Part shown: positions 1-64,000 of the stretch, in pieces
How positions within the stretch are numbered: the first letter of the stretch is position 1
Layout: the number at the start of each line of letters is the position of its first letter
Assembly (NCBI RefSeq): GCF_003024155.1
Contig: NZ_CP028136.1
Coordinates: forward strand, 2,852,001-2,916,000
Origin: Christiangramia fulva
GTDB lineage: Bacteria; Bacteroidota; Bacteroidia; Flavobacteriales; Flavobacteriaceae
Length of the DNA stretch: 64,000 nucleotides
Direction of reading: 5' to 3'
The notes under the pieces: generated by a model
The model's input: only the letters and a program-made list of their open reading frames with translations
What the model was told of the DNA's origin: nothing
Databases searched by the model: none
Made by a program: the position numbers and the translations under genes

Positions 1-652
1 CATCTGCAATAGTGCCTTCTCCAATAATGTCGTACCAGGCGGAGACGGGGATTTGGGATGAGAGGATGGTTGAACTTTTATTGTATCGATCATCAATGAT
101 ATCCATGAGAGTTTCCCTGGCGTGATTATCAAAGGCCTGCAGACCAAAATCATCAAGAATAAGAAGATCTGCCTTGAGGAGTTTTTTCAGCTCCTTAAGG
201 TAAGTACCATCCATTTTGCTGAGCTTAAGCTTTTTGAACAGACGTGCAGTGTTGGAGTAAATAGTTCTGTGCCCCATTATACAAGCTTCATGACCTAAAG
301 CCTGAGCCAGGTAACTTTTCCCTACTCCAGAAGCGCCGGTAAGGATAATGTTTTCCTTTCGGTTCATAAAGTCAAGGGTTCCAAGACGGGTAAACATGTT
401 CTTATCCAGGTTTCGGTTTTGGGTGTAATTCACATCTGTAAGGTTTGCTTTTTGCCTGAAGTTAGCCTGGCTCAGCAGCCGGTCGATCTTTCTGTTCTGA
501 CGATGATCCCACTCATGATCTGTCAAGAGAGCCAGGTATTCATCGGCAGTGAGAGACTCCAGGCGGTTATCCTTGATGTGCTGAAGGTGCAGGGAGGCCA
601 TAGCACCCAGGCGCATTTGTTTTAATTTTTCGATAGTCTGATTGTTGTTCAT
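1..652 (-). CDS. istB: IstB-like ATPase of IS21 (C-terminus beyond window)
   Basis: This is the helper ATPase of IS21 transposition, which assembles on target DNA and stimulates the IstA transposase. The 217 visible codons start with ATG at 652. They show an N-terminal helical region, Walker A GASGVGKS at residues 106-113, Walker B LLILDDFG near 163-170, and a sensor-like segment STILSSQIP before the frame runs off the window. Family members are about 245-265 aa, so roughly 30-45 residues are missing. It follows istA by 20 bp, the usual translationally linked pair. Confidence 0.93.
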   Translation of the reverse strand, partial: MNNNQTIEKLKQMRLGAMASLHLQHIKDNRLESLTADEYLALLTDHEWDHRQNRKIDRLLSQANFRQKANLTDVNYTQNRNLDKNMFTRLGTLDFMNRKENIILTGASGVGKSYLAQALGHEACIMGHRTIYSNTARLFKKLKLSKMDGTYLKELKKLLKADLLILDDFGLQAFDNHARETLMDIIDDRYNKSSTILSSQIPVSAWYDIIGEGTIAD

Positions 653-672
653 GATATTGATTTAAAGATTCT

Positions 673-2226
673 TTACTGATAGGCTGAGGCGCCTCTTATA
701 TTCTGGTGTACCGGGATATGGGTTTGATTTTCTTCCAGGTCCTGATGGAACAGGGAGTTTTTGTCCATGTTATTCTCCAGGATGTTCTTGATCCGCTTAT
801 AGGATGATGTATCTGCTGCCAGAGCCCTCTTACAGGCGCTGTCTAATCTTTTAGATCCATAAGCTTTGTGGAGCTGGATCAGCCCCATAGCGCGCTTATA
901 TCCTATTTCCGGATATTCGGTAGCTGCCAGTATTTTTTTTACACAACTCAGCACATGAGCTCCATGAGGAGCAGCTTTGTTTTCGAAGAACTCCGGGCTC
1001 CAGTCAGTATATCCTTTATGGGTGCTGCTCAGATGTTCTTTATTGGTAATGTAGGTGCCTTTTGCCGGATTCCGCTTGTGAAGGGCTATCCGCTGATGAT
1101 TGTAATACACCTCTACTGTAGTTCTTGTGTAATGGATCAAGGTTCTTTTTCCGATATAGCGGTAAGGAACACTGTAGTAACTTTTATCCGGAGAGAAGTA
1201 CACGTATCCCATCTTCTGGACTTTGGCTCTTTTGTAGTCCTTCATTTCGTATGGCTGTGACGGCAGAGGCTTTAGATACTCCCGTTCCACGGATTGAAAA
1301 AGTTCTCTGCGGCTGGCTTCCTTTCGCTGGAACAAAAGCGTGTTGTAGTTCACAAGCAAGCGCTTTATCTCTCGGTTTAGTTCTTCCAGGGAGAAGAAGG
1401 TCATCTCACGCATCGGATAGTAGATCCGCTGGTAAACCAGGTGTACAGCATTTTCCACCAGGGCCTTATCCTGAGGTGCATAACTACGGGTAGGATTGAT
1501 GACACAGTTGTAATGCCTTGCAAAGTCTTTAAAGCTGCGGTTTATTTCTGGTTCGTATTTACTGGCTCTTGTTACTGCAGATTTTAAATTATCCGAGACG
1601 ATAGCCTGGGGAACTCCACCGTAAAAGCGAAGAGCATTGGCGCAGCAGGAGATAAGATCTTCTCGTTTCTGACTCTCACAAGCCTCCACATAGGTATACT
1701 GGCTATTAGGCAATATAGCTACAAAGACCTCCATTGGTACTAACTCTCCGGTTTCCTTGTTAACCACATGAAGCTTTTTGCCTGTAAAGTCGATGAACAT
1801 CTCTTTCCCGGCCTCGTGCTCCAGTTTCATAGATCCTTTGATCTTGGAGTACTTCCTGCGGTAATGCTCCATGAATTGGGTGTAGCTATAGGGTTCTCTG
1901 GCCCTTTGGGCATACTCCTGATAGTGATGGAGAAAGGTAAACCCAGGATGATTCCGGGCCTTATTGACCCCCTCAAAATATACCATCAGCTCATCGTAAC
2001 GCTGGTTGTCGATGGTGGAATGAGAGGGAAAGAGTTCTTTCAGAGCGGGATCATCAAAGCGCAGGAGCTCTTCATAGCTGTAGTCACATGCCTTGAAGAG
2101 CTTCATGTAGGAGTTCACCGTATTGCGGGAGATGCCAAGAGTAATCCCTATTTTACGGTTGCTATACCCGTCAAGATGTAAAGTAATAATTTGTTTCAGG
2201 TCCATAGGATCAAGTGTATTGGCCAT
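673..2226 (-). CDS. istA: IS21-family transposase IstA
   Basis: This is the DDE transposase that cuts and joins IS21 ends. The 517-aa product has an N-terminal helix-turn-helix (about residues 10-45, GYSNRKIGITLGISRNTV), then an rve-type catalytic core with candidate acidic residues D146 (MFIDFTGK), D212 (AIVSDNLK) and E258 (DKALVENAV). A C-terminal beta-rich region follows, typical of IstA. The length is normal and no frameshift is visible, so the element may be active. istB follows directly. Confidence 0.94.
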   Translation of the reverse strand: MANTLDPMDLKQIITLHLDGYSNRKIGITLGISRNTVNSYMKLFKACDYSYEELLRFDDPALKELFPSHSTIDNQRYDELMVYFEGVNKARNHPGFTFLHHYQEYAQRAREPYSYTQFMEHYRRKYSKIKGSMKLEHEAGKEMFIDFTGKKLHVVNKETGELVPMEVFVAILPNSQYTYVEACESQKREDLISCCANALRFYGGVPQAIVSDNLKSAVTRASKYEPEINRSFKDFARHYNCVINPTRSYAPQDKALVENAVHLVYQRIYYPMREMTFFSLEELNREIKRLLVNYNTLLFQRKEASRRELFQSVEREYLKPLPSQPYEMKDYKRAKVQKMGYVYFSPDKSYYSVPYRYIGKRTLIHYTRTTVEVYYNHQRIALHKRNPAKGTYITNKEHLSSTHKGYTDWSPEFFENKAAPHGAHVLSCVKKILAATEYPEIGYKRAMGLIQLHKAYGSKRLDSACKRALAADTSSYKRIKNILENNMDKNSLFHQDLEENQTHIPVHQNIRGASAYQ

Positions 2227-2273
2227 ATCTTCTCACATTTTGCGACAAGATAGGAGTTACTTGATCTTTCAAA

Positions 2274-2410
2274 GTGGCACAAAACGAACCGAAACGGGTG
2301 GCACAATTTGAACCGTTACAGATTTAATCCACACCGGAAGTGGCACAAATCAAACCGAAATACCTGGCACTAACCGACCGAAATGACTGGCACAATTCGA
2401 ACCGAAATAG
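2274..2410. repeat. Terminal multiple repeats of the IS21 end
   Basis: Five imperfect direct repeats of about 23 bp start at 2274, 2298, 2340, 2364 and 2387. Each begins (G/C)TGGCAC and ends near CCGAAA or CCGTTA. Repeated transposase-binding sites at the ends are a hallmark of IS21. The spacing is 24, 42, 24 and 23 bp, so one repeat seems lost or diverged between 2322 and 2340. Confidence 0.8.
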
Positions 2411-2413
2411 CCA

Positions 2414-2620
2414 AGAGGAGTTTTAAATAAATATATTTTTGATGATCTTGATCAGGTACGGGAACAAACCCAAGTCTGGATGGATGATTACAACAATCAA
2501 AGGCCTCATGATGCATTAGGAAAAATGGCACCAATAGAATATGCAAAAATTAATACGCTATTAGAAACTACAAATAAAACTAAAAACAATAATTTTATAA
2601 CATCAAGCAGTTCTAATTAG
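2414..2620 (+). pseudogene. 3' remnant of an IS3-family transposase (OrfB)
   Basis: The open frame ends at TAG 2618-2620 and reads as the C-terminus of an IS3-type integrase, with the diagnostic WMDDYNNQRPHDALGKMAP segment followed by an Asn/Ser-rich tail. It has no start and begins at the IS21 end, so the rest was lost or lies on the other side of IS21. The IS3 end is probably near the CA at 2631-2632, because from 2633 the sequence matches the cassette gene at 12533-13282. Confidence 0.82.
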
Positions 2621-2632
2621 GGGAAGCTTACA

Positions 2633-2750
2633 ATTCCGCATATCCGTTTTCTCCATCTTTTGCGAGTTCGTAGCTACCTAAACCATATTTTTTAATTTGA
2701 TTTAAATAATAATTTACTTGATCCTGATCTTTATTGTTTTCTTCTGACAT
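2633..2750 (-). pseudogene. Truncated copy of the HEPN-like cassette gene (5' end only)
   Basis: From 2633 to about 2780 the sequence is essentially identical to 13163-13312, the first ~39 codons and leader of the gene at 12533-13282. The ATG is at 2748-2750. The rest is replaced by the IS3 remnant. This is therefore the distal, IS-disrupted cassette of the array. The attC-like site at 2776 is preceded by the same cassette end as the full copy. Confidence 0.85.
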
Positions 2751-2775
2751 AGAAACATTCAAATAAATAATGCAC

Positions 2776-2901
2776 AACGGATACGTATATTCGTCAGTTG
2801 TGGTTGTGAAGATATGGATTTGTCCGATTTAGTTTTTTAAATTCTTGGTTTCTACGAATTTTGTTTTAGTTCAATGGCCGCAATTGCGAATATGCGATGT
2901 T
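2776..2901. repeat. attC-like site A
   Basis: AAC 2776-2778 to GTT 2899-2901. Arm GTATATTCGTCAGTTGTGG pairs with CCGCAATTGCGAATATGCG (same class as H and Q). The central box TTGTCCGATTTA is present. It separates the truncated distal cassette from the PD-(D/E)XK cassette, whose ends are GTTGTAGGTA and TACCTACAAC. Confidence 0.85.
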
Positions 2902-2912
2902 GTAGGTAGTTT

Positions 2913-3866
2913 TTATTGGATCAAATCTTCTTGAGTAACCGAAATCATATCGGATTTCCCAATTTTACTTGCTGATTTCCTTTCAGCTACATCGATTACT
3001 ATGAAATAATAATTTTTATGGTTGATAGTTAACATTGGAGGATAGAAACCCTTATTACCGTTTAAATCCAAATTAATTTGTGCTTTGTCAAAATTAAATA
3101 TTACAAGAAATCCTTGTGTTTTGTTATAATTTTCTGTGTACTGTCTAATTTGAGTAAAACCTTCGCTAATTCTATGTTTTCCGTATTTTTTTTGCCGATC
3201 AAAGATTTTAATTTCAATAATTAATGGATCTGAAGTGTTTATGTTGCCTACAATATCTGCTCTACCCGATTTTGACTTAGGAGTTGAAAACGGATAATCT
3301 ATTCCCTGATCGAATAGAAACATTCTCAAATCGTCTTCTAGTGAATCCTCATAATTCTTGTTTTGAGAGGTATATTGATTTAATAATTTTTCAGCGGTAA
3401 ACCATTCTGTTCGCTTCTTATATTTTTCCAATAGATATACTATAGAATTATGATTTTCTAATGAATCTGCTATGAATTGTAAAAATGGAAGAATTAGATC
3501 GGAACAAATTCTTTTTTGATTTTCATGATAGTTCCCAAAATAAAAATGGGTTAGTCGGTGAATATTAAAATTATATTTTTTGGCTAGATATTTTGTTACC
3601 TGATAACATATCGAAGCTCTATGTTCTAAACTCTCGGTTCCAATTTCATAAAACTGGAATTGTAGATCGTCATCTAGTTTTTTTAGTTCTTGTTCATTTA
3701 GAAAATATTTTTTTTCAGCTTCAGTTATAATACCCTTTATTGTAGCATTATCTTCAATGTTTTTAAGTAGAAATTTCAAATCAAATTGAAAATTATCTAA
3801 GGTTGAATTTTGAACTCTGATATACCAATCATTAATATTCTGAACAAGATTTTTATTATAATACAT
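2913..3866 (-). CDS. Cassette gene: PD-(D/E)XK nuclease-like protein
   Basis: The function is unproven. The 317-aa product has a helical N-terminal half without a recognised family and a C-terminal segment with the layout of a PD-(D/E)XK nuclease core. This comprises E173/E177, then GRAD with D204, then IEIK with E218 and K220, then QIRQY (Q239, Y243), the QxxxY feature seen in many restriction-like nucleases. This suggests DNA cleavage in a defence setting. It is a single-gene cassette between sites A and B; its stop lies 10 bp inside the cassette end. No own promoter was found, so it probably depends on upstream transcription. Confidence 0.72.
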   Translation of the reverse strand: MYYNKNLVQNINDWYIRVQNSTLDNFQFDLKFLLKNIEDNATIKGIITEAEKKYFLNEQELKKLDDDLQFQFYEIGTESLEHRASICYQVTKYLAKKYNFNIHRLTHFYFGNYHENQKRICSDLILPFLQFIADSLENHNSIVYLLEKYKKRTEWFTAEKLLNQYTSQNKNYEDSLEDDLRMFLFDQGIDYPFSTPKSKSGRADIVGNINTSDPLIIEIKIFDRQKKYGKHRISEGFTQIRQYTENYNKTQGFLVIFNFDKAQINLDLNGNKGFYPPMLTINHKNYYFIVIDVAERKSASKIGKSDMISVTQEDLIQ

Positions 3867-3898
3867 AGAAGCTCAAATTTTGATTAAAAATTACCTAC

Positions 3899-4024
3899 AA
3901 CGGTTTGCGGTTATCGCAAGTTACGGGAGTAGGGACGCGAACTTGTCGGATTATTTATTTTCTTTCCTGGTTTCTAAAATTACACTTTTTCGGCAAAACC
4001 CGTAATTTGAGATGAACCGCTGTT
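3899..4024. repeat. attC-like site B
   Basis: AAC 3899-3901 to GTT 4022-4024. Arm CGGTTATCGCAAGTTACGGG pairs with CCCGTAATTTGAGATGAACCG. The central box is CTTGTCGGATTA. It lies between the PD-(D/E)XK cassette and the lipoprotein cassette, whose ends are GTTGTAAAC and GTTTACAAC. Confidence 0.85.
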
Positions 4025-4034
4025 GTAAACAGTT

Positions 4035-4556
4035 CTAGTTGAATTCTACAGGTAAAAATTCTTGTTCAGGAACTTTTTCAATATCGCAAGGATTTTTAAC
4101 TACTCTTAATTTCTTTGCTAGTTTCAATCTTGTAATAACTCTTTTTCCCTGATTTTTATATTTAGGGAAATTCCATTTAAATAAAATTAAATTCTTTTTT
4201 TGTTTAATAAGTTTAAAAATGAATTCCGCTTTTAAATTTTCATTTTGACTTTTTATTAAAATACTATCATTTGTAACATTGTATTCAGAAATTTCAAATT
4301 TCGTCGGTTCATCGATTTGATGTTTTAAAAGAATAGATTTATTATCGATTATTATCTCGGGAGTTTGTCCATCACAGGGATCATATAAAAAATAACCTTC
4401 TTTATCTCTTTCAAGTTCTATCCACTCACCATTTAAGTCATTAAGATTATTCCATTTCTCTTTCGGTATATATTCAGCTGAATTTTGATTAAGGTTTGTT
4501 TCACAAGAGTAAATTATTCCAATTAAAATCAGAATTAAAATTTGTTCTTTTCTCAT
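4035..4556 (-). CDS. Cassette gene: small lipoprotein of unknown function
   Basis: The 173-aa product starts with a lipoprotein signal: MRK, a hydrophobic stretch of about 14 residues, then the lipobox IYSC (Cys18). The mature part is polar, probably beta-rich, and ends with a pair of prolines and acidic residues (VPEQEFLPVEFN). I recognise no family. The predicted location is a lipid-anchored envelope protein. It fills the cassette between sites B and C alone, with the start about 20 bp from the cassette end and no visible promoter. Confidence 0.75.
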   Translation of the reverse strand: MRKEQILILILIGIIYSCETNLNQNSAEYIPKEKWNNLNDLNGEWIELERDKEGYFLYDPCDGQTPEIIIDNKSILLKHQIDEPTKFEISEYNVTNDSILIKSQNENLKAEFIFKLIKQKKNLILFKWNFPKYKNQGKRVITRLKLAKKLRVVKNPCDIEKVPEQEFLPVEFN

Positions 4557-4575
4557 AACTTTCTGAATTGTTTAC

Positions 4576-4697
4576 AACGGTTTTGGTTAACGCAAGTGCG
4601 GGAGTAGGGACGCGAACTTGTCAGTTTAACGTTTTCTAATTGGTCTCTAAAATATCGAATTTTATTGAAATACCCGCTATTTGCGATAACCAGTGTT
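4576..4697. repeat. attC-like site C
   Basis: AAC 4576-4578 to GTT 4695-4697, 122 bp. Arm TTGGTTAACGCAAGTGCGGG pairs with CCCGCTATTTGCGATAACCAG. It is nearly identical over its whole length to site J, and close to O. It separates the lipoprotein cassette from gene-free cassette copy 1. Confidence 0.86.
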
Positions 4698-5099
4698 ACC
4701 TAGAGTTGCGCCACGTTCGAGTACACACGAAATGATTGGCCGGCGTTGCGGAAAGGGCAGCTCAAAATCAACAATTTCAGTTCGGATTAAAAATCAGAAT
4801 ATTTTCTTTCCTGGATTTTTCAGCCAGCCTTTTTTTGAACTCTCTTTTCAATGGAATTTTGTTGTTCAGTAAGGGTCGAAATTGGAGGTTTTTAATCCAT
4901 TTTTCTAAATCTTGAAAATCTCTGTTTTTAAAGGCTTTTTTGAAAATTCTATTTCAGCAGGATTTTTCAGTTGAACTTTTTTTCCGAACATTCAGTTTAC
5001 CAAAGCGCTTCCAGATTTATCGAATTTCGCCTGACAGGAAAATTAAAACTTTTTGCTCCAACTTGATCTTTCTGTATTCCGGTTGGCGCAATTCTTGGT
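4698..5099. repeat. Gene-free cassette, copy 1
   Basis: About 400 bp without a convincing gene on either strand. It is near-identical to 9943-10343 and clearly related to 15942-16340. Its ends pair as GTTACCTAGAGTTGCGCCA with TGGCGCAATTCTTGGTAAC (two non-Watson-Crick positions, one a G-T). A short conserved reading stretch ending KVLIFLSGEIR on the minus strand lacks a start codon in all copies. The stretch 4557-5267 therefore holds only sites C and D and this cassette. Confidence 0.8.
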
Positions 5100-5222
5100 A
5101 ACGTCAAAGCATATGATTTCGGGCGGGAATAAAGGCACGGAGGTGTCCGAAGTGGAGAAAAGCTTTGTAAAATCCAAGACTAAACGCAAACACAAAAACC
5201 CGCCTGAATTATATGCAATGTT
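5100..5222. repeat. attC-like site D (divergent)
   Basis: AAC 5100-5102 to GTT 5220-5222. The sequence is unlike the other sites, but the layout is the same. Arm GCATATGATTTCGGGCGGG pairs with CCCGCCTGAATTATATGC, the centre reads CGGAGGTGTCCG, and it ends AATGTT. It follows the gene-free cassette and precedes the only cassette with a plus-strand gene. Confidence 0.78.
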
Positions 5223-5267
5223 GTAGGTATGTAAGCCTACGGATTTGAAAAATAAAACTTAAAAAAT

Positions 5268-5432
5268 ATGATAACAGCATTAGTACATTACAAACAATGG
5301 GTAGATGCAGGACACCCACTACTTGACGGAACTTGGGTAGACCATTCCCAGGTGGTTGAAGTATTGAAATTAACAGACTTGAATGATATGTTTAGGCATA
5401 TTACCAAGATTGAAATATTAGAACAAACGTAA
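5268..5432 (+). CDS. Small 54-aa protein encoded opposite to the array
   Basis: ATG 5268 to TAA 5430-5432 encodes a 54-residue soluble-looking protein with a balanced composition (MITALVHYKQ... to ...EILEQT). The A-rich leader before the ATG suits Bacteroidota translation starts. The minus-strand alternative in this cassette has a Cys/Ser-rich, unlikely sequence starting inside site E, so the plus-strand frame is preferred. No family is recognised. Being antisense to array transcription, it would need its own promoter, and no exact TAnnTTTG box is visible. Its cassette has the longest terminal inverted repeat of the array. Confidence 0.6.
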   Translation: MITALVHYKQWVDAGHPLLDGTWVDHSQVVEVLKLTDLNDMFRHITKIEILEQT

Positions 5433-5449
5433 GTAGGCTTATTACCTAC

Positions 5450-5577
5450 AACGGTCTCGCATAACGACAAGTGGCGCGGAATTATGGATGCGGATTTGTC
5501 GGCTTACCAATTTAGTTTATTATGGAAACTAATTTAGTTCTTTTTTCTAAAACCCGCCATTTGCGATATGCGTTGTT
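5450..5577. repeat. attC-like site E
   Basis: AAC 5450-5452 to GTT 5575-5577. Arm CGCATAACGACAAGTGGCG pairs with CGCCATTTGCGATATGCG, with extra unpaired bases on the left arm. The central box is TTTGTCGGCTTA. Same class as F, I and N. The next cassette ends are GTTGCCTGC and GCAGGCAAC. Confidence 0.88.
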
Positions 5578-5595
5578 GCCTGCTGTAATTAATTT

Positions 5596-6402
5596 CTATT
5601 CTTTGTCTCTGATCTCTAAATCATAGAAATATTCTTTTCCACAAGGACATTCTTCAATTAACTCAGGCTCATAAAAATTGATCATTTTTTTTACCGCTAA
5701 AATTGCTCTTGTATAGTCAAATTTTATGAGCTTTCTATAGGTTGATTTATATTGAGTGTTTGTGTTTTCTTCAATAGGTTTTAAGTGAATAATTTCATTC
5801 CTGAGTTCAATTAATAATCGAATTATTAAATTATCCCTTTTAAATTTACTCTTGAATTTTTTTCCTTTTATTTCAGGTAGAGCCTTATCTATCTTATGGA
5901 AAACAGATGGTTCAAACTTATCTCCATTTTTATCTAAAAATGGGTGATCTTCTGGGATTTGGCGATTCGCAAAGCTTTCTATGGCAGATTGTAAATTAAT
6001 TATACAATTAGCTGCAAACTGAAAAAAGAATGCAAAATCTTTTTCATCTATTTCTTTCCTTAAATTTCTGAAAGTTGGCGATTTTTTAAAAAGATTTTCT
6101 CTTTTAAAAATTAAGTTTCTATGAAACATAACAGCATTTGAATAGAAAATCGAGGTAGGGTTTAATTCTAATTGAATTAGTTTTTTTCCTTTATGTAAAA
6201 AATCAAATCCAAATACAACTGAGTTGTCAAATTCTAAAAACATATCAAATCCTAATTCATCGGATAACTTATCAGTTTTTGAATATTGCTTTTGAATTTC
6301 TTTACTTCCTGTTGGGCTTTCAATATCCTTGGAAACTTCTTGAATATCTATTTTCTTTTCATATTTCTTAGTAGGCTTATATTTTATGTGGGTCAGATGC
6401 AT
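5596..6402 (-). CDS. Cassette gene: HEPN-like protein with R-x4-H
   Basis: The 268-aa product has a charged N-terminus, a middle region with long helices (FAFFFQFAANCIINLQSAIE, about 123-142) and RNEIIH at 201-206. This R-N-x3-H arrangement, after a helix and before another, is the catalytic signature of HEPN ribonuclease folds found in toxins and phage-exclusion proteins. A C-terminal CPCGKEYF segment has two cysteines. A role in RNA cleavage or abortive infection is inferred, not shown. It is a single-gene cassette between sites E and F, starting 38 bp inside the cassette. Confidence 0.66.
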   Translation of the reverse strand: MHLTHIKYKPTKKYEKKIDIQEVSKDIESPTGSKEIQKQYSKTDKLSDELGFDMFLEFDNSVVFGFDFLHKGKKLIQLELNPTSIFYSNAVMFHRNLIFKRENLFKKSPTFRNLRKEIDEKDFAFFFQFAANCIINLQSAIESFANRQIPEDHPFLDKNGDKFEPSVFHKIDKALPEIKGKKFKSKFKRDNLIIRLLIELRNEIIHLKPIEENTNTQYKSTYRKLIKFDYTRAILAVKKMINFYEPELIEECPCGKEYFYDLEIRDKE

Positions 6403-6439
6403 TTGTTAGAATTTCGGATCGTCAATAATTATTGCAGGC

Positions 6440-6567
6440 AACGGCTTCGCATAACGACAAGTGGCGCGGAGTTTTGGATGCGGATTTGTCGGCTTACCGG
6501 TTTTGATTGTTATGGAAACTAAATTAGTTCTTTTCTATTAAACCCGCCATTTGCGATATGCGTTGTT
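6440..6567. repeat. attC-like site F
   Basis: AAC 6440-6442 to GTT 6565-6567. Arm CGCATAACGACAAGTGGCG pairs with CGCCATTTGCGATATGCG. It is almost the same as E (the left edge reads AACGGCTTCGC). The next cassette ends are GTTACCTGC and GCAGGTAAC, extended by GCGA/TCGC beyond a two-base interruption. Confidence 0.88.
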
Positions 6568-6580
6568 ACCTGCTGGCGAT

Positions 6581-7624
6581 TTAACTATAGCTTTCTTCTA
6601 GTTTGGTAATTATTACCTTATAAATTTCTTCAAAGGTCATATTCTTGTTTTTGACATAATTGTCAAGTTCTTTGAAAACTATCTTTGATTTTGGCCAAAG
6701 TCGGTCATACTCAAAATCTCCTATTTTCTTACCATAGTTTAATGCAATTATTTTAGCAGTAATTCCACGAACAATTATTTCATCAATATTTGTTCTTTCA
6801 TTTTTGAACTTGTCACTTTTTAGTTTTTCGTCGAATTCATCAGTGTAATATCTGTGAAATAAATCCTCAGTATACAAATGACTGTTCTCGTGAAAAGTAA
6901 TTCTTCTATTTGTTTTATTCCATTTTGGAGTTAGAGATTTGTTTAGATCTATCGAATCTGATTTTTCACAAATATTAGCTAATAGGTATTTTCTTATTGA
7001 ATCATTTTCTGGTAAAAATGTAATTGACCTGCTTGTGATATTGTTTAAAGGATCAAAATATATAATCAAATTTGGTTGTTTCTCAACCCTAAAAAAGTTA
7101 TTCAGCTTCTGAGTTATTTTATTAGTCTTTATAGAATCTTTTAGTGGGATGAAGTTTATATCATATTCGTTTCTAAAATTAATAGTTTCTTTAAAATTTG
7201 AAATTAGCCTGGAAACTGAATCAATATTTTTTCCATACCAACCAAATTGATTTTCTAATTGAGATTTATCTAAATTCGATTTTGGTTTTAAATTCTTGTT
7301 CAATGCTAAAGCTAAAACTGGCAAATCTCCATTCCATAAATCTCCTTTGGCAATTTTTTGAACAAAAGGATGATTGGAATATTTTTTATAAGGTAAATAG
7401 TTTTCGGAGTAGAATTTGTCTTTACAAGGTCTTAAATCCGGCGATATACTATCCATTATTGCCAAATTATAAGCTAATCGGAATAGTTCTATTCGATCGT
7501 CTACCTTAATTTCAATTGAAGAATTGGCTTTCTCCGATATTTGTTTCTTAGATTTTTGGTTTCTGTTACAGCCCGAAATAACTAATGTCAATATTAAAAT
7601 TAATAGCTTGTAATTCTTAATCAT
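6581..7624 (-). CDS. Cassette gene: lipoprotein with HExxH, putative metallopeptidase
   Basis: The 347-aa product begins with a lipoprotein signal and lipobox ISGC (Cys19). In the second half, TFHENSH gives a zinc-binding H245-E246-x-x-H249, and E282 in DEIIVRG is a candidate third ligand 33 residues on. This gluzincin-like spacing suggests a lipid-anchored zinc protease or a related DUF4932-like protein. The family assignment is a guess from the motif. It is a single-gene cassette between F and G, and no promoter is visible. Such envelope-anchored cargo is unusual next to toxin-type cassettes. Confidence 0.64.
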   Translation of the reverse strand: MIKNYKLLILILTLVISGCNRNQKSKKQISEKANSSIEIKVDDRIELFRLAYNLAIMDSISPDLRPCKDKFYSENYLPYKKYSNHPFVQKIAKGDLWNGDLPVLALALNKNLKPKSNLDKSQLENQFGWYGKNIDSVSRLISNFKETINFRNEYDINFIPLKDSIKTNKITQKLNNFFRVEKQPNLIIYFDPLNNITSRSITFLPENDSIRKYLLANICEKSDSIDLNKSLTPKWNKTNRRITFHENSHLYTEDLFHRYYTDEFDEKLKSDKFKNERTNIDEIIVRGITAKIIALNYGKKIGDFEYDRLWPKSKIVFKELDNYVKNKNMTFEEIYKVIITKLEESYS

Positions 7625-7665
7625 TCGGTTTTCTTCTTTTCTCGATTTTTAATTCGCTTGCAGGT

Positions 7666-7788
7666 AACGGTCCCGGTTAACACAAGTTGCAGGAGTAGGG
7701 ATACGTACTTGTCATTTTAGATCTGGTTTGTTGATCAAGTTAATTAATTTCTTTCTAATGCACCCTGCAATTTGTGATAACCGTTGTT
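7666..7788. repeat. attC-like site G
   Basis: AAC 7666-7668 to GTT about 7786-7788 (1 bp uncertainty). Arm CGGTTAACACAAGTTGCAGG pairs with CCTGCAATTTGTGATAACCG. The central box is ACTTGTCATTTTA. The inner sequence GTTTGTTGATCAAG resembles sites R and S. The next cassette ends are GTTAGCC and GGCTAAC. Confidence 0.84.
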
Positions 7789-7796
7789 AGCCACAG

Positions 7797-8399
7797 TTAT
7801 GATTTAAAGTTCTTTATAATCTGATCAAAATCTTTGTTTTCTGTATTCATTACAATCATAGTGATTGTTTTTAATCCTTGTGTAACTAAATATTGTGTCA
7901 AATAAAGTTCTTTTCCTTTCTTTATTCTTTTAAACTTCACCTTAATAATATCTGCATAAATCGGTTTATAGAATTCTTTTTCCAATAATTTATACTCCGT
8001 GCTGTCTTCTTTATCATCTTTAAATGAAGTCATTTTAAGCATATCTATATATTTATACATAGTCTTTTCATTTAAACTGATATGTTGACCAAGTATAAAA
8101 ATTATGGAATTCTGAGGATTGTCTTTATCTACGAAATATTCAAATTGAACACCTGAATTTATCAATTGTAAATATTTTCTGTGGTTTAATGATAGTTTAT
8201 CAATTGTATCGGTAGTAGCTAATCTTTGTTGAAAAATTGAATCCTTAGAGGCATCAAAGTAATTACCGGGAATATAAAATTCTTTTTCTAAGAAATTTAT
8301 TTTTTTTAATTCATAATCCGGGAATTTACTATGCAACTCATTTTCTGTATTCTTGCATCCGAGTAGTAATACTATAACTAGCAGAAAAATTTTTCTCAT
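7797..8399 (-). CDS. Cassette gene: small lipoprotein of unknown function
   Basis: The 200-aa product opens with a short lipoprotein signal and lipobox LLGC (Cys15). The mature region looks like alternating strands and helices; the last third (VKFKRIKKGKELYLTQYLV) may be one beta hairpin of a soluble domain. No family is recognised. It is predicted to be anchored to the inner or outer membrane facing the periplasm. It is a single-gene cassette between G and H; the start lies about 10 bp from the cassette end, leaving no room for its own promoter. Confidence 0.72.
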   Translation of the reverse strand: MRKIFLLVIVLLLGCKNTENELHSKFPDYELKKINFLEKEFYIPGNYFDASKDSIFQQRLATTDTIDKLSLNHRKYLQLINSGVQFEYFVDKDNPQNSIIFILGQHISLNEKTMYKYIDMLKMTSFKDDKEDSTEYKLLEKEFYKPIYADIIKVKFKRIKKGKELYLTQYLVTQGLKTITMIVMNTENKDFDQIIKNFKS

Positions 8400-8409
8400 A
8401 ATTGGGGCT

Positions 8410-8534
8410 AACGGTCCCGTATATTCGTCAGTTGCGGTAGTGAAGATACGGATTTGTCCGATTTAGTTTTATAATTCCTGGTTTGTATAATCTTTCTTTT
8501 AGCTGAATGGCCGCAATTGCGAATATGCGATGTT
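8410..8534. repeat. attC-like site H
   Basis: AAC 8410-8412 to GTT 8532-8534. Arm GTATATTCGTCAGTTGCGG pairs with CCGCAATTGCGAATATGCG. The central box is TTTGTCCGATTTA. Same class as A and Q. The next cassette ends are GTTGTGTGCAGTAC and GTATTGCACACAAC. Confidence 0.87.
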
Positions 8535-8546
8535 GTGTGCAGTACT

Positions 8547-9083
8547 TTAAGTCATCCATTGTGCATATTCAACTACTACTGTCCAAATCCCATAAATCTT
8601 CGTTAGAAAGCATTTATATCCATAAGCACTTCCAGTAAATTTCCAAAAGGTTACAGAAACAATACAGTTTTCATAATTATCATCAAAAATGGGTTTACTA
8701 ATTGAGATTACATTTTGTCTTTTATTTGTTTTTTGAAATAATAATTCAACGTTCTTTTTAGTCAAACACTTCTTGCTTTTTAATATATCAGGAGGATAAT
8801 TTAATTTGCTTATAAATTTCGAATTCCAATTTTCATTCTTACTTGTTGCTCCATTTTGTTCAATTTCCTTTAAAATATTTTCAGGTATTTCTAGTTGAAC
8901 ATTTTCTTTGAAATCCTTTAAATCAAAAGCGGTTTTAGATTTTTCGCATTCAATATAAATCCTTGTTGTTCCTTTTTCAATTTCATGATCAATGACTTTT
9001 TTGAAAATATTTTGTTCCAAATTCCTTTGGGAAAAGCTCAAAGTTGAAATGAATATTAGAATTATGTTTATAGATATTTTCAT
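8547..9083 (-). CDS. Cassette gene: secreted hypothetical protein
   Basis: ATG at 9081-9083 is preferred over an in-frame TTG inside the attC-like core, because it gives a clean signal peptide (MKISINIILIFISTLSFSQ). The mature protein of about 160 aa ends with an aromatic stretch (SAYGYKCFLTKIYGIWTVVV) that suggests a compact beta domain. No family is assigned. It is likely periplasmic or secreted. It is a single-gene cassette between H and I without a visible promoter. Confidence 0.7.
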   Translation of the reverse strand: MKISINIILIFISTLSFSQRNLEQNIFKKVIDHEIEKGTTRIYIECEKSKTAFDLKDFKENVQLEIPENILKEIEQNGATSKNENWNSKFISKLNYPPDILKSKKCLTKKNVELLFQKTNKRQNVISISKPIFDDNYENCIVSVTFWKFTGSAYGYKCFLTKIYGIWTVVVEYAQWMT

Positions 9084-9096
9084 GAGTATTGCACAC

Positions 9097-9224
9097 AACG
9101 GTCTCGCATAACGACAAGTGGCGCGGAGTTATGAAAGCGGATTTGTCGGCTTACCGTTTTTGTTTGTTATGGAAACTAATTTAGTTCTTTTCTTTAAAAC
9201 CCGCCATTTGCGATATGCGTTGTT
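9097..9224. repeat. attC-like site I
   Basis: AAC 9097-9099 to GTT 9222-9224. Arm CGCATAACGACAAGTGGCG pairs with CGCCATTTGCGATATGCG. The central box is TTTGTCGGCTTA. The next cassette ends are GTTGTGCGC..TATGC and GCATA..GCGCACAAC. Confidence 0.88.
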
Positions 9225-9244
9225 GTGCGCTGTATGCTTTATTT

Positions 9245-9811
9245 TTATTGACTTTTTAAAATTCTTAATAACTCGCGAGAGCCTTTAAATCGACCGTGAA
9301 CCATAAATCCGCCACTATAAGGTTCTAAAGAAAGTTTTTTCCTAGTTGTATTTATAATTTCCAGCATCTCGTTAAAGAAATCATCTATTTCATCAATATG
9401 AGTAGATCCTGATAGTTTTTTCTTTTGGATAGTATGGTCAAAATCAAAATGAGCTAAATTTTTTCTTCTATGATCTATTATATCTTGATGTTTTACTTTT
9501 AAATTTTCTGCTTGGTTTTGAACTTTTTTCCAATCTTCAATCTTTTCTTTTTTAAGAATCTCAGGCAGAGTAAAAATTGTCAAATTTGTGTTTCTTCCTT
9601 GTGTATGGCTATCTAATAATTTAGCTACTGTAATAAAAAAGTAATTCCAATAGAGCTCATTTAAATTATCGAAAAAATCAGGAAGATTTTCTTCACGTAA
9701 GTTTTCTATTTCTTTATCATCTGAAAAGACAATATTGAATTCAGTTATCTTTTGCTTGCTATGCAACCAAATCTGATATAATTTCTTTATTATTTCTTCG
9801 TTTTCTGGCAT
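9245..9811 (-). CDS. Cassette gene: AbiU2-type HEPN protein
   Basis: The start is ATG 9809-9811 (MPENEEII); an upstream in-frame GTG lies in the site core. The 188-aa all-helical protein has DHRRKNLAHFD at about 113-123, with R116 and H121 forming the R-x4-H HEPN signature. The preceding long helix (NELYWNYFFITVAKLLD) is typical of AbiU2-like abortive-infection proteins. The expected role is RNA cleavage or phage exclusion, by family analogy. It is a single-gene cassette between I and J. The C-terminus is basic and Gly-rich. Confidence 0.74.
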   Translation of the reverse strand: MPENEEIIKKLYQIWLHSKQKITEFNIVFSDDKEIENLREENLPDFFDNLNELYWNYFFITVAKLLDSHTQGRNTNLTIFTLPEILKKEKIEDWKKVQNQAENLKVKHQDIIDHRRKNLAHFDFDHTIQKKKLSGSTHIDEIDDFFNEMLEIINTTRKKLSLEPYSGGFMVHGRFKGSRELLRILKSQ

Positions 9812-9820
9812 ATTGCGCAC

Positions 9821-9942
9821 AACGGTTTTGGTTAACGCAAGTGCGGGAGTAGGGACGCGAACTTGTCAGTTTAACGTTTTCTAATTGGTCTCTAAAATAT
9901 CGAATTTTATTGAAATACCCGCTATTTGCGATAACCAGTGTT
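9821..9942. repeat. attC-like site J
   Basis: AAC 9821-9823 to GTT 9940-9942, 122 bp. It is nearly identical to site C, including the inner loop sequence. The pairing arms are TTGGTTAACGCAAGTGCGGG and CCCGCTATTTGCGATAACCAG. It precedes gene-free cassette copy 2, so cassette and site were probably duplicated together. Confidence 0.87.
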
Positions 9943-10343
9943 ACCTAGAGTTGCGCCACGTTCGAGTGCACACGAAATGATTGGCCGGCGTTGCGGAAAG
10001 GGCAGCTCAAAATCAACAATTTCAGTTCGGATTAAAAATCAGAATATTTTCTTTCCTGGATCTTTCAGCCAGCCTTTTTTTGAACTCTCTTTTCAATGGA
10101 ATTTTGTTGTTCAGTACGGGTCGAAATTGGAGGTTTTTAATCCATTTTTCTAAATCTTGAAAATCTCTGTTTTTAAAGGCTTTTTTGAAAATTCTATTTC
10201 AGCAGGATTTTTCAGTTGAACTTTTTTCCGAACATTCAGTTTACCAAAGAGCTTCCAGATTTATCGAATTTCGCCTGACAGGAAAATGAGGACTTTCTGC
10301 TCCAGCTTAATCTTTCTGATTTCCAGTCGGCGCAATTCTTGGT
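9943..10343. repeat. Gene-free cassette, copy 2
   Basis: About 400 bp, with only scattered substitutions from copy 1 (4698-5099). Ends pair as GTTACCTAGAGTTGCGCC with GGCGCAATTCTTGGTAAC. No start-to-stop frame is shared by the three copies. With its flanking sites it accounts for the whole gene-free stretch 9812-10466. Confidence 0.8.
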
Positions 10344-10468
10344 AACGGTCCCGGTTACCGCAAGTTGCGGGATTAAGGACGCGGATTTGTCGGATTACCT
10401 CTTTTCTTTCTTGAATTCTAAAATTACACTTTTTCGAAGACACCCGTTATTTGCGGTGAACCGATGTT
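10344..10468. repeat. attC-like site K
   Basis: AAC 10344-10346 to GTT 10466-10468. Arm CGGTTACCGCAAGTTGCGGG pairs with CCCGTTATTTGCGGTGAACCG. The central box is TTTGTCGGATTA. The stop codon of the next gene is built from the GTTATAA at its right edge. The next cassette ends are GTTATAAGCC and GGCTTATAAC. Confidence 0.87.
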
Positions 10469-12374
10469 ATAAGCCGTTTTTTTGCACTAGTTCCTCAGGG
10501 AATTTCTTCAATAGAATTTGGTGAACTGATGGATTAAATTGGATAGCTTTAATAGATCTTTCAATAAAGTCCGAGATATTAAAGTTTTTATTAGCTATTT
10601 TTTTTAATCCCTTGTTATTATATACTGAAATAATCTTTTCATAGTTTTCTTGCTGGATTAAATCTTCCATCTCCAACTTTCTTTGTTTGTACCATTCTGG
10701 AATCTTAATCTCACTTAAAAATTTATTATAGTTTTCTCTTACATCATCAAGTGTATTACCCTTGGACATGTCTGAATCTTTATAGTAATAGTTAATCTTT
10801 GTAGATAGATAATTTGAAATTTGAAGTTCTAAATCTTTTTGAAACTGTTTTATTATTTCCTGTTGAATTCTTTGAACATCGGACTCATCTTTCAATATTT
10901 GATTAGCTAAAAATTTTAAAAATTCCTTTTCAAAAAAGAGATTTTCAATTTCCGAAACTGATATTGAAAACACACCCTTCTCTTTAAGTTTGTCTAGTCT
11001 ATCGGAACTATGATGATCCGAATCAATTATACCGTAGGCTTTGACTGTTCTACTTTGAATTTTATTAAACGCTTTTGTGTAGTTTATAACTGAGAAGCAG
11101 CTCTCAACTGGAGTAATTGTAAAGTTTGGAAATAATGTATTATAAATTTTTTCATCAATACTACCTTTTTGTCCTTCACAGAATAGTATATTTTTTCTGC
11201 TCCCTAATAATTCTAATAAAAGAGATTCTGGTAAGGCATTAGACGGTATATTTTCAATTTCCCATCTGTTAGGATGTTTAAATGATTTTATCCAAACTTT
11301 CTTAGCAGTAGTTCTTCGTGTTGCAAAATCAAGGTCGTGAGTTAAATAAACAAAAATGCAATCTTGTCTCTCTTTCTCTAAAATATCCCATAGTTTGTTC
11401 AGAATGGTTTTATGTAGGTACATTTCAGGCTCGTCTACGACTATAAAACCAGATTCTGGCGCTTGAAGAACTTGAGCTATATGGTAAAGAGCTACTTTTT
11501 CACCATCACTCATTTGATGTGCAGGATATGAGTTTACACCATGAGAAGATAAGGTAATATTAATACCATCACTACAACTAATCTCTCGATGTTCTATTAA
11601 CGAGTTCCATATAAATAGGGTTTTATCCAATTTAGTTACAGGAACAGTCGTATTATTTCCTCCGTCATTTAAATTATCACAAAACTTGTTTCTAATAGCG
11701 CTTCTTTCCGCCAATAAGTTATCTAGAAGTATTTGGAATTCCCCTCCAATTTGTTTTAGTATACTATATGCATTTCCATCATTAGCAGTGGAAAAAGTTG
11801 TTCTGAGAGATTTATCAGCAACCTGAGTATTTTTTAATTTTTGATTTGTTTGAACAAAGTTAGAAATTCCACTAAAAGTCGGAATGATCAACACTTTTTG
11901 AGCAGAAATAACAACACCATTGTTGGGTAAATATTTTTTTAGTTCATTTGATAACGTTGTCTTTCCACTTCCATTAGCACCGATTGCAACAATATTCTCT
12001 TTTAAAAAACCTAAAGTTTCAAAGAAGGCAAAATTGAATTTTATTAGTTCAAATTGAGATTGAATATTTTTAGCAGCGGTTTCGATTTGACGGTTTAAAG
12101 CAACTTTTTCTACATCGTTGAACTCATAATTTTCACTACGAACCGGTATGTACTGTAAAATAGTATTTAACTCATTTTGAAACTGGTTGATGTGATTTAT
12201 TGAAAAATCACCGTTTTCGAGTAAATTTTTTAACAGTTCATAATGTTTAATTAAATCTTCATGTAGAATTATTATTTCAGCATCAGAATCAACCTTTTTT
12301 GAAAAGTTTAGTTGATTATTAAATCTGGATAATCCGCTTTCAATGGATTTAATAAGGTTTATTTTTTGTTGCAT
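10467..12374 (-). CDS. Cassette gene: OLD-like AAA ATPase with C-terminal DUF4435/Toprim-like domain
   Basis: The 635-aa protein has a helical N-terminal region, an ABC/SMC-like ATPase core with Walker A GANGSGKT (132-139), signature-like SDGE (about 289-292) and Walker B FIVVDEPEMYLH (311-322). A second domain follows with FCEG (E400) and GIIDSDHH (D451, D453), the acidic pattern of DUF4435/Toprim-like nuclease domains. This architecture is common in anti-phage systems such as OLD and related ATP-powered nucleases. Defence is an inference. It is the largest cassette in the array (K to L). The leader between the core and ATG is only about 24 bp, so upstream transcription is needed. Confidence 0.83.
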   Translation of the reverse strand: MQQKINLIKSIESGLSRFNNQLNFSKKVDSDAEIIILHEDLIKHYELLKNLLENGDFSINHINQFQNELNTILQYIPVRSENYEFNDVEKVALNRQIETAAKNIQSQFELIKFNFAFFETLGFLKENIVAIGANGSGKTTLSNELKKYLPNNGVVISAQKVLIIPTFSGISNFVQTNQKLKNTQVADKSLRTTFSTANDGNAYSILKQIGGEFQILLDNLLAERSAIRNKFCDNLNDGGNNTTVPVTKLDKTLFIWNSLIEHREISCSDGINITLSSHGVNSYPAHQMSDGEKVALYHIAQVLQAPESGFIVVDEPEMYLHKTILNKLWDILEKERQDCIFVYLTHDLDFATRRTTAKKVWIKSFKHPNRWEIENIPSNALPESLLLELLGSRKNILFCEGQKGSIDEKIYNTLFPNFTITPVESCFSVINYTKAFNKIQSRTVKAYGIIDSDHHSSDRLDKLKEKGVFSISVSEIENLFFEKEFLKFLANQILKDESDVQRIQQEIIKQFQKDLELQISNYLSTKINYYYKDSDMSKGNTLDDVRENYNKFLSEIKIPEWYKQRKLEMEDLIQQENYEKIISVYNNKGLKKIANKNFNISDFIERSIKAIQFNPSVHQILLKKFPEELVQKNGL

Positions 12375-12397
12375 ATTTTTTGATAAAAATGGCTTAT

Positions 12398-12523
12398 AAC
12401 GGTTACGGTTAACGCCAGTGTGCGGAATATAGCACGCGGAGTTGTCGGCTTATTATTTTGTTGTTTGGGGTTCTAAGTTATCGATTTTGTTGGAATACCG
12501 CGTATTGGCCGTTAACCGATGTT
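12398..12523. repeat. attC-like site L
   Basis: AAC 12398-12400 to GTT 12521-12523. Arm CGGTTAACGCCAGTGTGCGG pairs with CCGCGTATTGGCCGTTAACCG, a class of its own. The central box is GTTGTCGGCTTA. The next cassette ends are GTTGTGCATTGTTTATT and AAATAAATAATGCACAAC. Confidence 0.87.
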
Positions 12524-12532
12524 GTGCATTGT

Positions 12533-13282
12533 TTATTCCTCGAATGCATTATGGTAACTATCATACACTGGAAGCATTTTAATGTTTTCACTGTTCTCAA
12601 TGATATTTTCTAAAAATGTTTGACAATTTTCCCAGAAGAAGTCTGCTATTTCTGAATTGATTAATTCTGTTGTCATAGACTGAATAAAATTTACTTTTTC
12701 AATCAGTTTCTTCTCCAATAAGTAGTTATATATTAATTCATAGTTCCCAAAGTGTCTCATTTTTAATTTACCATCTTCTTCTTTTACAGAGAATTTTATT
12801 GGCTTACTATGAGTTAACATATTTCTAAAGTAGAAAAGCATTACGATACATTTCCAATTATCTGAATCCGTTAAACTTTTTAAACTCACATTAAATACAA
12901 GTTTGAAAAAGTCATTTAAATCCGTCCAAGATGATTTATCGAGTTTTTTGTCGAAGAAGTTATAAATTCTACCATCTAAATCTGAATCATCCATTACAAG
13001 ACCAGCTTCTTGTTTTATTGCTTCATAAATAAATCCTTCAATAATTAGAGCAGAATGAATCACTATTGACATATTTATAGCTTGTTTGAGATTCACTTCA
13101 TCTCTTATGATTCTATGGAAATTTATTAATGAAGGAAATAACCACCAGGCATAAGTTTCTGCGGATTCCGCATATCCGTTTTCTCCATCTTTTGCGAGTT
13201 CGTAGCTACCTAAACCATATTTTTTAATTTGATTTAAATAATAATTTACTTGATCCTGATCTTTATTGTTTTCTTCTGACAT
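12533..13282 (-). CDS. Cassette gene: HEPN-like protein
   Basis: ATG 13280-13282 (MSEENNKD) is chosen over an in-frame TTG inside the site core. The 249-aa helical protein shows FRNMLTHSKPI with R153 and H158, an R-x4-H HEPN signature, preceded by a hydrophobic helix (NWKCIVMLFYF). It resembles the large group of HEPN-like proteins from toxin and abortive-infection loci. The 5' part is duplicated in the truncated distal cassette (2633-2750), so this cassette was once present twice. Confidence 0.72.
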   Translation of the reverse strand: MSEENNKDQDQVNYYLNQIKKYGLGSYELAKDGENGYAESAETYAWWLFPSLINFHRIIRDEVNLKQAINMSIVIHSALIIEGFIYEAIKQEAGLVMDDSDLDGRIYNFFDKKLDKSSWTDLNDFFKLVFNVSLKSLTDSDNWKCIVMLFYFRNMLTHSKPIKFSVKEEDGKLKMRHFGNYELIYNYLLEKKLIEKVNFIQSMTTELINSEIADFFWENCQTFLENIIENSENIKMLPVYDSYHNAFEE

Positions 13283-13307
13283 AGAAACATTCAAATAAAT
13301 AATGCAC

Positions 13308-13433
13308 AACGGTCTCGGCTATCGCAAGTTGCGGGAGTTGGGACGCGGAGTTGTCGGTTTAATCGGTATCTTGCCTGATTTATAAAAATTACACTTTTTC
13401 GACTAAACCCGTTATTTGCGATGAGCCGTTGTT
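13308..13433. repeat. attC-like site M
   Basis: AAC 13308-13310 to GTT 13431-13433. Arm CGGCTATCGCAAGTTGCGGG pairs with CCCGTTATTTGCGATGAGCCG: the C opposite G in place of the usual T/A pair keeps the stem. The central box is GTTGTCGGTTTA. The next cassette ends are GTTGGGTGC and GCACCCAAC. Confidence 0.88.
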
Positions 13434-14078
13434 GGGTGCTGGCTTTTTAAAAGATTCTAAAATTGCACTATTTTCTATCTGCTTTTTTAAATGTTCCATT
13501 AAAGCAATAATATCATCAAAGAACTCTATAAATGTTGGGTAATCAACTAATTTATGCTCTCCGTGAGCGATATGATTTCTTTCGTCAACTAAATCATTTA
13601 CTAAATCTCTCTGACTCTCAAAATGAGCATCTTTTAAATCCATTATGAAAAGAATTTCTTCTAACACATCATATTTCAAATTTGATTTAGTATTGATAAT
13701 ATTTTTGGTTGGAATGTTGGATTGCTTATCAACCCTGTCAAAAATAAAATCTATTATTTGTGTTTTGCTTTCGATGCTATTCTCTTTCAAGTTTCCTAAT
13801 TTCTTTTGAAGAGATAGAGCTACGAACTGGTTTTTTAGTTCTTTGTGCTTCAAACCTTTATTTGCCACAAATTCTAAATAGTATGATAAACTTATTTTGA
13901 CAAAACCTTCCCAATGTGCGTATAAGAGAGGCATTGTGGCTCTTATCATTGCATTTTGTAGGGAGTTTTTACTCTCGGGAATTTTGTTTTTCAGTAAAGT
14001 AAGCTCTTTTCTTCTCCAAGAAAAATCTGCAATAATTTTATCAGTTAGTTGATCAAATGTCAAGACACTTTTACCCAT
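13389..14078 (-). CDS. Cassette gene: MAE_28990/MAE_18760-like HEPN nuclease
   Basis: The 229-aa protein matches the family pattern I know: helix with LLYAHWEGFVK (51-61), then DERNHIAHGE with R167 and H172 as the R-x4-H catalytic pair. Members are predicted RNases that often sit beside DUF262 proteins, as here. Its ATG overlaps the stop of the DUF262 gene by one base (TAATG), so the two are translationally coupled. The frame runs about 45 bp into attC-like site M, so the last ~15 residues (NNGSSQITGLVEKV) are encoded by the site itself. Confidence 0.82.
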   Translation of the reverse strand: MGKSVLTFDQLTDKIIADFSWRRKELTLLKNKIPESKNSLQNAMIRATMPLLYAHWEGFVKISLSYYLEFVANKGLKHKELKNQFVALSLQKKLGNLKENSIESKTQIIDFIFDRVDKQSNIPTKNIINTKSNLKYDVLEEILFIMDLKDAHFESQRDLVNDLVDERNHIAHGEHKLVDYPTFIEFFDDIIALMEHLKKQIENSAILESFKKPAPNNGSSQITGLVEKV

Positions 14079-15187
14079 TACTTTTGAAAATAATCTTTAG
14101 TAAATGGTATTATTTTTGGAATTCTAGTGCGAGCATTCGAACCTGACCCAGTATATCTTTGGAAAGTTTCATCACTATGTAATCTTTCAACTTTTTCCTT
14201 GAATAAATTATTGTCTGCTGGAAAATTGTATTCATCCATATTATATGCTAGACCAATAGTTACTGCTTCAAATGCTGATTCTAAAAATTTTCCTTTGAAT
14301 TTATTGCCGTCATATCTTTTGAAAGCATCCTCTCCCAAAATATTGTTTATTATACTAAATACTTGATTGAATTTCTCTTCTAATCTTTGGTATTCAAAGT
14401 TTGGCTCACGCAATATTTGTTCTACAATTTCGTCAAAGAAATCACTTAATTCTTTCTTGGTGGTATAGTTGTATTCTGATAAAGCGATGAATCTAAGTAC
14501 AAGCTCCATCGGATATTGTTCATCGAATAATCTTTCGCTTAAGGAAATAGTATTTTTAAAATCTTCGTTATTTGATAAATTTTTAAACCAGGTAAAGGTT
14601 TCCTTATTTATCATAATCATTACACTATTTCGAACTTCTTGGTCAGAGGCAAAAGATCCTCCAGTGTTCAATCTCTGAAAAACATCAAATTTTGCATTTG
14701 GACCAGAATCACTGAGTATTATGGAAAGATTCAATTTAGAACGTTTAATCTGTAGCTTTAAAGGATTTGGTAATTCAATTTCCTCATCATTTTCTTTTTC
14801 CCATACCATACCCTCCAAGTGAGGCAAATACTTAGTTCCTTCTAACACTAGTTTACCTTTCTTAGGAACATCTTCTACTTCGGGTAATTCACTCATAAAT
14901 TGTAAGAGTGTTGATATCCTTTGCAATCCGTCAACGACCTCCCATATTCCATCTTCCCGTTGAAAAACAAAGATTGATGGAATTGGAATACCAAGCAAAA
15001 TTGATTCAATAAGTTTTGTTTTTTGTGTGTTACTCCAACGAAAATATCTTTGAAAATCCGGGTTAATAAGTAGTTCTTCGTTCTTGTGAAGATTTATCAG
15101 TTCACCAATTGACATTGGATAACTATCAGTTTTGAATTCTGTTTTTTTATCTTCAATTTCTCTTAATAATGTGTCTTGTTTACTCAT
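14078..15187 (-). CDS. Cassette gene: DUF262 (GmrS-like ParB/nuclease fold) protein
   Basis: ATG 15185-15187 gives a 369-aa product; an upstream GTG lies in the site core. The N-terminal DUF262 domain shows the classic FQRYFRWSNTQKTKLIESIL region and VDGLQRIST (D86-G-L-Q-R90, the DGQQR motif), the NTP-using ParB-like fold also found in the GmrS half of GmrSD type IV restriction. With the HEPN gene 13389-14078 it forms a two-gene cassette (sites M-N), plausibly a sensor/effector defence pair. No HNH GmrD domain is present in the C-terminus. Confidence 0.85.
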   Translation of the reverse strand: MSKQDTLLREIEDKKTEFKTDSYPMSIGELINLHKNEELLINPDFQRYFRWSNTQKTKLIESILLGIPIPSIFVFQREDGIWEVVDGLQRISTLLQFMSELPEVEDVPKKGKLVLEGTKYLPHLEGMVWEKENDEEIELPNPLKLQIKRSKLNLSIILSDSGPNAKFDVFQRLNTGGSFASDQEVRNSVMIMINKETFTWFKNLSNNEDFKNTISLSERLFDEQYPMELVLRFIALSEYNYTTKKELSDFFDEIVEQILREPNFEYQRLEEKFNQVFSIINNILGEDAFKRYDGNKFKGKFLESAFEAVTIGLAYNMDEYNFPADNNLFKEKVERLHSDETFQRYTGSGSNARTRIPKIIPFTKDYFQK

Positions 15188-15210
15188 AATTTTGTTTGAA
15201 GCTTGCACCC

Positions 15211-15338
15211 AACGGTCCCGGTTAACGACAAGTGGCGCGGAGTTATGGATGCGGATTTGTCGGCTTACCGATTTTGTTTGTTATGGAAACTAATTTAGTT
15301 CTTTTTTCTAAAACCCGGCATTTGCGATAACCGTTGTT
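15211..15338. repeat. attC-like site N
   Basis: AAC 15211-15213 to GTT 15336-15338. Arm CGGTTAACGACAAGTGGCG pairs with CGGCATTTGCGATAACCG. It is a hybrid of class E with the CCGGTTA edge of the B/K class. The central box is TTTGTCGGCTTA. The next cassette ends are GTTGGCAGC and GCTGCCAAC. Confidence 0.87.
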
Positions 15339-15346
15339 GGCAGCTG

Positions 15347-15748
15347 TTATAAGTTAGCATTTACACTTCTTACTTTTTTAAGGAAAAGTATTTTGCGTAC
15401 TCCAAAAAGAATTAACCATAAACCGACTAAAAAAGTAATTAATATCATAGCGAAAGTTGAGTTTAGCAACTCTTGAAATAATAGATAAAAAATTCCAACT
15501 GCATATAAAATTGAAAAAATTCCGGTATAAATTTTTATTCCCTCTAGATATTTCTTTTTAAGAATATCAGAAATTCCGATTATTAATAGGAAGATTAAAT
15601 CGATAGATATTAGTATGGTTAGTAGAACATTTTTCCAATCGAAATCTGATTCTTTATTGATTATTAATAAAGCATATCCAAATAAGAAAATAAATATGAA
15701 TCTTGATATTTTCCAAAATATTCGTGTTTTAGAGAAAAATTTTTCCAT
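15347..15748 (-). CDS. Cassette gene: small integral membrane protein
   Basis: The 133-aa product has four predicted membrane segments (about 13-30, 42-60, 74-90 and 98-118) with basic residues on the loops next to the membrane (KKKYLEG, RKILFLKK). No family is recognised. It could be a phage-exclusion or immunity-type membrane protein, but nothing in the sequence proves it. It is a single-gene cassette between N and O. The 70 bp upstream of its start contains no exact -7 box. Confidence 0.72.
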   Translation of the reverse strand: MEKFFSKTRIFWKISRFIFIFLFGYALLIINKESDFDWKNVLLTILISIDLIFLLIIGISDILKKKYLEGIKIYTGIFSILYAVGIFYLLFQELLNSTFAMILITFLVGLWLILFGVRKILFLKKVRSVNANL

Positions 15749-15816
15749 AGTTCAGTTATAATTATTCTTTTTGAATCCTTTTGTTCTTTATTCTACACAC
15801 AAAAATAATTGCTGCC

Positions 15817-15941
15817 AACGGTTTTGGTTAACGCAAGTGGCGCGGAGTAGGGAGGCGAACTTGTCAGTTTAACGTTTTCTAATTGGTCTCTAAAATATCG
15901 AATTTTATCGAAATACCCGCTATTTGCGATAACCGGTGTTG
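15817..15941. repeat. attC-like site O
   Basis: AAC 15817-15819 to GTT 15939-15941. Arm TTGGTTAACGCAAGTGGCG pairs with CGCTATTTGCGATAACCGG. It is close to C and J, but its left arm ends GTGGCGCGG like class E. It precedes gene-free cassette copy 3. Confidence 0.86.
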
Positions 15942-16340
15942 TAATAAGTTGCGCCTCATTCGAGTGAGCACGAACTGATTGGCCAGTGTTGCTGAAAAGG
16001 CCGTTAAAATCTTTCAATTTTAGCAGCAATAAATTCTCTTTTTCTTCTTTTCTGAATCTTTCAGCCAAACTTTTTTTGAACTAACTTTTCAATGGAATTT
16101 TGTTGTTCAGTAAAGGTAGAAATTGGAGGATTTTTAATCCATTTTTCTAAATCTTGAAAATCTCTGTTTTTACAGACTCTTTTTCAAATTCTATTTCAGC
16201 AGGATTTTTCAGTTGGACTTTTTTCCGAACATTCAGTTTACCAAAGAGCTTTCAGATTTATCGAATTTCGCCTGACAGGAAAACGAGAACTTTATGCTCC
16301 AACTTGATCTTTCTGTTTTCTGGTCGGCGCAATTTTTTAC
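15942..16340. repeat. Gene-free cassette, copy 3
   Basis: About 400 bp, clearly homologous to copies 1 and 2 but more diverged, chiefly in the left 100 bp. Its ends are GTTGTAATAAGTTGCGCC and GGCGCAATTTTTTACAAC. Both edges differ from copies 1 and 2, yet still match each other. Apart from the short leader of the membrane-protein gene (15749-15816), it accounts with sites O and P for the gene-free stretch 15749-16478. Confidence 0.78.
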
Positions 16341-16466
16341 AACGGTTTGCGGTTATCGCAAGTTGCGGGAGTAGGAACGCGGACTTGTCAGATTAACTAT
16401 TTTCTTTCCTGGTTTCTAAAATTACACATTTTCTGCAATACCCGTTATTTGCGATGAACCGCTGTT
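16341..16466. repeat. attC-like site P
   Basis: AAC 16341-16343 to GTT 16464-16466. Arm CGGTTATCGCAAGTTGCGGG pairs with CCCGTTATTTGCGATGAACCG. The central box is CTTGTCAGATTA. The next cassette ends are GTTAGGTGTA and TATACCTAAC. Confidence 0.87.
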
Positions 16467-16478
16467 AGGTGTAGTTTT

Positions 16479-16778
16479 TTATTCTCGAATCCTTCTTTTT
16501 AAATCCATACTTCCGTGTAATATTCTTGTGATTTCAATCTCATCTATAGAAATCTCGCGATAAAATATAATATGTTTTTTTACTCTTAATCCGAGTAATC
16601 CAGAAGTAATTCCTTCATAGTTTTTTCCCAAGAATGGTTTTTGAGTTATTTCCTCAAAACTTTCAATCAGATTTTGATAGTAAATGTCAGCTTGTTGTTC
16701 TGACCATTTTTCTAGTGTATAATCCCAAATATTAGCTAAATCAGCGACTGCCTTTTTGGTTAAATAATATTTAGCCAT
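16479..16778 (-). CDS. parE: Cassette gene: ParE/RelE-family toxin
   Basis: The 99-aa product has the RelE/ParE layout: N-terminal YYLTKKAVADLANIWDYT helix pair, central KPFLGKNYEGI loop, and a C-terminal beta sheet with GLRVKKHIIFYR and ITRILHGSMDLKRR. ParE members poison gyrase; the family also includes mRNA interferases, and which applies cannot be read. It overlaps the upstream antitoxin gene by 8 bp. Its own promoter inside the cassette (17037-17067) means this TA pair can be expressed wherever the cassette sits. Confidence 0.88.
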   Translation of the reverse strand: MAKYYLTKKAVADLANIWDYTLEKWSEQQADIYYQNLIESFEEITQKPFLGKNYEGITSGLLGLRVKKHIIFYREISIDEIEITRILHGSMDLKRRIRE

Positions 16779-17022
16779 TCAGTCGTTTATTTGATTTTAA
16801 AGATTCAAGATGTTTTTTTGGATCGAAATTGTAATCAATTCCACTATCAATTCCTTCTTGAATTGCATTTTTCAATGCAGCAACTTTACTTTCTTCTTCT
16901 TCTAATAATCTTAATCCAGCGCGAATGACTTCGCTAACATTTTTGTATCTGCCTTCATTTATTCTACTTCTAACAAATTGGTCAAAGTAATCACCTAATG
17001 ATATGGACGTGTTTTTATTCAT
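16771..17022 (-). CDS. parD: Cassette gene: ParD-family antitoxin
   Basis: The 83-aa product has an N-terminal ribbon-helix-helix (TSISLGDYFDQFVRSRINEG then YKNVSEVIRAGLRLLEEEE), the ParD DNA-binding fold, and a disordered C-terminus (DPKKHLESLKSNKRLNG) that would wrap the toxin. It precedes and overlaps parE. The palindrome-like CCAAAATTGG (17046-17055), in the spacer of its promoter, is a plausible autoregulatory site. Confidence 0.88.
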   Translation of the reverse strand: MNKNTSISLGDYFDQFVRSRINEGRYKNVSEVIRAGLRLLEEEESKVAALKNAIQEGIDSGIDYNFDPKKHLESLKSNKRLNG

Positions 17023-17036
17023 TTTTCATCTTTTTT

Positions 17037-17067
17037 CAAATATACCCAAAATTGGTAACTTTCACAA
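17037..17067 (-). promoter_or_regulatory. Cassette-internal promoter of the parDE-like pair
   Basis: On the minus strand, TTG (17065-17067), a 20-bp spacer and TATATTTG (17037-17044) match the Bacteroidota TTG/TAnnTTTG promoter. It lies about 15-45 bp upstream of the parD start, inside the cassette. The spacer contains CCAA-AA-TTGG, a candidate operator. Confidence 0.68.
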
Positions 17068-17084
17068 GTTGAAAAATTATACCT

Positions 17085-17209
17085 AACGGTTGCGTATAAT
17101 CGTCCGTTGTGGTAGTGAATATACGAATTTGTCAGTTTAGTAGTATCGTTCCTGGTGAATGAGCGTATTGTTTTAATTCAAATGGGCACAATTGCGATTA
17201 TGCGCTGTT
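17085..17209. repeat. attC-like site Q
   Basis: AAC 17085-17087 to GTT 17207-17209. Arm GCGTATAATCGTCCGTTGTGG pairs with CACAATTGCGATTATGCGC. The central box is TTTGTCAGTTTA. Class of A and H, with changed bases in both arms. The next cassette ends are GTTAGCTTGC and GCAAGCTAAC. Confidence 0.87.
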
Positions 17210-17224
17210 AGCTTGCGTAAGTTA

Positions 17225-17521
17225 TCAGATCTTTCTCCTATATAAATCGCGAGCAGAATGATGTACAGTAAGAATATCAATTCTTTCTGGATCAATTATT
17301 TTATAAATTATCCGGTAATTTCCTTCAATCAGTTCTCGAATATTTTGTTGATTAATTTCTTCTGTAATTTTCCCTGAATAGATTTGAGATTTTAATATTC
17401 TAGTTCGAGTTGTTATTCTTAAAACTTGAAGTTTAGCATACTTTTTGGAATCTTTTGAAATATATTCAGCAATATCTTGTAGATCATTTTTTGCTTGAAT
17501 AGTCCAATTTATTCGAACCAT
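17225..17521 (-). CDS. Cassette gene: RelE/ParE-family toxin
   Basis: The 98-aa product fits the ParE toxin pattern: WTIQAKNDLQDIAEYISKDS helix, central helix, then RELIEGNYRIIYKIIDPERI and ILTVHHSARDLYRRKI, the conserved C-terminal sheet with VHHSARDL. It overlaps the upstream antitoxin gene by 13 bp. Second TA cassette in a row, after the parDE-like pair. Target (gyrase or mRNA) is undetermined. Confidence 0.88.
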   Translation of the reverse strand: MVRINWTIQAKNDLQDIAEYISKDSKKYAKLQVLRITTRTRILKSQIYSGKITEEINQQNIRELIEGNYRIIYKIIDPERIDILTVHHSARDLYRRKI

Positions 17522-17691
17522 TTGTCAATCTCATTATTTAAGTCAGATTCAGAAATTATTTCTCCTTTTTCAGATTGTTTATTTCCATTCTCAATTTTTT
17601 CAATTAAGATCAAACGTTCGACCAGTTGGTCAATTGAAAATTGCTCTGGAAAACTTTCAATCTGTTGTTTTAAAGTTGTTTTGGTCAACAT
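17509..17691 (-). CDS. Cassette gene: small antitoxin of the ParE/RelE-type toxin
   Basis: The 60-aa acidic product (MLTKTTLKQQIESFPEQFSI then DQLVERLILIEKIENG and ISESDLNNEIDKWFE) matches the short antitoxins paired with ParE-type toxins in Bacteroidota. It lacks an obvious DNA-binding fold. The terminal part would bind the toxin. It is the first gene of the cassette between Q and R and overlaps the toxin gene. The spacer upstream contains only an imperfect -7 match (TATCTTTC). Confidence 0.8.
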   Translation of the reverse strand: MLTKTTLKQQIESFPEQFSIDQLVERLILIEKIENGNKQSEKGEIISESDLNNEIDKWFE

Positions 17692-17761
17692 AACTCAAAT
17701 TATTTATAATCGGAAAGATACAATTTTATGTTCTTTACTGCTAACAAAATTTATGCAAGCT

Positions 17762-17886
17762 AACGGTCTCGGTTATCGCCAGTTGGCGGAATAAGGTACG
17801 CGGATTTGTCGGCTTAGTATTGGTTTGTTGGTCAAGTTAATTATTTTCTTTCTAACGGTGCCGCTTATTGGCGATGAACCGTTGTT
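17762..17886. repeat. attC-like site R
   Basis: AAC 17762-17764 to GTT 17884-17886. Arm CGGTTATCGCCAGTTGGCGG pairs with CCGCTTATTGGCGATGAACCG. The central box is TTTGTCGGCTTA. The class is shared with S. The next gene's stop codon uses its right-edge TTA. The next cassette ends are GTTATATGCA and TGCATATAAC. Confidence 0.88.
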
Positions 17887-18772
17887 ATATGCAGTTTTTG
17901 TTAAGCACACCTTCCATTTCTCTATCTTTTGAATCTAGAATATGTTTTTTTGAAGTTATATTAATGATATTCCAATATTCATTCTCATCTAGAATGTCCC
18001 ACATTAAATTATTACCCTCATAATCTTTTAATTTACCACTTCTCACAAATTCCAAAGTTTTTGGATGTTTTAAAAACATTTCTTGTTGTTCTTTGAACAT
18101 TGCTTGAGTGGCTTCAATCATTTTCTTGAGAGATTCGTCCGTTCTCTTTGTTAAATAAATGCATTCATCAAAATCTTCATTTTTACCATACACTCCTTGA
18201 GCATCATAACTACGCCATTTATGAACTTTAATGGAAAAAATTTCTGAACCCATATTTTCAGGAACATTTGAATTTTGTGTTATTTCGAAAACTTCTTCTT
18301 TAAAGTATAAGTTTAAAATGAATAGAGCTGCTAGAATATCAAATAAGTATTTTAATGATCCAAAATGTAAAGATTCATATCTATTATGTTTTAAATTTTG
18401 ATATGCATTATTCCAACTATAGGTTAACTTATTTCTAAAATTTTTCTCTTTTTTTATAAATGGTTTGATGATCTTTTGAGATTGGAAACAAGAAGAAGAA
18501 CTTATAATAATAACTTTATCTTCTAATTTCCATATTTGATTTAAATGCTTGATACAGTCTTTGTCAAATAATATGTTATTCTCTTTGACTCCTCCATTCT
18601 TTTTATAAAGTTCTTTGGCAATGGATTCTATTTCTGCTGCAGACCTTAAAATCAGATCTGAAATTTTAGAGGAATAAACATTTATTTGATTATCATCAAT
18701 ATGTATATCATAGGTTAATTTAGCCAATTCTGACTCTATGTTCTTGTATACAGGCCAGTAAATATTTGTCAT
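17885..18772 (-). CDS. Cassette gene: hypothetical protein with KHNR motif
   Basis: The 295-aa product is mainly helical. Residues 119-131 read SWNNAYQNLKHNR, followed by a long hydrophobic helix (SLKYLFDILAALFILNLYF). This arrangement (W-x-x-x-Y-x-x-x-K-H-x-R before a helix) recurs in uncharacterised proteins of defence-like loci and may be a variant of the HEPN active site, but the R-x4-H signature itself is absent. The C-terminal third is acidic. It is a single-gene cassette between R and S; the stop codon lies in the site core. Confidence 0.66.
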   Translation of the reverse strand: MTNIYWPVYKNIESELAKLTYDIHIDDNQINVYSSKISDLILRSAAEIESIAKELYKKNGGVKENNILFDKDCIKHLNQIWKLEDKVIIISSSSCFQSQKIIKPFIKKEKNFRNKLTYSWNNAYQNLKHNRYESLHFGSLKYLFDILAALFILNLYFKEEVFEITQNSNVPENMGSEIFSIKVHKWRSYDAQGVYGKNEDFDECIYLTKRTDESLKKMIEATQAMFKEQQEMFLKHPKTLEFVRSGKLKDYEGNNLMWDILDENEYWNIINITSKKHILDSKDREMEGVLNKNCI

Positions 18773-18794
18773 ATTTTTCTTAAAAATTGCATAT

Positions 18795-18919
18795 AACGGT
18801 CTCGGTTATCGCCAGTTGGCGGAGTAGGGAACGCGGATTTGTCGGCTTATTATTGGTTTGTTGGTCAAGTTAATTATTTTCTTTCTAACGGTACCGCTTA
18901 TTGGCGATGAACCGTTGTT
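18795..18919. repeat. attC-like site S (closest to recombinase)
   Basis: AAC 18795-18797 to GTT 18917-18919. Arm CGGTTATCGCCAGTTGGCGG pairs with CCGCTTATTGGCGATGAACCG. It is nearly identical to R. It closes the first cassette, whose ends are GTTGGCAACC (18917-18926) and GGTTGCCAAC (20018-20027). Confidence 0.88.
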
Positions 18920-18933
18920 GGCAACCGTTAATT

Positions 18934-20052
18934 CTAAAAGGTTTTGTTGTGAAGTTCAATAACAAAATCTTCAAATGCGGAAAGACATTTTCTTCCAAAT
19001 TGAACTTGTACAAAAATTGGATCTGCACTATGATCTTCCATATTAAATGAAGCTTCGTACATTGAGTAATGCACAATTCTATGTCTGTATTTTATTACCT
19101 CTTTTATTAAATCAATTTTTTCAGTTGGAATATTTAAATTTTCAAAAAAGGAAATATTATATCCTTTTTTAAAAGCTGTATTGCACCTTTTGAAATTTTG
19201 AAAATCAATTCTTTTCTTATCTACAATATATTTTAAAGGAGATACATTATTTTCTCTTGCTTTTTCAATTATATATTCTTCAATATTATTTTCTTTTTCA
19301 AGTTTTGTAGAAAATGAATTCAATAAATCAGAAAAATTTAAAGTTTTTCCTTCCTTTTCCATCTCTAAAAATCTGGTTTTACAATAACTTTCAAAACCCG
19401 TTACCATAATTACTAAGGCCATATTGGTAATTACGGATTCCCATCTTTTTTCTTCACTTTTAGACTTACTATCGAATAGAAGATTTATTGCATCAACTTT
19501 ACTTTGCCAATTATCTCTTGCTGTCGGCTGAATAAATGGTTTTCCTCCGACATACATTTCAAACCCCATCGTTTGAACGTTATCATCACCAATTTGAATT
19601 ACTCCACCATCTGGTGCAACTCTAAATTTTTTATTTGAATTTTCACCTTCACCCGTCAAAACTTTCTTATCACCAGTTGTATTTGTAATGTGTAAGCTTA
19701 TGTTTTCTGGCTTCCAGGTCATAAAGATTCTTATGCCTTCGGAATAAGATAAATCTGAAATATTTACTGTCGCTACTTTAGTTCCTGTACCAGGTGAAGA
19801 GCGGTAATATTTTAAATTTACATTATTGTCTTTCTCAAGTCTATAATATATTTCACCAGCTACTATTTCGTAAATAATTCCTCCTAAATCCTTTTCGAAA
19901 AGTTTATCTGCACTAAATGTAAATGAAAATGTACCTTCAGGAATCTTCAGGTTTTCAATCACTTCTTTACTATGTGGGTTTTGAAAATTTTTTGGATTCA
20001 CGACTTTTGATTTTAATGGTTGCCAACTCGTTATATCCACGTAAATATACAT
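18934..20052 (-). CDS. First cassette gene: beta-sandwich/HEPN fusion
   Basis: The 372-aa product has an N-terminal beta-rich domain (about 35-170). It includes GTFSFTFSADK and RIFMTWKPENISLHI, reminiscent of LamG/concanavalin-like sandwiches. A helical domain follows with VIKYRHRIVHYS, where R323 and H328 give the HEPN R-x4-H signature. The start ATG lies two bases after the recombinase stop (TAA-TA-ATG), so it is coupled to the recombinase. Codons 1-9 lie outside the cassette end at 20027, so the first residues come from the recombinase side. An internal GTG could be the cassette's own start. Confidence 0.7.
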   Translation of the reverse strand: MYIYVDITSWQPLKSKVVNPKNFQNPHSKEVIENLKIPEGTFSFTFSADKLFEKDLGGIIYEIVAGEIYYRLEKDNNVNLKYYRSSPGTGTKVATVNISDLSYSEGIRIFMTWKPENISLHITNTTGDKKVLTGEGENSNKKFRVAPDGGVIQIGDDNVQTMGFEMYVGGKPFIQPTARDNWQSKVDAINLLFDSKSKSEEKRWESVITNMALVIMVTGFESYCKTRFLEMEKEGKTLNFSDLLNSFSTKLEKENNIEEYIIEKARENNVSPLKYIVDKKRIDFQNFKRCNTAFKKGYNISFFENLNIPTEKIDLIKEVIKYRHRIVHYSMYEASFNMEDHSADPIFVQVQFGRKCLSAFEDFVIELHNKTF

Positions 20053-20057
20053 TATTA
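20018..20057 (-). other. Candidate attI-like junction between recombinase gene and array
   Basis: GGTTGCCAAC (20018-20027) is the exact partner of GTTGGCAACC at 18917-18926, the other end of the first cassette, so the cassette boundary falls here. Beyond it (TCGTTATATCC...) the attC-like arms are absent. The recombinase stop codon is at 20055-20057. A recombination site embedded between a stop codon and the first codons of the next gene would be a very small attI. Confidence 0.6.
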
Positions 20058-21215
20058 TCCGAGAATGTTTCGGGATAAACGCAGGTTTGGGTTTCCATTA
20101 TCCGTAGCCCCTTTATCAAGTAGATCTTTTAAACTCCTGTCTAACGGGCTTTCAATTTTCGTAAGGTCATGACGCGTTACATGGGTGTAGATCATCGTGG
20201 TTTCCGGTTTTGCGTGCCCCAGTAAAGCCTGGATGTAACGTAAATCTGTTCCGTTTTCCAGCATATGTGTAGCGAAACTGTGCCTTAAGGTATGTGGGGT
20301 AACTCTTTTCCTGATCTTCGCCCGTGCTGAAGATTCTTTTAAAAAACTACGAATTGACGAAGAAGAGTATTGACTTCCCTGGTACCCTTCCACAAAAAAA
20401 CGCTTAGGTTCATAGGTTTGAACATAATTAAAGAAAAGTGGCAAAAAACTTTCGGCTAGCATCACATAACGGTCCTTCCTGCCTTTTGACTGTTTTATTT
20501 GTATTTGCCGCCGGTCAACATCTATATCTTTTAGCTCAAGTTTTATCAGCTCGCCAATTCTTAGACCCGAAGAATAAATGAGCGCCAACACACTGCGATG
20601 CTTTAAATTTCGTGTAACCCGCAAAATATCCAGGATTTCTTCCTTGCTCAAAACACTGGGCAGATAACTGCTTTTTTTGGGCCTTTTCAGCTGAGTCGTG
20701 TCAAAAGCCGCATTTTCGCTAAGATCAAAATAATGTTTCAGAGCGCTGATGCATTGCCTATGAGTACTAATAGAGTAGTTTTTTTCAGCAATTTCGGCCT
20801 CGACAAATCGGGCTACATCGGTTTCAGAATATTCCTCTTTGAAATTGTGGAATCTCAGGAACTTTTCGGTAAAAGACATATAAGTGCAAATGGTACTTTC
20901 ACTATGTCGCAATCCCTTCAGGTACCTGTGGTAGCCCACAATTTTTTCATTATTGACCTCAACTGTCTTTTCTTCGGGAATTTTTGAAAAATCCAGCAGG
21001 GACTGGTTCATAATAATATGGTTTTTGCGGAGATGTTCTGATAGTTCATGAAGGATTTTCCTATTCGCGGGAACATAAAAACACCCGTGGGTTTTAGTCC
21101 ATCGCACCGCCTCTAATTGCTTAAGAGTTTCTTTTATTTGAAGGTCGAATTTGAAATCGATGCCGATCTGTTCCCTGTTTTTATGCCGAAACAGGAATAA
21201 ACTTACTTTTTTCAT
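20055..21215 (-). CDS. XerD-like tyrosine recombinase adjoining the cassette array
   Basis: The 386-aa protein has a ~70-residue N-terminal module (RWTKTHGCFYVPANRKILHEL) common in Bacteroidota recombinases, a SAM-like core-binding domain (about 85-175) and a catalytic domain. The residues are R219 (SGLRIGEL), K244, H308-R311 (HTLRHSF), H334 (LLGHAKPETT) and nucleophile Y343 (MIYTHV). K244 to H308 is 64 residues, like XerD (172 to 244) and unlike IntI1 (171 to 277), so the IntI-specific segment is missing. It is on the same strand as the cassettes and is the best candidate to move them. Its promoter probably also transcribes the array. Confidence 0.9.
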   Translation of the reverse strand: MKKVSLFLFRHKNREQIGIDFKFDLQIKETLKQLEAVRWTKTHGCFYVPANRKILHELSEHLRKNHIIMNQSLLDFSKIPEEKTVEVNNEKIVGYHRYLKGLRHSESTICTYMSFTEKFLRFHNFKEEYSETDVARFVEAEIAEKNYSISTHRQCISALKHYFDLSENAAFDTTQLKRPKKSSYLPSVLSKEEILDILRVTRNLKHRSVLALIYSSGLRIGELIKLELKDIDVDRRQIQIKQSKGRKDRYVMLAESFLPLFFNYVQTYEPKRFFVEGYQGSQYSSSSIRSFLKESSARAKIRKRVTPHTLRHSFATHMLENGTDLRYIQALLGHAKPETTMIYTHVTRHDLTKIESPLDRSLKDLLDKGATDNGNPNLRLSRNILG

Positions 21216-21231
21216 ATAGCGATAATTCAGT

Positions 21232-21239
21232 CAAATATA
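21232..21239 (-). promoter_or_regulatory. -7 element upstream of the recombinase gene
   Basis: TATATTTG on the minus strand matches TAnnTTTG and ends 17 bp before the recombinase ATG (21213-21215). A clear TTG -33 element at normal distance is not evident. With no other promoter before the first cassettes, this could drive recombinase and array together. Confidence 0.55.
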
Positions 21240-21398
21240 ACTGAAAAACAGTTCGTTAGGTCGAAAAAAATGTTGCCTGGAATAAAATTTCCGTAAATAT
21301 TGGAATATAGATATTTACTTAAATGACGGTAACATTTAAAAGCCGTGATCTCATTATGATTGATCTCGATTTCCTTGAATTTTGAAAATGAAAAAATC

Positions 21399-22343
21399 CT
21401 AAACCATCGCGCCGATTGAATAATCTTTCTCCACGATCTCTTTTATTCCCTGTTCATAGGGTGTAGGCTTGATATGGAAACGATCTTCGAATTTTTTACT
21501 GCTGAAAACATAATCCCTGTCATACTGGTACATCATTTCAAGCATTTCTTCCATAAGCGGATTAAAAATTCCCATCACCCTGATCACAAATTTGGGTGCG
21601 ACCATATACCTCGGCTTTTTATCCATAGCTCTGGCGATCTTTTCAATCCACTCTTTTCCTGTAAAAGGATTGGGAGCCGTAGGCAAATGCCAGATTTCAT
21701 TATAGGCATCGGGAGTATTCCCGAGTAGGGCAGTGGCTTTCCCCGCATCGGGGGTATAAGTAAAAGAATGCCTGTATTTTGTAGATCCCATCCAGTTGGC
21801 TTTTTTTCCTTCGCTAAGAGGTTTAAAAACGGTTTCGGTAAGTATGCTGCTTCCTTTAATTGACGGACCGTAAAAATCGGCTGATCTCACGATCATCGCC
21901 GTGATCAATCCATCATTAGCTTTGTCTTTCAGCATTTGCTCGATTTCTGCCCGAACTTTTCCCTTCTGGCTGCAGGGGTTTACCGGGGTTTCTTCCGTCA
22001 TTCCGTTAAGGTGATCCTTATCATACATATACATATTATCGAAAAAGACCAGCTTACAGTTATGTTTGATGCAGGAAGTGATCACATTGCTCATAATGCG
22101 CGGCCAGCTTTTTTTCCAGGTCTGGAGACTATATGGCAAACCAACGCACAGGTAAACGATTTCTGAATTTTTAATGGCTTTATCAGTAGCTTGTGGATCT
22201 TCCAGGTCGGCTTCAAAAAGTTCGTCGGTTTCATTGACTTTTTCGGGATGCCTGCTCACCAGCCTGATATTGGTGGTATAGTTGACGAGTGCTTTGGCAA
22301 GCTCAGTGCCTATGGCCCCTCCAGAGCCGAGAATGGTTTGCAT
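21399..22343 (-). CDS. NAD(P)-binding epimerase/reductase-like protein
   Basis: The 314-aa extended short-chain dehydrogenase has a Rossmann start TILGSGGAIGTELAKAL. This is GxxGxxG-like, with a Ser in place of one Gly. It also has NIRLVSRHPEK as the nucleotide-binding second strand, and ADFYGPSIKGS and HLPTAPNPFTGKEW typical of NAD-dependent epimerase-type proteins acting on nucleotide sugars or quinones. The substrate is unknown. It is the first chromosomal gene beyond the recombinase and is transcribed divergently from the Crp/Fnr gene. Confidence 0.82.
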   Translation of the reverse strand: MQTILGSGGAIGTELAKALVNYTTNIRLVSRHPEKVNETDELFEADLEDPQATDKAIKNSEIVYLCVGLPYSLQTWKKSWPRIMSNVITSCIKHNCKLVFFDNMYMYDKDHLNGMTEETPVNPCSQKGKVRAEIEQMLKDKANDGLITAMIVRSADFYGPSIKGSSILTETVFKPLSEGKKANWMGSTKYRHSFTYTPDAGKATALLGNTPDAYNEIWHLPTAPNPFTGKEWIEKIARAMDKKPRYMVAPKFVIRVMGIFNPLMEEMLEMMYQYDRDYVFSSKKFEDRFHIKPTPYEQGIKEIVEKDYSIGAMV

Positions 22344-22422
22344 ATCGCTGGTTTTGGTTGGCTGTTGGTTTCAGAAAAACTGATCATTAATATCTTATAG
22401 TAAAAATATCAAATTTCTGCCA

Positions 22423-22436
22423 TTGTTGTACAACAA
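22423..22436. promoter_or_regulatory. Perfect 14-bp palindrome, candidate operator
   Basis: TTGTTGTACAACAA reads the same on both strands. It lies in the 225-bp divergent spacer between the epimerase and Crp/Fnr genes, about 80 bp upstream of the epimerase start. It could bind a dimeric repressor; it does not match the GTAAC-N4-GTTAC sites. Confidence 0.45.
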
Positions 22437-22568
22437 CTACAAATTCATTCATTTTCTGTCGGAAAAAATCTTCTGAAACTGCTGTAAAGAGTTTTCAGAT
22501 ATTCCTACCAGCCCCGTGGGAGTTATTCTTGAAAATTCTTTCTAATTTTAATTCATCAAATTATTTAT

Positions 22569-23201
22569 ATGTACAAGGAACTTAAGGAAGCATACGGATT
22601 TTTATTTGAAGACGAATTGCTCCAGGAAATTGCCGGTAGCGGTAGCCTGCGCAGAGCCCGTGCGGGAGAGAAGATCATAGAAATAGGCAGTTATGTAAAA
22701 AGTATCCCCTTGCTTATTAGCGGCGCCATTAAAATTTTGCGCGAAGATAAGAACGGCGATGAACTCTTGTTGTATTTTATTGAAAGGGGCGACACCTGTG
22801 CCATGACCCTCGCCTGCTGCCTGGGCGATACTAAAAGTGAGATCAGGGCAGTGGCCGAAACCGATACGGTTTTTGTCATGATTCCTATTGAAAAAATGGA
22901 AGAATGGGTGGCTAAATATAAAAGCTGGCGAAATTTTGTCTTTGAATCCTACCATTCCCGGCTTAGCGAAATGCTGGATACCATAGATACGATCGCTTTT
23001 ATGAATATGGATGAAAGGCTAATGAGGTACCTGCAGGATCGTGCAAAGATCAATGGCGATCCCGCAATCCAGAGTACGCACCAGCAAATTGCCTATGATC
23101 TCCACACGAGCAGGGTAGTGATCTCAAGGCTTCTGAAAAAACTCGAGATGCAGGGTAAGATCTCCCTGCAACGAAACCAGATCTTGGTTAAAGATCTTTA
23201 A
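22569..23201 (+). CDS. Crp/Fnr-family transcriptional regulator
   Basis: The 210-aa protein has an N-terminal cyclic-nucleotide-binding-like beta barrel (about 25-120) and a C-terminal winged helix (THQQIAYDLHTSRVVISRLL, about 168-187). The sensor domain has a cluster of three cysteines (DTCAMTLACCLGD, near 77-89), which could sense a thiol, persulfide or metal instead of cAMP. Neighbouring targets concern sulfur and respiration. The palindrome GTAAC-N4-GTTAC at 23208, just after its stop, and again before the gene at 32436, is a likely binding site. Confidence 0.88.
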   Translation: MYKELKEAYGFLFEDELLQEIAGSGSLRRARAGEKIIEIGSYVKSIPLLISGAIKILREDKNGDELLLYFIERGDTCAMTLACCLGDTKSEIRAVAETDTVFVMIPIEKMEEWVAKYKSWRNFVFESYHSRLSEMLDTIDTIAFMNMDERLMRYLQDRAKINGDPAIQSTHQQIAYDLHTSRVVISRLLKKLEMQGKISLQRNQILVKDL

Positions 23202-23207
23202 AACTAT

Positions 23208-23251
23208 GTAACCCATGTTACTGCAATGGCCTTTTTCAAAAAGTATTTTTG
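23208..23251 (+). promoter_or_regulatory. Operator plus -7 box of the TauE/SafE gene
   Basis: GTAAC-CCAT-GTTAC (23208-23221) is followed by TATTTTTG (23244-23251), a perfect TAnnTTTG. The palindrome centre is 29.5 bp from the first base of the -7 box, placing it near -42, the classic activating position of Crp/Fnr proteins. The same spacing occurs at 32381-32424. Confidence 0.68.
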
Positions 23252-23270
23252 TGCCGTTTAAAATTAGTGG

Positions 23271-24074
23271 ATGGATATAATGCAAATTTTAGGATATGTT
23301 GGTGCGCTTATGATCGGTTTGGTGTTGGGATTGATTGGCGGCGGCGGTTCTATTTTAACCGTACCCGTGCTGGTATATCTTTTAGCTGTTAATCCGGTTA
23401 CTGCTACGGCATATTCGCTTTTTGTGGTCGGTTCGTCGGCCCTGGTAGGCGCGGGGAAAAACCTTCAGAAAGGGCAGGTGGGCCTCAAAACTGCGCTTGC
23501 TTTCGCTATACCGGCGGTAATTGCTGTTTTCAGCACCCGTAAATTTATCGTTCCGGCTATTCCTGAAAAAATCATTCGTATTTCAGGTTTTACCTTGACC
23601 AAAGACATAGGCATCATGTTATTTTTCGCGGTGCTTATGATAATGGCTTCTTTTTCAATGATACTTGATAAGAAAAAGATCACTGAAAAAGCGCAAAAAC
23701 CCTCTGAAAGAAATTACTGGTTACTGGCCCCGTTAGGCATTTTAACTGGTCTGGTAACCGGACTTGTAGGTGCCGGTGGCGGGTTCATAATAATTCCCAT
23801 TTTAGTACTACTGGCCGGCCTTCCCATGAAAAAAGCGGTTGGAACTTCCTTGCTTATTATCGCCATAAATTCACTGCTTGGCTTTTTAGGCGACCTGGGT
23901 CATATGGATATTAACTGGGTATTTCTACTGATTTTTACGGCCCTTGCCATAGCCGGGATCTTTTTAGGAGTTTATCTGAACAGGTTCTTTAACGGGCAAA
24001 AACTGAAAAAGGCCTTCGGATGGTTTGTGCTGGTGATGGGTATTTATATTATATGGACCGAAATATCAGGTTAA
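23271..24074 (+). CDS. TauE/SafE-family anion exporter
   Basis: The 267-aa protein has about eight membrane segments in two repeats. Each begins with the family's glycine-rich motif: GLVLGLIGGGGSILTVPVL near residue 17 and GLVTGLVGAGGGFIIIPIL near 162. The family moves sulfite, sulfonates or other small anions across the inner membrane. Being next to a Crp/Fnr regulator and in a window with a persulfide dioxygenase and YeeE genes, export of sulfite or thiosulfate is a sensible guess. Confidence 0.87.
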   Translation: MDIMQILGYVGALMIGLVLGLIGGGGSILTVPVLVYLLAVNPVTATAYSLFVVGSSALVGAGKNLQKGQVGLKTALAFAIPAVIAVFSTRKFIVPAIPEKIIRISGFTLTKDIGIMLFFAVLMIMASFSMILDKKKITEKAQKPSERNYWLLAPLGILTGLVTGLVGAGGGFIIIPILVLLAGLPMKKAVGTSLLIIAINSLLGFLGDLGHMDINWVFLLIFTALAIAGIFLGVYLNRFFNGQKLKKAFGWFVLVMGIYIIWTEISG

Positions 24075-24504
24075 AAAACAGTGAAAATAAGCTTCTTCTG
24101 CTAAAATTGTAGTAAATTGAAGATGCCGGCGATATCCCCCCCTGCCGGATTAATTTCTAAATATATATCTATAAAAATTGCCGGGTTAGTGAGACTTTGA
24201 TGATGATCTGGAAAGGGAAAACAAAGCATTTGCGGTGAAATGATCCTTTTTAAGTTATCATCTCCTAAATTCAAAGGGTTAAATGATTCTTAGAATGGTT
24301 AAAAATCTCACTGCCCGGTTTTTTTATTCCAATACGCTGTTTCATATTTTTCTTTTTTTTAGTTGCTTCGGAAAGAAGGGGCAAGCGTTAAATATTCAGT
24401 AAAACGGGGAAATATGAAGTGTTTAGCAAGGCAACCCATTCGATTTTCCGTAAATTTATGAGCCGAAAAATTCATCATCAATTTTTGATGAACTGAAAAA
24501 TGCT
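24075..24504. other. 430-bp intergenic region before cydA
   Basis: No gene was found. It holds a GC-rich hairpin CCGGC-N14-GCCGG (24126-24149) that may end the TauE transcript, the structured-RNA candidate at 24180-24325, and a near-consensus -7 box TAAATTTA (24451-24458), 54 bp before the cydA start. Confidence 0.5.
24180..24325 (+). ncRNA. Candidate structured RNA (6S-like hairpin with terminator)
   Basis: CCGGG (24181-24185) and GTGAGA (24189-24194) pair with TCTCAC (24306-24311) and CCCGG (24314-24318), with a small internal loop. They enclose about 110 nt and are followed by seven T. A long closing stem, an A/T-rich interior and a built-in terminator resemble a small RNA such as the Flavobacteria 6S RNA. 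A long terminator-like hairpin of the tauE transcript is the alternative. No upstream promoter is certain. Confidence 0.38.
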
Positions 24505-25812
24505 ATGGGAATGGAAAACATAGACTATGCAAGGCTCCAAATGGCTTTTACCCTGGGCTTTCATATTATTTTCGCTTGTATAGGCATGGTCATGCCTTTT
24601 TTTATGATCGTTTCTCACTACAAATGGCTGAAAACCCGAAAGCCGGTTCATCTACAACTTACCAAAGCCTGGCAAAAAGGAGTGGCCATTTTTTTCGTCA
24701 CCGGGGCGGTATCGGGAACAGCGCTTTCTTTTGAACTTGGATTGCTTTGGCCTGAATTTATGAAGCATGCCGGCCCGGTGATCGGGATGCCTTTTTCCCT
24801 TGAGGGCGCCGCCTTCTTTGTGGAAGCCATTGCACTTGGATTTTATCTCTATGGCTGGAATAAACTTCCCGAAAAATTTCACTGGTTTACGGGCGTGATC
24901 ATTGGTATTTCCGGAGTGCTTTCCGGGATTCTGGTGGTCTCGGCAAATGCGTGGATGAATGCGCCATCAGGTTTCGACGTGGTGAATGGTGAATTTACCA
25001 ATATCGATCCGGTGGCAGCCTTTTTTAATGCAGCCTGGTTTACGCAGGCCCTGCACATGACCCTCGCAGCTTTTGTCGCTACGGGTTTTGCGGTGGCCGG
25101 AATTCACGCCTTTCAGATCCGGCGGAATAAGAAACCGGAACTTCATAAGGAGGCTTTTCGTATTTCTATTTTCTTTGGCGCGGTCGCTGCAATCCTTCAG
25201 CCTTTAAGCGGGGACCTTTCTGCCAAAGATGTTGCCGAGCGGCAGCCGGTGAAACTGGCGGCCATGGAAGCGCATTATGAAACCGAAAAGGGCGCTCCTC
25301 TATATATCGGTGGAATTGTGGATGAAGAGGAAAAATCTGTTTCTCATAAAATTGAAATTCCGGGAGCATTATCCTTCCTGGCTTTTGGCGATTTTGATGC
25401 TGAAGTTAAGGGACTGAATGCTTTTCCGGAAGATGAACTGCCGCCGGTGAGCATCGTGCACTACGCTTTTCAGACCATGGTGGGAATCGGAACGCTTTTA
25501 ATGCTGTCGGGAATTCTGTTTCTTATCAGTCTGAAGAAAAAGAGCTGGCGCGATGATCGTTGGTTTTGGTGGCTCTTTGCCATATTGAGTCCCCTGGGAT
25601 TCCTAGCCCTGGAAGCAGGCTGGACAGTGACTGAAGTAGGTCGCCAGCCCTGGATCATTTACGAGGTGATGCGAACTTCTGAAGCCGTTACCCCTATGCC
25701 GGGACTTCAATACAGTTTCTACCTCTACGTGCTTGTTTACCTGAGTCTGGCGATTACCGTCACCTGGCTCATGAAACGCCAAATTAAAGTGCTCAATAAT
25801 TCAATTGGTTGA
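24505..25812 (+). CDS. cydA: Cytochrome bd ubiquinol oxidase subunit I
   Basis: CydA oxidises quinol and reduces O2 with high affinity in the inner membrane. The 435-aa protein has about nine membrane segments, the N-terminal haem ligand in FTLGFHIIFACIG (H20), a second histidine in ALHMTLAAFVATG, and the conserved GRQPWIIYEVMRTSEAVTPMPG near the C-terminus. It is shorter than E. coli CydA (522 aa) because the quinol-binding loop is of the short type. cydB starts two bases after its stop. The pair supports microaerobic or stress respiration. Confidence 0.95.
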   Translation: MGMENIDYARLQMAFTLGFHIIFACIGMVMPFFMIVSHYKWLKTRKPVHLQLTKAWQKGVAIFFVTGAVSGTALSFELGLLWPEFMKHAGPVIGMPFSLEGAAFFVEAIALGFYLYGWNKLPEKFHWFTGVIIGISGVLSGILVVSANAWMNAPSGFDVVNGEFTNIDPVAAFFNAAWFTQALHMTLAAFVATGFAVAGIHAFQIRRNKKPELHKEAFRISIFFGAVAAILQPLSGDLSAKDVAERQPVKLAAMEAHYETEKGAPLYIGGIVDEEEKSVSHKIEIPGALSFLAFGDFDAEVKGLNAFPEDELPPVSIVHYAFQTMVGIGTLLMLSGILFLISLKKKSWRDDRWFWWLFAILSPLGFLALEAGWTVTEVGRQPWIIYEVMRTSEAVTPMPGLQYSFYLYVLVYLSLAITVTWLMKRQIKVLNNSIG

Positions 25813-25814
25813 TC

Positions 25815-26846
25815 ATGTTGTATGTAGTCTTATTTTTTACATTTTTCTCACTGTTCCTGTACGTTTTATTGGGAGGAGCCGACTTTGGCGCGGGAATCGT
25901 CGAGTTGTTTTCTTCTCCCGAAAACCGAAAGCTTAACCGCGAGACTATTTACAAGGTGATGGGGCCTATTTGGGAAGCCAATCATATCTGGCTGATCATC
26001 CTGATCGTGATCCTGTGGATAGCTTTTCCAATGTATTTTAATATTATCATTACCTATCTGCATATACCCATTACGCTCATTTTACTCGGAATTACCATGC
26101 GCGGAGTCGCTTTTATTTTCAGGCATTACGATGCGGTGGTAGATGAATCCCAAATCTGGTATAATCGCATGTTTCGTATTTCCAGTCTTATTACTCCTGT
26201 TTTCCTCGGAATGTCTTTTGGGGCTCTGGTAAGCGGAAGGATCATTGTTTCTCCCGGTCCGCAACATGGATTTGCAGAGATCTTCATGCTACCCTGGCTG
26301 AATATTTTCACTTTGCTAACCGGTTTTTTCTATGCCGCGCTTTGTGCTTTTCTTGCAGCTACTTTGCTGATTGGAGAAACCGAAGGCGAGGCACGAAAAA
26401 TTTATAGCCGAAAATCGGCCATCGCCACCATCGTTCTGGTGATCCTCGGCGGACTGGTGCTTCTTTATGGTTTTCTAACCGATATGGCCTTCGTAAAAGA
26501 TTTTGTAGAAAATCCATTTTCCGTAGCCGCGATCCTGCTATCGGCTGTTCTGCTCATTCCTTTATGGAGAGCTATCAGGAAAGAACGCCGGGTGCTGGCA
26601 AGGATTCTCGCAGGCTCGCAGATACTTCTCGTGATCTTCGCCGCGGTAAACACGCATTTCCCAAGCCTTATCATCAGTGCCGAAGGCGATGTGAATATGC
26701 TTCAGGGCATAGCACCCGAAGCTTCGATAAATATTCTTGGAATAACGCTTATTGTTGGCGGTGCAATTATTTTACCCGGCCTTTTCCATTTAATGAAGTC
26801 TTTTAATATGATAAAATTTTCCATAAAAGAAGAATCAAAAAATTAA
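25815..26846 (+). CDS. cydB: Cytochrome bd ubiquinol oxidase subunit II
   Basis: CydB stabilises the haems of CydA. The 343-aa protein has about eight to nine membrane segments and the conserved GGADFGAGIVELF and GPIWEANHIWLI motifs. ATG 25815 follows the cydA TGA by two bases; an in-frame TTG at 25809 overlapping cydA is less likely. No cydX-type small subunit gene follows; the next gene begins 3 bp after the stop, suggesting one transcript. Confidence 0.94.
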   Translation: MLYVVLFFTFFSLFLYVLLGGADFGAGIVELFSSPENRKLNRETIYKVMGPIWEANHIWLIILIVILWIAFPMYFNIIITYLHIPITLILLGITMRGVAFIFRHYDAVVDESQIWYNRMFRISSLITPVFLGMSFGALVSGRIIVSPGPQHGFAEIFMLPWLNIFTLLTGFFYAALCAFLAATLLIGETEGEARKIYSRKSAIATIVLVILGGLVLLYGFLTDMAFVKDFVENPFSVAAILLSAVLLIPLWRAIRKERRVLARILAGSQILLVIFAAVNTHFPSLIISAEGDVNMLQGIAPEASINILGITLIVGGAIILPGLFHLMKSFNMIKFSIKEESKN

Positions 26847-26849
26847 ATT

Positions 26850-27884
26850 ATGCTCAAGAGATTTGGAAAGCTGCCTTCCGGCGAAAGACAGGCGAGAATT
26901 CAAAAAACAACCCTTTACCGTGACGGGGAATTTAAAAATTTAGAGGAAACAAGTATAAATCCTGATGGCGTAAGTATGGTAAAAATGCTGAGGATGATGA
27001 AAAACCGTCCTTCCAGCGTTAGACCTTCCGAAGAATTACCGCACCAAAAAACAAATCTCTCGGCAATTGAATCGGGAAAGCCCGCGGTGGTATGGTTTGG
27101 CCATTCTTCCTATTTTATCAAAACGAAAAACTTGAATATTCTCGTAGATCCGGTTTTCAGCGGATTTGCTTCTCCTTTTTCTTTCTTCGGAAAGGCTTTT
27201 GACGGAGCCGATGAATATAATCCCGATGATATGCCGGAGATCGATCTGCTCATCCTTACCCATGATCATTACGATCACCTCGATTATCAAACGATCGTTG
27301 AACTCAAACCGAAGGTGAAGAAAGTGGTCACTTCTTTAGGTGTAGGCTCACATCTTGAATTTTGGGGTTACCGCCCGGAAATAATTACTGAAATCGTCTG
27401 GTGGCAATCTGCTGAAATAGCAACAGATGTAAAGATTACCGCCACACCTTCGAGACATTTTTCGGGCAGGGGATTAACTCGTTTTAAAACGCTCTGGTCT
27501 TCTTTTGTTCTGGAAGTAGATGGTTTCAAAATTTATCTTGGAGGGGATTCGGGTTATTCAAGAGCATTTAAAGAAATTGGTGAAAAATTTGAAAATTTTG
27601 ACCTTGCGTTGCTGGAATGCGGTCAGTATAATGAATACTGGCCTCAAATACATATGATGCCGGAACAGACCGCCCAGGTGGCAAGGGATCTTAACGCAAA
27701 GATTCTAATGCCGGTCCATTGGGGGAAATTCGTGCTGTCAGCGCATCCCTGGGATGAACCGGTAAGAAGAGTGACCAGTGCATGCTCAAAAATGGGACAA
27801 AAGTATGTTATTCCAAAAATTGGAGAGATGTATCGCCTTAATGAAAAGTTTACACAATATACCTGGTGGGAAGAAATTAAATAA
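26850..27884 (+). CDS. Metallo-beta-lactamase-fold hydrolase (NAPE-PLD/UlaG-like)
   Basis: The 344-aa protein has the binuclear metal motif ILTHDHYDHLD (HxHxDH, near 134), a further histidine in ATPSRHFSGRG, LGGDSGYS with a metal-binding Asp, and the C-terminal PVHWGKF. The order matches the NAPE-PLD/UlaG-like branch, which cleaves phosphodiesters or lactones, so the substrate is open. The N-terminal ~70 residues are an extension common in this branch. It lies 3 bp after cydB. Confidence 0.85.
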   Translation: MLKRFGKLPSGERQARIQKTTLYRDGEFKNLEETSINPDGVSMVKMLRMMKNRPSSVRPSEELPHQKTNLSAIESGKPAVVWFGHSSYFIKTKNLNILVDPVFSGFASPFSFFGKAFDGADEYNPDDMPEIDLLILTHDHYDHLDYQTIVELKPKVKKVVTSLGVGSHLEFWGYRPEIITEIVWWQSAEIATDVKITATPSRHFSGRGLTRFKTLWSSFVLEVDGFKIYLGGDSGYSRAFKEIGEKFENFDLALLECGQYNEYWPQIHMMPEQTAQVARDLNAKILMPVHWGKFVLSAHPWDEPVRRVTSACSKMGQKYVIPKIGEMYRLNEKFTQYTWWEEIK

Positions 27885-27986
27885 TTTTTTCTTATTATAA
27901 TTCTTAAATTTTACCGGTTCACGAATTCACTTATGCAGTTATAAAATCATTTAATTAAAGACTGCTGAACTTTCAAATATTTTGAA

Positions 27987-28601
27987 ATGGAAGATTTAAA
28001 AACACATTGGGAAAAGATATATTCTTCAAAGAATTTTGAGGAAACCAGCTGGTATCAGGAAAAACCGGAAACCTCGCTCAATCTTATCGAAACCCTGAAT
28101 TTATCACATGACGCTCCCGTAATCGATATTGGGGGTGGAGACAGCCATCTTTGCGACCATTTGCTGAAGCTTGGTTATTCTGATTTGAGTGTGCTGGATA
28201 TTTCTAAAAAAGCCATTGAAAGGGCGAAGAAAAGACTGGGGAAGAAAGCGGATGAAGTTAGCTGGATCGTAAGTGATGTCACAGATTTTAAGCAGGAAGA
28301 TAAATTTGAATTATGGCATGACCGCGCGGCTTTCCATTTTCTGAATGAACCTGAAAAGATCAACAAGTATTTCGAAAATTTAAAAGCTTCCCTGAAAAGC
28401 GGCGGATTTGTGATTCTGGGGACCTTCTCTGATGAAGGACCAGAAAAGTGCAGCGGGATCAATGTTCACCGATATTCCGAAGCTGAAATGAGCGCGCTTT
28501 TCGAAAAGGATTTTGATAAGATCAGTTTTCAGAAGCTTAACCATACAACTCCCTGGGGTGCCGAACAGAATTTCAGTTTTGGGGTTTTCAGAAAAAAATA
28601 A
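27987..28601 (+). CDS. Class I SAM-dependent methyltransferase
   Basis: The 204-aa Rossmann-fold protein has motif I PVIDIGGGDSHLCDHLL (about 47-63), an acidic second strand end (LSVLDIS), and WHDRAAFHFLNEPE near motif IV. The end SGINVHRYSEAEMSALFEKD is typical of thiopurine-like/small-molecule methyltransferases of Bacteroidota. The substrate is unknown. It starts 102 bp after the hydrolase and is followed 25 bp later by the aldehyde dehydrogenase. Confidence 0.86.
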   Translation: MEDLKTHWEKIYSSKNFEETSWYQEKPETSLNLIETLNLSHDAPVIDIGGGDSHLCDHLLKLGYSDLSVLDISKKAIERAKKRLGKKADEVSWIVSDVTDFKQEDKFELWHDRAAFHFLNEPEKINKYFENLKASLKSGGFVILGTFSDEGPEKCSGINVHRYSEAEMSALFEKDFDKISFQKLNHTTPWGAEQNFSFGVFRKK

Positions 28602-28626
28602 TTTATTCAATAAAAATTGCTTAAAA

Positions 28627-30027
28627 ATGGACAGAAGCGAACTCCTTCAACTTCTTAATAAACAGAAAGCGGCTTTTCGGAAGGATCCGCCTTCTTTTGA
28701 GAAGCGTATGGAAAGCCTTAAAAACCTTTCTGATATTGTGAAGGAAAATAAATCGCTTCTGATAAGGGCTATCAATAAGGATTTTGGCGGCAGGGCAGAG
28801 GAGGAAACCCGGTTACTGGAAATCCTTCCGCTTCAGGATCAGATAAGGCACAGCATGCGTCACCTTAAGAACTGGATGAAACCCAGGAGCGTCAAATCTT
28901 CATGGTTTTTGATTCCGGCAAAAGCCTTTTACCAATACCAGCCGCTGGGATCGGTAGGAATCATGGGCGCCTGGAATTACCAGATTCTGCTCACTCTGGG
29001 ACCTTTAATCGATGCCATCGCCGCAGGAAACCACGCGATCATAAAACCTTCTGAAATGGCTCCGGCTTCGGCTGAGGTGATTCGAAAAATGATCAATTCA
29101 GCATTTCCTGAAGAATACATCCACTGCGTTACGGGTGATGCCGAAATGGCAAAAGGTTTTTCTTCCCTGCCTTTTGATCATCTTTTCTTTACAGGCTCCT
29201 CGAATATCGGAAAGAAGATAATGGCGGCCGCGGCGCCCAACCTTACCCCGGTAACCCTGGAACTGGGAGGGAAATCACCGGCTGTGATCCATCCTTCCTA
29301 TCCGCTAAAAGTTGCCCTGCAGAGAATTATTAATGGCAAGCTCTTCAATGGCGGACAAACCTGTGTCGCTCCAGATTATATTATCGCTCCAGATAGTTTG
29401 AATGATGAGATTGAAAATACCGCCAAAAGTATCGTGAATACCTTGTATCCCGATTTAAAAAAAGAGGGTAAGTTCACTTCGATAATCAATGAAAAACATT
29501 TCCAAAGGCTTAAATCTTTACTTGAAGACGCGAAAAATAAAGGCGCGAGAATAGTAGAAATTTCAGGGAATGATGAGCATAAACTCCTGACGCCTAAACT
29601 TCTTTTCAATGTAAACGATGAGATGAAGGTCATGCAGGAAGAGATCTTTGGTCCCATTTTACCGGTGCTTAATCTTGAAACTGTAGAGGAGGCTATTAAT
29701 TACATCAACGATCATCACAAGCCCCTTGCGCTTTATTATTTCGACAATAATTCTAAACGAATAAAACATCTGCTTAAATTTACCCAATCTGGCGGAGTGA
29801 CTGTAAATGATACCATTTATCACCTGGCGCAACATCGATTGCCTTTTGGAGGAGTGGGTAATAGCGGCATGGGTCACTACCATGGTTTTGATGGTTTCAA
29901 GACCTTCTCCAAAAAAAGAGCGGTGATGGAGCAGGGGCGCCTGGCAGCTTCCGACTTTCTGCAACCTCCCTATACAGGCTTTAAACAAAAGCTGCTTGGC
30001 TGGGTGGAAAAGTTTTCAAAAGTGTAG
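28627..30027 (+). CDS. Aldehyde dehydrogenase (ALDH3-type)
   Basis: This oxidises aldehydes to acids with NAD(P). ATG 28627 (MDRSELLQLL) gives 466 aa, the right size for the short ALDH3 class; an upstream frame extension overlaps the methyltransferase gene and is rejected. Catalytic residues are seen in LELGGKSPAVI (Glu) and FNGGQTCVAPDYI (Cys nucleophile). FTGSSNIGKKI is the cofactor-binding segment, and the C-terminal SGGVTVNDTIYHLAQHRLPF is typical of ALDH3. Confidence 0.92.
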   Translation: MDRSELLQLLNKQKAAFRKDPPSFEKRMESLKNLSDIVKENKSLLIRAINKDFGGRAEEETRLLEILPLQDQIRHSMRHLKNWMKPRSVKSSWFLIPAKAFYQYQPLGSVGIMGAWNYQILLTLGPLIDAIAAGNHAIIKPSEMAPASAEVIRKMINSAFPEEYIHCVTGDAEMAKGFSSLPFDHLFFTGSSNIGKKIMAAAAPNLTPVTLELGGKSPAVIHPSYPLKVALQRIINGKLFNGGQTCVAPDYIIAPDSLNDEIENTAKSIVNTLYPDLKKEGKFTSIINEKHFQRLKSLLEDAKNKGARIVEISGNDEHKLLTPKLLFNVNDEMKVMQEEIFGPILPVLNLETVEEAINYINDHHKPLALYYFDNNSKRIKHLLKFTQSGGVTVNDTIYHLAQHRLPFGGVGNSGMGHYHGFDGFKTFSKKRAVMEQGRLAASDFLQPPYTGFKQKLLGWVEKFSKV

Positions 30028-30050
30028 TTTTACAATTCAATCTTGTAGTA

Positions 30051-30740
30051 ATGTCTTCTGATAAAAAAATCATCAACGGTTTTGAACATATTCGCTATCG
30101 GCAGGAGCGTTTTTCCGATAAGGAAATGATCCTGAAAAGTCGGCACTTTTATGAAAAGATGAATGAGCGCCGATCGGTCAGGCACTTTTCTGATGAAAAA
30201 GTACCGGTAGAGGTGATAAAGAATCTCATCAAAACAGCGGGAACAGCGCCTTCAGGAGCTCATAAACAGCCCTGGAAATTTTGCGCCATTTCAAATAATA
30301 AATTGAAAGCCAAGATCAGGGAAGCCGCCGAAATTGAAGAAATAACAAACTACGCCACGAGAATGAGCGAGCGCTGGCTGGAAGATCTGGCGCCATTGGG
30401 CACCGACAGCAATAAGGAGTTCCTGGAAACTGCTCCATGGTTAATTATAGTTTTTAAAGAAGTATTCGGGTTGGGCGAAAATGGTGAAAAAGAGACGAAT
30501 TATTATGTGAATGAATCGGTAGGAATTGCCTGCGGAATGTTGATCTCGGCGATTCATAATGCCGGCCTGGTCACTTTAACGCACACTCCAAGCCCCATGA
30601 ACTTTCTTTCGGAAATCCTGGAAAGGCCAAAGAACGAAAGAGCCTTCTTACTGCTTCCCGTAGGATATCCCGCAGAAGAGGTATATGTTCCTAATATTTT
30701 CAGAAAAGACCTGGGAGAAATAGCTGATTTTTATCTTTAA
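30051..30740 (+). CDS. Nitroreductase-family flavoprotein
   Basis: The 229-aa protein matches the FMN-dependent nitroreductase fold: NERRSVRHFSDEKVP (about 37-51) and TAGTAPSGAHKQPWKF (63-78) bind FMN, and ESVGIACGMLISAIHNAGL lies in the dimer core. The pattern PSGAHKQPW is that of the iodotyrosine-deiodinase/BluB-like branch. The native substrate is unknown. It follows the aldehyde dehydrogenase by 23 bp, and a stable hairpin at 30743 ends the run. Confidence 0.9.
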   Translation: MSSDKKIINGFEHIRYRQERFSDKEMILKSRHFYEKMNERRSVRHFSDEKVPVEVIKNLIKTAGTAPSGAHKQPWKFCAISNNKLKAKIREAAEIEEITNYATRMSERWLEDLAPLGTDSNKEFLETAPWLIIVFKEVFGLGENGEKETNYYVNESVGIACGMLISAIHNAGLVTLTHTPSPMNFLSEILERPKNERAFLLLPVGYPAEEVYVPNIFRKDLGEIADFYL

Positions 30741-30742
30741 AA

Positions 30743-30789
30743 GAGGAAAAGGCACCTGTACCTGTAGGGCGATACGATGTGCCTTTCCT
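30743..30789 (+). terminator. Hairpin after the nitroreductase gene
   Basis: AGGAAAAGGCAC pairs with GTGCCTTTCCT (one bulged A) around a 23-nt loop, starting 2 bp after the stop codon. No strong T-run follows, so it may be a terminator of weak type or an mRNA-stabilising hairpin. Confidence 0.6.
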
Positions 30790-30831
30790 GCTAAAAATTG
30801 ACAAAATTATATCATTAGAAATTAAGGGAGT

Positions 30832-30845
30832 GTAACTTATGTTAC
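30832..30845 (+). promoter_or_regulatory. Palindrome GTAAC-TTAT-GTTAC before the 137-aa membrane protein
   Basis: Same palindrome as at 23208 and 32381, extended here to TGTAAC-TTAT-GTTACA. It lies 11 bp upstream of the ATG at 30857. No -7 box stands at the distance seen at the other two, so this could be a repressing site or a promoter with a later start. Confidence 0.5.
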
Positions 30846-30856
30846 AAAGCTGAAGT

Positions 30857-31270
30857 ATGGCGAAATTAATTGTTTATCGAAATTCAGAATGGGCTAATAA
30901 GAACCTGTCTTACTCACTATACCTTAATGACAAAAAACTTTCAGAAATTAAGGACCAGCAGGAAAAATCTTTTTCGCTGCCGGAAGGCGATTATTGTTTG
31001 AAAGCGAAAATGAGGTGGTGCGGAAGTCAGTCACTGGATTTTAAGCTTGAAAAAACAGAAGAAAAGAGAATTGAGGTCACCGGATTTGTATTTTCAGAAT
31101 ATTTTTTTCCCGCCGCTATTGGTTGCGTCTTGCTATTTTTGGGCTATAGGGTAATATACCAAAAGAGCAGCCTTTTTCTGGCCACTCTTATGATGGTTTT
31201 TTTCGGCTACCTGCTGTACTTTGTTAGCATTGGCAGAAAGCATTTTCTGCAGTTAAAAGAGCTGAATTAA
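30857..31270 (+). CDS. Small membrane protein with N-terminal beta domain
   Basis: The 137-aa product starts with a ~75-residue soluble beta-rich part (IVYRNSEWANKNLSYSLYLND to KRIEVTGF) and ends with two membrane segments (about 82-99 and 105-124) and a basic tail. Similar two-part proteins are common and uncharacterised in Bacteroidota. A GTAAC-N4-GTTAC palindrome precedes it. Its stop overlaps the end of the convergent aldo/keto reductase gene by 4 bp. Confidence 0.75.
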   Translation: MAKLIVYRNSEWANKNLSYSLYLNDKKLSEIKDQQEKSFSLPEGDYCLKAKMRWCGSQSLDFKLEKTEEKRIEVTGFVFSEYFFPAAIGCVLLFLGYRVIYQKSSLFLATLMMVFFGYLLYFVSIGRKHFLQLKELN

Positions 31271-32265
31271 CCTGGAAGTTCAGCCCTTTCATCAATAAGT
31301 CCTTCATTTTTCAGCTCTTTCCAGAAATCAGATGAGATTTTCACATCAAAAGCCTTCGCGTTTTCCCTTACCTGTTCCGGTTTACTGGCTCCGGCAAGTA
31401 CAGTATTCACCACTTTTGGCGCCTGGGAAAACTGAAGGGAAGCAGTGCTAAGTTCAACTTCATGTTTTTTAGCAATATCTCTGATTTTCTCAAATTTCTT
31501 TAGCTTATCTTCAGGCATTTCTCCACTGTAGTTGTAGCGATCTTTGCCAGACAGCAGTCCGGCGTTGAAAGGCGCCGCGGCAATAAGTCCCACATCGTGT
31601 TTCTCAATAACCGGGAACAGTTTCTCAATAGATTCTTTGTGATTGACCATGGAATACTGAATAGCCGAAAGAAAAATATCGGGATCGGCATCTGTTTCCT
31701 CCAGCGTTTTTACGATAGGTTCAATGGTATTCACACCAAGCCCCCAGCCTTTTATAATACCTTCTTCACGCATTTTGGTAAGTTCTGGCATAGCGCCTTT
31801 TCGGGCTACTTCAAAATGGTCCAGCCAGCTAACCCCATCTTTATATTCATCATTGTGATCTGGCGAAAGGTCGTGAATGAAAACATAATCAATACGTTCT
31901 ATCCCTAATCGCTGCAGGCTGTCTTCAATAGATCTTCTCACCGCTTCTGCGCTGTAATCATATTCATAATCGAAGGCTGGCGGTTCTTTCCACATGGTTT
32001 TGGGAATATTGCCGGTCACTTTCAGGATTCTGCCTACTTTGGTACTGAGAATATAGTCGTCGCGGTTCTGGTTATGCAAAAAATGACCAAAACGACGTTC
32101 GCTTAGTCCCAGGCCGTACCATGGGGAAGTGTCGTAATACCTGATACCTCCTTCCCAGGCTGCTTCCAGCGTTTCTTCAGCTCTTTTATCGGTTACTACT
32201 TCAAAGCAATTACCAATGGCTACACCACCAATTCCTATTTTTTCTTTTAATACTTCTCTGCTCAT
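31267..32265 (-). CDS. Aldo/keto reductase
   Basis: The 332-aa TIM-barrel oxidoreductase has the catalytic tetrad Asp-Tyr-Lys-His visible in YYDTSPWYG, STKVG and VFIHDLS, and a C-terminal NADPH-binding VLAGASKPEQVREN. The overall pattern (GIGGVAIGNCF..., FIHDLSPDH, LSGKDRYNYSG) is that of D-threo-aldose/L-fucose dehydrogenase-type enzymes oxidising sugars to lactones. It is a single gene, convergent with the membrane protein gene. Confidence 0.89.
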   Translation of the reverse strand: MSREVLKEKIGIGGVAIGNCFEVVTDKRAEETLEAAWEGGIRYYDTSPWYGLGLSERRFGHFLHNQNRDDYILSTKVGRILKVTGNIPKTMWKEPPAFDYEYDYSAEAVRRSIEDSLQRLGIERIDYVFIHDLSPDHNDEYKDGVSWLDHFEVARKGAMPELTKMREEGIIKGWGLGVNTIEPIVKTLEETDADPDIFLSAIQYSMVNHKESIEKLFPVIEKHDVGLIAAAPFNAGLLSGKDRYNYSGEMPEDKLKKFEKIRDIAKKHEVELSTASLQFSQAPKVVNTVLAGASKPEQVRENAKAFDVKISSDFWKELKNEGLIDERAELPG

Positions 32266-32380
32266 AAGTCTTCGTTTTTCTTAATTTACCAAGAAAGGAT
32301 TATAATCAGCAGGGGTTTAACGAACTCTAACAAATAGGTTTTTTGCATTAATATTATTTTTAGAAGCAGGTGAGGAATCT

Positions 32381-32424
32381 GTAACAAAAGTTACTGCCTT
32401 AACCGCGGTATATTTATATTTTTG
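32381..32424 (+). promoter_or_regulatory. Operator plus -7 box of the hydroxylase/persulfide dioxygenase operon
   Basis: GTAAC-AAAA-GTTAC (32381-32394) followed by TATTTTTG (32417-32424). The centre of the palindrome is 29.5 bp from the -7 box, exactly as at 23208-23251. This shared geometry supports activation by one Crp/Fnr-type protein. Confidence 0.68.
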
Positions 32425-32435
32425 CTATCGCAATT

Positions 32436-33320
32436 TTGAACGTGGAAAAATACCTACATATCATCATCGATTCGTTTACGGGATATTTCAATTATCTCTA
32501 TAACGAAATAGTGCATCCCTCGTGGACCAGCTATTTTTACTGGCTAATTGCACTTTCGTTTATGGTATGGATGCTGGAGATTGTCAATCCCTGGAGAAGA
32601 AATCAGGAGATATTCAGAAAAGGCTTCTGGCTGGATTCTTTTTATATTCTCTTTAATTTCTTCCTTTTTTCGCTTATCGGCTATAACGCCCTGAGCAATG
32701 TGGGGGTTGAGCTTTTTAATGATTTTTTGTCGCTCTTTGGAATTACAAATATCGTTGCTATTAAGGTAGATTCTTTGCCGGTTTGGACGCAACTGCTCGT
32801 TATGTTTGTGATCGCCGATTTCATTCAGTGGAATGTTCACCGGCAGTTGCATCGCAGAGCCTGGTTGTGGGAATTCCATAAAGTTCATCACAGTGTGAAA
32901 GAAATGGGATTTGCCGCGCAGTTTCGCTTCCATTTTATGGAAACCATTATTTATAAATCGGTGCAGTACATCCCGCTGGCGATGATAGGTTTCGGAATAA
33001 AGGAATTTTTCGTGGTGCATATGTTTACCGTCCTGGTAGGGCATCTTAACCACGCCAATGTTGGCTGGAATTATGGTATTTTTGGGTATGTTTTCAATAA
33101 TCCGAAAATGCATATCTGGCACCATTCAAAAGATTTCCCGGAAGAACATCCTTACGGAATGAATTTCGGATTAAGTTTAAGTATCTGGGATTATCTCTTC
33201 GGAACGGCTTATATTCCGAAGAACGGACAGAATATTGAACTTGGCTTTAAAGGCGACGATGATTTCCCCGAAGATTTTGGCAATCAGGTATTGTTTCCTT
33301 TCAGAAGAAAACGAGATTAA
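32436..33320 (+). CDS. Sterol desaturase/fatty-acid hydroxylase family protein
   Basis: The 294-aa di-iron membrane enzyme has histidine clusters NVHRQLHRR, EFHKVHHS and HIWHHSKDFPEEHPYG, between about six hydrophobic segments. The family hydroxylates lipids or carotenoids. The start is a TTG at 32436 (MNVEKYLH) or the GTG at 32442; there is no ATG before the first membrane helix. The persulfide dioxygenase gene follows by 27 bp, an association seen in Bacteroidota. Confidence 0.87.
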   Translation: MNVEKYLHIIIDSFTGYFNYLYNEIVHPSWTSYFYWLIALSFMVWMLEIVNPWRRNQEIFRKGFWLDSFYILFNFFLFSLIGYNALSNVGVELFNDFLSLFGITNIVAIKVDSLPVWTQLLVMFVIADFIQWNVHRQLHRRAWLWEFHKVHHSVKEMGFAAQFRFHFMETIIYKSVQYIPLAMIGFGIKEFFVVHMFTVLVGHLNHANVGWNYGIFGYVFNNPKMHIWHHSKDFPEEHPYGMNFGLSLSIWDYLFGTAYIPKNGQNIELGFKGDDDFPEDFGNQVLFPFRRKRD

Positions 33321-33347
33321 ACAGAATTAACACAAAAAACATAACCA

Positions 33348-34685
33348 ATGACTATAAAACAATTTAAAGATGCTCCGCTTGCCCATTATTCCTATGCGAT
33401 TGTAAGTGAAGGAAAGATGGCGCTGGTAGATCCCTCGCGTAATCCCGTGCAATACTACAGGTATGCAGAAGAGCAAAACGCGAAGATCGTGGCGGTATTT
33501 GAAACGCATCCGCACGCCGATTTTGTAAGTAGCCATTTGCAGATACGTCAGGAAACAGGAGCGACCATATATGTGAGCAAACTATTAGGTGCCGATTATG
33601 AGCATCAGGCTTTTGATGAAGGACAGTTTACCGAAATGGGAAAAGTCCGCTTTAGCGCGCTCAATACTCCGGGCCATTCTCCCGACAGTATAACCATTGT
33701 CGCTAAAGACGGTGATGAAACGGCGCTCTTTACCGGAGACACGCTTTTCATCGGAAACGTGGGAAGACCCGATCTTCGTGAAAATGCAGGAAATATGCGT
33801 GCAAAAAGGGTGGAACTGGCCAAAGAGATGTACAACACCATGAAGACCAAGTTTAACGATCTTCCAGACGATGCGCTTGTTTATCCGGCTCACGGTGCCG
33901 GTTCGCTTTGCGGAAAAAACATGAGCGACGCTTCCTCGAGTACCCTTGGAAATGAACGTCAGGGAAACTGGGCCTTTAAAGAGCAAACCGAAGAAGAATT
34001 TGTGGAGGAAATCCTGAAAGATCAGCCTTTTATTCCATCTTATTTCGGTTTTAATGTGGATGTAAATAAAACAGGTCCCGAAAATGTTCAGAGAACAAAA
34101 TGGGCAAATGATCTTTTGCTCAATGTGAACTCGGTTGAGAAGGATATACTCGTTGTAGATACCCGGGACGGAAAGGCATATAAAAAGGCTCATCTGCCTA
34201 ATAGTATCAATATCATGGCACGAACTGAAGATGATAAATATGAGACCTGGCTGGGAGCGATCATTGAGCCGAAAGAACAGTTTTACCTGGTTGTGGAATC
34301 AATAGACAAACTGGAGGAAATTCTGGAGAGAACTGCCAAGATCGGGTATGAAAAACAGATAAAAGCCGTGATCACTTTAGGTGCTGAAGTTTCTGCAAAA
34401 TCTGATCAGTTGGACGTTGAAGAATTCAAAAAGAATAAGGATGATTACACGATTGTTGACATTCGCAACAACAGTGAACTCGCCGAAGGTAAGATTTTCG
34501 ATAGCGCGATTGGAATTCCACTGAATGAACTTCGCGACCGTGTCGACGAGGTTCCTGCAGACAAACCTATAGTGGTGCACTGCGCAGGTGGCTACCGTTC
34601 TTCAGCCGGTGCAAGTATTCTGGAGAACCATTGTAAGAATACGAAAGTGTATGACCTAGGTGAAGCTATAAAAGACTTTCAGTAA
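33348..34685 (+). CDS. Persulfide dioxygenase-rhodanese protein (MBL fold)
   Basis: The 445-aa protein has an N-terminal MBL-fold domain with ETHPHADFVSSH, NTPGHSPDS and FTGDTLFIGNVGRPDL, the ETHE1/CstB pattern of mononuclear iron persulfide dioxygenases. Two rhodanese domains follow. The first (VVDTRDGKAYKKAHLPNSI) lacks a catalytic Cys; the second has VVHCAGGYRSS with the active Cys. It converts glutathione- or protein-bound persulfide sulfur to sulfite or thiosulfate. With the TauE/SafE and YeeE genes it points to sulfide detoxification. Confidence 0.92.
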   Translation: MTIKQFKDAPLAHYSYAIVSEGKMALVDPSRNPVQYYRYAEEQNAKIVAVFETHPHADFVSSHLQIRQETGATIYVSKLLGADYEHQAFDEGQFTEMGKVRFSALNTPGHSPDSITIVAKDGDETALFTGDTLFIGNVGRPDLRENAGNMRAKRVELAKEMYNTMKTKFNDLPDDALVYPAHGAGSLCGKNMSDASSSTLGNERQGNWAFKEQTEEEFVEEILKDQPFIPSYFGFNVDVNKTGPENVQRTKWANDLLLNVNSVEKDILVVDTRDGKAYKKAHLPNSINIMARTEDDKYETWLGAIIEPKEQFYLVVESIDKLEEILERTAKIGYEKQIKAVITLGAEVSAKSDQLDVEEFKKNKDDYTIVDIRNNSELAEGKIFDSAIGIPLNELRDRVDEVPADKPIVVHCAGGYRSSAGASILENHCKNTKVYDLGEAIKDFQ

Positions 34686-34708
34686 TATTTTTAATATTTG
34701 ATCTTAAG

Positions 34709-34735
34709 CCTGCCGGTTTCCTGGCAGGTTTTTTT
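34709..34735 (+). terminator. Rho-independent terminator after the persulfide dioxygenase gene
   Basis: CCTGCC-ggtttcct-GGCAGG followed by seven T, 23 bp after the stop codon. Confidence 0.85.
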
Positions 34736-34743
34736 ATGATCGC

Positions 34744-34777
34744 CATTGCGATCCGCCGCAGGTGTAGAAGCAATCTC
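34744..34777 (+). repeat. REP-like palindromic element 1
   Basis: Begins CATTGCGATCCGCCGCAG and ends GTAGAAGCAATCTC. It is one of four copies of the CATTGCGA...GAAGCAATCTC element in this window, widespread in Bacteroidota intergenic DNA. Its centre is degenerate. Confidence 0.6.
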
Positions 34778-34995
34778 ATATTCAATTTGAAAATGTGGCA
34801 ATTCGGAAATTTGGAAATGATTTTTTTGAGAATCAAGAACCAGGCTTAATCAATTGAAGATTCAAAATTCAAAAATCCGTACTTCTAACTTCAAGAATCG
34901 TAATTCATTGCTCTAAGCTCCTGCCTCTTGTTTGTTGTTTCCTGGCTCTCGAATTCCAGTATTGTATTTCTAAATTCGTAAATCGTCAACAACAT

Positions 34996-35034
34996 AATTG
35001 CATCTCCGCCTAAGGCGGAGAAGAAGCAATCTCC
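34996..35034 (+). repeat. REP-like palindromic element 2
   Basis: AATTGCATCTCCGCCTAAGG then CGGAGAAGAAGCAATCTCC. The stem CTCCGCC-TAA-GGCGGAG is perfect. Same family as the elements at 34744, 38839 and 47857. Confidence 0.65.
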
Positions 35035-35204
35035 CGAATAAGAATATTTCAATTGTCTTTTGTAAAAATTAATTTTTATTGAAGTCTGAATTAAAATTGG
35101 CCTTAAAACCTGATAAATTCTCATATTTTCAGATTTCTTCAACATTTTAAACCTCTTTATTTTTCTATATTTACGCTTCAGCATTCAGAAATAAACAGAA
35201 GTTT

Positions 35205-35690
35205 ATGGATAAAACTTACAAGGTCAGCGTAAATGGCCAATTTGACTTTACATTCACTAAAGAAGAAATCGAGGCGCTGGATGCCCGGCAACTCAATAAA
35301 ACTCATTTTCATCTTCTTCAGAAAAATCGCTCTTTCAAAGCGGACATTTTCAAATCTGATTTTCTACACCGGCATTATGAGATCAAAATAAACTCCGGGA
35401 TTTACCGGGTAAAGATCAATAATGAACTGGATCAGCTCATCGATGAGATGGGACTTTCTCTGGGAAGTGCGCAGCAGATCAACGATATCAAAGCGCCTAT
35501 GCCGGGTCTGATTCTCGAGGTAAGCGTAGAGGAAGGCACTGAGGTGAAAGAAGGCGATTATTTACTGGTTCTCGAGGCCATGAAAATGGAAAATACACTT
35601 ACCGCTCCAAGAGACGGAGTAGTGAAATCGGTTAGCGTTTCTAAAGGAGACACGGTTGATAAGAATCAGCTGCTCATAGAAATGGAATAA
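35205..35690 (+). CDS. Biotin carboxyl carrier protein of acyl-CoA carboxylase
   Basis: The 161-aa subunit carries the biotinyl domain at its C-terminus: KAPMPGLILEVSVEEGTEV, then LEAMKMENTL with biotinylated K127. The N-terminal half is the linker/BT-like region. It opens a three-gene operon with biotin carboxylase (44 bp later) and carboxyltransferase. The arrangement BCCP-BC-CT is that of propionyl-CoA or acetyl/propionyl-CoA carboxylases of Bacteroidota. Confidence 0.92.
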   Translation: MDKTYKVSVNGQFDFTFTKEEIEALDARQLNKTHFHLLQKNRSFKADIFKSDFLHRHYEIKINSGIYRVKINNELDQLIDEMGLSLGSAQQINDIKAPMPGLILEVSVEEGTEVKEGDYLLVLEAMKMENTLTAPRDGVVKSVSVSKGDTVDKNQLLIEME

Positions 35691-35733
35691 GCTGAAGTTA
35701 GAATTTAGAAGTACGAAGTCAGAAAAATATAAA

Positions 35734-37182
35734 ATGAAGAAAATATTAGTTGCCAACCGCGGGGAGATTGCCTTAAGGGTGATGAAGACCATCAAGAAAA
35801 TGGGAATCGCTACCGTGGCCGTTTTTTCAGAAGCCGATCGCAATGCACCACATGTAAAATTTGCCGATGAAGCGGTTTGTATTGGAAAAGCTCCCTCCAG
35901 TGAATCCTATTTGCGCGGAGAAAATATCGTCGAAGTGGCTAAAGAACTGAAGGTGGATGGCATTCATCCCGGCTACGGATTCCTTAGTGAAAATGCTGAA
36001 TTCGCTGAATTGGTCGAGAAGAATGGAATCACATGGATAGGTCCGGGCTCAAATGCCATCAAGATTATGGGAAGCAAACTTGCCGCCAAAGACGCGGTAA
36101 AAAAATATGATATTCCGATGGTACCCGGTATCGATAAAGCGATTGCCGATACCGAAAAAGCGAAAGAAATAGCAAAGGAGATCGGCTTTCCAATTTTGAT
36201 CAAAGCTTCTGCCGGAGGTGGTGGAAAGGGAATGCGTATCGTGGAAAAGGAAAAGGATCTCGACGACCAGATGAAACGTGCCATCAGCGAAGCTGAATCG
36301 GCTTTTGGCGATGGTTCTGTCTTTATCGAAAAATATGTGACTTCGCCAAGACATATCGAAATCCAGGTGTTATGCGATAAACATGGCAATTTTATGCATC
36401 TTTTCGAGCGGGAATGCAGTATTCAGCGAAGACATCAGAAAGTGGTGGAAGAGGCGCCTTCGGTAGTGCTTGACGAAAAGCTCCGTAAAGAAATGGGAGA
36501 AGCCGCGGTAAAAGTGGCTAAAGCCTGTGATTATGTGGGTGCGGGAACTGTAGAGTTTATTTTTGATCAGGACCGGAATTTTTATTTCCTGGAGATGAAT
36601 ACGCGACTTCAGGTGGAACATCCGGTCACCGAATACATTACGGGAATCGATCTCGTTGAAGAACAGATCAGGATCGCTCGTGGCGAAAAATTGAGCTTTT
36701 CTCAGGAGGATCTTAGTATTACCGGGCACGCTATGGAGCTTCGGGTGTATGCCGAAGATCCGCTTGAAGATTTTATGCCCAGTACCGGAAAACTGGAAAA
36801 ATACCAGACGCCTTCCGGAAAGAATATCCGCCTTGATAACGGCTTTGAAGAAGGGATGGAAGTCCCGATCTATTATGATCCCATGCTCGCCAAGTTGATC
36901 ACTTACGGGAAGACCCGTGAGGAAGCCATTGAGCTGATGATCGAAGCCATCGATGATTATATCGTGGAAGGGGTAAGTACGACTTTGCCTTTCGGAAAAT
37001 TTGTATTTCAGCATGAAGCTTTTCGAAGTGGAAATTTCGACACCCATTTCGTGAAAAACTATTATTCTCCTGAAAAACTGCAAGAAGCCACCGAGCAGGA
37101 AGCAAGGCTCGCAGCCATTCTTGCATTGAAGCAATATTTGAAAGATAAGGAACAACTTCGCCTGCCGCATAACCAGGCTTAG
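35734..37182 (+). CDS. accC: Biotin carboxylase subunit of acyl-CoA carboxylase
   Basis: The 482-aa ATP-grasp enzyme carboxylates biotin on the carrier protein with bicarbonate and ATP. Visible motifs are VANRGEIALRVMKT at the N-terminus, IKASAGGGGKGMRIV (glycine-rich ATP loop), RHIEIQVL, LFERECSIQRRHQKVVEEAP and MNTRLQVEHPVTE. It is slightly longer than E. coli AccC (449 aa), as usual for the acyl-CoA carboxylase versions. It lies between the BCCP and carboxyltransferase genes. Confidence 0.95.
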   Translation: MKKILVANRGEIALRVMKTIKKMGIATVAVFSEADRNAPHVKFADEAVCIGKAPSSESYLRGENIVEVAKELKVDGIHPGYGFLSENAEFAELVEKNGITWIGPGSNAIKIMGSKLAAKDAVKKYDIPMVPGIDKAIADTEKAKEIAKEIGFPILIKASAGGGGKGMRIVEKEKDLDDQMKRAISEAESAFGDGSVFIEKYVTSPRHIEIQVLCDKHGNFMHLFERECSIQRRHQKVVEEAPSVVLDEKLRKEMGEAAVKVAKACDYVGAGTVEFIFDQDRNFYFLEMNTRLQVEHPVTEYITGIDLVEEQIRIARGEKLSFSQEDLSITGHAMELRVYAEDPLEDFMPSTGKLEKYQTPSGKNIRLDNGFEEGMEVPIYYDPMLAKLITYGKTREEAIELMIEAIDDYIVEGVSTTLPFGKFVFQHEAFRSGNFDTHFVKNYYSPEKLQEATEQEARLAAILALKQYLKDKEQLRLPHNQA

Positions 37183-37206
37183 GATTCAAATTCAGAACGA
37201 CAAAAA

Positions 37207-38748
37207 ATGAGCAAAAATCTCGATAAGTTAAAGGAAAAGATTGCCGAAGCCCACAAAGGCGGAGGCGAAAAACGCATTGCCAAACAGCACGAAAAGAAAA
37301 AGCTCACCGCCCGGGAGCGAATCGATTACCTGCTGGATGAAAATTCTTTTGAAGAAATAGGTATTCTGGTGACTCACCGTACCAGCGATTTTGGAATGGA
37401 TAAGCAGAAATTCTACGGCGATGGTGTGGTAACAGGTTATGGAACCATCAATGGACGACTCGTATACGTTTTTGCCCAGGATTTTACCGTTTTCGGAGGA
37501 TCGCTTTCTGAAACTCACGCCGAAAAGATCTGCAAGATCATGGACATGGCGGTAAAAGTGGGAGCACCGCTGATCGGTTTGAACGATTCCGGTGGCGCGC
37601 GAATCCAGGAGGGGGTGAAGTCCCTGGGCGGTTATGCCGATATTTTCCACAGAAATGTAAAAGCTTCGGGAGTGGTTCCGCAAATTTCAGCCATCATGGG
37701 TCCCTGCGCCGGTGGTGCCGTGTATTCTCCCGCGATGACCGATTTTACGCTGATGGTGGAAGATACTTCCTATATGTTTGTGACCGGCCCGAACGTGGTG
37801 AAAACGGTGACCAATGAAGAAGTTACGGCAGAAGAGCTTGGGGGAGCGAGCACGCATTCTACCAAATCGGGAGTGACTCATGTTACTGCTGCCAATGATA
37901 TCGTTTGCCTGGAGAATATCAAACAGTTAATTTCTTATATGCCGCAGAGCAATAAACATGCTCCCGAAAAGCTTCCGTATGAACTCGGCGATGAGCATCG
38001 TGAGGTGCTGGAAAATATCGTTCCCGACAGTTCCAATAAACCTTACGATATGCACGAGGTGATAAAGGGAATTATCGACGAGGATTCTTTCTTTGAAATT
38101 CATAAGAATTACGCCGAGAATATCATCGTAGGTTTTGCCAGGTTAGGCGGGAGAAGTGTTGGGATTATCGCCAATCAGCCGATGAGCCTTGCAGGAGTGC
38201 TGGATGTGAGTTCTTCCAAAAAAGCGGCCCGGTTTACCCGTTTTTGTGATTGTTTCAATATCCCGTTGCTGGTATTGGTTGATGTGCCGGGATTCCTTCC
38301 GGGAACCGACCAGGAATGGAATGGAATTATCCTTCACGGCGCCAAGCTTCTGTATGCATTAAGCGAAGCCACCGTGCCGAAAGTGACGGTTATTACCCGG
38401 AAGGCTTATGGTGGCGCTTACGATGTGATGAATTCGAAACACATCGGCGCCGATTTTAATTTTGCCTGGCCAACAGCAGAGATCGCGGTAATGGGACCTA
38501 AGGGAGCTTCTGAAATCATTTTCAGAAAGGAGATCCAGGAGGCAGATGATCCCGAGAAAAAGCTAGCCGAAAAAGAAGCCGAATATGCCGAAAAATTCGC
38601 CACTCCTTTTGAAGCAGCCCAACGCGGATTCATCGATGAGGTGATCATGCCAGGAGATACACGAAGAAAACTGATCAAAGCCTTTAGTGCCCTCGAAACG
38701 AAATCGGTTTTAAGGCCAAACCGAAAGCATGGAAATATTCCCCTTTAG
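37207..38748 (+). CDS. Acyl-CoA carboxylase carboxyltransferase (propionyl-CoA carboxylase beta type)
   Basis: The 513-aa crotonase-fold carboxyltransferase moves the carboxyl group from biotin to an acyl-CoA, probably propionyl-Co[18 protein letters not shown] and [16 protein letters not shown] form the first oxyanion hole. [18 protein letters not shown] and [20 protein letters not shown] lie in the second half. Both halves are fused, unlike AccA/AccD. Third gene of the operon; it would feed propionyl-CoA from odd-chain or branched substrates to methylmalonyl-CoA. Confidence 0.93.
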
Positions 38749-38838
38749 CTTTAAGCTCTAAGTTATAAGGGATAAGCTTTTTATAGTAAAGAGTTCAGAT
38801 TTCCGTATTTCGTACTTCTAAATTCTTATTTTAATTGT

Positions 38839-38873
38839 CATTGCGATCCGCTTTAGGCGGAGAAGCAATCTCT
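38839..38873 (+). repeat. REP-like palindromic element 3
   Basis: CATTGCGATCCGCTTTAGGC then GGAGAAGCAATCTCT. Inner stem CCGC-TTTA-GGCGG. It lies in the spacer after the carboxyltransferase gene. Confidence 0.6.
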
Positions 38874-38991
38874 ATTTTAGTTTAGAGTTAGGAGGAGTTT
38901 ATCTAAATTATTGCTCCATTTTTTCTACTAAATGACACACAGGCTGTGACTTTTCAATATGATTATTGATAATTGTTTATTGTTAATTGAT

Positions 38992-39894
38992 ATGATGAAA
39001 TTCAACAAAATAGTCGTCATAGATCAAACCAAACTCAACGAAGAAGCTTTAAAAGAGCTTCAGGAATTGAGCGAGCAGGAGATTGGAGTATATTCCGATT
39101 ATCCTGAAAAGAAAGAGGAAATCATCAAAAGGATCGGCGATGCCGATACCATTATTGTTTCCTGGCATACTCAAATAAATGAAGAGATCATCGATGCCTG
39201 TCCCAACCTGAAATATATCGGGATGGCCTGCAGTCTCTATGACGATGAATCGGTTAACGTGGCGGTGAATTATGCTCGCGAAAAGAATATTAAAGTAACA
39301 GGAATTTTTGATTATGGTGATCCCGGGGTGGCTGAGTTTATTATTTCTGAATTGATCCAATTGCTTAACGGGTATAAAGGAAAACAATGGAAAGAAGATC
39401 AGCATGAATTGACAGATCTGAAAATAGGCATTATCGGACTTGGAGTTACGGGTAAATTGCTTGCCGACTGTCTGCTGCCTTTTGGGGCTGATCTTTATTA
39501 TTTCAGCCGTAGCCCCAAAAAGGATTATGAAGCGAAAGGTGTAAAATACCTGGAGCTTGGAGAACTTCTAAATACTGTTGAGGTTGTTTCTTTTCATCTT
39601 CCGAAAAATGTAAACCTTTTAACCGAAAAGGAGTTTTTCCAATTTGGAAATGGCAAGATCCTTATCAACACTTCACTGGGACTTCCCTTTGATGAAAAGG
39701 CCTTTCAAAAATGGATAAAGAAAGATGGTAATTTTGCCATTTTCGATGCCGATGGGAAAGCATCTCTTTCCAAAGACATACTTGATAATTCCAATATTAT
39801 CACCTCCGATAAAAGTGCAGGCTGGTCTGCTCAGACGCAGCAAAGACGCTCTGCTAAAGTGGTAAAGAATGTGAAGGATTATCTGATGTCTTAG
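38992..39894 (+). CDS. D-2-hydroxyacid dehydrogenase family protein
   Basis: The ~300-aa protein starts at MMKFNKIVVIDQ; an upstream AT-rich in-frame extension looks like intergenic DNA. The NAD-binding domain has IGIIGLGVTGKLLADCLLPFG (GxGxxG), YYFSRSP and VVSFHLPKN, which fits D-isomer-specific 2-hydroxyacid dehydrogenases. The usual catalytic Arg-Glu-His set is weakly preserved, and the end (KSAGWSAQTQQRR) differs from lactate or phosphoglycerate enzymes, so the substrate is open. Confidence 0.8.
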   Translation: MMKFNKIVVIDQTKLNEEALKELQELSEQEIGVYSDYPEKKEEIIKRIGDADTIIVSWHTQINEEIIDACPNLKYIGMACSLYDDESVNVAVNYAREKNIKVTGIFDYGDPGVAEFIISELIQLLNGYKGKQWKEDQHELTDLKIGIIGLGVTGKLLADCLLPFGADLYYFSRSPKKDYEAKGVKYLELGELLNTVEVVSFHLPKNVNLLTEKEFFQFGNGKILINTSLGLPFDEKAFQKWIKKDGNFAIFDADGKASLSKDILDNSNIITSDKSAGWSAQTQQRRSAKVVKNVKDYLMS

Positions 39895-39902
39895 TTTTTA
39901 CA

Positions 39903-40259
39903 TTAATAATCCTGAATTAGAACTTCGGTTGGAATATGCAGTTTTGTATTAAGATTTCTTATCATATCTAAGGTAAGTTTTCTCTTTTTGCTTAATATTT
40001 CACTTACTCTGCTTTTGAATCCAAAAACTTCTTCTAAATCTTTTTGTTTCATTCCCATTTGCTCCATTCTGAATTTTATGGCCTCAATGGGATCTGGCAT
40101 TTCTATTGGGAAATTTTCATTTTCATAATTGTCAATCAGGATAGATAAAATCTCTAACTCATCAGCTTCTTCTGTTCCTCTTTTAGCATCAAAGATTTCA
40201 TCAAGACGATGAAGAGCATTTTGATAATCTTTTTCGGTTTTTATAGGTTTTATTTTCAT
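39903..40259 (-). CDS. higA: HigA-type antitoxin (XRE helix-turn-helix)
   Basis: The 118-aa protein has an N-terminal region found in HigA proteins of Bacteroidota (IKTEKDYQNALHRLDEIFDA) and a C-terminal helix-turn-helix MGMKQKDLEEVFGFKSRVSE (about 70-89). It neutralises the toxin encoded one base upstream and represses the pair. Toxin-first order is typical of HigBA. It ends 9 bp from the convergent dehydrogenase gene. Confidence 0.87.
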   Translation of the reverse strand: MKIKPIKTEKDYQNALHRLDEIFDAKRGTEEADELEILSILIDNYENENFPIEMPDPIEAIKFRMEQMGMKQKDLEEVFGFKSRVSEILSKKRKLTLDMIRNLNTKLHIPTEVLIQDY

Positions 40260-40260
40260 C

Positions 40261-40554
40261 TCAAATGGTATTTGAATCTATTTTGTCATACTCTGGATGA
40301 GTTCCAATAAATCTTATCCAGCAAATTTTATACTCAAAGTTAAATTTTACAATTAGCCGATAATTATTTCCTTTGATATTAAAAACGATTCGGTTGTCCT
40401 GTAAAATGCTTGCACTGGGATAATCTTTCCTTAACTCATTTATATTTTCCCATTCCGTTTTTTCGGTTTCCCGGTACCAGGATTTTAATTGTTGCTCAGC
40501 GTCAGCATGTTTTATCCAAAAATCCCGTAAGGTTCGTTTTGCAATAATTCTCAC
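40261..40554 (-). CDS. higB: HigB-type mRNA interferase toxin
   Basis: The 97-aa RelE-superfamily toxin has RTLRDFWIKHADAEQQLKSW, then FNIKGNNYRLIVKFNFEYKI and WIRFIGTHPEYDKID, the pattern of HigB_toxin family members that cut mRNA at ribosomes. It is followed one base later by its antitoxin. A 15-bp palindrome at 40588-40602 just upstream is the likely operator. Confidence 0.88.
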   Translation of the reverse strand: MRIIAKRTLRDFWIKHADAEQQLKSWYRETEKTEWENINELRKDYPSASILQDNRIVFNIKGNNYRLIVKFNFEYKICWIRFIGTHPEYDKIDSNTI

Positions 40555-40587
40555 TTTACGCTAATTTCAAACAAAAATAAGCAAAAG

Positions 40588-40602
40588 TTACCATATTGGT
40601 AA
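40588..40602 (-). promoter_or_regulatory. Operator palindrome of the higBA pair
   Basis: TTACCA-TAT-TGGTAA lies 34 bp upstream of the higB start. A perfect 6-bp inverted repeat at this position is what HigA-type autorepressors bind. Confidence 0.6.
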
Positions 40603-40666
40603 TTTTACTAATATAACTCAATTTCATTTTTAACACTCGTCTTTTTAAAGGGATTCAAATTCTTTT

Positions 40667-40674
40667 TAAATTTG
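40667..40674 (+). promoter_or_regulatory. -7 box of the dinB-dnaE operon
   Basis: TAAATTTG matches TAnnTTTG and lies 31 bp before the dinB ATG. No TTG -33 element is visible at the usual distance. I could not recognise an SOS operator. Confidence 0.5.
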
Positions 40675-40705
40675 GAAAATATCCAATTAATAGGATTTAT
40701 TCCGA

Positions 40706-41926
40706 ATGAAAACAGAAAAATCGATTATTCATCTTGATCTGGATGCCTTCTTTGTATCGGTTGAAAGAAGGCTTGATTCCCGTCTTATGGAAAAACCCGT
40801 CATTGTAGGCGGGGTGGGCGATCGGGGAGTAGTAGCCGCATGCAGTTATGAAACCAGGCCTTTTGGAGTTCATTCGGGAATGGCTATGAAAGTCGCCCGC
40901 CAACTTTGTCCGCAGGCTATCGTGATCAAAGGGAATGCCGGTACTTACACCAAACATTCCCACGAGGTTACCGAAATCATCAAGAGTAAGGTTCCTTCTT
41001 TTGAAAAGGCAAGTGTGGATGAATTTTATGCCGATCTCACCGGGATGGATCGTTTTTTCGGTATCAATCAGTTTGCAAAAGAGTTAAGACAAACCATTAT
41101 CAAAGAAAGCGGACTGCCTATTTCTTTCGGACTTTCCCAAAACAAGGTGGTTTCCAAGATCGCTACCGGTGAAGCCAAACCCAATGCCGAAAAAGTGATA
41201 CAGGCGGGAACCGAAAGGCAGTTCCTGGCTCCGCTTAGCGTCAATAAAATTCCCATGATAGGGAATAAGACCTTTCAGAAGCTGCTGAATTTGGGTGTGC
41301 GAAAAGTGGAAACCATTCAGAATATGCCGGTGGAAATGCTGGAAAGCGTGCTGGGGAAAAACGGCCGACTTATATGGAAACGCGCGAATGGAATCGATTT
41401 TTCTCCTATTATTCCTTTCCATGAACGAAAATCAATTTCCACTGAAAGGACTTTTAACCGCGACACCATCGATATGGTTCGGCTGCATGCTACTTTGGTG
41501 GCAATGGCCGAAAGTCTTGCCTATCAGCTTCGAAGAGGAAATAAGCTTACCTCGAATGTGAGCGTGAAGATCAGGTATTCCGATTTCCAGACGCAGAGCA
41601 AACAGGCGAAAATTCCCTATACCAGTGCCGATCATATTCTTATTCCAAAGGTGGAAGAATTGTTCCGTCAGCTTTACACCCGCCGCTTGCTCATCAGGCT
41701 GATCGGTGTAAAATTCAGCGGACTCGTGGGCGGAAATTATCAGATCAATCTTTTCGACGATTCCGAAGAAATGCTGAGCCTCTACAATTCGCTGGACAAG
41801 ATCAAAAACAGGTATGGCGAACATAGCGTGATGCGGGCGGTGAGCATGGGCGCGAAAACAATCGGGAGAATGGGAAATCCCTTTAACGGGGAACCACCGG
41901 TGGTTTTGGCGCATCGAAAACAGTAA
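40706..41926 (+). CDS. dinB: DNA polymerase IV (Y family)
   Basis: The 406-aa translesion polymerase shows HLDLDAFFVSVE (first catalytic Asp pair), CSYETRPFGVHSGMAM, and KASVDEFYADLTG with the catalytic Asp-Glu. Palm, thumb (KIPMIGNKTFQKLLNLGV) and little-finger domains are all present. It is intact and followed two bases later by a DNA polymerase III alpha gene, so the two are co-expressed. The C-terminus does not show a clear beta-clamp peptide. Confidence 0.93.
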   Translation: MKTEKSIIHLDLDAFFVSVERRLDSRLMEKPVIVGGVGDRGVVAACSYETRPFGVHSGMAMKVARQLCPQAIVIKGNAGTYTKHSHEVTEIIKSKVPSFEKASVDEFYADLTGMDRFFGINQFAKELRQTIIKESGLPISFGLSQNKVVSKIATGEAKPNAEKVIQAGTERQFLAPLSVNKIPMIGNKTFQKLLNLGVRKVETIQNMPVEMLESVLGKNGRLIWKRANGIDFSPIIPFHERKSISTERTFNRDTIDMVRLHATLVAMAESLAYQLRRGNKLTSNVSVKIRYSDFQTQSKQAKIPYTSADHILIPKVEELFRQLYTRRLLIRLIGVKFSGLVGGNYQINLFDDSEEMLSLYNSLDKIKNRYGEHSVMRAVSMGAKTIGRMGNPFNGEPPVVLAHRKQ

Positions 41927-41928
41927 AA

Positions 41929-44904
41929 ATGTACCTCAATTGTCATACATACTATTCCCTTCGCTACGGCACTTTTTCTACGGAAGAGCTTTGCAGGCTT
42001 GCCCAAAAAATGGGGGTGAAACAGCTGGCGGTGACCGATATCAATAATACTTCGGCCTGCCTGGAATTTATTAAAATGGCTCCGGAATTTGATCTAAAAG
42101 CACTGGTGGGGATTGATTTCAGAAATGGCACAGAGCAGCAATACGGGGGAATTGCCAGAAACAATGAAGGGTATCGTGAGCTCAACGCGTATCTTTCTGA
42201 GCATCTCCATCAACAGAAGACTTTTCCTTCAGAAGCTCCAAAATTTGACAATTCTTTTATCATTTATCCGCTGGAAAAGGTGGTGGCTTCAAAAAAGACT
42301 CATTTTGAGGGCAATGAATTTATCGGAATTTCAATAAAAAGTCTGCGTAAACTGAAGTTTTCAGCTTATAAAGAATTCAGGGATAAACTGGTGCTGCTGC
42401 AAACGGTGAGTTTCAGAAACAAGAAAGATTACAACGCTCACCGGCTTTTACGGGCGATCGATAACAACATGATTTTGAGCAAACTTCCTGAGAGCGAACA
42501 GGGCGATTTTTCACATCAGATGTTGACTTTGGAAGAAATTGAAAAAGAATTTGAAGATTTTCAGCATATTGTGAAAAATACTCAAAAACTGATTGATGCC
42601 TGTGAAGTGAGTTTTGGTTTTGGCAGAAATCAGAACCGGAATTTGCTCGTTGCCGGCGAGAGTAAAGAAAAAGACGAAAAAAAACTGAAGGATCTCTGTT
42701 ACCAGAATCTTCACAAAAGATATCCTGAAGCCGGGGAGAAGGTGCACGCCCGGCTTGAAAAGGAGCTGAATTCGATCATCAGCCTCGGTTTTGTCTCCTA
42801 TTTTCTTATCAATCTTGATATCGTGAACTATGCCCGTTCACAAAATTATCCGTTTGTGGGGCGGGGAAGTGGCGCCAATTCTATGGTTGCCTATATTCTG
42901 GGGATTACCAATGTCGATCCCATTGAACTCGATCTTTATTTTGAACGTTTTATCAACCCCAATCGTAAATCGCCTCCCGATTTTGATATCGATTTTTCCT
43001 GGAAAGACCGCAATGATGTGACGCGGTATATTTTTGAAACCTATGAACATACCGCGTTGATGGGAACTTATGTGACTTTTAAACGACGGGCAGTGGCGCG
43101 GGAACTTGGAAAAGTATTCGGACTTCCCAAAGAAAATATCGATAAACTTTCAGACGGACATTTTCAATATAAAGACCTGGACCACCTCGAAAAACTGGTG
43201 CTGCGTTACAGCGGGTTAATTGAAGGATTTCCGAATTACCTCAGTGTTCATTCCGGCGGAATTTTAATTCTGAACGATTCGGTGTACAATTATGCGGGTA
43301 CATTTTTGCCGCCTAAGGGTTTCAGAACAATTCAGATCGATATGAATATCGCCGAAGAAGTTGGCATTCATAAATTCGATATCCTTGCTCAGCGCGGACT
43401 CTCCAAGATCACCGATAGCATTGAGATCATAAGGCAAAATCAGCCGGAAGCCTATATAGAAGACATGGAAAATATTTCAATTTTTAAAAATGACCCGGAG
43501 ATCAACAATCTGCTTAAAACCGGAGACTGTATGGGAGTTTTTTATGTGGAATCGCCTGCCATGCGAGGCTTGCTCACCAAACTTCAAACCAGCGATTATA
43601 TGAACCTGGTGGCGGCAAGTTCGGTCATTCGGCCGGGAGTTTCCAGCGCAGGCATGAAAGAAGAATTTATCAAACGCCATCGCGACCCTGAACGCAGAAA
43701 ACAGGCGCACCCGGTAATGTTCGAGATCATGCCCGATACCTATGGAGTGATGGTGTACCAGGAAGACGTGATGAAAGTGGCGCATTTCTTTGCCGGACTT
43801 AGTTTTGACGATGCCGATGTGTTACGACGCGGGATGAGTGGTAAAAAGACTTCTAAAGACCAGATGCAAAAGATCGAAGAAACCTTCAGGGAAAATTGCC
43901 AAAAAAAGGAGTATAAGGATGAGCTGATCTCGGAAGTCTGGGAGCAGATATCTTCTTTTGCCGGCTATGCCTTTCCGAAGGGACATTCGGCTTCTTATGC
44001 CGTGGAAAGTTACCAGAGTTTATACCTGAAAAAATATTTTCCGCTGGAATTTATGGTGGCCGCGCTCAATAACGGCGGCGGATTCTATTCCGTGGAAACC
44101 TATATCCAGGAAATTCGTCGTTGCGGCGGGATCGTGCACGCGCCCTGCATCAATAAAAGCGATCACCCCACGGTGATCTATGGCAGGGATGTGTATCTGG
44201 GTCTGGGGTATATCAAAGAGCTCGAAACCAAAACCATTCAGCAGATCCTTGAAAACCGACAGTTTTTTGGGGAATTTCGGTCTTTTGAAGATTTTATAGA
44301 TCGTATTTCCATTTCCATTGAACAGCTAAGCTTACTGCTGAAAATCGATGCTTTCCGCTTTACCAAAATTGATAAATATACCCTGCTTTGGAAAGCCTAT
44401 TTCAAGATCAGTAAAAATAAAAGAAATGACTGGCAGAAGGCTTTGTTCAAGCCAAAACAGCGGGATTTTGAACTTCCCGAATTTGAAGATTCCAAACTTA
44501 CCGAAGCTTATGACCAAATGGAATTGCTGGGTTTCCCGCTGTGTAGCCATTTTAAATTATTAAAAAACCCGATGGAAGATTCTATTTATGCCTGTGATCT
44601 GAAGGAAAATGTTGGAAAGGAGATTCGCATTTACGGAAATCTCGTCAACGCGAGAAAAACTGGTACTTCTAACGGAAAATACATGTATTTTGGAACTTTT
44701 TACGATCAGAAAGGCGAAATTTTCGATATTGTGATATTTCCCGATGCCGCTGAAAAATATCCGCTTCACAATAAAGGGATTTATCTCTGTTATGGAACGG
44801 TGGTAGAAGAACTGGGCTATATATCCATCACTATTAAATGGATCTCCCGTCAGCATACCGCACCCGATCCCAGGCTGGTGGGAGCAAATTTTAAAGTATC
44901 TTAA
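41929..44904 (+). CDS. Second DNA polymerase III alpha subunit (DnaE2-like)
   Basis: The 991-aa C-family polymerase is shorter than the replicative DnaE of Bacteroidota (about 1450 aa). The N-terminal PHP domain is degenerate: YLNCHTYYSLRYG keeps one of the three His of the metal motif, and TDINN replaces TDHGN, so no proofreading is expected. The palm shows FVGRGSGANSMVAYILGITN and PPDFDIDFSWKDR with two catalytic Asp. A C-terminal OB fold (IRIYGNLVNARKTG) is present. Linkage to dinB suggests a translesion pair like ImuB/DnaE2. Confidence 0.9.
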   Translation: MYLNCHTYYSLRYGTFSTEELCRLAQKMGVKQLAVTDINNTSACLEFIKMAPEFDLKALVGIDFRNGTEQQYGGIARNNEGYRELNAYLSEHLHQQKTFPSEAPKFDNSFIIYPLEKVVASKKTHFEGNEFIGISIKSLRKLKFSAYKEFRDKLVLLQTVSFRNKKDYNAHRLLRAIDNNMILSKLPESEQGDFSHQMLTLEEIEKEFEDFQHIVKNTQKLIDACEVSFGFGRNQNRNLLVAGESKEKDEKKLKDLCYQNLHKRYPEAGEKVHARLEKELNSIISLGFVSYFLINLDIVNYARSQNYPFVGRGSGANSMVAYILGITNVDPIELDLYFERFINPNRKSPPDFDIDFSWKDRNDVTRYIFETYEHTALMGTYVTFKRRAVARELGKVFGLPKENIDKLSDGHFQYKDLDHLEKLVLRYSGLIEGFPNYLSVHSGGILILNDSVYNYAGTFLPPKGFRTIQIDMNIAEEVGIHKFDILAQRGLSKITDSIEIIRQNQPEAYIEDMENISIFKNDPEINNLLKTGDCMGVFYVESPAMRGLLTKLQTSDYMNLVAASSVIRPGVSSAGMKEEFIKRHRDPERRKQAHPVMFEIMPDTYGVMVYQEDVMKVAHFFAGLSFDDADVLRRGMSGKKTSKDQMQKIEETFRENCQKKEYKDELISEVWEQISSFAGYAFPKGHSASYAVESYQSLYLKKYFPLEFMVAALNNGGGFYSVETYIQEIRRCGGIVHAPCINKSDHPTVIYGRDVYLGLGYIKELETKTIQQILENRQFFGEFRSFEDFIDRISISIEQLSLLLKIDAFRFTKIDKYTLLWKAYFKISKNKRNDWQKALFKPKQRDFELPEFEDSKLTEAYDQMELLGFPLCSHFKLLKNPMEDSIYACDLKENVGKEIRIYGNLVNARKTGTSNGKYMYFGTFYDQKGEIFDIVIFPDAAEKYPLHNKGIYLCYGTVVEELGYISITIKWISRQHTAPDPRLVGANFKVS

Positions 44905-44916
44905 TATTCGACTTTA

Positions 44917-44924
44917 TACCTTTG
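44917..44924 (+). promoter_or_regulatory. -7 box upstream of the YeeE genes
   Basis: TACCTTTG matches TAnnTTTG and lies 100 bp before the first YeeE ATG (45030 or 45025 frame), 12 bp after the dnaE stop. No convincing -33 element is seen. Confidence 0.4.
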
Positions 44925-45024
44925 CATATTGTTGCATAATAAACGGCAATACTTAAATAGTTAAAAAGCAGCAGAAAATTGTGGAAAAGCTTTTCTGTTT
45001 TGCTTAATTGCACCTAAAAATTGA

Positions 45025-45588
45025 TTGAAAATGGAAATAATTTTACAAACCTGGCCGTGGTACGTTTCAGGACCATTAATAGCTTTGATCATGTTTTTGC
45101 TCATTTTCATGGGTAAGAAATTTGGAATGTCTTCAAACCTACGAACCCTCTGTACCATGTGCGGTGCAAGTAAGAGCGCAGGTTATTTTAGCTACGACTG
45201 GCGTTCACAACGCTGGAACCTTATCGTGATCCTGGGAGCCGCGGTGGGCGGTTTTATTGCCATGAATTTTCTTTCGGCAGATCCTGCGGTGGAAATTAAT
45301 CCGGAAACGGTTACCCACTTAAAGCAGCTTGGCTTCGAAAGTGCCGGTGCCGCATACCTGCCCGATGAACTTTATAGTATAAATGCTCTTGGAAATATCA
45401 AATCTTTGAGCCTTCTCATCATAGGCGGTTTTCTTATAGGTTTTGGTACGCGTTGGGCCGGTGGCTGTACTTCAGGGCACGCGATTTCAGGTCTTAGCAA
45501 TCTGCAATTGCCCTCGCTGGTCGCGGTGATCGGATTTTTCATAGGTGGCCTGATCATGGTTCATTTATTATTTCCTTTAATTTTTTAG
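45025..45588 (+). CDS. YeeE/YedE-family sulfur transporter, first part
   Basis: The 187-aa membrane protein has about five segments and two family motifs: LCTMCGASKSAGYF (about 44-57) and GFGTRWAGGCTSGHAISGLS (about 139-158), with cysteines thought to pass thiosulfate or sulfide. Its partner starts 2 bp after the stop. In Bacteroidota the YeeE channel is often split into two such genes, which then form one transporter together. Confidence 0.88.
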   Translation: MKMEIILQTWPWYVSGPLIALIMFLLIFMGKKFGMSSNLRTLCTMCGASKSAGYFSYDWRSQRWNLIVILGAAVGGFIAMNFLSADPAVEINPETVTHLKQLGFESAGAAYLPDELYSINALGNIKSLSLLIIGGFLIGFGTRWAGGCTSGHAISGLSNLQLPSLVAVIGFFIGGLIMVHLLFPLIF

Positions 45589-45590
45589 AT

Positions 45591-46010
45591 ATGAGAGTAG
45601 CAGGTTATTTTTTAATAGGAATATTTTTCGGAATCGTAATGTTTAAATCGGAAGCGGCTTCCTGGTTCAGAATATATGAGATGTTCCGCTTTGAATCTTT
45701 TCATATGTACGGAATTATTGGTTCGGCTCTGGTTTTAGGAATCCTGGGAATTCAGTTTATAAAAAGAAAGAAAATGAAGGATTTTACCGGACACCCCATC
45801 ATTTTTATTCCCAAGGAAAAAACAAAAACCTTTAGCCGTTATATTTTCGGCGGAACTATTTTCGGATTGGGCTGGGCCCTTGCCGGAGCCTGTCCGGGAC
45901 CGATTTACACCCTTATAGGCGCGGGTTATGTTTCAATGCTTGTGGTATTCGTTTCGGCTATTTTAGGAACTTTTGTATACGGACTTTTAAAGGAAAAACT
46001 TCCGCATTAA
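45591..46010 (+). CDS. YeeE/YedE-family sulfur transporter, second part
   Basis: The 139-aa membrane protein has four segments. It carries GFGW-like motif IFGLGWALAGACPGPIYTLIG (about 98-118), with the Cys of the second half of the YeeE fold. It directly follows the first half and overlaps the end of the convergent channel gene by 4 bp. It probably imports thiosulfate or another sulfur compound handled by the persulfide dioxygenase. Confidence 0.87.
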   Translation: MRVAGYFLIGIFFGIVMFKSEAASWFRIYEMFRFESFHMYGIIGSALVLGILGIQFIKRKKMKDFTGHPIIFIPKEKTKTFSRYIFGGTIFGLGWALAGACPGPIYTLIGAGYVSMLVVFVSAILGTFVYGLLKEKLPH

Positions 46011-46645
46011 TCCTCGCTTTTGTCATGTAAGATAAAAGCCGGCAGTGATATATGATATTTTACCACAACCAGGCGAATACCAATAACGATCAGGGTGGTG
46101 ATGATATAAATGAGATCTGTATTCACCTGTAACCTATGAAGAATCACAAAGGCGAGAGCACCTAAGATACAGGCCGTAGCATAGATTTCTTTTCGGAAAA
46201 TAACGGGAATTTCATTACATAATATATCCCTGATCACACCACCAAAAGTTCCGGTCATGGCACCCAGCGCTATGGAAATAATGGGGTCGAGATTATGCTG
46301 AATACCCGTTTCTACGCCGGTAATGGTGAAAACCCCTAGCCCGATGGTATCAAAAAGGAATAGTGATTTTTTCAGGTAATAGAGTTTATTTCTGAAAATA
46401 ATAGCCAAAACGGTCACGACTCCAATTAAATAAACATACACGATATGTTCCATCCAGGAGACAGGAGTCTGGCCAATAAGAACATCTCTGAGAGTTCCTC
46501 CGCCGATAGCTGTTACAAAGGCAATGATGAAAATCCCGAAAAGATCCAGCCTGCGATTCATGGCTGCGAGAGCACCCGAAATCGCAAAAGCCACCGTTCC
46601 AAGCACATCCAGGATGTTGAATAAACTAAGTTCCATGCTTGGCAA
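46007..46645 (-). CDS. TRIC-type cation channel family protein (UPF0126)
   Basis: The 212-aa inner-membrane protein has seven segments in two repeats. Each contains the glycine-rich UPF0126 motif: AISGALAAMNRRLDLFGIFI with GGGTLRDVLIG, and GVFTITGVETGIQ with GTFGGVIRDIL. The fold is that of prokaryotic TRIC potassium channels. It is a single gene, convergent with the YeeE pair. Confidence 0.88.
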   Translation of the reverse strand: MPSMELSLFNILDVLGTVAFAISGALAAMNRRLDLFGIFIIAFVTAIGGGTLRDVLIGQTPVSWMEHIVYVYLIGVVTVLAIIFRNKLYYLKKSLFLFDTIGLGVFTITGVETGIQHNLDPIISIALGAMTGTFGGVIRDILCNEIPVIFRKEIYATACILGALAFVILHRLQVNTDLIYIITTLIVIGIRLVVVKYHISLPAFILHDKSED

Positions 46646-46793
46646 AGGTAATTTTATCTTTTAAATTTGGTGGTTATATAATAATTTTCAGCCTTTATTT
46701 CCATTGATTATTAACAAATAGACGATCTTAATGAAAATAAACGTAAGGTTTTATCAAAACTGCCTACTTTTATAGCTGAATAAATTAAGAAAC

Positions 46794-47786
46794 ATGAGCG
46801 AAAATATAGAACGAGTAAAATGTTTGATCATAGGTTCCGGTCCTGCAGGTTATACTGCTGCAATTTACGCTTCCAGAGCCGATCTTAAACCGGTAATGTA
46901 TACGGGAATGGAACCAGGCGGACAGCTTACAACTACTACTGAAGTAGATAACTTTCCGGGATATGCCGATGGTATTGATGGTCCTCAAATGATGATGGAT
47001 CTACAAAAACAAGCCGAACGTTTTGGAACCGATGTAAGGATCGGGATGATCACCGAAGTTGAATTGTCAAAAAAAGTTGGTGGAATTCATAAAGCCTGCG
47101 TTGATAACGCCAAATGGATAGAGGCGGATAGCGTCATCATATCTACAGGTGCTACAGCTAAATATCTCGGACTTCCAAGTGAACAAAGATTACGTGGAGG
47201 CGGGGTTTCTGCTTGCGCAGTATGTGACGGCTTTTTCTATAAAGGTCAGGATGTGGCGATAGTTGGTGGTGGAGACACCGCTGCCGAGGAAGCTACCTAT
47301 CTGGCCAATATTTGTAATAAAGTGACCATGTTGATCAGGAAAGATTATATGAAAGCTTCCAAAGCTATGCAGCACCGGGTGAATAATACCAAAAATCTTG
47401 AAGTTCGCTATAATACTGAGGTTGATGAAATTCTTGGTGATCAGGTAGTAGAAGGTTTGAGAATGGTCAATAATCAAACCGGTGAGAAAGAAGAGATCAA
47501 AATCACAGGTTTCTTTGTTGCTATCGGGCATAAACCAAATACCGAAATCTTCCAGGGACAATTAGATATGGATAATACCGGGTACCTTATCACACAGGGA
47601 AAGACCACGAAAACAAATATTCCAGGTGTTTTTGCTTCGGGAGATGTGCAGGATAAAGTGTATCGCCAGGCGGTTACAGCTGCGGGCACAGGATGTATGG
47701 CCGCGCTTGATGCCGAGCGTTACCTCGCCGAAATTGAAACCGAAGAGGATATTCAAAAACCGCAAACAAGACCTGAAACGGTTTAA
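46794..47786 (+). CDS. trxB: Thioredoxin-disulfide reductase
   Basis: TrxB passes electrons from NADPH to thioredoxin. The 330-aa flavoprotein has an N-terminal FAD motif LIIGSGPAGYTAAIYASRA, the redox pair C141-A-V-C144 (VSACAVCDGFF), an NADPH motif VAIVGGGDTAAEEATYLA and a C-terminal FAD segment GVFASGDVQDKVYRQAVTAA. Length and motifs are normal, with a short acidic tail (TEEDIQKPQTRPETV). It ends at a terminator (47807-47838). Confidence 0.95.
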   Translation: MSENIERVKCLIIGSGPAGYTAAIYASRADLKPVMYTGMEPGGQLTTTTEVDNFPGYADGIDGPQMMMDLQKQAERFGTDVRIGMITEVELSKKVGGIHKACVDNAKWIEADSVIISTGATAKYLGLPSEQRLRGGGVSACAVCDGFFYKGQDVAIVGGGDTAAEEATYLANICNKVTMLIRKDYMKASKAMQHRVNNTKNLEVRYNTEVDEILGDQVVEGLRMVNNQTGEKEEIKITGFFVAIGHKPNTEIFQGQLDMDNTGYLITQGKTTKTNIPGVFASGDVQDKVYRQAVTAAGTGCMAALDAERYLAEIETEEDIQKPQTRPETV

Positions 47787-47806
47787 AATAATAAGAAAAC
47801 CAATGA

Positions 47807-47838
47807 AAAAGTCTCACAGAAATGTGGGACTTTTTTTA
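47807..47838 (+). terminator. Terminator after trxB
   Basis: AAAAGTCTCACA-gaaa-TGTGGGACTTTTTTT: an 8-bp stem with one G-T pair and a T-run. Confidence 0.85.
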
Positions 47839-47856
47839 TGCTGGATTTTTAACCAA

Positions 47857-47903
47857 GAGATTGATTCTCTTTCGCCTTAGGCGGAAGCTCGCAAAGACAA
47901 TTC
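47857..47903 (-). repeat. REP-like palindromic element 4
   Basis: Read on the minus strand it runs TGTCTTTGCGAGCTTCCGCC, then TAAGGCG, then GAATCAATCTC: the same element family as at 34744, 34996 and 38839, in reverse. It lies between trxB and the convergent DUF2807 gene. Confidence 0.6.
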
Positions 47904-47973
47904 ATGACTTCAATTATCAATTTTCAATTGTCCATTCATTGTTCTAAACTCTAAGTTCTAAAATCTATCACAT

Positions 47974-48813
47974 CTAAAACAGTCCTTTTTTAGACTCTTT
48001 TTTCGCGATCACCGCTTCATCGGTAAACTGGGTAAGATTGATCTGTGGAGAGTTATAAATTTCGGTTTTTGAATTGCCCGTGGCTGAAATTTCAAGTTTT
48101 TCAGAAACATTTATTTTATTGTCTGATCTTCCCTGCGCCAGCACCGTTGCATTTTCAGCGGTTAGCTTTTCACCGTCAAACTTTGAAGACTGGCCTGCCC
48201 TTAAATCAAAATCCTGGATTTCTCCTTCAATTCTTGCCGAAGCCTTTTCGTATATATCGACTTTAAAAAGCGGTGCATTTACCAAAGCCTTTACATCTGA
48301 AGATTGATTTAACTGAAAATAACTTTCCTTTGCGGTCACATTTAGTTCTGCTTTCGCATCATCACCATGAATTAAATTGAAGCTGTTCGCCGTTAGGCTA
48401 AGAAAAGCTTTTGATTTATTCTTTGTTTCCAGCTGAAAATCTTCCACATAAAGATCCTCCTCAGATTCCAGCTCCACTTTATCAGAAATGTTTATACTTT
48501 TCAATGTATCCTGAAAAGTGATTTGGATCTTTTGAGATTTAGCCCGCGAAATTTCTTTTATGGGTTTAATATACAGAACGCCGTCAATTACTTCACTTTG
48601 AATAAGATCAATTAGATTATCATCGGCTTTAATTTCCAGTTTTGGCCGGGAACCCTTTACAATACTAACTTCGAATTCACCTGCTATCTGAATAGAATGA
48701 AAAGGAGTAAGGTTGAATTTTTCAGTTTTCACGTTTCGGCTGCCTTTAACCTTTTCCTGCGCGCCGCAGGAGATCATGATTAAAAGCAAAATAAATGGTA
48801 ATTTTTTGACCAT
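47974..48813 (-). CDS. DUF2807 (head GIN domain) lipoprotein
   Basis: The 279-aa protein has a lipoprotein signal with lipobox MISCG (Cys16) and the DUF2807 pattern: FNLTPFHSIQIAGEFEVSIV, LEIKADDNLIDLI, then a right-handed beta-helix-like series of repeats (LNVTAKESYFQLNQSSDVKA). These are surface or periplasmic proteins of unknown function, often near PspC-type regulators, as here. It has its own -7 box at 48832. Confidence 0.86.
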   Translation of the reverse strand: MVKKLPFILLLIMISCGAQEKVKGSRNVKTEKFNLTPFHSIQIAGEFEVSIVKGSRPKLEIKADDNLIDLIQSEVIDGVLYIKPIKEISRAKSQKIQITFQDTLKSINISDKVELESEEDLYVEDFQLETKNKSKAFLSLTANSFNLIHGDDAKAELNVTAKESYFQLNQSSDVKALVNAPLFKVDIYEKASARIEGEIQDFDLRAGQSSKFDGEKLTAENATVLAQGRSDNKINVSEKLEISATGNSKTEIYNSPQINLTQFTDEAVIAKKESKKGLF

Positions 48814-48831
48814 AAGTTATTTATAATTACT

Positions 48832-48839
48832 CAAATATA
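48832..48839 (-). promoter_or_regulatory. -7 box of the DUF2807 gene
   Basis: TATATTTG on the minus strand, 18 bp before the start codon; it sits directly beyond the terminator of the PspC operon. Confidence 0.55.
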
Positions 48840-48840
48840 G

Positions 48841-48867
48841 CAAAAGCCCCCGAGAGGAGGCTTTTTA
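48841..48867 (-). terminator. Terminator of the PadR-PspC operon
   Basis: AAAAGCC and GGCTTTT form a stem around a C/G-rich loop. On the minus strand it follows the small 50-codon gene by 6 bp. Confidence 0.65.
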
Positions 48868-48873
48868 TCATTG

Positions 48874-49026
48874 CTAACATTCTAATATCTGCTGCCGGCA
48901 TTCCAGTTTTTGAATAATTTCAACCGGAAATTTGAGGTCATTTTGAGCTGTTTTCATTTCCTGTTGCTGTTGACCAAAAAACAAACCCATGAAAAAGCTT
49001 AATAAAAGGTTGATTAGTGAGCTCAT
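48874..49026 (-). CDS. Small 50-aa protein downstream of PspC
   Basis: ATG 49024-49026 lies one base after the stop of the PspC gene and the frame ends at TAG 48874-48876, right before the terminator. The product has a hydrophobic N-terminus (MSSLINLLLSFFMGLFFG), a Gln run, and a short soluble tail with two cysteines (LECRQQILEC). Close coupling with the PspC gene supports a real gene. The function is unknown; it is probably a small membrane-associated protein. Confidence 0.62.
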   Translation of the reverse strand: MSSLINLLLSFFMGLFFGQQQQEMKTAQNDLKFPVEIIQKLECRQQILEC

Positions 49027-49027
49027 T

Positions 49028-50809
49028 TTAGTTGTTGTTTATCTCAATTCCGTTACTGTCTATTTTGGCACTTTGTCCATTTTCCTTTTTAACTTCTATT
49101 CCCTTGTCATTGACCTTTACCTTCATTTCATCGCCATTTACATCTATCCTCGCATTAAAATCGTCTGAGGTATCCCAGTCATTATCTTCATCAGAATCTT
49201 GCCATTCGTCGCCATTCTCATCCCAGCTGTCCTCTTCAGGGCAATCTGCACAGGAGGCTTCTCCATCCATAATTTGAAGGAAATGGCCTTCCTGGCCACT
49301 GATTAAAATATCATCATAATGAGATGAATTTCTATGGAAAGAAGAAGTGTTATCTTCAGCATAAAGAACTGTTCCTACCGGGATAAACAAAGTTACCTGG
49401 ACTTCCTGGTCACGGTATTTGTAACTTGCGTCTGTAGTGAAAAAGTCATTCAAAAAAAGTCTGTTTCCAACAAGGCTCGTTGAATAATTGATATTCTGTG
49501 CTCTTTCACGTGCATCGTCGTAATTCCTGCCTTCTGCCGATTTCACCACCTCTATCTTCCCAACGGAATCTTTGGTAGATTTTACGATCAGGCGAACATC
49601 CTGCCCGTAAAGCATCTTTTCGTTTTGATCACCATAGATCACCTGAAAATTTGAATTACGGTAACTCCTGCCCGAATGATCAGGATTGCTTCTCATCTCC
49701 AGGAAAATGGTATCGTTAGGAGTAATATCCAACCTTTCGGTAGTAGCAACTTCACCGTCAAAAGCCCTGTTGGTGGCTTGTGAAATTCCTATGACGCTCA
49801 AACCGATCACTGATAGCAACCAAACGCCCAGTAAAGTAAGGGAAGCAATTCTTCCCACAGGTTTCAGGTTACTAACAAGGATCTTGAGCCCTAAGACAAA
49901 CAGGAAGAAGAAAGGAATCCCGATGGCAAAAAATGCCAGGATTGAGATCACCCAAAGCGGGGCGCCGCTGTTAACCATTTCAATATAATCTGTCCATGGA
50001 GCATCCACAAGTCCAAAAGTTCCCACGCTGAATAAGGCTACAAAAAGGCCAATAAGTGTAGAGCCTGCGATGAGCAATAAAAGAACGCCAATGAATTTTA
50101 CAAATAGTTTCAGACAGAACCTGATAATATTACCGAGGGTTGTAGCGGCCGAACTGGCGCCGGAACGAGCCTGATTTCCGTATTTTTCGTAATCTACATT
50201 TTTTATACTATCTGAAACATCCTGAAAACCCTCACGTATCTTTTTCTCGATATTACTGATGGTTACCTCCTCTCCGCGCATTGCCAGCTTATCGGCTGTG
50301 GTTTTGGCTTCAGGGACAAAGATCCAGAAAGCTATATAGATCACTATAAATGCACCACTTGAAAAGATGGTAAGCAGGATCCAGAGTAATCTCACCCAGA
50401 TGGCTTCAATACTAAGATAATGGCCAAGACCTGATGAAACACCGCCCACATACCCGTGTTCGGTATCACGGAAAAGTTGTTTACCAATGGTTTTGGTAGT
50501 TTTCGATTTTCTTTCGGCTTTTGGTTCATCTTCAAAGATCTCTTCATCTACCATATAATCTTCGGGTTGCCCCATGATGGCGATGACTTCTTCTACTTCT
50601 TTAAGGCTGATTACCTGACGGTCATTTTTGATCTTTTCATTAAATAATTCAGCAATACGGGCTTCGATGTCTGAAATGATCTCATCGCGACCTTGTGTAT
50701 TGGAGAATGAATGCCTTATCGCCTCAAGATAGCGTTGCAGCCTGGCGTAAGCATCCTCATCTATATGAAAGAAAATGCCGGCAAGATTTATATTAACTGT
50801 CTTATTCAT
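49028..50809 (-). CDS. PspC-domain membrane protein
   Basis: The 593-aa protein begins with a helical region (YARLQRYLEAIRHSFSN) found in Bacteroidota PspC proteins. It continues with the PspC domain (GYVGGVSSGLGHYLSIEAIW, about 115-134, plus two membrane helices), three more membrane segments (about 235-345), and a long periplasmic part ending in a D/E-rich stretch. Proteins of this kind act in envelope stress. It overlaps the PadR gene by 8 bp and is followed by a 50-codon gene. Confidence 0.88.
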   Translation of the reverse strand: MNKTVNINLAGIFFHIDEDAYARLQRYLEAIRHSFSNTQGRDEIISDIEARIAELFNEKIKNDRQVISLKEVEEVIAIMGQPEDYMVDEEIFEDEPKAERKSKTTKTIGKQLFRDTEHGYVGGVSSGLGHYLSIEAIWVRLLWILLTIFSSGAFIVIYIAFWIFVPEAKTTADKLAMRGEEVTISNIEKKIREGFQDVSDSIKNVDYEKYGNQARSGASSAATTLGNIIRFCLKLFVKFIGVLLLLIAGSTLIGLFVALFSVGTFGLVDAPWTDYIEMVNSGAPLWVISILAFFAIGIPFFFLFVLGLKILVSNLKPVGRIASLTLLGVWLLSVIGLSVIGISQATNRAFDGEVATTERLDITPNDTIFLEMRSNPDHSGRSYRNSNFQVIYGDQNEKMLYGQDVRLIVKSTKDSVGKIEVVKSAEGRNYDDARERAQNINYSTSLVGNRLFLNDFFTTDASYKYRDQEVQVTLFIPVGTVLYAEDNTSSFHRNSSHYDDILISGQEGHFLQIMDGEASCADCPEEDSWDENGDEWQDSDEDNDWDTSDDFNARIDVNGDEMKVKVNDKGIEVKKENGQSAKIDSNGIEINNN

Positions 50810-51146
50810 GATTTTTCTTTTTTTGTGTGGTTACAATGTTAACTGCCGTTTGTAATTCGTCCCAGGTCACGGTAAGTTCCCTGAGGAAAATTTTTCCAGT
50901 CTCGGTAAGGCCATAATATTTTCTTGGTGGCCCGCTGGATGATTCTTCCCAACGATAGTTGAGTAAACCAGCATTTTTAAGCCTGGTGAGCAGCGGATAA
51001 ATAGTACCTTCTACCACCAGTAACTTCGCGTCTTTGAGTGTTTCAAGAATTTCTGCCACATAGGCATCTTCATCTCTCAAAACAGAGAGGATGCAGTATT
51101 CCAGCACACCCTTGCGCATCTGAGCTTTTGTATTTTCAATCTTCAT
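50802..51146 (-). CDS. PadR-family transcriptional regulator
   Basis: The 114-aa winged-helix protein shows the PadR pattern: KGVLEYCILSVLRDEDAYVA, EGTIYPLLTRLKNAGLLNYR and SGPPRKYYGLTETGK. PadR proteins usually repress a neighbouring membrane gene until a signal binds. It overlaps the PspC gene by 8 bp and so probably controls its own operon. Confidence 0.92.
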   Translation of the reverse strand: MKIENTKAQMRKGVLEYCILSVLRDEDAYVAEILETLKDAKLLVVEGTIYPLLTRLKNAGLLNYRWEESSSGPPRKYYGLTETGKIFLRELTVTWDELQTAVNIVTTQKKKNHE

Positions 51147-51199
51147 GTTGTGTGTTTTTGAATAACATTAAACTGTTCATTTTTTGATTGATTTGATGA

Positions 51200-51679
51200 T
51201 TAATTTGCTCCAGATTCTCCAGAGCCGATGAAATTGATGGTTAGCGGGTAATGATAAATTTCTCCTTCGCTGGCCCTGATGGAGGCCATGATCACCGCAA
51301 AAATTTCAAGAATAAAGAGTCCTAAAAAGATTATTCCAAGGATGACGGCACTCACAATAAAAGGAATGGCATGGCTAAATTCGTGAACCTCGAAATGATC
51401 ATGTTCGAAAAAAAATGGTTCGATCATACTGAACCTTATTCCAAAAAACAGGAATAATGCGGCTCCCACAGTAACCAGGAAAATGGTGTAGAGAAAAAGG
51501 CTGATCTGGAAATTGATCGCGTTTCTTCCGTTTTTATCCACAAAGGGATCTTCCTTTTTTGCCAGCCATAAAAGCAGCGGAAAAATAAAATTGCCCATTG
51601 GAATAAAATACTTTGTGAATACCGAGAGATGGAGCACGGTAGCCAGGGTTCTATTTTGATTGATGGTTTCTGTTGTCAT
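51200..51679 (-). CDS. DUF4870 membrane protein
   Basis: The 159-aa protein has three to four membrane segments with the DUF4870 opening HLSVFTKYFIPMGNFIFPLL, then WLAKKEDPFVDKNGRNAINFQ, the conserved motif of this family. Its function is unknown. It lies 53 bp upstream of the PadR gene and may share its transcript. Confidence 0.87.
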   Translation of the reverse strand: MTTETINQNRTLATVLHLSVFTKYFIPMGNFIFPLLLWLAKKEDPFVDKNGRNAINFQISLFLYTIFLVTVGAALFLFFGIRFSMIEPFFFEHDHFEVHEFSHAIPFIVSAVILGIIFLGLFILEIFAVIMASIRASEGEIYHYPLTINFIGSGESGAN

Positions 51680-51694
51680 AATTTTGAATTATAA

Positions 51695-52507
51695 TTATTC
51701 AGTACAGGTAGCTTCAGCTACTTTAGTATTAGCTTCGAAAATTGTCAGTTTCCGTGGTTTTTCTTCAGAAAAAGTAAATGTCAGATCCCTTTCCTCAGTA
51801 AAAAAACTGTTTTCAGAATCGGGATACAGAGTAAACATTTTACCCATTGCTTTTAATTCCAGTTTGTCTTCCAGAGCTTTAACGATAATGGCATCCTTAG
51901 AAGGCATTAAATAGTTTCCTGCAAATTCCTGAAGTTGAGCCGGGCTAAGGGTGATCTTTTCTTTTTCATTACTGTAGGGTGCTGGTTGATGATCATAACT
52001 GAATACTCGATGCATTTTCCACTTTCCGTCTTTGAGAAGCCAGAGATTTGAGAATTTTGCTTTTCCATCGGCTTGTTCAGTTTTAGCGTTTACAAGGTAA
52101 AAAAGATGCTCTCCCGTAATAATGGCTCCGTAAACCGAATCTTTATCCTTAAGTGGAAAAACAGCAACTGTTCCCGGAACCGCTTCTCGTCGAAGCTTAT
52201 TTTTCCCGGTGGAGCACAAGCCCTTTTCCATACTTTCATTTAGTTTGTCTGAGCCATTTAGAACACCACTTTTGTCATGATAGAACTCGAGGTCAGCCGC
52301 GAGAAAATTTTCCATTTTTGCAATATCACATTCATTATAGGCATTCCAGAAGATGGAATCTTTTTCAAGAATGGTTTCTTTTACAGATTTTTCCTGGGCA
52401 TTCAGAACATACAAGGAAGTTAGACCGATAATTAGCGTAAGAAATCCTTTTAAGGAAAATGCTCTTTTCGAAATTGATTTAGAAATTTTTTGATGTAGTT
52501 TGATCAT
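51695..52507 (-). CDS. Secreted NTF2-like (DUF4440) protein
   Basis: ATG 52505-52507 (MIKLHQKISKSISKR) is chosen because it gives a signal peptide ending LYVLNAQ; a frame extension upstream overlaps another small gene. The 270-aa product has an NTF2-like domain (about 30-155: SIFWNAYNECDIAKMENFLA to HRVFSYDHQ) and a C-terminal beta domain (LSPAQLQEFAGNYLMP) similar to DUF3471-type modules. It is probably periplasmic, of unknown activity. It is co-transcribed with the 42-codon gene upstream. Confidence 0.82.
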   Translation of the reverse strand: MIKLHQKISKSISKRAFSLKGFLTLIIGLTSLYVLNAQEKSVKETILEKDSIFWNAYNECDIAKMENFLAADLEFYHDKSGVLNGSDKLNESMEKGLCSTGKNKLRREAVPGTVAVFPLKDKDSVYGAIITGEHLFYLVNAKTEQADGKAKFSNLWLLKDGKWKMHRVFSYDHQPAPYSNEKEKITLSPAQLQEFAGNYLMPSKDAIIVKALEDKLELKAMGKMFTLYPDSENSFFTEERDLTFTFSEEKPRKLTIFEANTKVAEATCTE

Positions 52508-52533
52508 TTTTTTGATTGATGTTTTAGTAAACC

Positions 52534-52662
52534 TTATAGGAAAACTATGGTTAAAAATGAGATGTAAATAAAGGCTATGGCTAAATAGAACTTTATTCGA
52601 TGAATTCGTGCATTCTCCTGATGAGAGATCGCAATTACCTGGTTTTGAGATGAATTTTTCAT
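52534..52662 (-). CDS. Small 42-aa membrane protein
   Basis: ATG 52660-52662 to TAA 52534-52536 encodes 42 residues: a polar start (MKNSSQNQVIAISHQENAR) and one membrane helix (FYLAIAFIYISFLTIVFL). A good promoter (TTG, 21 bp, TATATTTG at 52706-52737) precedes it and the NTF2-like gene follows 26 bp later. The function is unknown. Confidence 0.62.
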   Translation of the reverse strand: MKNSSQNQVIAISHQENARIHRIKFYLAIAFIYISFLTIVFL

Positions 52663-52705
52663 GATTATTTTGATTGATGATTATATAACCTATTAGAATC
52701 TTATA

Positions 52706-52737
52706 CAAATATATATCTAAAAGAAGGTATTATGCAA
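52706..52737 (-). promoter_or_regulatory. Promoter of the 42-aa protein/NTF2-like operon
   Basis: Minus-strand TTG (52735-52737), 21-bp spacer, TATATTTG (52706-52713): a full match to the Bacteroidota promoter, 43 bp before the small gene. Confidence 0.7.
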
Positions 52738-52784
52738 AACAAAGTACCTAAAATTAACAAATATTTAAGATTTAAATACTCGGC

Positions 52785-52792
52785 TATATTTG
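52785..52792 (+). promoter_or_regulatory. -7 box of the DUF4442 gene
   Basis: TATATTTG, 37 bp before the ATG at 52830, divergent from the promoter at 52706. No TTG is visible at normal spacing. Confidence 0.55.
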
Positions 52793-52829
52793 TTACTTTT
52801 ATGCTGAAAATCAATAGAATCCTTTATTT

Positions 52830-53285
52830 ATGAAGCTTTCTCCTGCTAAACTCAACAATTTTTTAATGATTAAGCTTCCAAGCGCCTGGTTTTGTGGAGT
52901 GAGGGTGAAACATATCGATAAAACCCAATGTGAAGTAGGAGTGAAGCACCGGTGGATCAATCAGAATCCGTTTAAATCGATGTATTTCGCGGTGCAGGCG
53001 ATGGCAGCCGAACTGAGCACAGGAGCCCTTGTGATGAGCAAAATCCAAAATTCTGATAAAAAGATCTCCATGCTGGTAGCCCGGAATAAATCGGTATTTT
53101 CAAAAAAAGCCACCGGAAAGATAAGTTTTAACTGTTATGATGGTAAAAAAGCTGATGAAGCAATACAAAAGACTTTAGAAAGCGGTGACGGCCAAACCTT
53201 CTGGATGAAATCGGTAGGAACCAATGAAGAAGGAGTGGAGGTTTCGGTTTTTGAATTTGAATGGACTGTGAAAGTGAAAAAGTAG
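52830..53285 (+). CDS. DUF4442 hotdog-fold protein (thioesterase-like)
   Basis: The 151-aa protein matches DUF4442: LPSAWFCGVRVKHIDKTQCE, then RWINQNPFKSMYFAVQAMAAELSTG (the hotdog central helix). The family resembles acyl-CoA thioesterases; the substrate is unknown. It is followed 90 bp later by the AIM24-family gene. Confidence 0.84.
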   Translation: MKLSPAKLNNFLMIKLPSAWFCGVRVKHIDKTQCEVGVKHRWINQNPFKSMYFAVQAMAAELSTGALVMSKIQNSDKKISMLVARNKSVFSKKATGKISFNCYDGKKADEAIQKTLESGDGQTFWMKSVGTNEEGVEVSVFEFEWTVKVKK

Positions 53286-53375
53286 GCTTTTGGTAGTAAC
53301 AGTAAGCGGTAAAAGACTACATATATTATTGAACCCATGCTTAGAGCTTATCGCTTTAGGCCTAAAGCTAAAAAT

Positions 53376-54176
53376 ATGAATGCACATGAAATAGATTACC
53401 ATATCTTCGGGGAAGAAATGCAATATGTAGAACTTGAACTGGATCCGCGGGAAGCGGTGATCGCTGAAGCAGGAAACTTTATGATGATGGATAATGGTAT
53501 TACCATGGATACTATTTTTGGTGATGGTTCGAAAGAAAATGAAGGTTTCCTGGGAAAAGTCCTGGGTGCCGGAAAACGTTTACTTACCGGAGAGAGTCTG
53601 TTTATGACTATTTTTTCCAATGACGGTCAGGAGAAGAAAAGGATCAGTTTTGCTTCACCTTATCCAGGAAAGATCATTCCTATTGATTTAACCCGTTTTA
53701 ACGGAAAATTCATCTGCCAGAAAGACGCCTTTCTATGTGCCGCGAAAGGAGTTTCAATCGGTATAGAATTCAGCAGAAAACTGGGAAGAGGTTTCTTTGG
53801 AGGTGAAGGTTTTATCATGCAGAAAGTTGAAGGTGACGGGATGGCCTTTGTTCATGCTGGCGGCACCATGGCTAAAAAAGAGCTTCAGCCAGGTGAAAAA
53901 TTGAAAGTTGATACAGGCTGTATTATCGGATTTACCCAAACGGTGAATTATGACATTGAATTCGTTGGCGGGATAAGAAATACCATTTTTGGCGGCGAAG
54001 GACTTTTCTTCGCTACACTTACGGGGCCGGGAACTGTTTATATCCAATCTCTGCCTTTCAGCAGGCTGGCCAGCAGAATTCACCAGGCCGCTCCTCAACA
54101 GGGAGGAAAAGACAAGGGAGAAGGCAGTATTCTCGGGGGAATTGGAGATATTATAAGTGGAGATAACAGGTTCTAG
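53376..54176 (+). CDS. TIGR00266/AIM24-family protein
   Basis: The 266-aa protein (start MNAHEIDYHI; a longer in-frame start at 53337 is less likely) has the duplicated beta-rich AIM24 fold: EMQYVELELDPREAVIAEAG and MMMDNGI at the start, GGEGFIMQKVEGDG in the middle, GGIRNTIFGGEGLFFATLTG near the end. Its function in bacteria is unknown. The tail is Gly/Gln-rich. Confidence 0.88.
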   Translation: MNAHEIDYHIFGEEMQYVELELDPREAVIAEAGNFMMMDNGITMDTIFGDGSKENEGFLGKVLGAGKRLLTGESLFMTIFSNDGQEKKRISFASPYPGKIIPIDLTRFNGKFICQKDAFLCAAKGVSIGIEFSRKLGRGFFGGEGFIMQKVEGDGMAFVHAGGTMAKKELQPGEKLKVDTGCIIGFTQTVNYDIEFVGGIRNTIFGGEGLFFATLTGPGTVYIQSLPFSRLASRIHQAAPQQGGKDKGEGSILGGIGDIISGDNRF

Positions 54177-54307
54177 AATGTTAAATTTGGAATTTAGGTG
54201 TTAAATAAGAATTGAGTTTACTATATTTAATTAACCAAAAAATGCTGCCTATATATTATTTCTACACTTTTATTTCAACCTAACTTTAACTTAAATAACT
54301 TCAAATT

Positions 54308-54505
54308 ATGGCGAGAGCGATGTTTGAATACACCAAAACGGTACTTGACAAAGTGAGTTTTGATGCAAACTTGTTCTGCAAGGAGGTTAAAAAAGCGATT
54401 CAACGTTTACTTCCTCATGAGATCGAGGAATTAAGACTTTGGATCATCGCACTAACCAGGCAGAATCCGGAATTAAATCAATGTCTAATCTATTTAAATA
54501 CCTAA
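54308..54505 (+). CDS. Conserved small hypothetical protein
   Basis: The 65-aa helical protein (MARAMFEYTKTVLDKVSFDA then ELRLWIIALTRQNPELNQCL) is a typical conserved small cytosolic protein of Flavobacteriaceae with no known role. A terminator directly follows the stop codon, supporting a real, separately transcribed gene. Confidence 0.8.
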   Translation: MARAMFEYTKTVLDKVSFDANLFCKEVKKAIQRLLPHEIEELRLWIIALTRQNPELNQCLIYLNT

Positions 54506-54537
54506 AGAAAAAGCGGCTCAAAAGGCCGCTTTTTTTA
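54506..54537. terminator. Bidirectional terminator
   Basis: AAAAAGCGGC-tcaaaag-GCCGCTTTTTTT lies between the convergent 65-aa protein gene and the OxyR-type gene, with A-run and T-run on either side, so it can serve both. Confidence 0.85.
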
Positions 54538-55494
54538 ATTTACCTGGTATTCTTTTTTCTTGTTCAGCGGACTTATGATCTGCACATTCTGAAAAGTTAT
54601 CGCTCCTTTTATTACGCCGGCAATGGTGCTTCGTAGTGCTTCTATTATTTGCATTTTCAACTCACTTCGATTGTAGATAAGGCTTACTTCGCGAGCGGGT
54701 ACAGGATCTTTGAACATTTTTAAATATTGTTTTTCAGACTCTTTCAGGTCGAGCGTATGCAAATAGGGGAGAAGGGTCATTCCCAATCCTTCATTAGCAA
54801 GTTTTATAAGCGTTTCAAAACTGCCGCTTTCCAGCTGTAATTGATCGCCTTCATAATTTCTGGCGGCTTTGCAGAGGTTTAAAATTCCGTCTTTAAAACA
54901 ATGTCCGTCTTCCAGTAACAAAAGGTCATTGATCTCGAGATCATTAATTTCCAGTTTATCGGCTGAAGAAAGTTTGTGGTTATGGGGAACATAGGCCACA
55001 AAAGGTTCGTAATAAAGGGCATTTTCTTTGATTCCTTCCATTTCCAGAGGAGTTGCAGCAATGGCGGCATCTAAATGGCCTTCTTTTAATTTTTCAATGA
55101 TGGCTTCCGTATGAAGTTCCTCGATCTTCAGTTTTACCTTCGGGTATTTTTTCATGAAATTCCCAATGAACATCGGTAGCAGGGTTGGCATCACCGTTGG
55201 AATGACGCCAAGGCGGAAGATACCGCCAATAAATCCTTTTTGCTGATCAACAATATCCTGGATCCGGTCGCTTTCATTTACAATATTTCGAGCCTGTTGC
55301 ACGATCATTTGGCCCACCTCAGTAAGTTGAATGGGTTTTTTACTTCTATCGAAAATCGTTATTTCAAGCTCTTCCTCAAGTTTTTGAATTTGCATGCTCA
55401 GCGTAGGCTGGGTCACAAAAACCTTTTGAGCGGCCTTGGTAAAGTTCTTATGTTCGGCTACAGCCAGGACATAATTTAACTGTGTTATCGTCAT
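54535..55494 (-). CDS. oxyR: OxyR-type LysR-family regulator
   Basis: The 319-aa protein has an N-terminal winged helix (NFTKAAQKVFVTQPTLSMQI, residues 17-36) and a periplasmic-binding-like sensor domain. The sensor includes LLLLEDGHCFKDGILNLC with C199 and C208, the two cysteines that form the peroxide-sensing disulfide in E. coli OxyR, at the same positions. It therefore probably activates antioxidant genes on H2O2. It stands alone between two terminators; target genes are not adjacent. Confidence 0.93.
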   Translation of the reverse strand: MTITQLNYVLAVAEHKNFTKAAQKVFVTQPTLSMQIQKLEEELEITIFDRSKKPIQLTEVGQMIVQQARNIVNESDRIQDIVDQQKGFIGGIFRLGVIPTVMPTLLPMFIGNFMKKYPKVKLKIEELHTEAIIEKLKEGHLDAAIAATPLEMEGIKENALYYEPFVAYVPHNHKLSSADKLEINDLEINDLLLLEDGHCFKDGILNLCKAARNYEGDQLQLESGSFETLIKLANEGLGMTLLPYLHTLDLKESEKQYLKMFKDPVPAREVSLIYNRSELKMQIIEALRSTIAGVIKGAITFQNVQIISPLNKKKEYQVN

Positions 55495-55513
55495 TGTAAG
55501 ATTTTATCTCCTG

Positions 55514-55521
55514 CAAATGTA
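55514..55521 (-). promoter_or_regulatory. -7 box of the oxyR gene
   Basis: Minus-strand TACATTTG matches TAnnTTTG, 19 bp before the start codon. The -33 position reads TTT instead of TTG. Confidence 0.5.
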
Positions 55522-55566
55522 TAGATATTTCTTATTTAAAACATAATTATTCTTTGTTTTGTCTAT

Positions 55567-55598
55567 ACAAAAAAGATCCTTTTGGAGGATCTTTTAAA
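55567..55598 (-). terminator. Terminator of the DUF2141 gene
   Basis: AAAAGATCC-tccaaaa-GGATCTTTTTT on the minus strand, about 20 bp after the DUF2141 stop. Confidence 0.8.
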
Positions 55599-55619
55599 AG
55601 AATTAAAATAATTTTCAGT

Positions 55620-56042
55620 TTAGAATCTTATTTCAAAAAGCCGATCACTTCCGTCATAAATAAAATTCGATTCGTCCCAGTTTGGAGGACCATACGAGGC
55701 TGTTTCACCGCTGGTAGCATAATTTTCCAAAGGCATGCCGTTTTCGTCGAAATCCATTTTTTTATTGTTGTTTTCATCGTGAAAGAACACAATGGAATAA
55801 GTTCCTGAAGGAACATTTTCAAAAATACCGGTTGCTTTTCCGTCAGTAATTTCTGAATATGCCGAATAAACCGGTTTTCCCTGTAAAAAATTGTCTTCGG
55901 AATATAAAGCAAAGAGTACTGCACCTTCATCAGTTTGAGCATTGGGAACATTTACGGTAATATTTCCGGTGTTTTCTGCGGAATTCTGAGAGTATAATAA
56001 GGAACCCATTAACATTGCCAGAAGTAGAATAAGCGTTTTCAT
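55620..56042 (-). CDS. DUF2141 secreted protein
   Basis: The 140-aa protein has a signal peptide (MKTLILLLAMLMGSLLYSQ) and the DUF2141 beta-sandwich: ITVNVPNAQTDEGAVLFALY, IFENVPSGTYSIVFFHDENN and KMDFDENGMPLENYATS. Members are periplasmic or surface proteins of unknown function. It is a single gene with a terminator behind it. Confidence 0.88.
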   Translation of the reverse strand: MKTLILLLAMLMGSLLYSQNSAENTGNITVNVPNAQTDEGAVLFALYSEDNFLQGKPVYSAYSEITDGKATGIFENVPSGTYSIVFFHDENNNKKMDFDENGMPLENYATSGETASYGPPNWDESNFIYDGSDRLFEIRF

Positions 56043-56145
56043 AAGTGTTAGTTTTAAGATTATGAAACAAACATATTCCCGGTTCGGTTATAAATAAAAA
56101 AATTCTAACCGAACTGTAATTTTCTTTCTCTGAACTGTAAAATTG

Positions 56146-57477
56146 TCAAAGTAGTCCCCTGGCTTTAATTTCAAGATACTTATTTATTGCACTTACGCTA
56201 AGCTCCTGAGGTGATGTGAGAACAGCCTGAATCCCGTGTTTCTGAAATTCCCGTGCCATGAATATTTTATCATGGGTAAACTGCTCAGCAAGGGTTTGAC
56301 GCGCACTTTCGCTGAGATTCTTCGGATCGCTTAATGTGAGTTTTTTTACCTCGGTATTTTCGAAAAAGATCACCACAAGCAGATGATTTTTCGCAATGGC
56401 TTTTAAAAATGGCAGTTGGCGTTGCAAAGCCGAAATATGTTCGAAATTGGTATAAAGCATAACAAGACTTCGTTGAGTCACATGCTTTTTAAGCTGAGCA
56501 TACAACATTCCGAAATCACTGTCGTAAAATCCGGTATTGATATTATACAGGCTTTCCATGATCCGGTTTAGCTGCGGAAGTCGGGCATTGGCTTTTAAAA
56601 AAGAATCTATTTTTCTCGAAAATGAGATCAGTCCCACACGATCTTTCTTTTTAAGGGCAACATTTGAAAAAGCCAGTGAACTGTTAATAGAATAATCCAG
56701 TAAACTCAAGCCTGCAAAAGGCATTTTCATTACCCTTCCCGCATCGATAACCGAATAAATTGGCTGTACCCGTTCATCCTGGAACTGGTTGACCATCAGG
56801 TCTTTTTTCTTGGCGGTGGCTTTCCAGTTGATGGTGCGCACATCATCGCCCCTCACGTATTCTTTGATCTGCTCAAATTCCATGGTATGACCAATGCGCC
56901 TGATTTTCTTAAGTCCCTGAAGGGAAATTTTGCGGTCGAGAGCCAGAAAATCGAGCTTTTTCATCTGGATAAAAGAAGGATAAACCTTCACCATCTGATC
57001 TTTACTGAAAACGAAACGCCTTTTTACCAGTCTGATCTTTGTGAAGACAAAAATGTTCAAATTTCCGAAAGTATATTCCCCGCGGTTCAGAGGCTTCAAA
57101 TAATAGTCAAAAACAACTCTTTTCGAGACCGGAAGGTATAATTGTTTTAAAAAATCCCTTTTCTGAAACTGTACAGGAATCTCATCAATTACTTCAGAAT
57201 TTAATGGAAAATCATACAGATTCGTAATGATAATTTCTACCCGGTTTTCATCAGAATTCGAGAATTTTTCCGGAAGAATCCTGCTGGCAGTTACTCCTCC
57301 AGTGCGGTAAAGCATGACAAGATCGGTAAGAAAAATAAGTCCCAGAACAACAATTAAGACCCAGGAAATGCTATAAAGAATTTCAAACCAGAAGGAAAAA
57401 AGGAAGAGCATTGATATACCAAAGAGTGCATAAAAAAGCCTTTTTCCCAGATATAATGATTTGATGAAATTGATCAC
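56146..57477 (-). CDS. DUF58 domain protein
   Basis: The 443-aa protein has two N-terminal membrane helices (about 14-50), a beta-rich middle part, and the DUF58 motif GHTMEFEQIKEYVRGDDVRT (about 196-215). A von Willebrand A-like fold with VYSVIDAGRVMKMP-type sequence follows. DUF58 proteins work with MoxR ATPases; the gene directly follows the MoxR gene (sharing a base). Last gene of the minus-strand operon from 62253. Confidence 0.9.
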   Translation of the reverse strand: MINFIKSLYLGKRLFYALFGISMLFLFSFWFEILYSISWVLIVVLGLIFLTDLVMLYRTGGVTASRILPEKFSNSDENRVEIIITNLYDFPLNSEVIDEIPVQFQKRDFLKQLYLPVSKRVVFDYYLKPLNRGEYTFGNLNIFVFTKIRLVKRRFVFSKDQMVKVYPSFIQMKKLDFLALDRKISLQGLKKIRRIGHTMEFEQIKEYVRGDDVRTINWKATAKKKDLMVNQFQDERVQPIYSVIDAGRVMKMPFAGLSLLDYSINSSLAFSNVALKKKDRVGLISFSRKIDSFLKANARLPQLNRIMESLYNINTGFYDSDFGMLYAQLKKHVTQRSLVMLYTNFEHISALQRQLPFLKAIAKNHLLVVIFFENTEVKKLTLSDPKNLSESARQTLAEQFTHDKIFMAREFQKHGIQAVLTSPQELSVSAINKYLEIKARGLL

Positions 57478-58478
57478 TAGCGCGGGATTTCAACTGACTG
57501 TACAATCATATCTATCACGCCTGCAGTAGTCATTCCTTCCATTTCCCGGTCGGGGGAAAGAATGAGCCTGTGTGCGAGAACCGGTTTCAAAGCTTTTTTA
57601 ATGTCTTCCGGGATCACAAAATCGCGGCCGTCTATTGCGGCAAAAGCCTTGGAAGCATTCATAACCGCAATTGAAGCACGCGGGCTGGCTCCAAGGTAAA
57701 GATGTGGATGCGACCTGGTTTTTGTCACAATTTCGGCAATATAACCCAGCAGCTTTTCTTCGACGACAATTTCGAAAATCTGTGAGCGCAATTCAGCTAT
57801 TTTTTGCGGATCCAGGACCGCCCCGATCTCTTCTTCCGGAAGCCTGCCCTTTCGTTCATGATGCGTCTGCAGAATTTTAATTTCATCCTTTTTATTGGGA
57901 TAATCAACTTTTATTTTAAAGAGAAAACGATCCAGTTGCGCTTCGGGCAGGGCGTAAGTCCCTTCCTGCTCGATGGGATTCTGAGTGGCAAGCACCATAA
58001 AAGGCTGCTCCATTTTATACATTTTGCCGTCGATGGTGATCTGCCTTTCCTCCATAACCTCAAAAAGTGCCGCCTGTGTTTTTGCAGGAGCCCGGTTGAT
58101 TTCATCAATGAGGATAATATTCGAAAAAATCGGTCCGAATTTAAAATCGAATTCTGATGTTTTCATATTAAAAACAGAGGTTCCAAGCACATCACTGGGC
58201 ATGAGGTCCGGGGTAAACTGGATCCTGCTGAAACCGGTTTTTAAACAGCGAGCAAAAAGTTTGGCCGTAATTGTTTTAGCCACACCGGGAACTCCTTCGA
58301 TCAAAACATGGCCGTTGGAAAGCAGCCCCGCAATTAGCAGTTCCACGAACTCTTCCTGGCCAACAATGATCTTTGCCAGCTGATCTTTGAGTTTATTTAC
58401 AGATTCTTTTAACTGGTCAAGGGGAATTCTGTTTTCGAAATTCAGTTCTTCCTTAGGACTATTCTCCTGTTTTTCCAT
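57477..58478 (-). CDS. MoxR-family AAA+ ATPase
   Basis: The 333-aa chaperone-like ATPase has Walker A GVPGVAKT (about 60-67), Walker B IILIDEINRAPAK, sensor 1 MVLATQNPIEQEGTYALPE, and the C-terminal lid with GASPRASIAVMNASKAFA. MoxR proteins help to activate or assemble proteins with von Willebrand A domains, which fits the DUF58 partner next door. It overlaps the DUF4350 gene by 20 bp. Confidence 0.94.
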   Translation of the reverse strand: MEKQENSPKEELNFENRIPLDQLKESVNKLKDQLAKIIVGQEEFVELLIAGLLSNGHVLIEGVPGVAKTITAKLFARCLKTGFSRIQFTPDLMPSDVLGTSVFNMKTSEFDFKFGPIFSNIILIDEINRAPAKTQAALFEVMEERQITIDGKMYKMEQPFMVLATQNPIEQEGTYALPEAQLDRFLFKIKVDYPNKKDEIKILQTHHERKGRLPEEEIGAVLDPQKIAELRSQIFEIVVEEKLLGYIAEIVTKTRSHPHLYLGASPRASIAVMNASKAFAAIDGRDFVIPEDIKKALKPVLAHRLILSPDREMEGMTTAGVIDMIVQSVEIPR

Positions 58479-59664
58479 CTTTTTGTTTAAAATTATTGAT
58501 GCTTTTGCTTAGCTCGTGAAATTCATCTTTATCAGCATCTGTATTTTGCTGAAAATTAAAGATTCTTTCGAAAAGGGCCTGTGTTTCTTTATAGGTATTT
58601 CCGCTTTTTGAAGCGAGGTTCCTGTAAAAATCCTCATTCAGCTCCCTGGTGCTGATCTGGTAATTTGTCCTGATAAATTCAAGGAACAGATTGATCTTTT
58701 TCATTCCCAGTTCGTAATATTTTCCTCTTTCAAGAAACAACTGCGAAATAGTTTCAGTATACTCATAAGATTTGTTCTTTAAAGGCTCGACTACTGGAAT
58801 TGGCCGTTGACGGCGTTTACCTTCAAAAAGCACAAAAAGTATGGCCGCGATAATGACAAAATAGTAAGCCCAGCGAAGCGAACGATTGCTCAAAAGCATG
58901 TAAAGCGGCGAAGTAAAAAAGGTTTTCCCCGATTTATAGTAGGCATCCCAGAGTATGTGATCCCCGGCAAGATAGGCAAGGAGAGACTGCACATATTCAA
59001 AATTTGAATTTTTCAGTAAAAAATAGTTACTGAAAGCCTGTGGAGTTGTATGCAGGTAGATTTCCCCATCTCCAAAACCGGTTTTTATGAAATTGACCTT
59101 TTCTTCCTTTTCTTTTTTTCCGAAACTGGCCGTTCCTAAAACCACCTGTTTCAGGGTATCAATTTTTGAAAAATAGATCCCCGAAAGATCCTGGTCAAAA
59201 AGTTTAGGCGAATCAAGTTTAAGATGAGCATTGGAAAGGTTAAGCGCCGGCCTGGAGGTAAATCCTTCTTTACTGTAATAATTGGAAACTTTCAACTTAA
59301 GCGTATCCAAAAGATTGGTTGAAAATCCGTTGGAAGCAATAAAAAGTTTATTTCCTTTTGAAACCCAGTTTAAAAGATCATCGAGTTCAGCATCATCAAA
59401 ATCTATAAAATCATTGAGGAAAAAGTAGGTTCCGTTATCAGGTTTGTTATTCAGGTATTCGTAAGGCGGAATGTTTATCTTTTCCAGGCTGTCTGTTGCT
59501 TCTTTCCAGCTTTCAAAGAACACATAGGAGCCCAGGGCAATCTTGTCTACCGCAGTATAACTTGGATTCCAGTTTACCGGTTCGGGCTCGCTTGTTTCCA
59601 GCCATACCAGGGAAATTACCAGTAAAAGGAAGAGGACCAGCGCTATTTTATAGGTTTTGCTCAA
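58459..59664 (-). CDS. DUF4350 membrane protein
   Basis: The 401-aa protein has an N-terminal membrane helix (IALVLFLLLVISLVWLE), a large periplasmic part with the DUF4350 signature (GSYVFFESWKEATDSLEKIN, TYFFLNDFIDFDDAELDDLL), a second membrane helix (WAYYFVIIAAILFVLFEG) and a cytosolic helical tail. It overlaps the DUF4129 gene by 4 bp. In this cluster it is usually found with MoxR and DUF58; its function is unknown. Confidence 0.84.
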   Translation of the reverse strand: MSKTYKIALVLFLLLVISLVWLETSEPEPVNWNPSYTAVDKIALGSYVFFESWKEATDSLEKINIPPYEYLNNKPDNGTYFFLNDFIDFDDAELDDLLNWVSKGNKLFIASNGFSTNLLDTLKLKVSNYYSKEGFTSRPALNLSNAHLKLDSPKLFDQDLSGIYFSKIDTLKQVVLGTASFGKKEKEEKVNFIKTGFGDGEIYLHTTPQAFSNYFLLKNSNFEYVQSLLAYLAGDHILWDAYYKSGKTFFTSPLYMLLSNRSLRWAYYFVIIAAILFVLFEGKRRQRPIPVVEPLKNKSYEYTETISQLFLERGKYYELGMKKINLFLEFIRTNYQISTRELNEDFYRNLASKSGNTYKETQALFERIFNFQQNTDADKDEFHELSKSINNFKQKDGKTGE

Positions 59665-60416
59665 GGACGGAAAGTTTGTAGCGTTCGATCTATTTTCTGA
59701 AATTCTTTTTCAGCTATTCTGAAATCTTTCTCGGTAACTTTAAAACTTCCGTACCAGATAAATTCATAAAATCGGGTAATAAGAACAAATTCGGCATTCA
59801 GTGCGGGATCTTCAATTTCTTTGAAATAATCATGATTGGTTTTCTGAAATTCATAATTAATGATGCCGAGATTATCCATTTTCCGAAGTTCATTCAGAAA
59901 ATAATACCTTACGGCAAGTCTGAAATTGCCGGCTTTAACAGCTTCTTTAAGCAAAGAAGGCAAATCTTTACTTTTTACAAGTTCTTCTTCCTTTGATAAA
60001 AAAACCTCATTTTTTTCAGAAGTCTGCATCATTTTTCGGCCGGGATTTAACCTTGAGAACAACCAGATTACCAGTGCAAAAAAGCACAGTAAAAGCAGAT
60101 AAGGTAAAATTTCAAACAGAACACTCATAAAGCTTCCCGGGCTGTATTCTCCAAAAAGCCAGCCGAGAAACTGGTTCCATTTTGCATTTACCCAACTTTT
60201 AAAACGGGTCCACCAGTTTTCTTTTTCCCGGGCATTCAGATAATTGAAAGCATTATCTTTTTTAATTTCTTTCAGTTTTTCCTGATTAAAGCTTACCGGC
60301 GAGAGATTTTCTGTTTTGTCGATTCTGATTTCAGCAGGAGCAAGGGAATCTTTTTCCTGTGAATGTGCATCAAGAAAAAAAAGAAAAAGAATACTTATAT
60401 AAAGAAAATTTCTCAA
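59661..60416 (-). CDS. DUF4129 protein
   Basis: The 251-aa protein has a signal peptide (MRNFLYISILFLFFLDAHS), a short periplasmic part, one membrane helix (LPYLLLLCFFALVIWLFS) and a C-terminal DUF4129-type cytosolic domain (LAVRYYFLNELRKMDNLGII). It belongs to the MoxR/DUF58 cluster. Ends 3 bp before the upstream gene's product and starts 3 bp after that gene's stop. Confidence 0.8.
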   Translation of the reverse strand: MRNFLYISILFLFFLDAHSQEKDSLAPAEIRIDKTENLSPVSFNQEKLKEIKKDNAFNYLNAREKENWWTRFKSWVNAKWNQFLGWLFGEYSPGSFMSVLFEILPYLLLLCFFALVIWLFSRLNPGRKMMQTSEKNEVFLSKEEELVKSKDLPSLLKEAVKAGNFRLAVRYYFLNELRKMDNLGIINYEFQKTNHDYFKEIEDPALNAEFVLITRFYEFIWYGSFKVTEKDFRIAEKEFQKIDRTLQTFRP

Positions 60417-60419
60417 GAT

Positions 60420-61277
60420 CTACTGGTTATTTCCCAAATTCTGAATGCTTTCATAAGTGCCTGTAAAATGCTTTTTTTCATTCAGATTAAAATAGACAAA
60501 AGCGAAGCCGATTGGCATGATGCTGTAAACGATGTACTGTATCATGGAAGAAATGACACTTATAACGATGTAACCTGTACCCAACATTGCTGTAGGATCT
60601 GCTGCAGAACCCTGTTGTGCCATGGTGATCATTTTTATAACAAAATAGATGATCGCCGGAATTTGAAAAACCAATCCGATAAGATACACCAGTAATCCTA
60701 TGCATAAAATGGTGGCAAAAGTCATCCACCAGTTATTCTTTACCAGCTGAAAGCAATCAGAGATACTGTCGCTAAGGCTTTGTCTTCTGAAAACCAGAAC
60801 TGCCGGGGCGAGGCTTAAAGGAACTGCAATGTAAATTCCCGGTATTAAAAAAAGCATTATTCCTGCGAATATCAGGATCCAGGAGATCAGGAGAAGTATC
60901 AGCAATTTTCCAAAATCGCTTTTCATTCCTATCGCAACATCTGAACTCTTAATTTGCCCTTCATTATTCATATAAGAAAGGATGGAATGGTAAATAGTGC
61001 CCGTTATGGAAGTGACGTATAGCAAATAAGCGATGAGGAGAATAATGAGTGAAAATATAAATCCGGAGCCCTCGTTAGAGATCGCGAACAGGGAAAGTCC
61101 TACTGCAGACCAGGAATAGTATGCCAGGGCAGCAACAAGAATTAAGAACGCGGGTCCCGAAAACTTCAGCAGCATTTTGCCCATTTCTTTATAATTCTCC
61201 CTCACAAATTTGAAGATAATACTCAGGATCTCCCCAAGTTCGCGTTCTTTTTTAAACTGAATAAATTCCCCGTGCAT
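60420..61277 (-). CDS. Multi-spanning membrane protein of the MoxR/DUF58 cluster
   Basis: The 285-aa protein has about six membrane helices after a soluble N-terminus (FIQFKKERELGEILSIIFKF). The motif DSISDCFQLVKNNWWMTFAT and the overall pattern recall DUF4013/glycerophosphodiesterase-type membrane domains. Such genes recur in this cluster in Bacteroidota. It overlaps the end of the SpoIIM gene by 26 bp, indicating translational coupling. Confidence 0.78.
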   Translation of the reverse strand: MHGEFIQFKKERELGEILSIIFKFVRENYKEMGKMLLKFSGPAFLILVAALAYYSWSAVGLSLFAISNEGSGFIFSLIILLIAYLLYVTSITGTIYHSILSYMNNEGQIKSSDVAIGMKSDFGKLLILLLISWILIFAGIMLFLIPGIYIAVPLSLAPAVLVFRRQSLSDSISDCFQLVKNNWWMTFATILCIGLLVYLIGLVFQIPAIIYFVIKMITMAQQGSAADPTAMLGTGYIVISVISSMIQYIVYSIMPIGFAFVYFNLNEKKHFTGTYESIQNLGNNQ

Positions 61278-62253
61278 TATTATTTTTTTTAAATAGATAT
61301 ATTGGATAGAATACGTAGTAAAAAAGGATTAAAACCATGGAAGCAGCGATGATCAAAATAGCCAGCCAGTCCGGCATATTGGTAATTCGGGTCACGAAGC
61401 CTTCCAGAAATCCCGCAATGACAAAAAAAGGAATAGTGCTTACCACTATTTTGAGCCCGCTTTTAATACCACGGGTAAAAGAATTCAGCCGGGAATAGGT
61501 ACCTGGAAAAAGAATGCTCTTTCCTACCACCAATCCGGCACAACCGGCCACAATGATCACCGAAATTTCAATGGTTCCATGGATCCATATGGTCCTGGCC
61601 GATTCCCACAGCAATCCTTTATCGAAAAAGAAATACTGAAAACTTCCCAGCATGATCGCGTTTTGTATGAGCAGCAGGACGGTCCCCAGCCCGGCAAGAA
61701 CACCTAATGAAAAGACCATCAGTGAAACTTTGATGTTATTGATGGTGATACCAAGGAACATATCGGTATTGGCTGCCTGTTTATAAACCGCCATGGGATC
61801 ATTGTTCGCGATGTTTTCGAGGGTCATATTCACATAGGCATCCCCCATAATCGACCTAACAAAAGCACCGTCGGTAGCTGAACTATAAGCTCCAATTATC
61901 CCAAAAAGAAGAAAAATGAGGAAACTTAATAACAACTGTTTTTGATAATGATAAAATTCATTGGGAAATTCCCTGGTGAAAAAATTGATGATCCGGTGCC
62001 CGGGCTCTTTTTTGGACCGGTAAATTTTTTGATGCGCTGCAGAAACAAGTCCGTTAAGATATTTTGTGGTATTACTCGAGCCGTAATAGGTTCTGGAGTA
62101 GCTCAGGTGATCGCTTAGTTCCACATAAATATCAGAAATTTGTTGCGGGGAGACGGCATTAGAATTTTCCAGGAGGCTTTCATACTTAACCCATTTATCT
62201 TTATTTTGCCGTAGAAAAGCAGCCTCGCGCATTCTTGTTTGATTAATACTCAA
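61252..62253 (-). CDS. SpoIIM-family membrane protein
   Basis: The 333-aa protein has an N-terminal helical cytosolic part (AAFLRQNKDKWVKYESLLEN) and a C-terminal block of about five membrane helices with VSLMVFSLGVLAGLGTVLLL and EISVIIVAGCAGLVVGKSIL. This is the stage II sporulation protein M (DUF95) fold, in a non-sporulating organism. First gene of the minus-strand operon that ends with DUF58; its start is 13 bp from the divergent RDD gene. Confidence 0.87.
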   Translation of the reverse strand: MSINQTRMREAAFLRQNKDKWVKYESLLENSNAVSPQQISDIYVELSDHLSYSRTYYGSSNTTKYLNGLVSAAHQKIYRSKKEPGHRIINFFTREFPNEFYHYQKQLLLSFLIFLLFGIIGAYSSATDGAFVRSIMGDAYVNMTLENIANNDPMAVYKQAANTDMFLGITINNIKVSLMVFSLGVLAGLGTVLLLIQNAIMLGSFQYFFFDKGLLWESARTIWIHGTIEISVIIVAGCAGLVVGKSILFPGTYSRLNSFTRGIKSGLKIVVSTIPFFVIAGFLEGFVTRITNMPDWLAILIIAASMVLILFYYVFYPIYLFKKNNNARGIYSV

Positions 62254-62266
62254 AGAAACATATTTA

Positions 62267-62980
62267 ATGAATAACTTTCAAATTGAAACCGCTCAAAATA
62301 TAAATATTGAACAGAATGCGGCGGGAATAGGGGAGCGAATACTAGCCTTCCTTGTTGACCTTGCCATCAATGTGGTTTATATGATTTTCGCAGGGATGAT
62401 CCTTGCCGGAATTACGGGAAGCCGTGGTGCGGAATGGATGAACTATCTGGTGTTGGGGCTGCCCACATTTTTGTACTTTTTACTATGGGAAACTTTCTGG
62501 GACGGACGTACGCCGGGAAAAGCACTTTTACAATTAAGAGTAGTAAAACTAGATGGCAGCAGGCCTTCCTTTTCGAGTTACCTGGTAAGATGGATTTTAA
62601 GAATTATCGATATTAGCTTAAGTAGCGGGGGAGTGGCTGTTGTCACTATTCTTTTTAACGGAAAAGGGCAACGTCTCGGGGATATCGCAGCAGGCACCAC
62701 GGTTATTTCTGAAAAACGCAAAACCGGCATTCAACATACGCTGATGGTGGATCTTCCGGAAAATTACCAACCCAAATATCCGCAGGTCACCATTTTAAAT
62801 GATAATGATATGCAGGAGGTGAAGAATCTTTTTCAAAAAGCCCGAATTTCAGGCCATCATCATATCATCATTTCTTTAGGAAAAAAACTTGAAGAACTGA
62901 TGGATGTTTCAGCTGAAGAAAAACCCTTTGATTTTGTGCAGCGCGTGATCACCGATTACAATTACTATACACAGCAGTAG
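62267..62980 (+). CDS. RDD-family membrane protein
   Basis: The 237-aa protein has three membrane helices with the RDD pattern: GIGERILAFLVDLAINVVYM (Arg/Asp in helix 1), WDGRTPGKALLQLRVVKLDG and VRWILRIIDISL. A soluble C-terminal tail of ~75 residues follows. RDD proteins may act in ion exchange or protein transport. It is divergent from the SpoIIM gene, as in related genomes; its stop touches the stop of the convergent cyclophilin gene with no gap. Confidence 0.9.
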   Translation: MNNFQIETAQNINIEQNAAGIGERILAFLVDLAINVVYMIFAGMILAGITGSRGAEWMNYLVLGLPTFLYFLLWETFWDGRTPGKALLQLRVVKLDGSRPSFSSYLVRWILRIIDISLSSGGVAVVTILFNGKGQRLGDIAAGTTVISEKRKTGIQHTLMVDLPENYQPKYPQVTILNDNDMQEVKNLFQKARISGHHHIIISLGKKLEELMDVSAEEKPFDFVQRVITDYNYYTQQ

Positions 62981-63754
62981 TTAGTCAATCACATCAACGT
63001 CCATTTCAATATTTTTGAGCGGCCATTCAGATTGTACAGTTTTCACTTTCGAGATCTTTTCCGCGACATCCATTCCTTCAATAACATGCCCAAAAACGGT
63101 GTGTTCATTGTCCAGATGATGAGCGCCATTTTTGTCCATCACGATAAAAAATTCGAACGGTGAGGAGGCCTTGCTTACATTCTGTTCTGAATATTTGGCC
63201 ATTGAAAATGCACCGTAATCATGTTTATGGCCCGCACTAAATTCACTGGGGATCAAATAATGGCCCACGTCGGCACGCATGCTGGCGGTGGACTGGTTGT
63301 CAGAATTTCCACCCTGGATCACAAATCCTTCAGCTACACGATGAAAATAGGTGTCATCAAAATAGTCATTTTTAGTTAGCATGATGAAATTGGCCCGGTG
63401 CAGGGGCGTATCTTTATAAAGCTGGACAATAATATCACCAAATCTCGTCCTGATGCGAATCTTGGTTTCCGGATTTTTCTTTCCATATTCTTTTAAAGTG
63501 GGAATAAGCTCTTCCTGCTTTATTGGAAACATGGGATTTTCCTCAAATTTGTTCTTTTTTTCTTCTTTTTGCAGTTCCTTTTTTCTCAACTCAAAAATAC
63601 TGTCCCGGGCTCTTTTGATGGAATCCTGTTTACGTTGTGCGGCCAGTTCTTCGGGAGTAGGTTTTGCAGCGTTTTTTGAAGAAGAATCCTTATCTTCACA
63701 GCTTGCGCAAAGCAAAAAAATCAATATTGCAATTACAGAAAGACGTTTGAACAT
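62981..63754 (-). CDS. Cyclophilin-type peptidyl-prolyl isomerase lipoprotein
   Basis: The 257-aa lipoprotein has lipobox CASC (Cys19), a charged coiled-coil region (SIKRARDSIFELRKKELQKE, about 43-62) and the cyclophilin core: DTYFHRVAEGFVIQGGNSDN and GAFSMAKYSEQNVSKASSPF with FFIVMDKN-type sequence, HTVFGHVIEGMDVAEKIS. It assists folding of envelope proteins. Its start codon overlaps the start of the divergent NUDIX gene. Confidence 0.92.
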   Translation of the reverse strand: MFKRLSVIAILIFLLCASCEDKDSSSKNAAKPTPEELAAQRKQDSIKRARDSIFELRKKELQKEEKKNKFEENPMFPIKQEELIPTLKEYGKKNPETKIRIRTRFGDIIVQLYKDTPLHRANFIMLTKNDYFDDTYFHRVAEGFVIQGGNSDNQSTASMRADVGHYLIPSEFSAGHKHDYGAFSMAKYSEQNVSKASSPFEFFIVMDKNGAHHLDNEHTVFGHVIEGMDVAEKISKVKTVQSEWPLKNIEMDVDVID

Positions 63755-64000
63755 GGAATTTGAAATTTTTAAGACCAGGATTCCAAAAATAAAAAAAATG
63801 CAGCTACCGGGAGAAGCCGCTCATCAAAAAATGGCACCGATGCAGCGTATAAAAGAACTGGAAGCTATTAATATAAATGAGAGAAATCCGCAGAAAGCCG
63901 GTGTCATGGCGACTTTTTATCCGGGGCTTCAGGGAGAAACGCGGCTTGTTTTAATTTTGAGGAAGACCTACCGCGGCGTACATTCCAACCAGGTGGGATT
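63753..64000 (+). CDS. NUDIX hydrolase, CoA-pyrophosphatase type (C-terminus beyond window)
   Basis: ATG 63753-63755 overlaps the divergent cyclophilin start (CATG). The 82 visible residues include the N-terminal region (FEIFKTRIPKIKKMQLPGEA), AGVMATFYPGLQGETRLVLI and the segment TYRGVHSNQVG that precedes the NUDIX box FPGG. In this family the box should follow directly outside the window. The likely role is hydrolysis of CoA or ADP-ribose-type pyrophosphates. Confidence 0.85.
   Translation, partial: MEFEIFKTRIPKIKKMQLPGEAAHQKMAPMQRIKELEAININERNPQKAGVMATFYPGLQGETRLVLILRKTYRGVHSNQVG

Follow-up and report, generated by a model that had tools for sequence, protein, structure and literature searches.

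A candidate integron-type gene capture system in Christiangramia fulva with a tyrosine recombinase that lacks the I2 insertion

A long array of gene cassettes in the chromosome of Christiangramia fulva is best read as an integron-type capture system with a recombinase lineage without I2 and with two geometries. The window analyzed here comprises 64,000 nt (GCF_003024155.1, contig NZ_CP028136.1, positions 2,852,001-2,916,000, forward strand). We consider it rather probable that Bacteroidota harbor a second, phylum-wide integron lineage with attI and attC types of its own, two geometries, and an I2-less recombinase that acts on folded single-stranded sites. If so, the ability credited to I2 arose without I2, or predates it.

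An earlier, sequence-only reading of this DNA had set the limit of the array at position 2633. The array turned out to extend 22 kb beyond the left window edge, where 25 further sites occupy genome positions 2828286-2850194 (the window itself starts at 2852001). Window and chromosome left of it together contain 43 covariance-model matches across 42.6 kb, all on one strand. The array is interrupted by a transposase-gene region (Table 1) and by a further remnant. More sites were found elsewhere in the genome, away from the recombinase (10 at 4182058-4192478 and 6 at 3737508-3744787). The suggestion that the cargo is AT-rich was borne out by a G+C content per kb of 0.285-0.344 for positions 3001-20000, compared with 0.346-0.482 to the right of 20001. 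The genes had also been described as unidirectional, and they do lie on the minus strand, except for one short plus-strand frame in cassette 4-5 that was read by eye.

Table 1. Features of the array and its recombinase (window coordinates, plus-strand numbering)
Feature	Position	Strand	Basis or remark
Transposase-gene region	1-2226		interrupts array
Site 1 of window	2776-2901	+	end read-out, covariance model; array goes on leftward
Site 2	3899-4024	+	end read-out, covariance model
Site 3	4576-4697	+	end read-out, covariance model
Site 4, divergent	5100-5222	+	missed by model; same ends, cassette-specific flanks
Site 5	5450-5577	+	end read-out, covariance model
Site 6	6440-6567	+	end read-out, covariance model
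Site 7	7666-7788	+	end read-out, covariance model
Site 8	8410-8534	+	end read-out, covariance model
Site 9	9097-9224	+	end read-out, covariance model
Site 10	9821-9942	+	end read-out, covariance model
Site 11	10344-10468	+	end read-out, covariance model
Site 12	12398-12523	+	end read-out, covariance model
Site 13	13308-13433	+	end read-out, covariance model
Site 14	15211-15338	+	end read-out, covariance model
Site 15	15817-15940	+	end read-out, covariance model
Site 16	16341-16466	+	end read-out, covariance model
Site 17	17085-17209	+	end read-out, covariance model
Site 18	17762-17886	+	end read-out, covariance model
Site 19	18795-18919	+ (= bottom strand)	end read-out, covariance model
Cassette without long ORF, own 3' site, copy 1	4576-5099	-	related copies 9821-10343, 15817-16340
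Cassette gene part, ParE-type toxin and partner ORF	17207-17764	-	
Cassette 1 gene part	18917-20027	-	inverted repeat GTTGGCAACC at 18917 and 20027
attI-like site	20025-20084	-	DNA at recombinase gene 3' end, ending GATATAACGA/GTT
Tyrosine recombinase	20055-21215	-	386 aa, no I2 insertion, extra N-terminal domain of ~80 residues
N-terminal domain code, residues 1-82	20970-21215	-	predicted structure

The repeating unit of the array is a gene together with its 3' site. The two ends of a cassette form inverted repeats, specific to that cassette and starting at GTT, and a cassette's own ends match each other when compared against other cassettes. Cassette 1 starts with the GTT at 20025-20027, and the ATG of its HEPN-type ORF (18934-20052, PF18735 barely above cut-off) falls inside the attI-like site. 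Of 30 orthologues, 27 have the attI-like motif behind the recombinase stop codon, 23 of them at a distance of exactly 17 nt. Some cassettes recur in other species beside different sites or beside attI, with the break at GTT. The cassette with the ParE-type toxin shares 87.6% identity over 573 nt with the first cassette of Zunongwangia mangrovi, which begins exactly at the attI-like GTT, its C. fulva counterpart being an interior cassette. The gene part is common to this pair and the two site bodies are different, a difference that simple cassette transfer does not explain. Of the cassette that lacks a long ORF, copies 1 and 2 share 98% identity across 300 nt (3' site and adjoining gene part), and their other-end sites differ.

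Nineteen attC-like sites of 122-128 bp had been claimed for the window, and for all 19 the exact ends could be established, which on the minus strand are 5'-AAC...GTT-3'. A covariance model built from 18 of them, with divergent site 4 left out, recovered its 18 sites in the window on a single strand with E <=1.3e-19, the next match having an E of 0.049. Covariation was seen as 10 pairs with changes on both sides, and the observed score was matched by 0 of 500 shuffles. The core ends of integron attC sites follow the consensus RYYYAAC / GTTRRRY. Only 2 of the 19 site ends fit GTTRRRY, and the attI-like end GTTGGCA does not fit either. In five genomes, IS110-type elements were inserted at one identical point of the site, in the manner of IS1111 elements in integron attC sites (PMC11187229).

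The tyrosine recombinase noted at one end of the array is present, with PF00589 and PF13495 above cut-off and with catalytic residues R219, K244, H308, R311, H334 and Y343, which are invariant across 13 aligned members of the family. The distance from K244 to H308 is 64 residues, just as the sequence-only reading had it. All 56 family members have 64-69 residues here, all 30 IntI have 106, and all 21 Xer proteins have 72, the value also of the genus's own Xer. The insertion reported missing from this protein was absent from the entire family (56/56) and present in all IntI (30/30). The best NCBIfam match was the XerA model NF040815 (212.4 bits, cut-off 220), and neither this nor the XerD (178.6/329.6) and XerC (168.9/335.15) models were passed. 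The closest solved structure was 5hxy XerA. Identity with the housekeeping Xer of the genome was considered and rejected, because C. fulva has a separate 299-aa Xer-type gene (G000:C1:3670306) and the Xer models failed; an Xer-type gene is found in related genomes as well. The extra N-terminal domain, which is shared by many family members, was modelled with a pLDDT of 92.8, and the top Foldseek and VIA-align rows were XPB/UvsW damage-recognition domains, with weak scores. Since shorter relatives without this domain also adjoin such arrays, it seems not to be essential.

From these sequences, it appears likely that the adjacent I2-less recombinase inserts and removes cassettes by recombining the attI-like site with folded single-stranded sites. 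Excision would turn a cassette into a circle, where the two cassette ends would meet and form a long arm; the predicted energy of the bottom strand is -29 kcal/mol in the circle versus -19 in the array. Next, the bottom strand would fold, and the recombinase would cut beside GTT and join the cassette to attI. A G.T wobble that can form on the bottom strand alone, found in 18 of 19 cassettes, would aid strand choice, and the XPB/UvsW-like modelled fold of the N-terminal domain may help the long enzyme form to grip distorted DNA. The I2 helix is held to let IntI use folded attC (PMC7790495), and its absence therefore counts against recombination of single strands, unless some other region of the protein substitutes. 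It is conceivable, if unlikely, that an Xer-like reaction at the GTT core instead moves the cassettes as double-stranded DNA, with a palindrome whose sole role is to unite two binding boxes. The missing insertion and the Xer-like fold, with XerA as the best solved match, would suit such a reaction, as would the double-strand inverted-box look, judged by eye, of sequences that follow the recombinase gene in some relatives. Predicted folding, however, favors the bottom strand in 18 of 19 site bodies and in 19 of 19 circular forms (with modest single-site z-scores of -1.4 to -2.2 for the bottom strand of four sites), the wobble points to the same strand, and in some sites only, one base of the stem is left unpaired, which may parallel folded attC.

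A search of the complete 4.38 Mb genome with the integron-integrase model TIGR02249 returned no protein above cut-off, a result in favor of the sequence-only reading, which a canonical intI elsewhere beside the same sites was to help refute. The best, failing match was the recombinase of the window itself (196.1 bits, cut-off 265). In the tree, 14 IntI and 3 further rows formed one branch (100/100), with the recombinase family outside. In the AU test, a single group of family and IntI was not rejected (p 0.104); the family may therefore be independent of IntI or its sister, and the system independent or ancestral, as had been put forward. The same test result speaks for the proposal of an ordinary integron with a divergent integrase from which the I2 insertion has been lost. 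In addition, NCBI titles some members "site-specific tyrosine recombinase/integron integrase", although the XerA model carries this generic title as well, and our site model gave weak site matches in two IntI loci (23-26 bits). We nevertheless regard this proposal as quite improbable in view of the well-supported IntI branch that excludes the family, the strict distribution of the insertion, and the rarity of GTTRRRY among the site ends. The reading as an integron-type system with an I2-less recombinase lineage is preferred.

A strong link between recombinase family and sites, the absence of which had been named beforehand as part of a refutation, was found at several levels. Within the genus, sites were present at 18 of 20 recombinase loci, but at 0 of 21 Xer control loci. 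Among 80 named loci, all 32 site matches shared the strand of the recombinase and lay downstream of it. In the class Bacteroidia, 188 of 295 sampled genomes contained sites and one contained a canonical IntI; the association of family and sites over these genomes had a Fisher p of 4e-22, not corrected for kinship. Strong family matches were missing in 53 of the 188 site-bearing genomes, and site matches in 16 of 151 family-bearing ones. Of 19 further loci, most of which belonged to more distant recombinases and many of which adjoined the end of a contig, only 5 had R1 sites. Although the 53 genomes and the C. fulva sites away from the recombinase might suggest a dispersed REP- or MITE-like palindrome that a different enzyme moves, with the recombinase as a bystander, this is very improbable given the locus counts, the repetition of gene and site as a unit with breaks at GTT, and cassettes shared between species that begin at the attI-like GTT of the recombinase.

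Among known systems, the array resembles the sedentary chromosomal integrons of the Vibrio cholerae superintegron type. Shared features are long one-way arrays, the unit of gene and 3' site, breaks at GTT, a platform site adjoining the recombinase gene, a predicted preference for folding on the bottom strand, toxin-antitoxin and defence genes as cargo, cassettes that lack a long ORF, and IS110/IS1111-type elements in sites. In contrast to these integrons, the recombinase fails the IntI model, lacks I2 and falls outside the IntI branch, the site ends read GTTR... but for the most part do not match GTTRRRY, the own-end arms reach ~16 nt past GTT, and the attI of the window is at the 3' end of the recombinase gene, with the array continuing in the same direction. 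Archaeal-type XerA and other Xer proteins supply the nearest solved structures and the best NCBIfam match and likewise lack I2, but the housekeeping Xer genes of these genomes have no adjoining site (0 of 21 loci), and the N-terminal domain is extra in many members. A search with the IntI model only would show such an array as integrase-less sites, if the sites were detected at all; unlike integrase-less clusters, however, this array has an adjoining recombinase in conserved position. In the pdif or Xer-cis modules of Acinetobacter plasmids, genes are set between Xer-type recombination sites. The C. fulva genes are likewise set between recombination sites, but these, at 122-128 bp, contain a long imperfect dyad and show no linkage to the host Xer genes.

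A search of the open-access literature did not find a description of this system. One survey (PMC9024848) reports a single complete integron in Bacteroidetes proper, that of Salinibacter ruber, and its earlier edition had only integrases without cassettes for this group. With sites of another type in so many of the sampled Bacteroidia genomes, a large share of gene capture in this class would have been missed if the system works as proposed, with toxin-antitoxin and phage-defence genes among the overlooked cargo. The system also bears on how a double-strand recombinase gained the use of folded single strands, for which the I2 helix has been offered as an answer, with intermediates reportedly lacking (PMC7790495). 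A family that handles such sites without I2 would make this origin testable in the laboratory.

We also inspected 60 genomes that carry IntI. Family and sites were both present in 14, the family only in 5, sites only in 9, and neither in 32, an association of sites with the family here too (p 1.9e-4). Site and family recombinase were neighbors in 9 of 9 loci, which had been picked because the two shared one contig. At one canonical-IntI locus (G063), with no family recombinase within 40 kb, four sites are located 4 kb away.

Judged by its array, its cassette borders and its platform, the system in the window looks like an integron, and the tests for the IntI family were negative for its tyrosine recombinase (20055-21215, minus strand, 386 aa). 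The sequence-only reading had proposed just this, an integron-like array with a recombinase that is not of the integron-integrase type, and the proposal held. An open-access literature search found no description of this combination of array and recombinase.

The window lies in a single complete chromosome of 4.38 Mb and contains 19 attC-like sites of 122-128 bp between 2776 and 18919, each of which begins with AAC and ends with GTT on the gene-sense (minus) strand. A covariance model made from 18 sites (R1) recovered these 18 in the window, all on the plus strand and with E-values of 1.3e-19 or better, and the next match had an E-value of 0.049. The earlier count of sites was confirmed. In the whole genome, R1 gave 72 matches at E-values up to 1. 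Among the matches listed, 43 sites formed a one-strand array from 2828286 to 2870919 (genome positions), 18 of them within the window and 25 to its left, and lesser clusters were present at 4182058-4192478 (10 sites) and 3737508-3744787 (6 sites). The array previously placed at 2633..21239 therefore stands, but its left limit does not, as the sites continue beyond the window.

The array is interrupted at 1-2226 by a pair of transposase genes, which we take to resemble istA/istB of IS21, and at 2400-2632 by what is presumably a transposase remnant. Positions 2633-2780 contain a truncated copy of the cassette start present at 13165-13312. In a relative of the same genus, the site matches listed next to the recombinase span 186 kb (G019:C1:2191111-2376930), comparable in size to the superintegron of Vibrio cholerae.

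Features of attC were taken from excerpts of PMC2727003, and pairing was tested on a hand-set structure with 22 pairs. In this structure 87.8% of cells pair, and both partners vary in 10 pairs. Its covariation score of 0.229, compared with 0.108 in shuffles, was reached by none of 500 shuffles and fell to 0.091 or less when the partner was slid. DNA folding predicted the bottom (plus) strand to be better in 18 of the 19 sites, with more end-to-end pairs in all 19, and single-site z-scores were modest in the four sites tested (bottom -1.4 to -2.2, top -0.6 to -1.2).

The sequence indicates that the repeating unit is a gene together with its 3' site. The ends of each cassette, which start at GTT between neighbouring sites, form inverted repeats specific to it. 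Over the six bases after GTT, a cassette's own two ends matched fully in 14 of 19 cases by reading, with the attI end at 20025-20027, versus 2 of 342 pairs of ends taken from different cassettes. In 18 of 19 cassettes, at the position eight bases outside GTT, the two ends oppose a T and a G in the bottom strand, where the top strand has an A/C mismatch. The outer arms of an array site come from two different cassettes and are mostly unpaired, and they are predicted to pair in the circle. Mean predicted bottom-strand energy was -29.2 kcal/mol for the circular form and -19.1 kcal/mol for the array, with the circular form lower in 19/19, and the bottom strand was predicted to beat the top in 19/19 circular versus 17/19 array forms. 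These lower energies predict that cassette circles would serve better as substrates than sites within the array.

Some cassettes recur. Copies 1 and 2 of a cassette without long ORF are 98% identical over 300 nt, spanning the gene-3' site and the adjoining gene part; at the other end they border different sites, and GTT marks the break. The third copy is less similar. The cassette that begins at site 13 has its start repeated, 100% identical along 148 nt, from site 1 onwards. A paper on Vibrio deals with promoter activity in gene-less cassettes (PMC11014356).

Coordinates of cassette contents in the window
Feature	Positions
GmrSD-type protein, PADLOC NsnA match	14078-15208
HEPN partner of the GmrSD-type protein	13389-14078
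Fused AriAB-like protein	10467-12374
AbiU2-type HEPN protein	9245-9820
ParE-type toxin module	16479-17022
ParE-type toxin module	17225-17691
Cassette of about 400 nt without long ORF, three copies	4698-5099, 9943-10343, 15941-16340

Cassettes are also common to different genomes. The first cassette of Zunongwangia mangrovi, whose recombinase is 43% identical to that of the window, matches the window cassette between sites 17 and 18 (87.6% over 573 nt) and starts at GTT in both, after attI in Z. mangrovi and after a site in the window. The common gene part (L129:11234-11805; window 17207-17764) has differing site bodies in the two genera with the same bases beside GTT/AAC, which may show how arrays acquire sites of one local type. 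Within Christiangramia, three genome pairs have matching cassettes, first at attI in one genome and interior in the other: G012/G020 (91.6% over 1049 nt), G005/G012 (95.0% over 337 nt, ending at a contig end) and G016/G020 (77.6% over 634 nt). Over 1634 nt or more, G004 and G016 are 99.2% identical.

The attI-like site (20025-20084) spans the 3' terminus of the recombinase gene. Of 30 orthologues, 27 carry its motif, [CG]ATATA[AG]C-NN-GT, within 130 nt past the stop codon, and in 23 of these 27 it stands exactly 17 nt past the stop. Five further genera of the family are represented among the 27 (G025, G028, G030, G031, G035); G009, G029 and G054 have no such motif in that 130-nt stretch. The strict motif GATATAAC-NN-GTT occurs in 23/30. 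Within the genus, the conserved stretch also takes in the last part of the recombinase gene. In a named collection of 43 loci, some not from Bacteroidota, a strict or near motif was located no more than 30 nt past the stop in four and at 152 nt in one, and the remaining loci had different sequences behind the stop. The attI-like site contains an ATG (at 20025-20054) that, in the window and many relatives, opens a short frame extending into the first cassette; read by eye, some relatives lack the ATG. ORF11 behaves likewise in attI1. In one genus member (L074 of G009, and L059) the recombinase is more divergent (52%), both the conserved gene end and the motif are missing, and the draft genome has only two site matches.

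The sites accompany the recombinase family. They were found in 23 of 24 genus genomes (own included), the same 23 each having one full-length orthologue; the genome with neither is 67% complete (G023). Sites were present in 18 of 20 recombinase regions of 3 to 20 kb, versus 0 of 21 regions of 20 kb around the 299-aa Xer, a separate housekeeping-type gene, in line with the earlier proposal that the recombinase serves the array. The two misses are L074, whose genome is 73% complete, and L079, with 170 bp of sequence left beyond the gene. Nineteen further regions, many cut by contig ends (17 recombinases of other genera, two more of the genus), had sites in 5. Among the best 80 of at least 590 relatives in a named-locus search, R1 matched 13 loci, all Bacteroidota, and all 32 matches lay on the expected strand, downstream of the recombinase gene.

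A second model, R2, was built from 131 sites near recombinases and searched genome-wide, with rough E-values. At E 0.001, sites were present in at least 188 of 295 Bacteroidia genomes. With family membership set at E 1e-60 or better, 135 of these genomes had both, 16 the family only, 53 sites only and 91 neither; the counts are lower bounds because only the best few candidates per genome were scored. The statistical link is thus present in other genomes (Fisher p 4e-22, kinship uncorrected).

IntI exceeded the cut-off in 1/295 genomes of the class versus 105/395 of the phylum at large. Among 60 of these 105, all outside the class, 23 had sites, 19 the family and 14 both (p 1.9e-4). In nine loci from this set, chosen for having both on one contig, sites adjoin the family recombinase, with a K to H spacing of 64-65 in 9/9. 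R2 matched 3 of 15 IntI loci, four times in G063 (32-61 bits) and in two weak matches each in the others (23-26 bits). A canonical integron integrase with an unusual C-terminal sequence is found 4 kb away from the G063 sites (L276:3041-5704), whose genes have the opposite sense. The sole strong family match of that genome is about 140 kb away, and the matched stretch contains one stop codon.

The role of I2, the IntI insertion that the recombinase lacks, was taken from part of PMC7790495. In the part consulted, IntegronFinder 2.0 lists one complete integron in Bacteroidetes, that of Salinibacter ruber M1, besides those in Chlorobi and Ignavibacteriae (PMC9024848), and excerpts of other works list integrons or intI for Bacteroidota or the Bacteroidetes/Chlorobi group (PMC8618304, PMC2426708).

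Two geometries were seen. In the window and in L305-L307 the recombinase gene is followed by the array on its 3' side, whereas in loci L291-L294 and L299-L304 the array starts on the 5' side and points away from the gene, the arrangement of ordinary integrons. The L299-L304 recombinases are short (280-319 aa, with 9-48 residues ahead of the core versus 94 in the window) and lack the N-terminal domain, which is present in L291-L294.

Besides the proteins in the table, the cassettes encode several without family. At eight places in five genomes (L073, L075 and L076, twice each, L078 and L081), the AAC of a site is directly followed by an element of about 1.2 kb. Both L076 copies code for transposases of the IS110 type, with PF01548 and PF02371 exceeding their cut-offs; the remaining copies were assigned from DNA similarity alone. 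Integrons are known to contain IS1111 elements that target attC (PMC11187229, in part). Here the elements, IS110-type by the L076 copies, occupy one fixed position in the sites.
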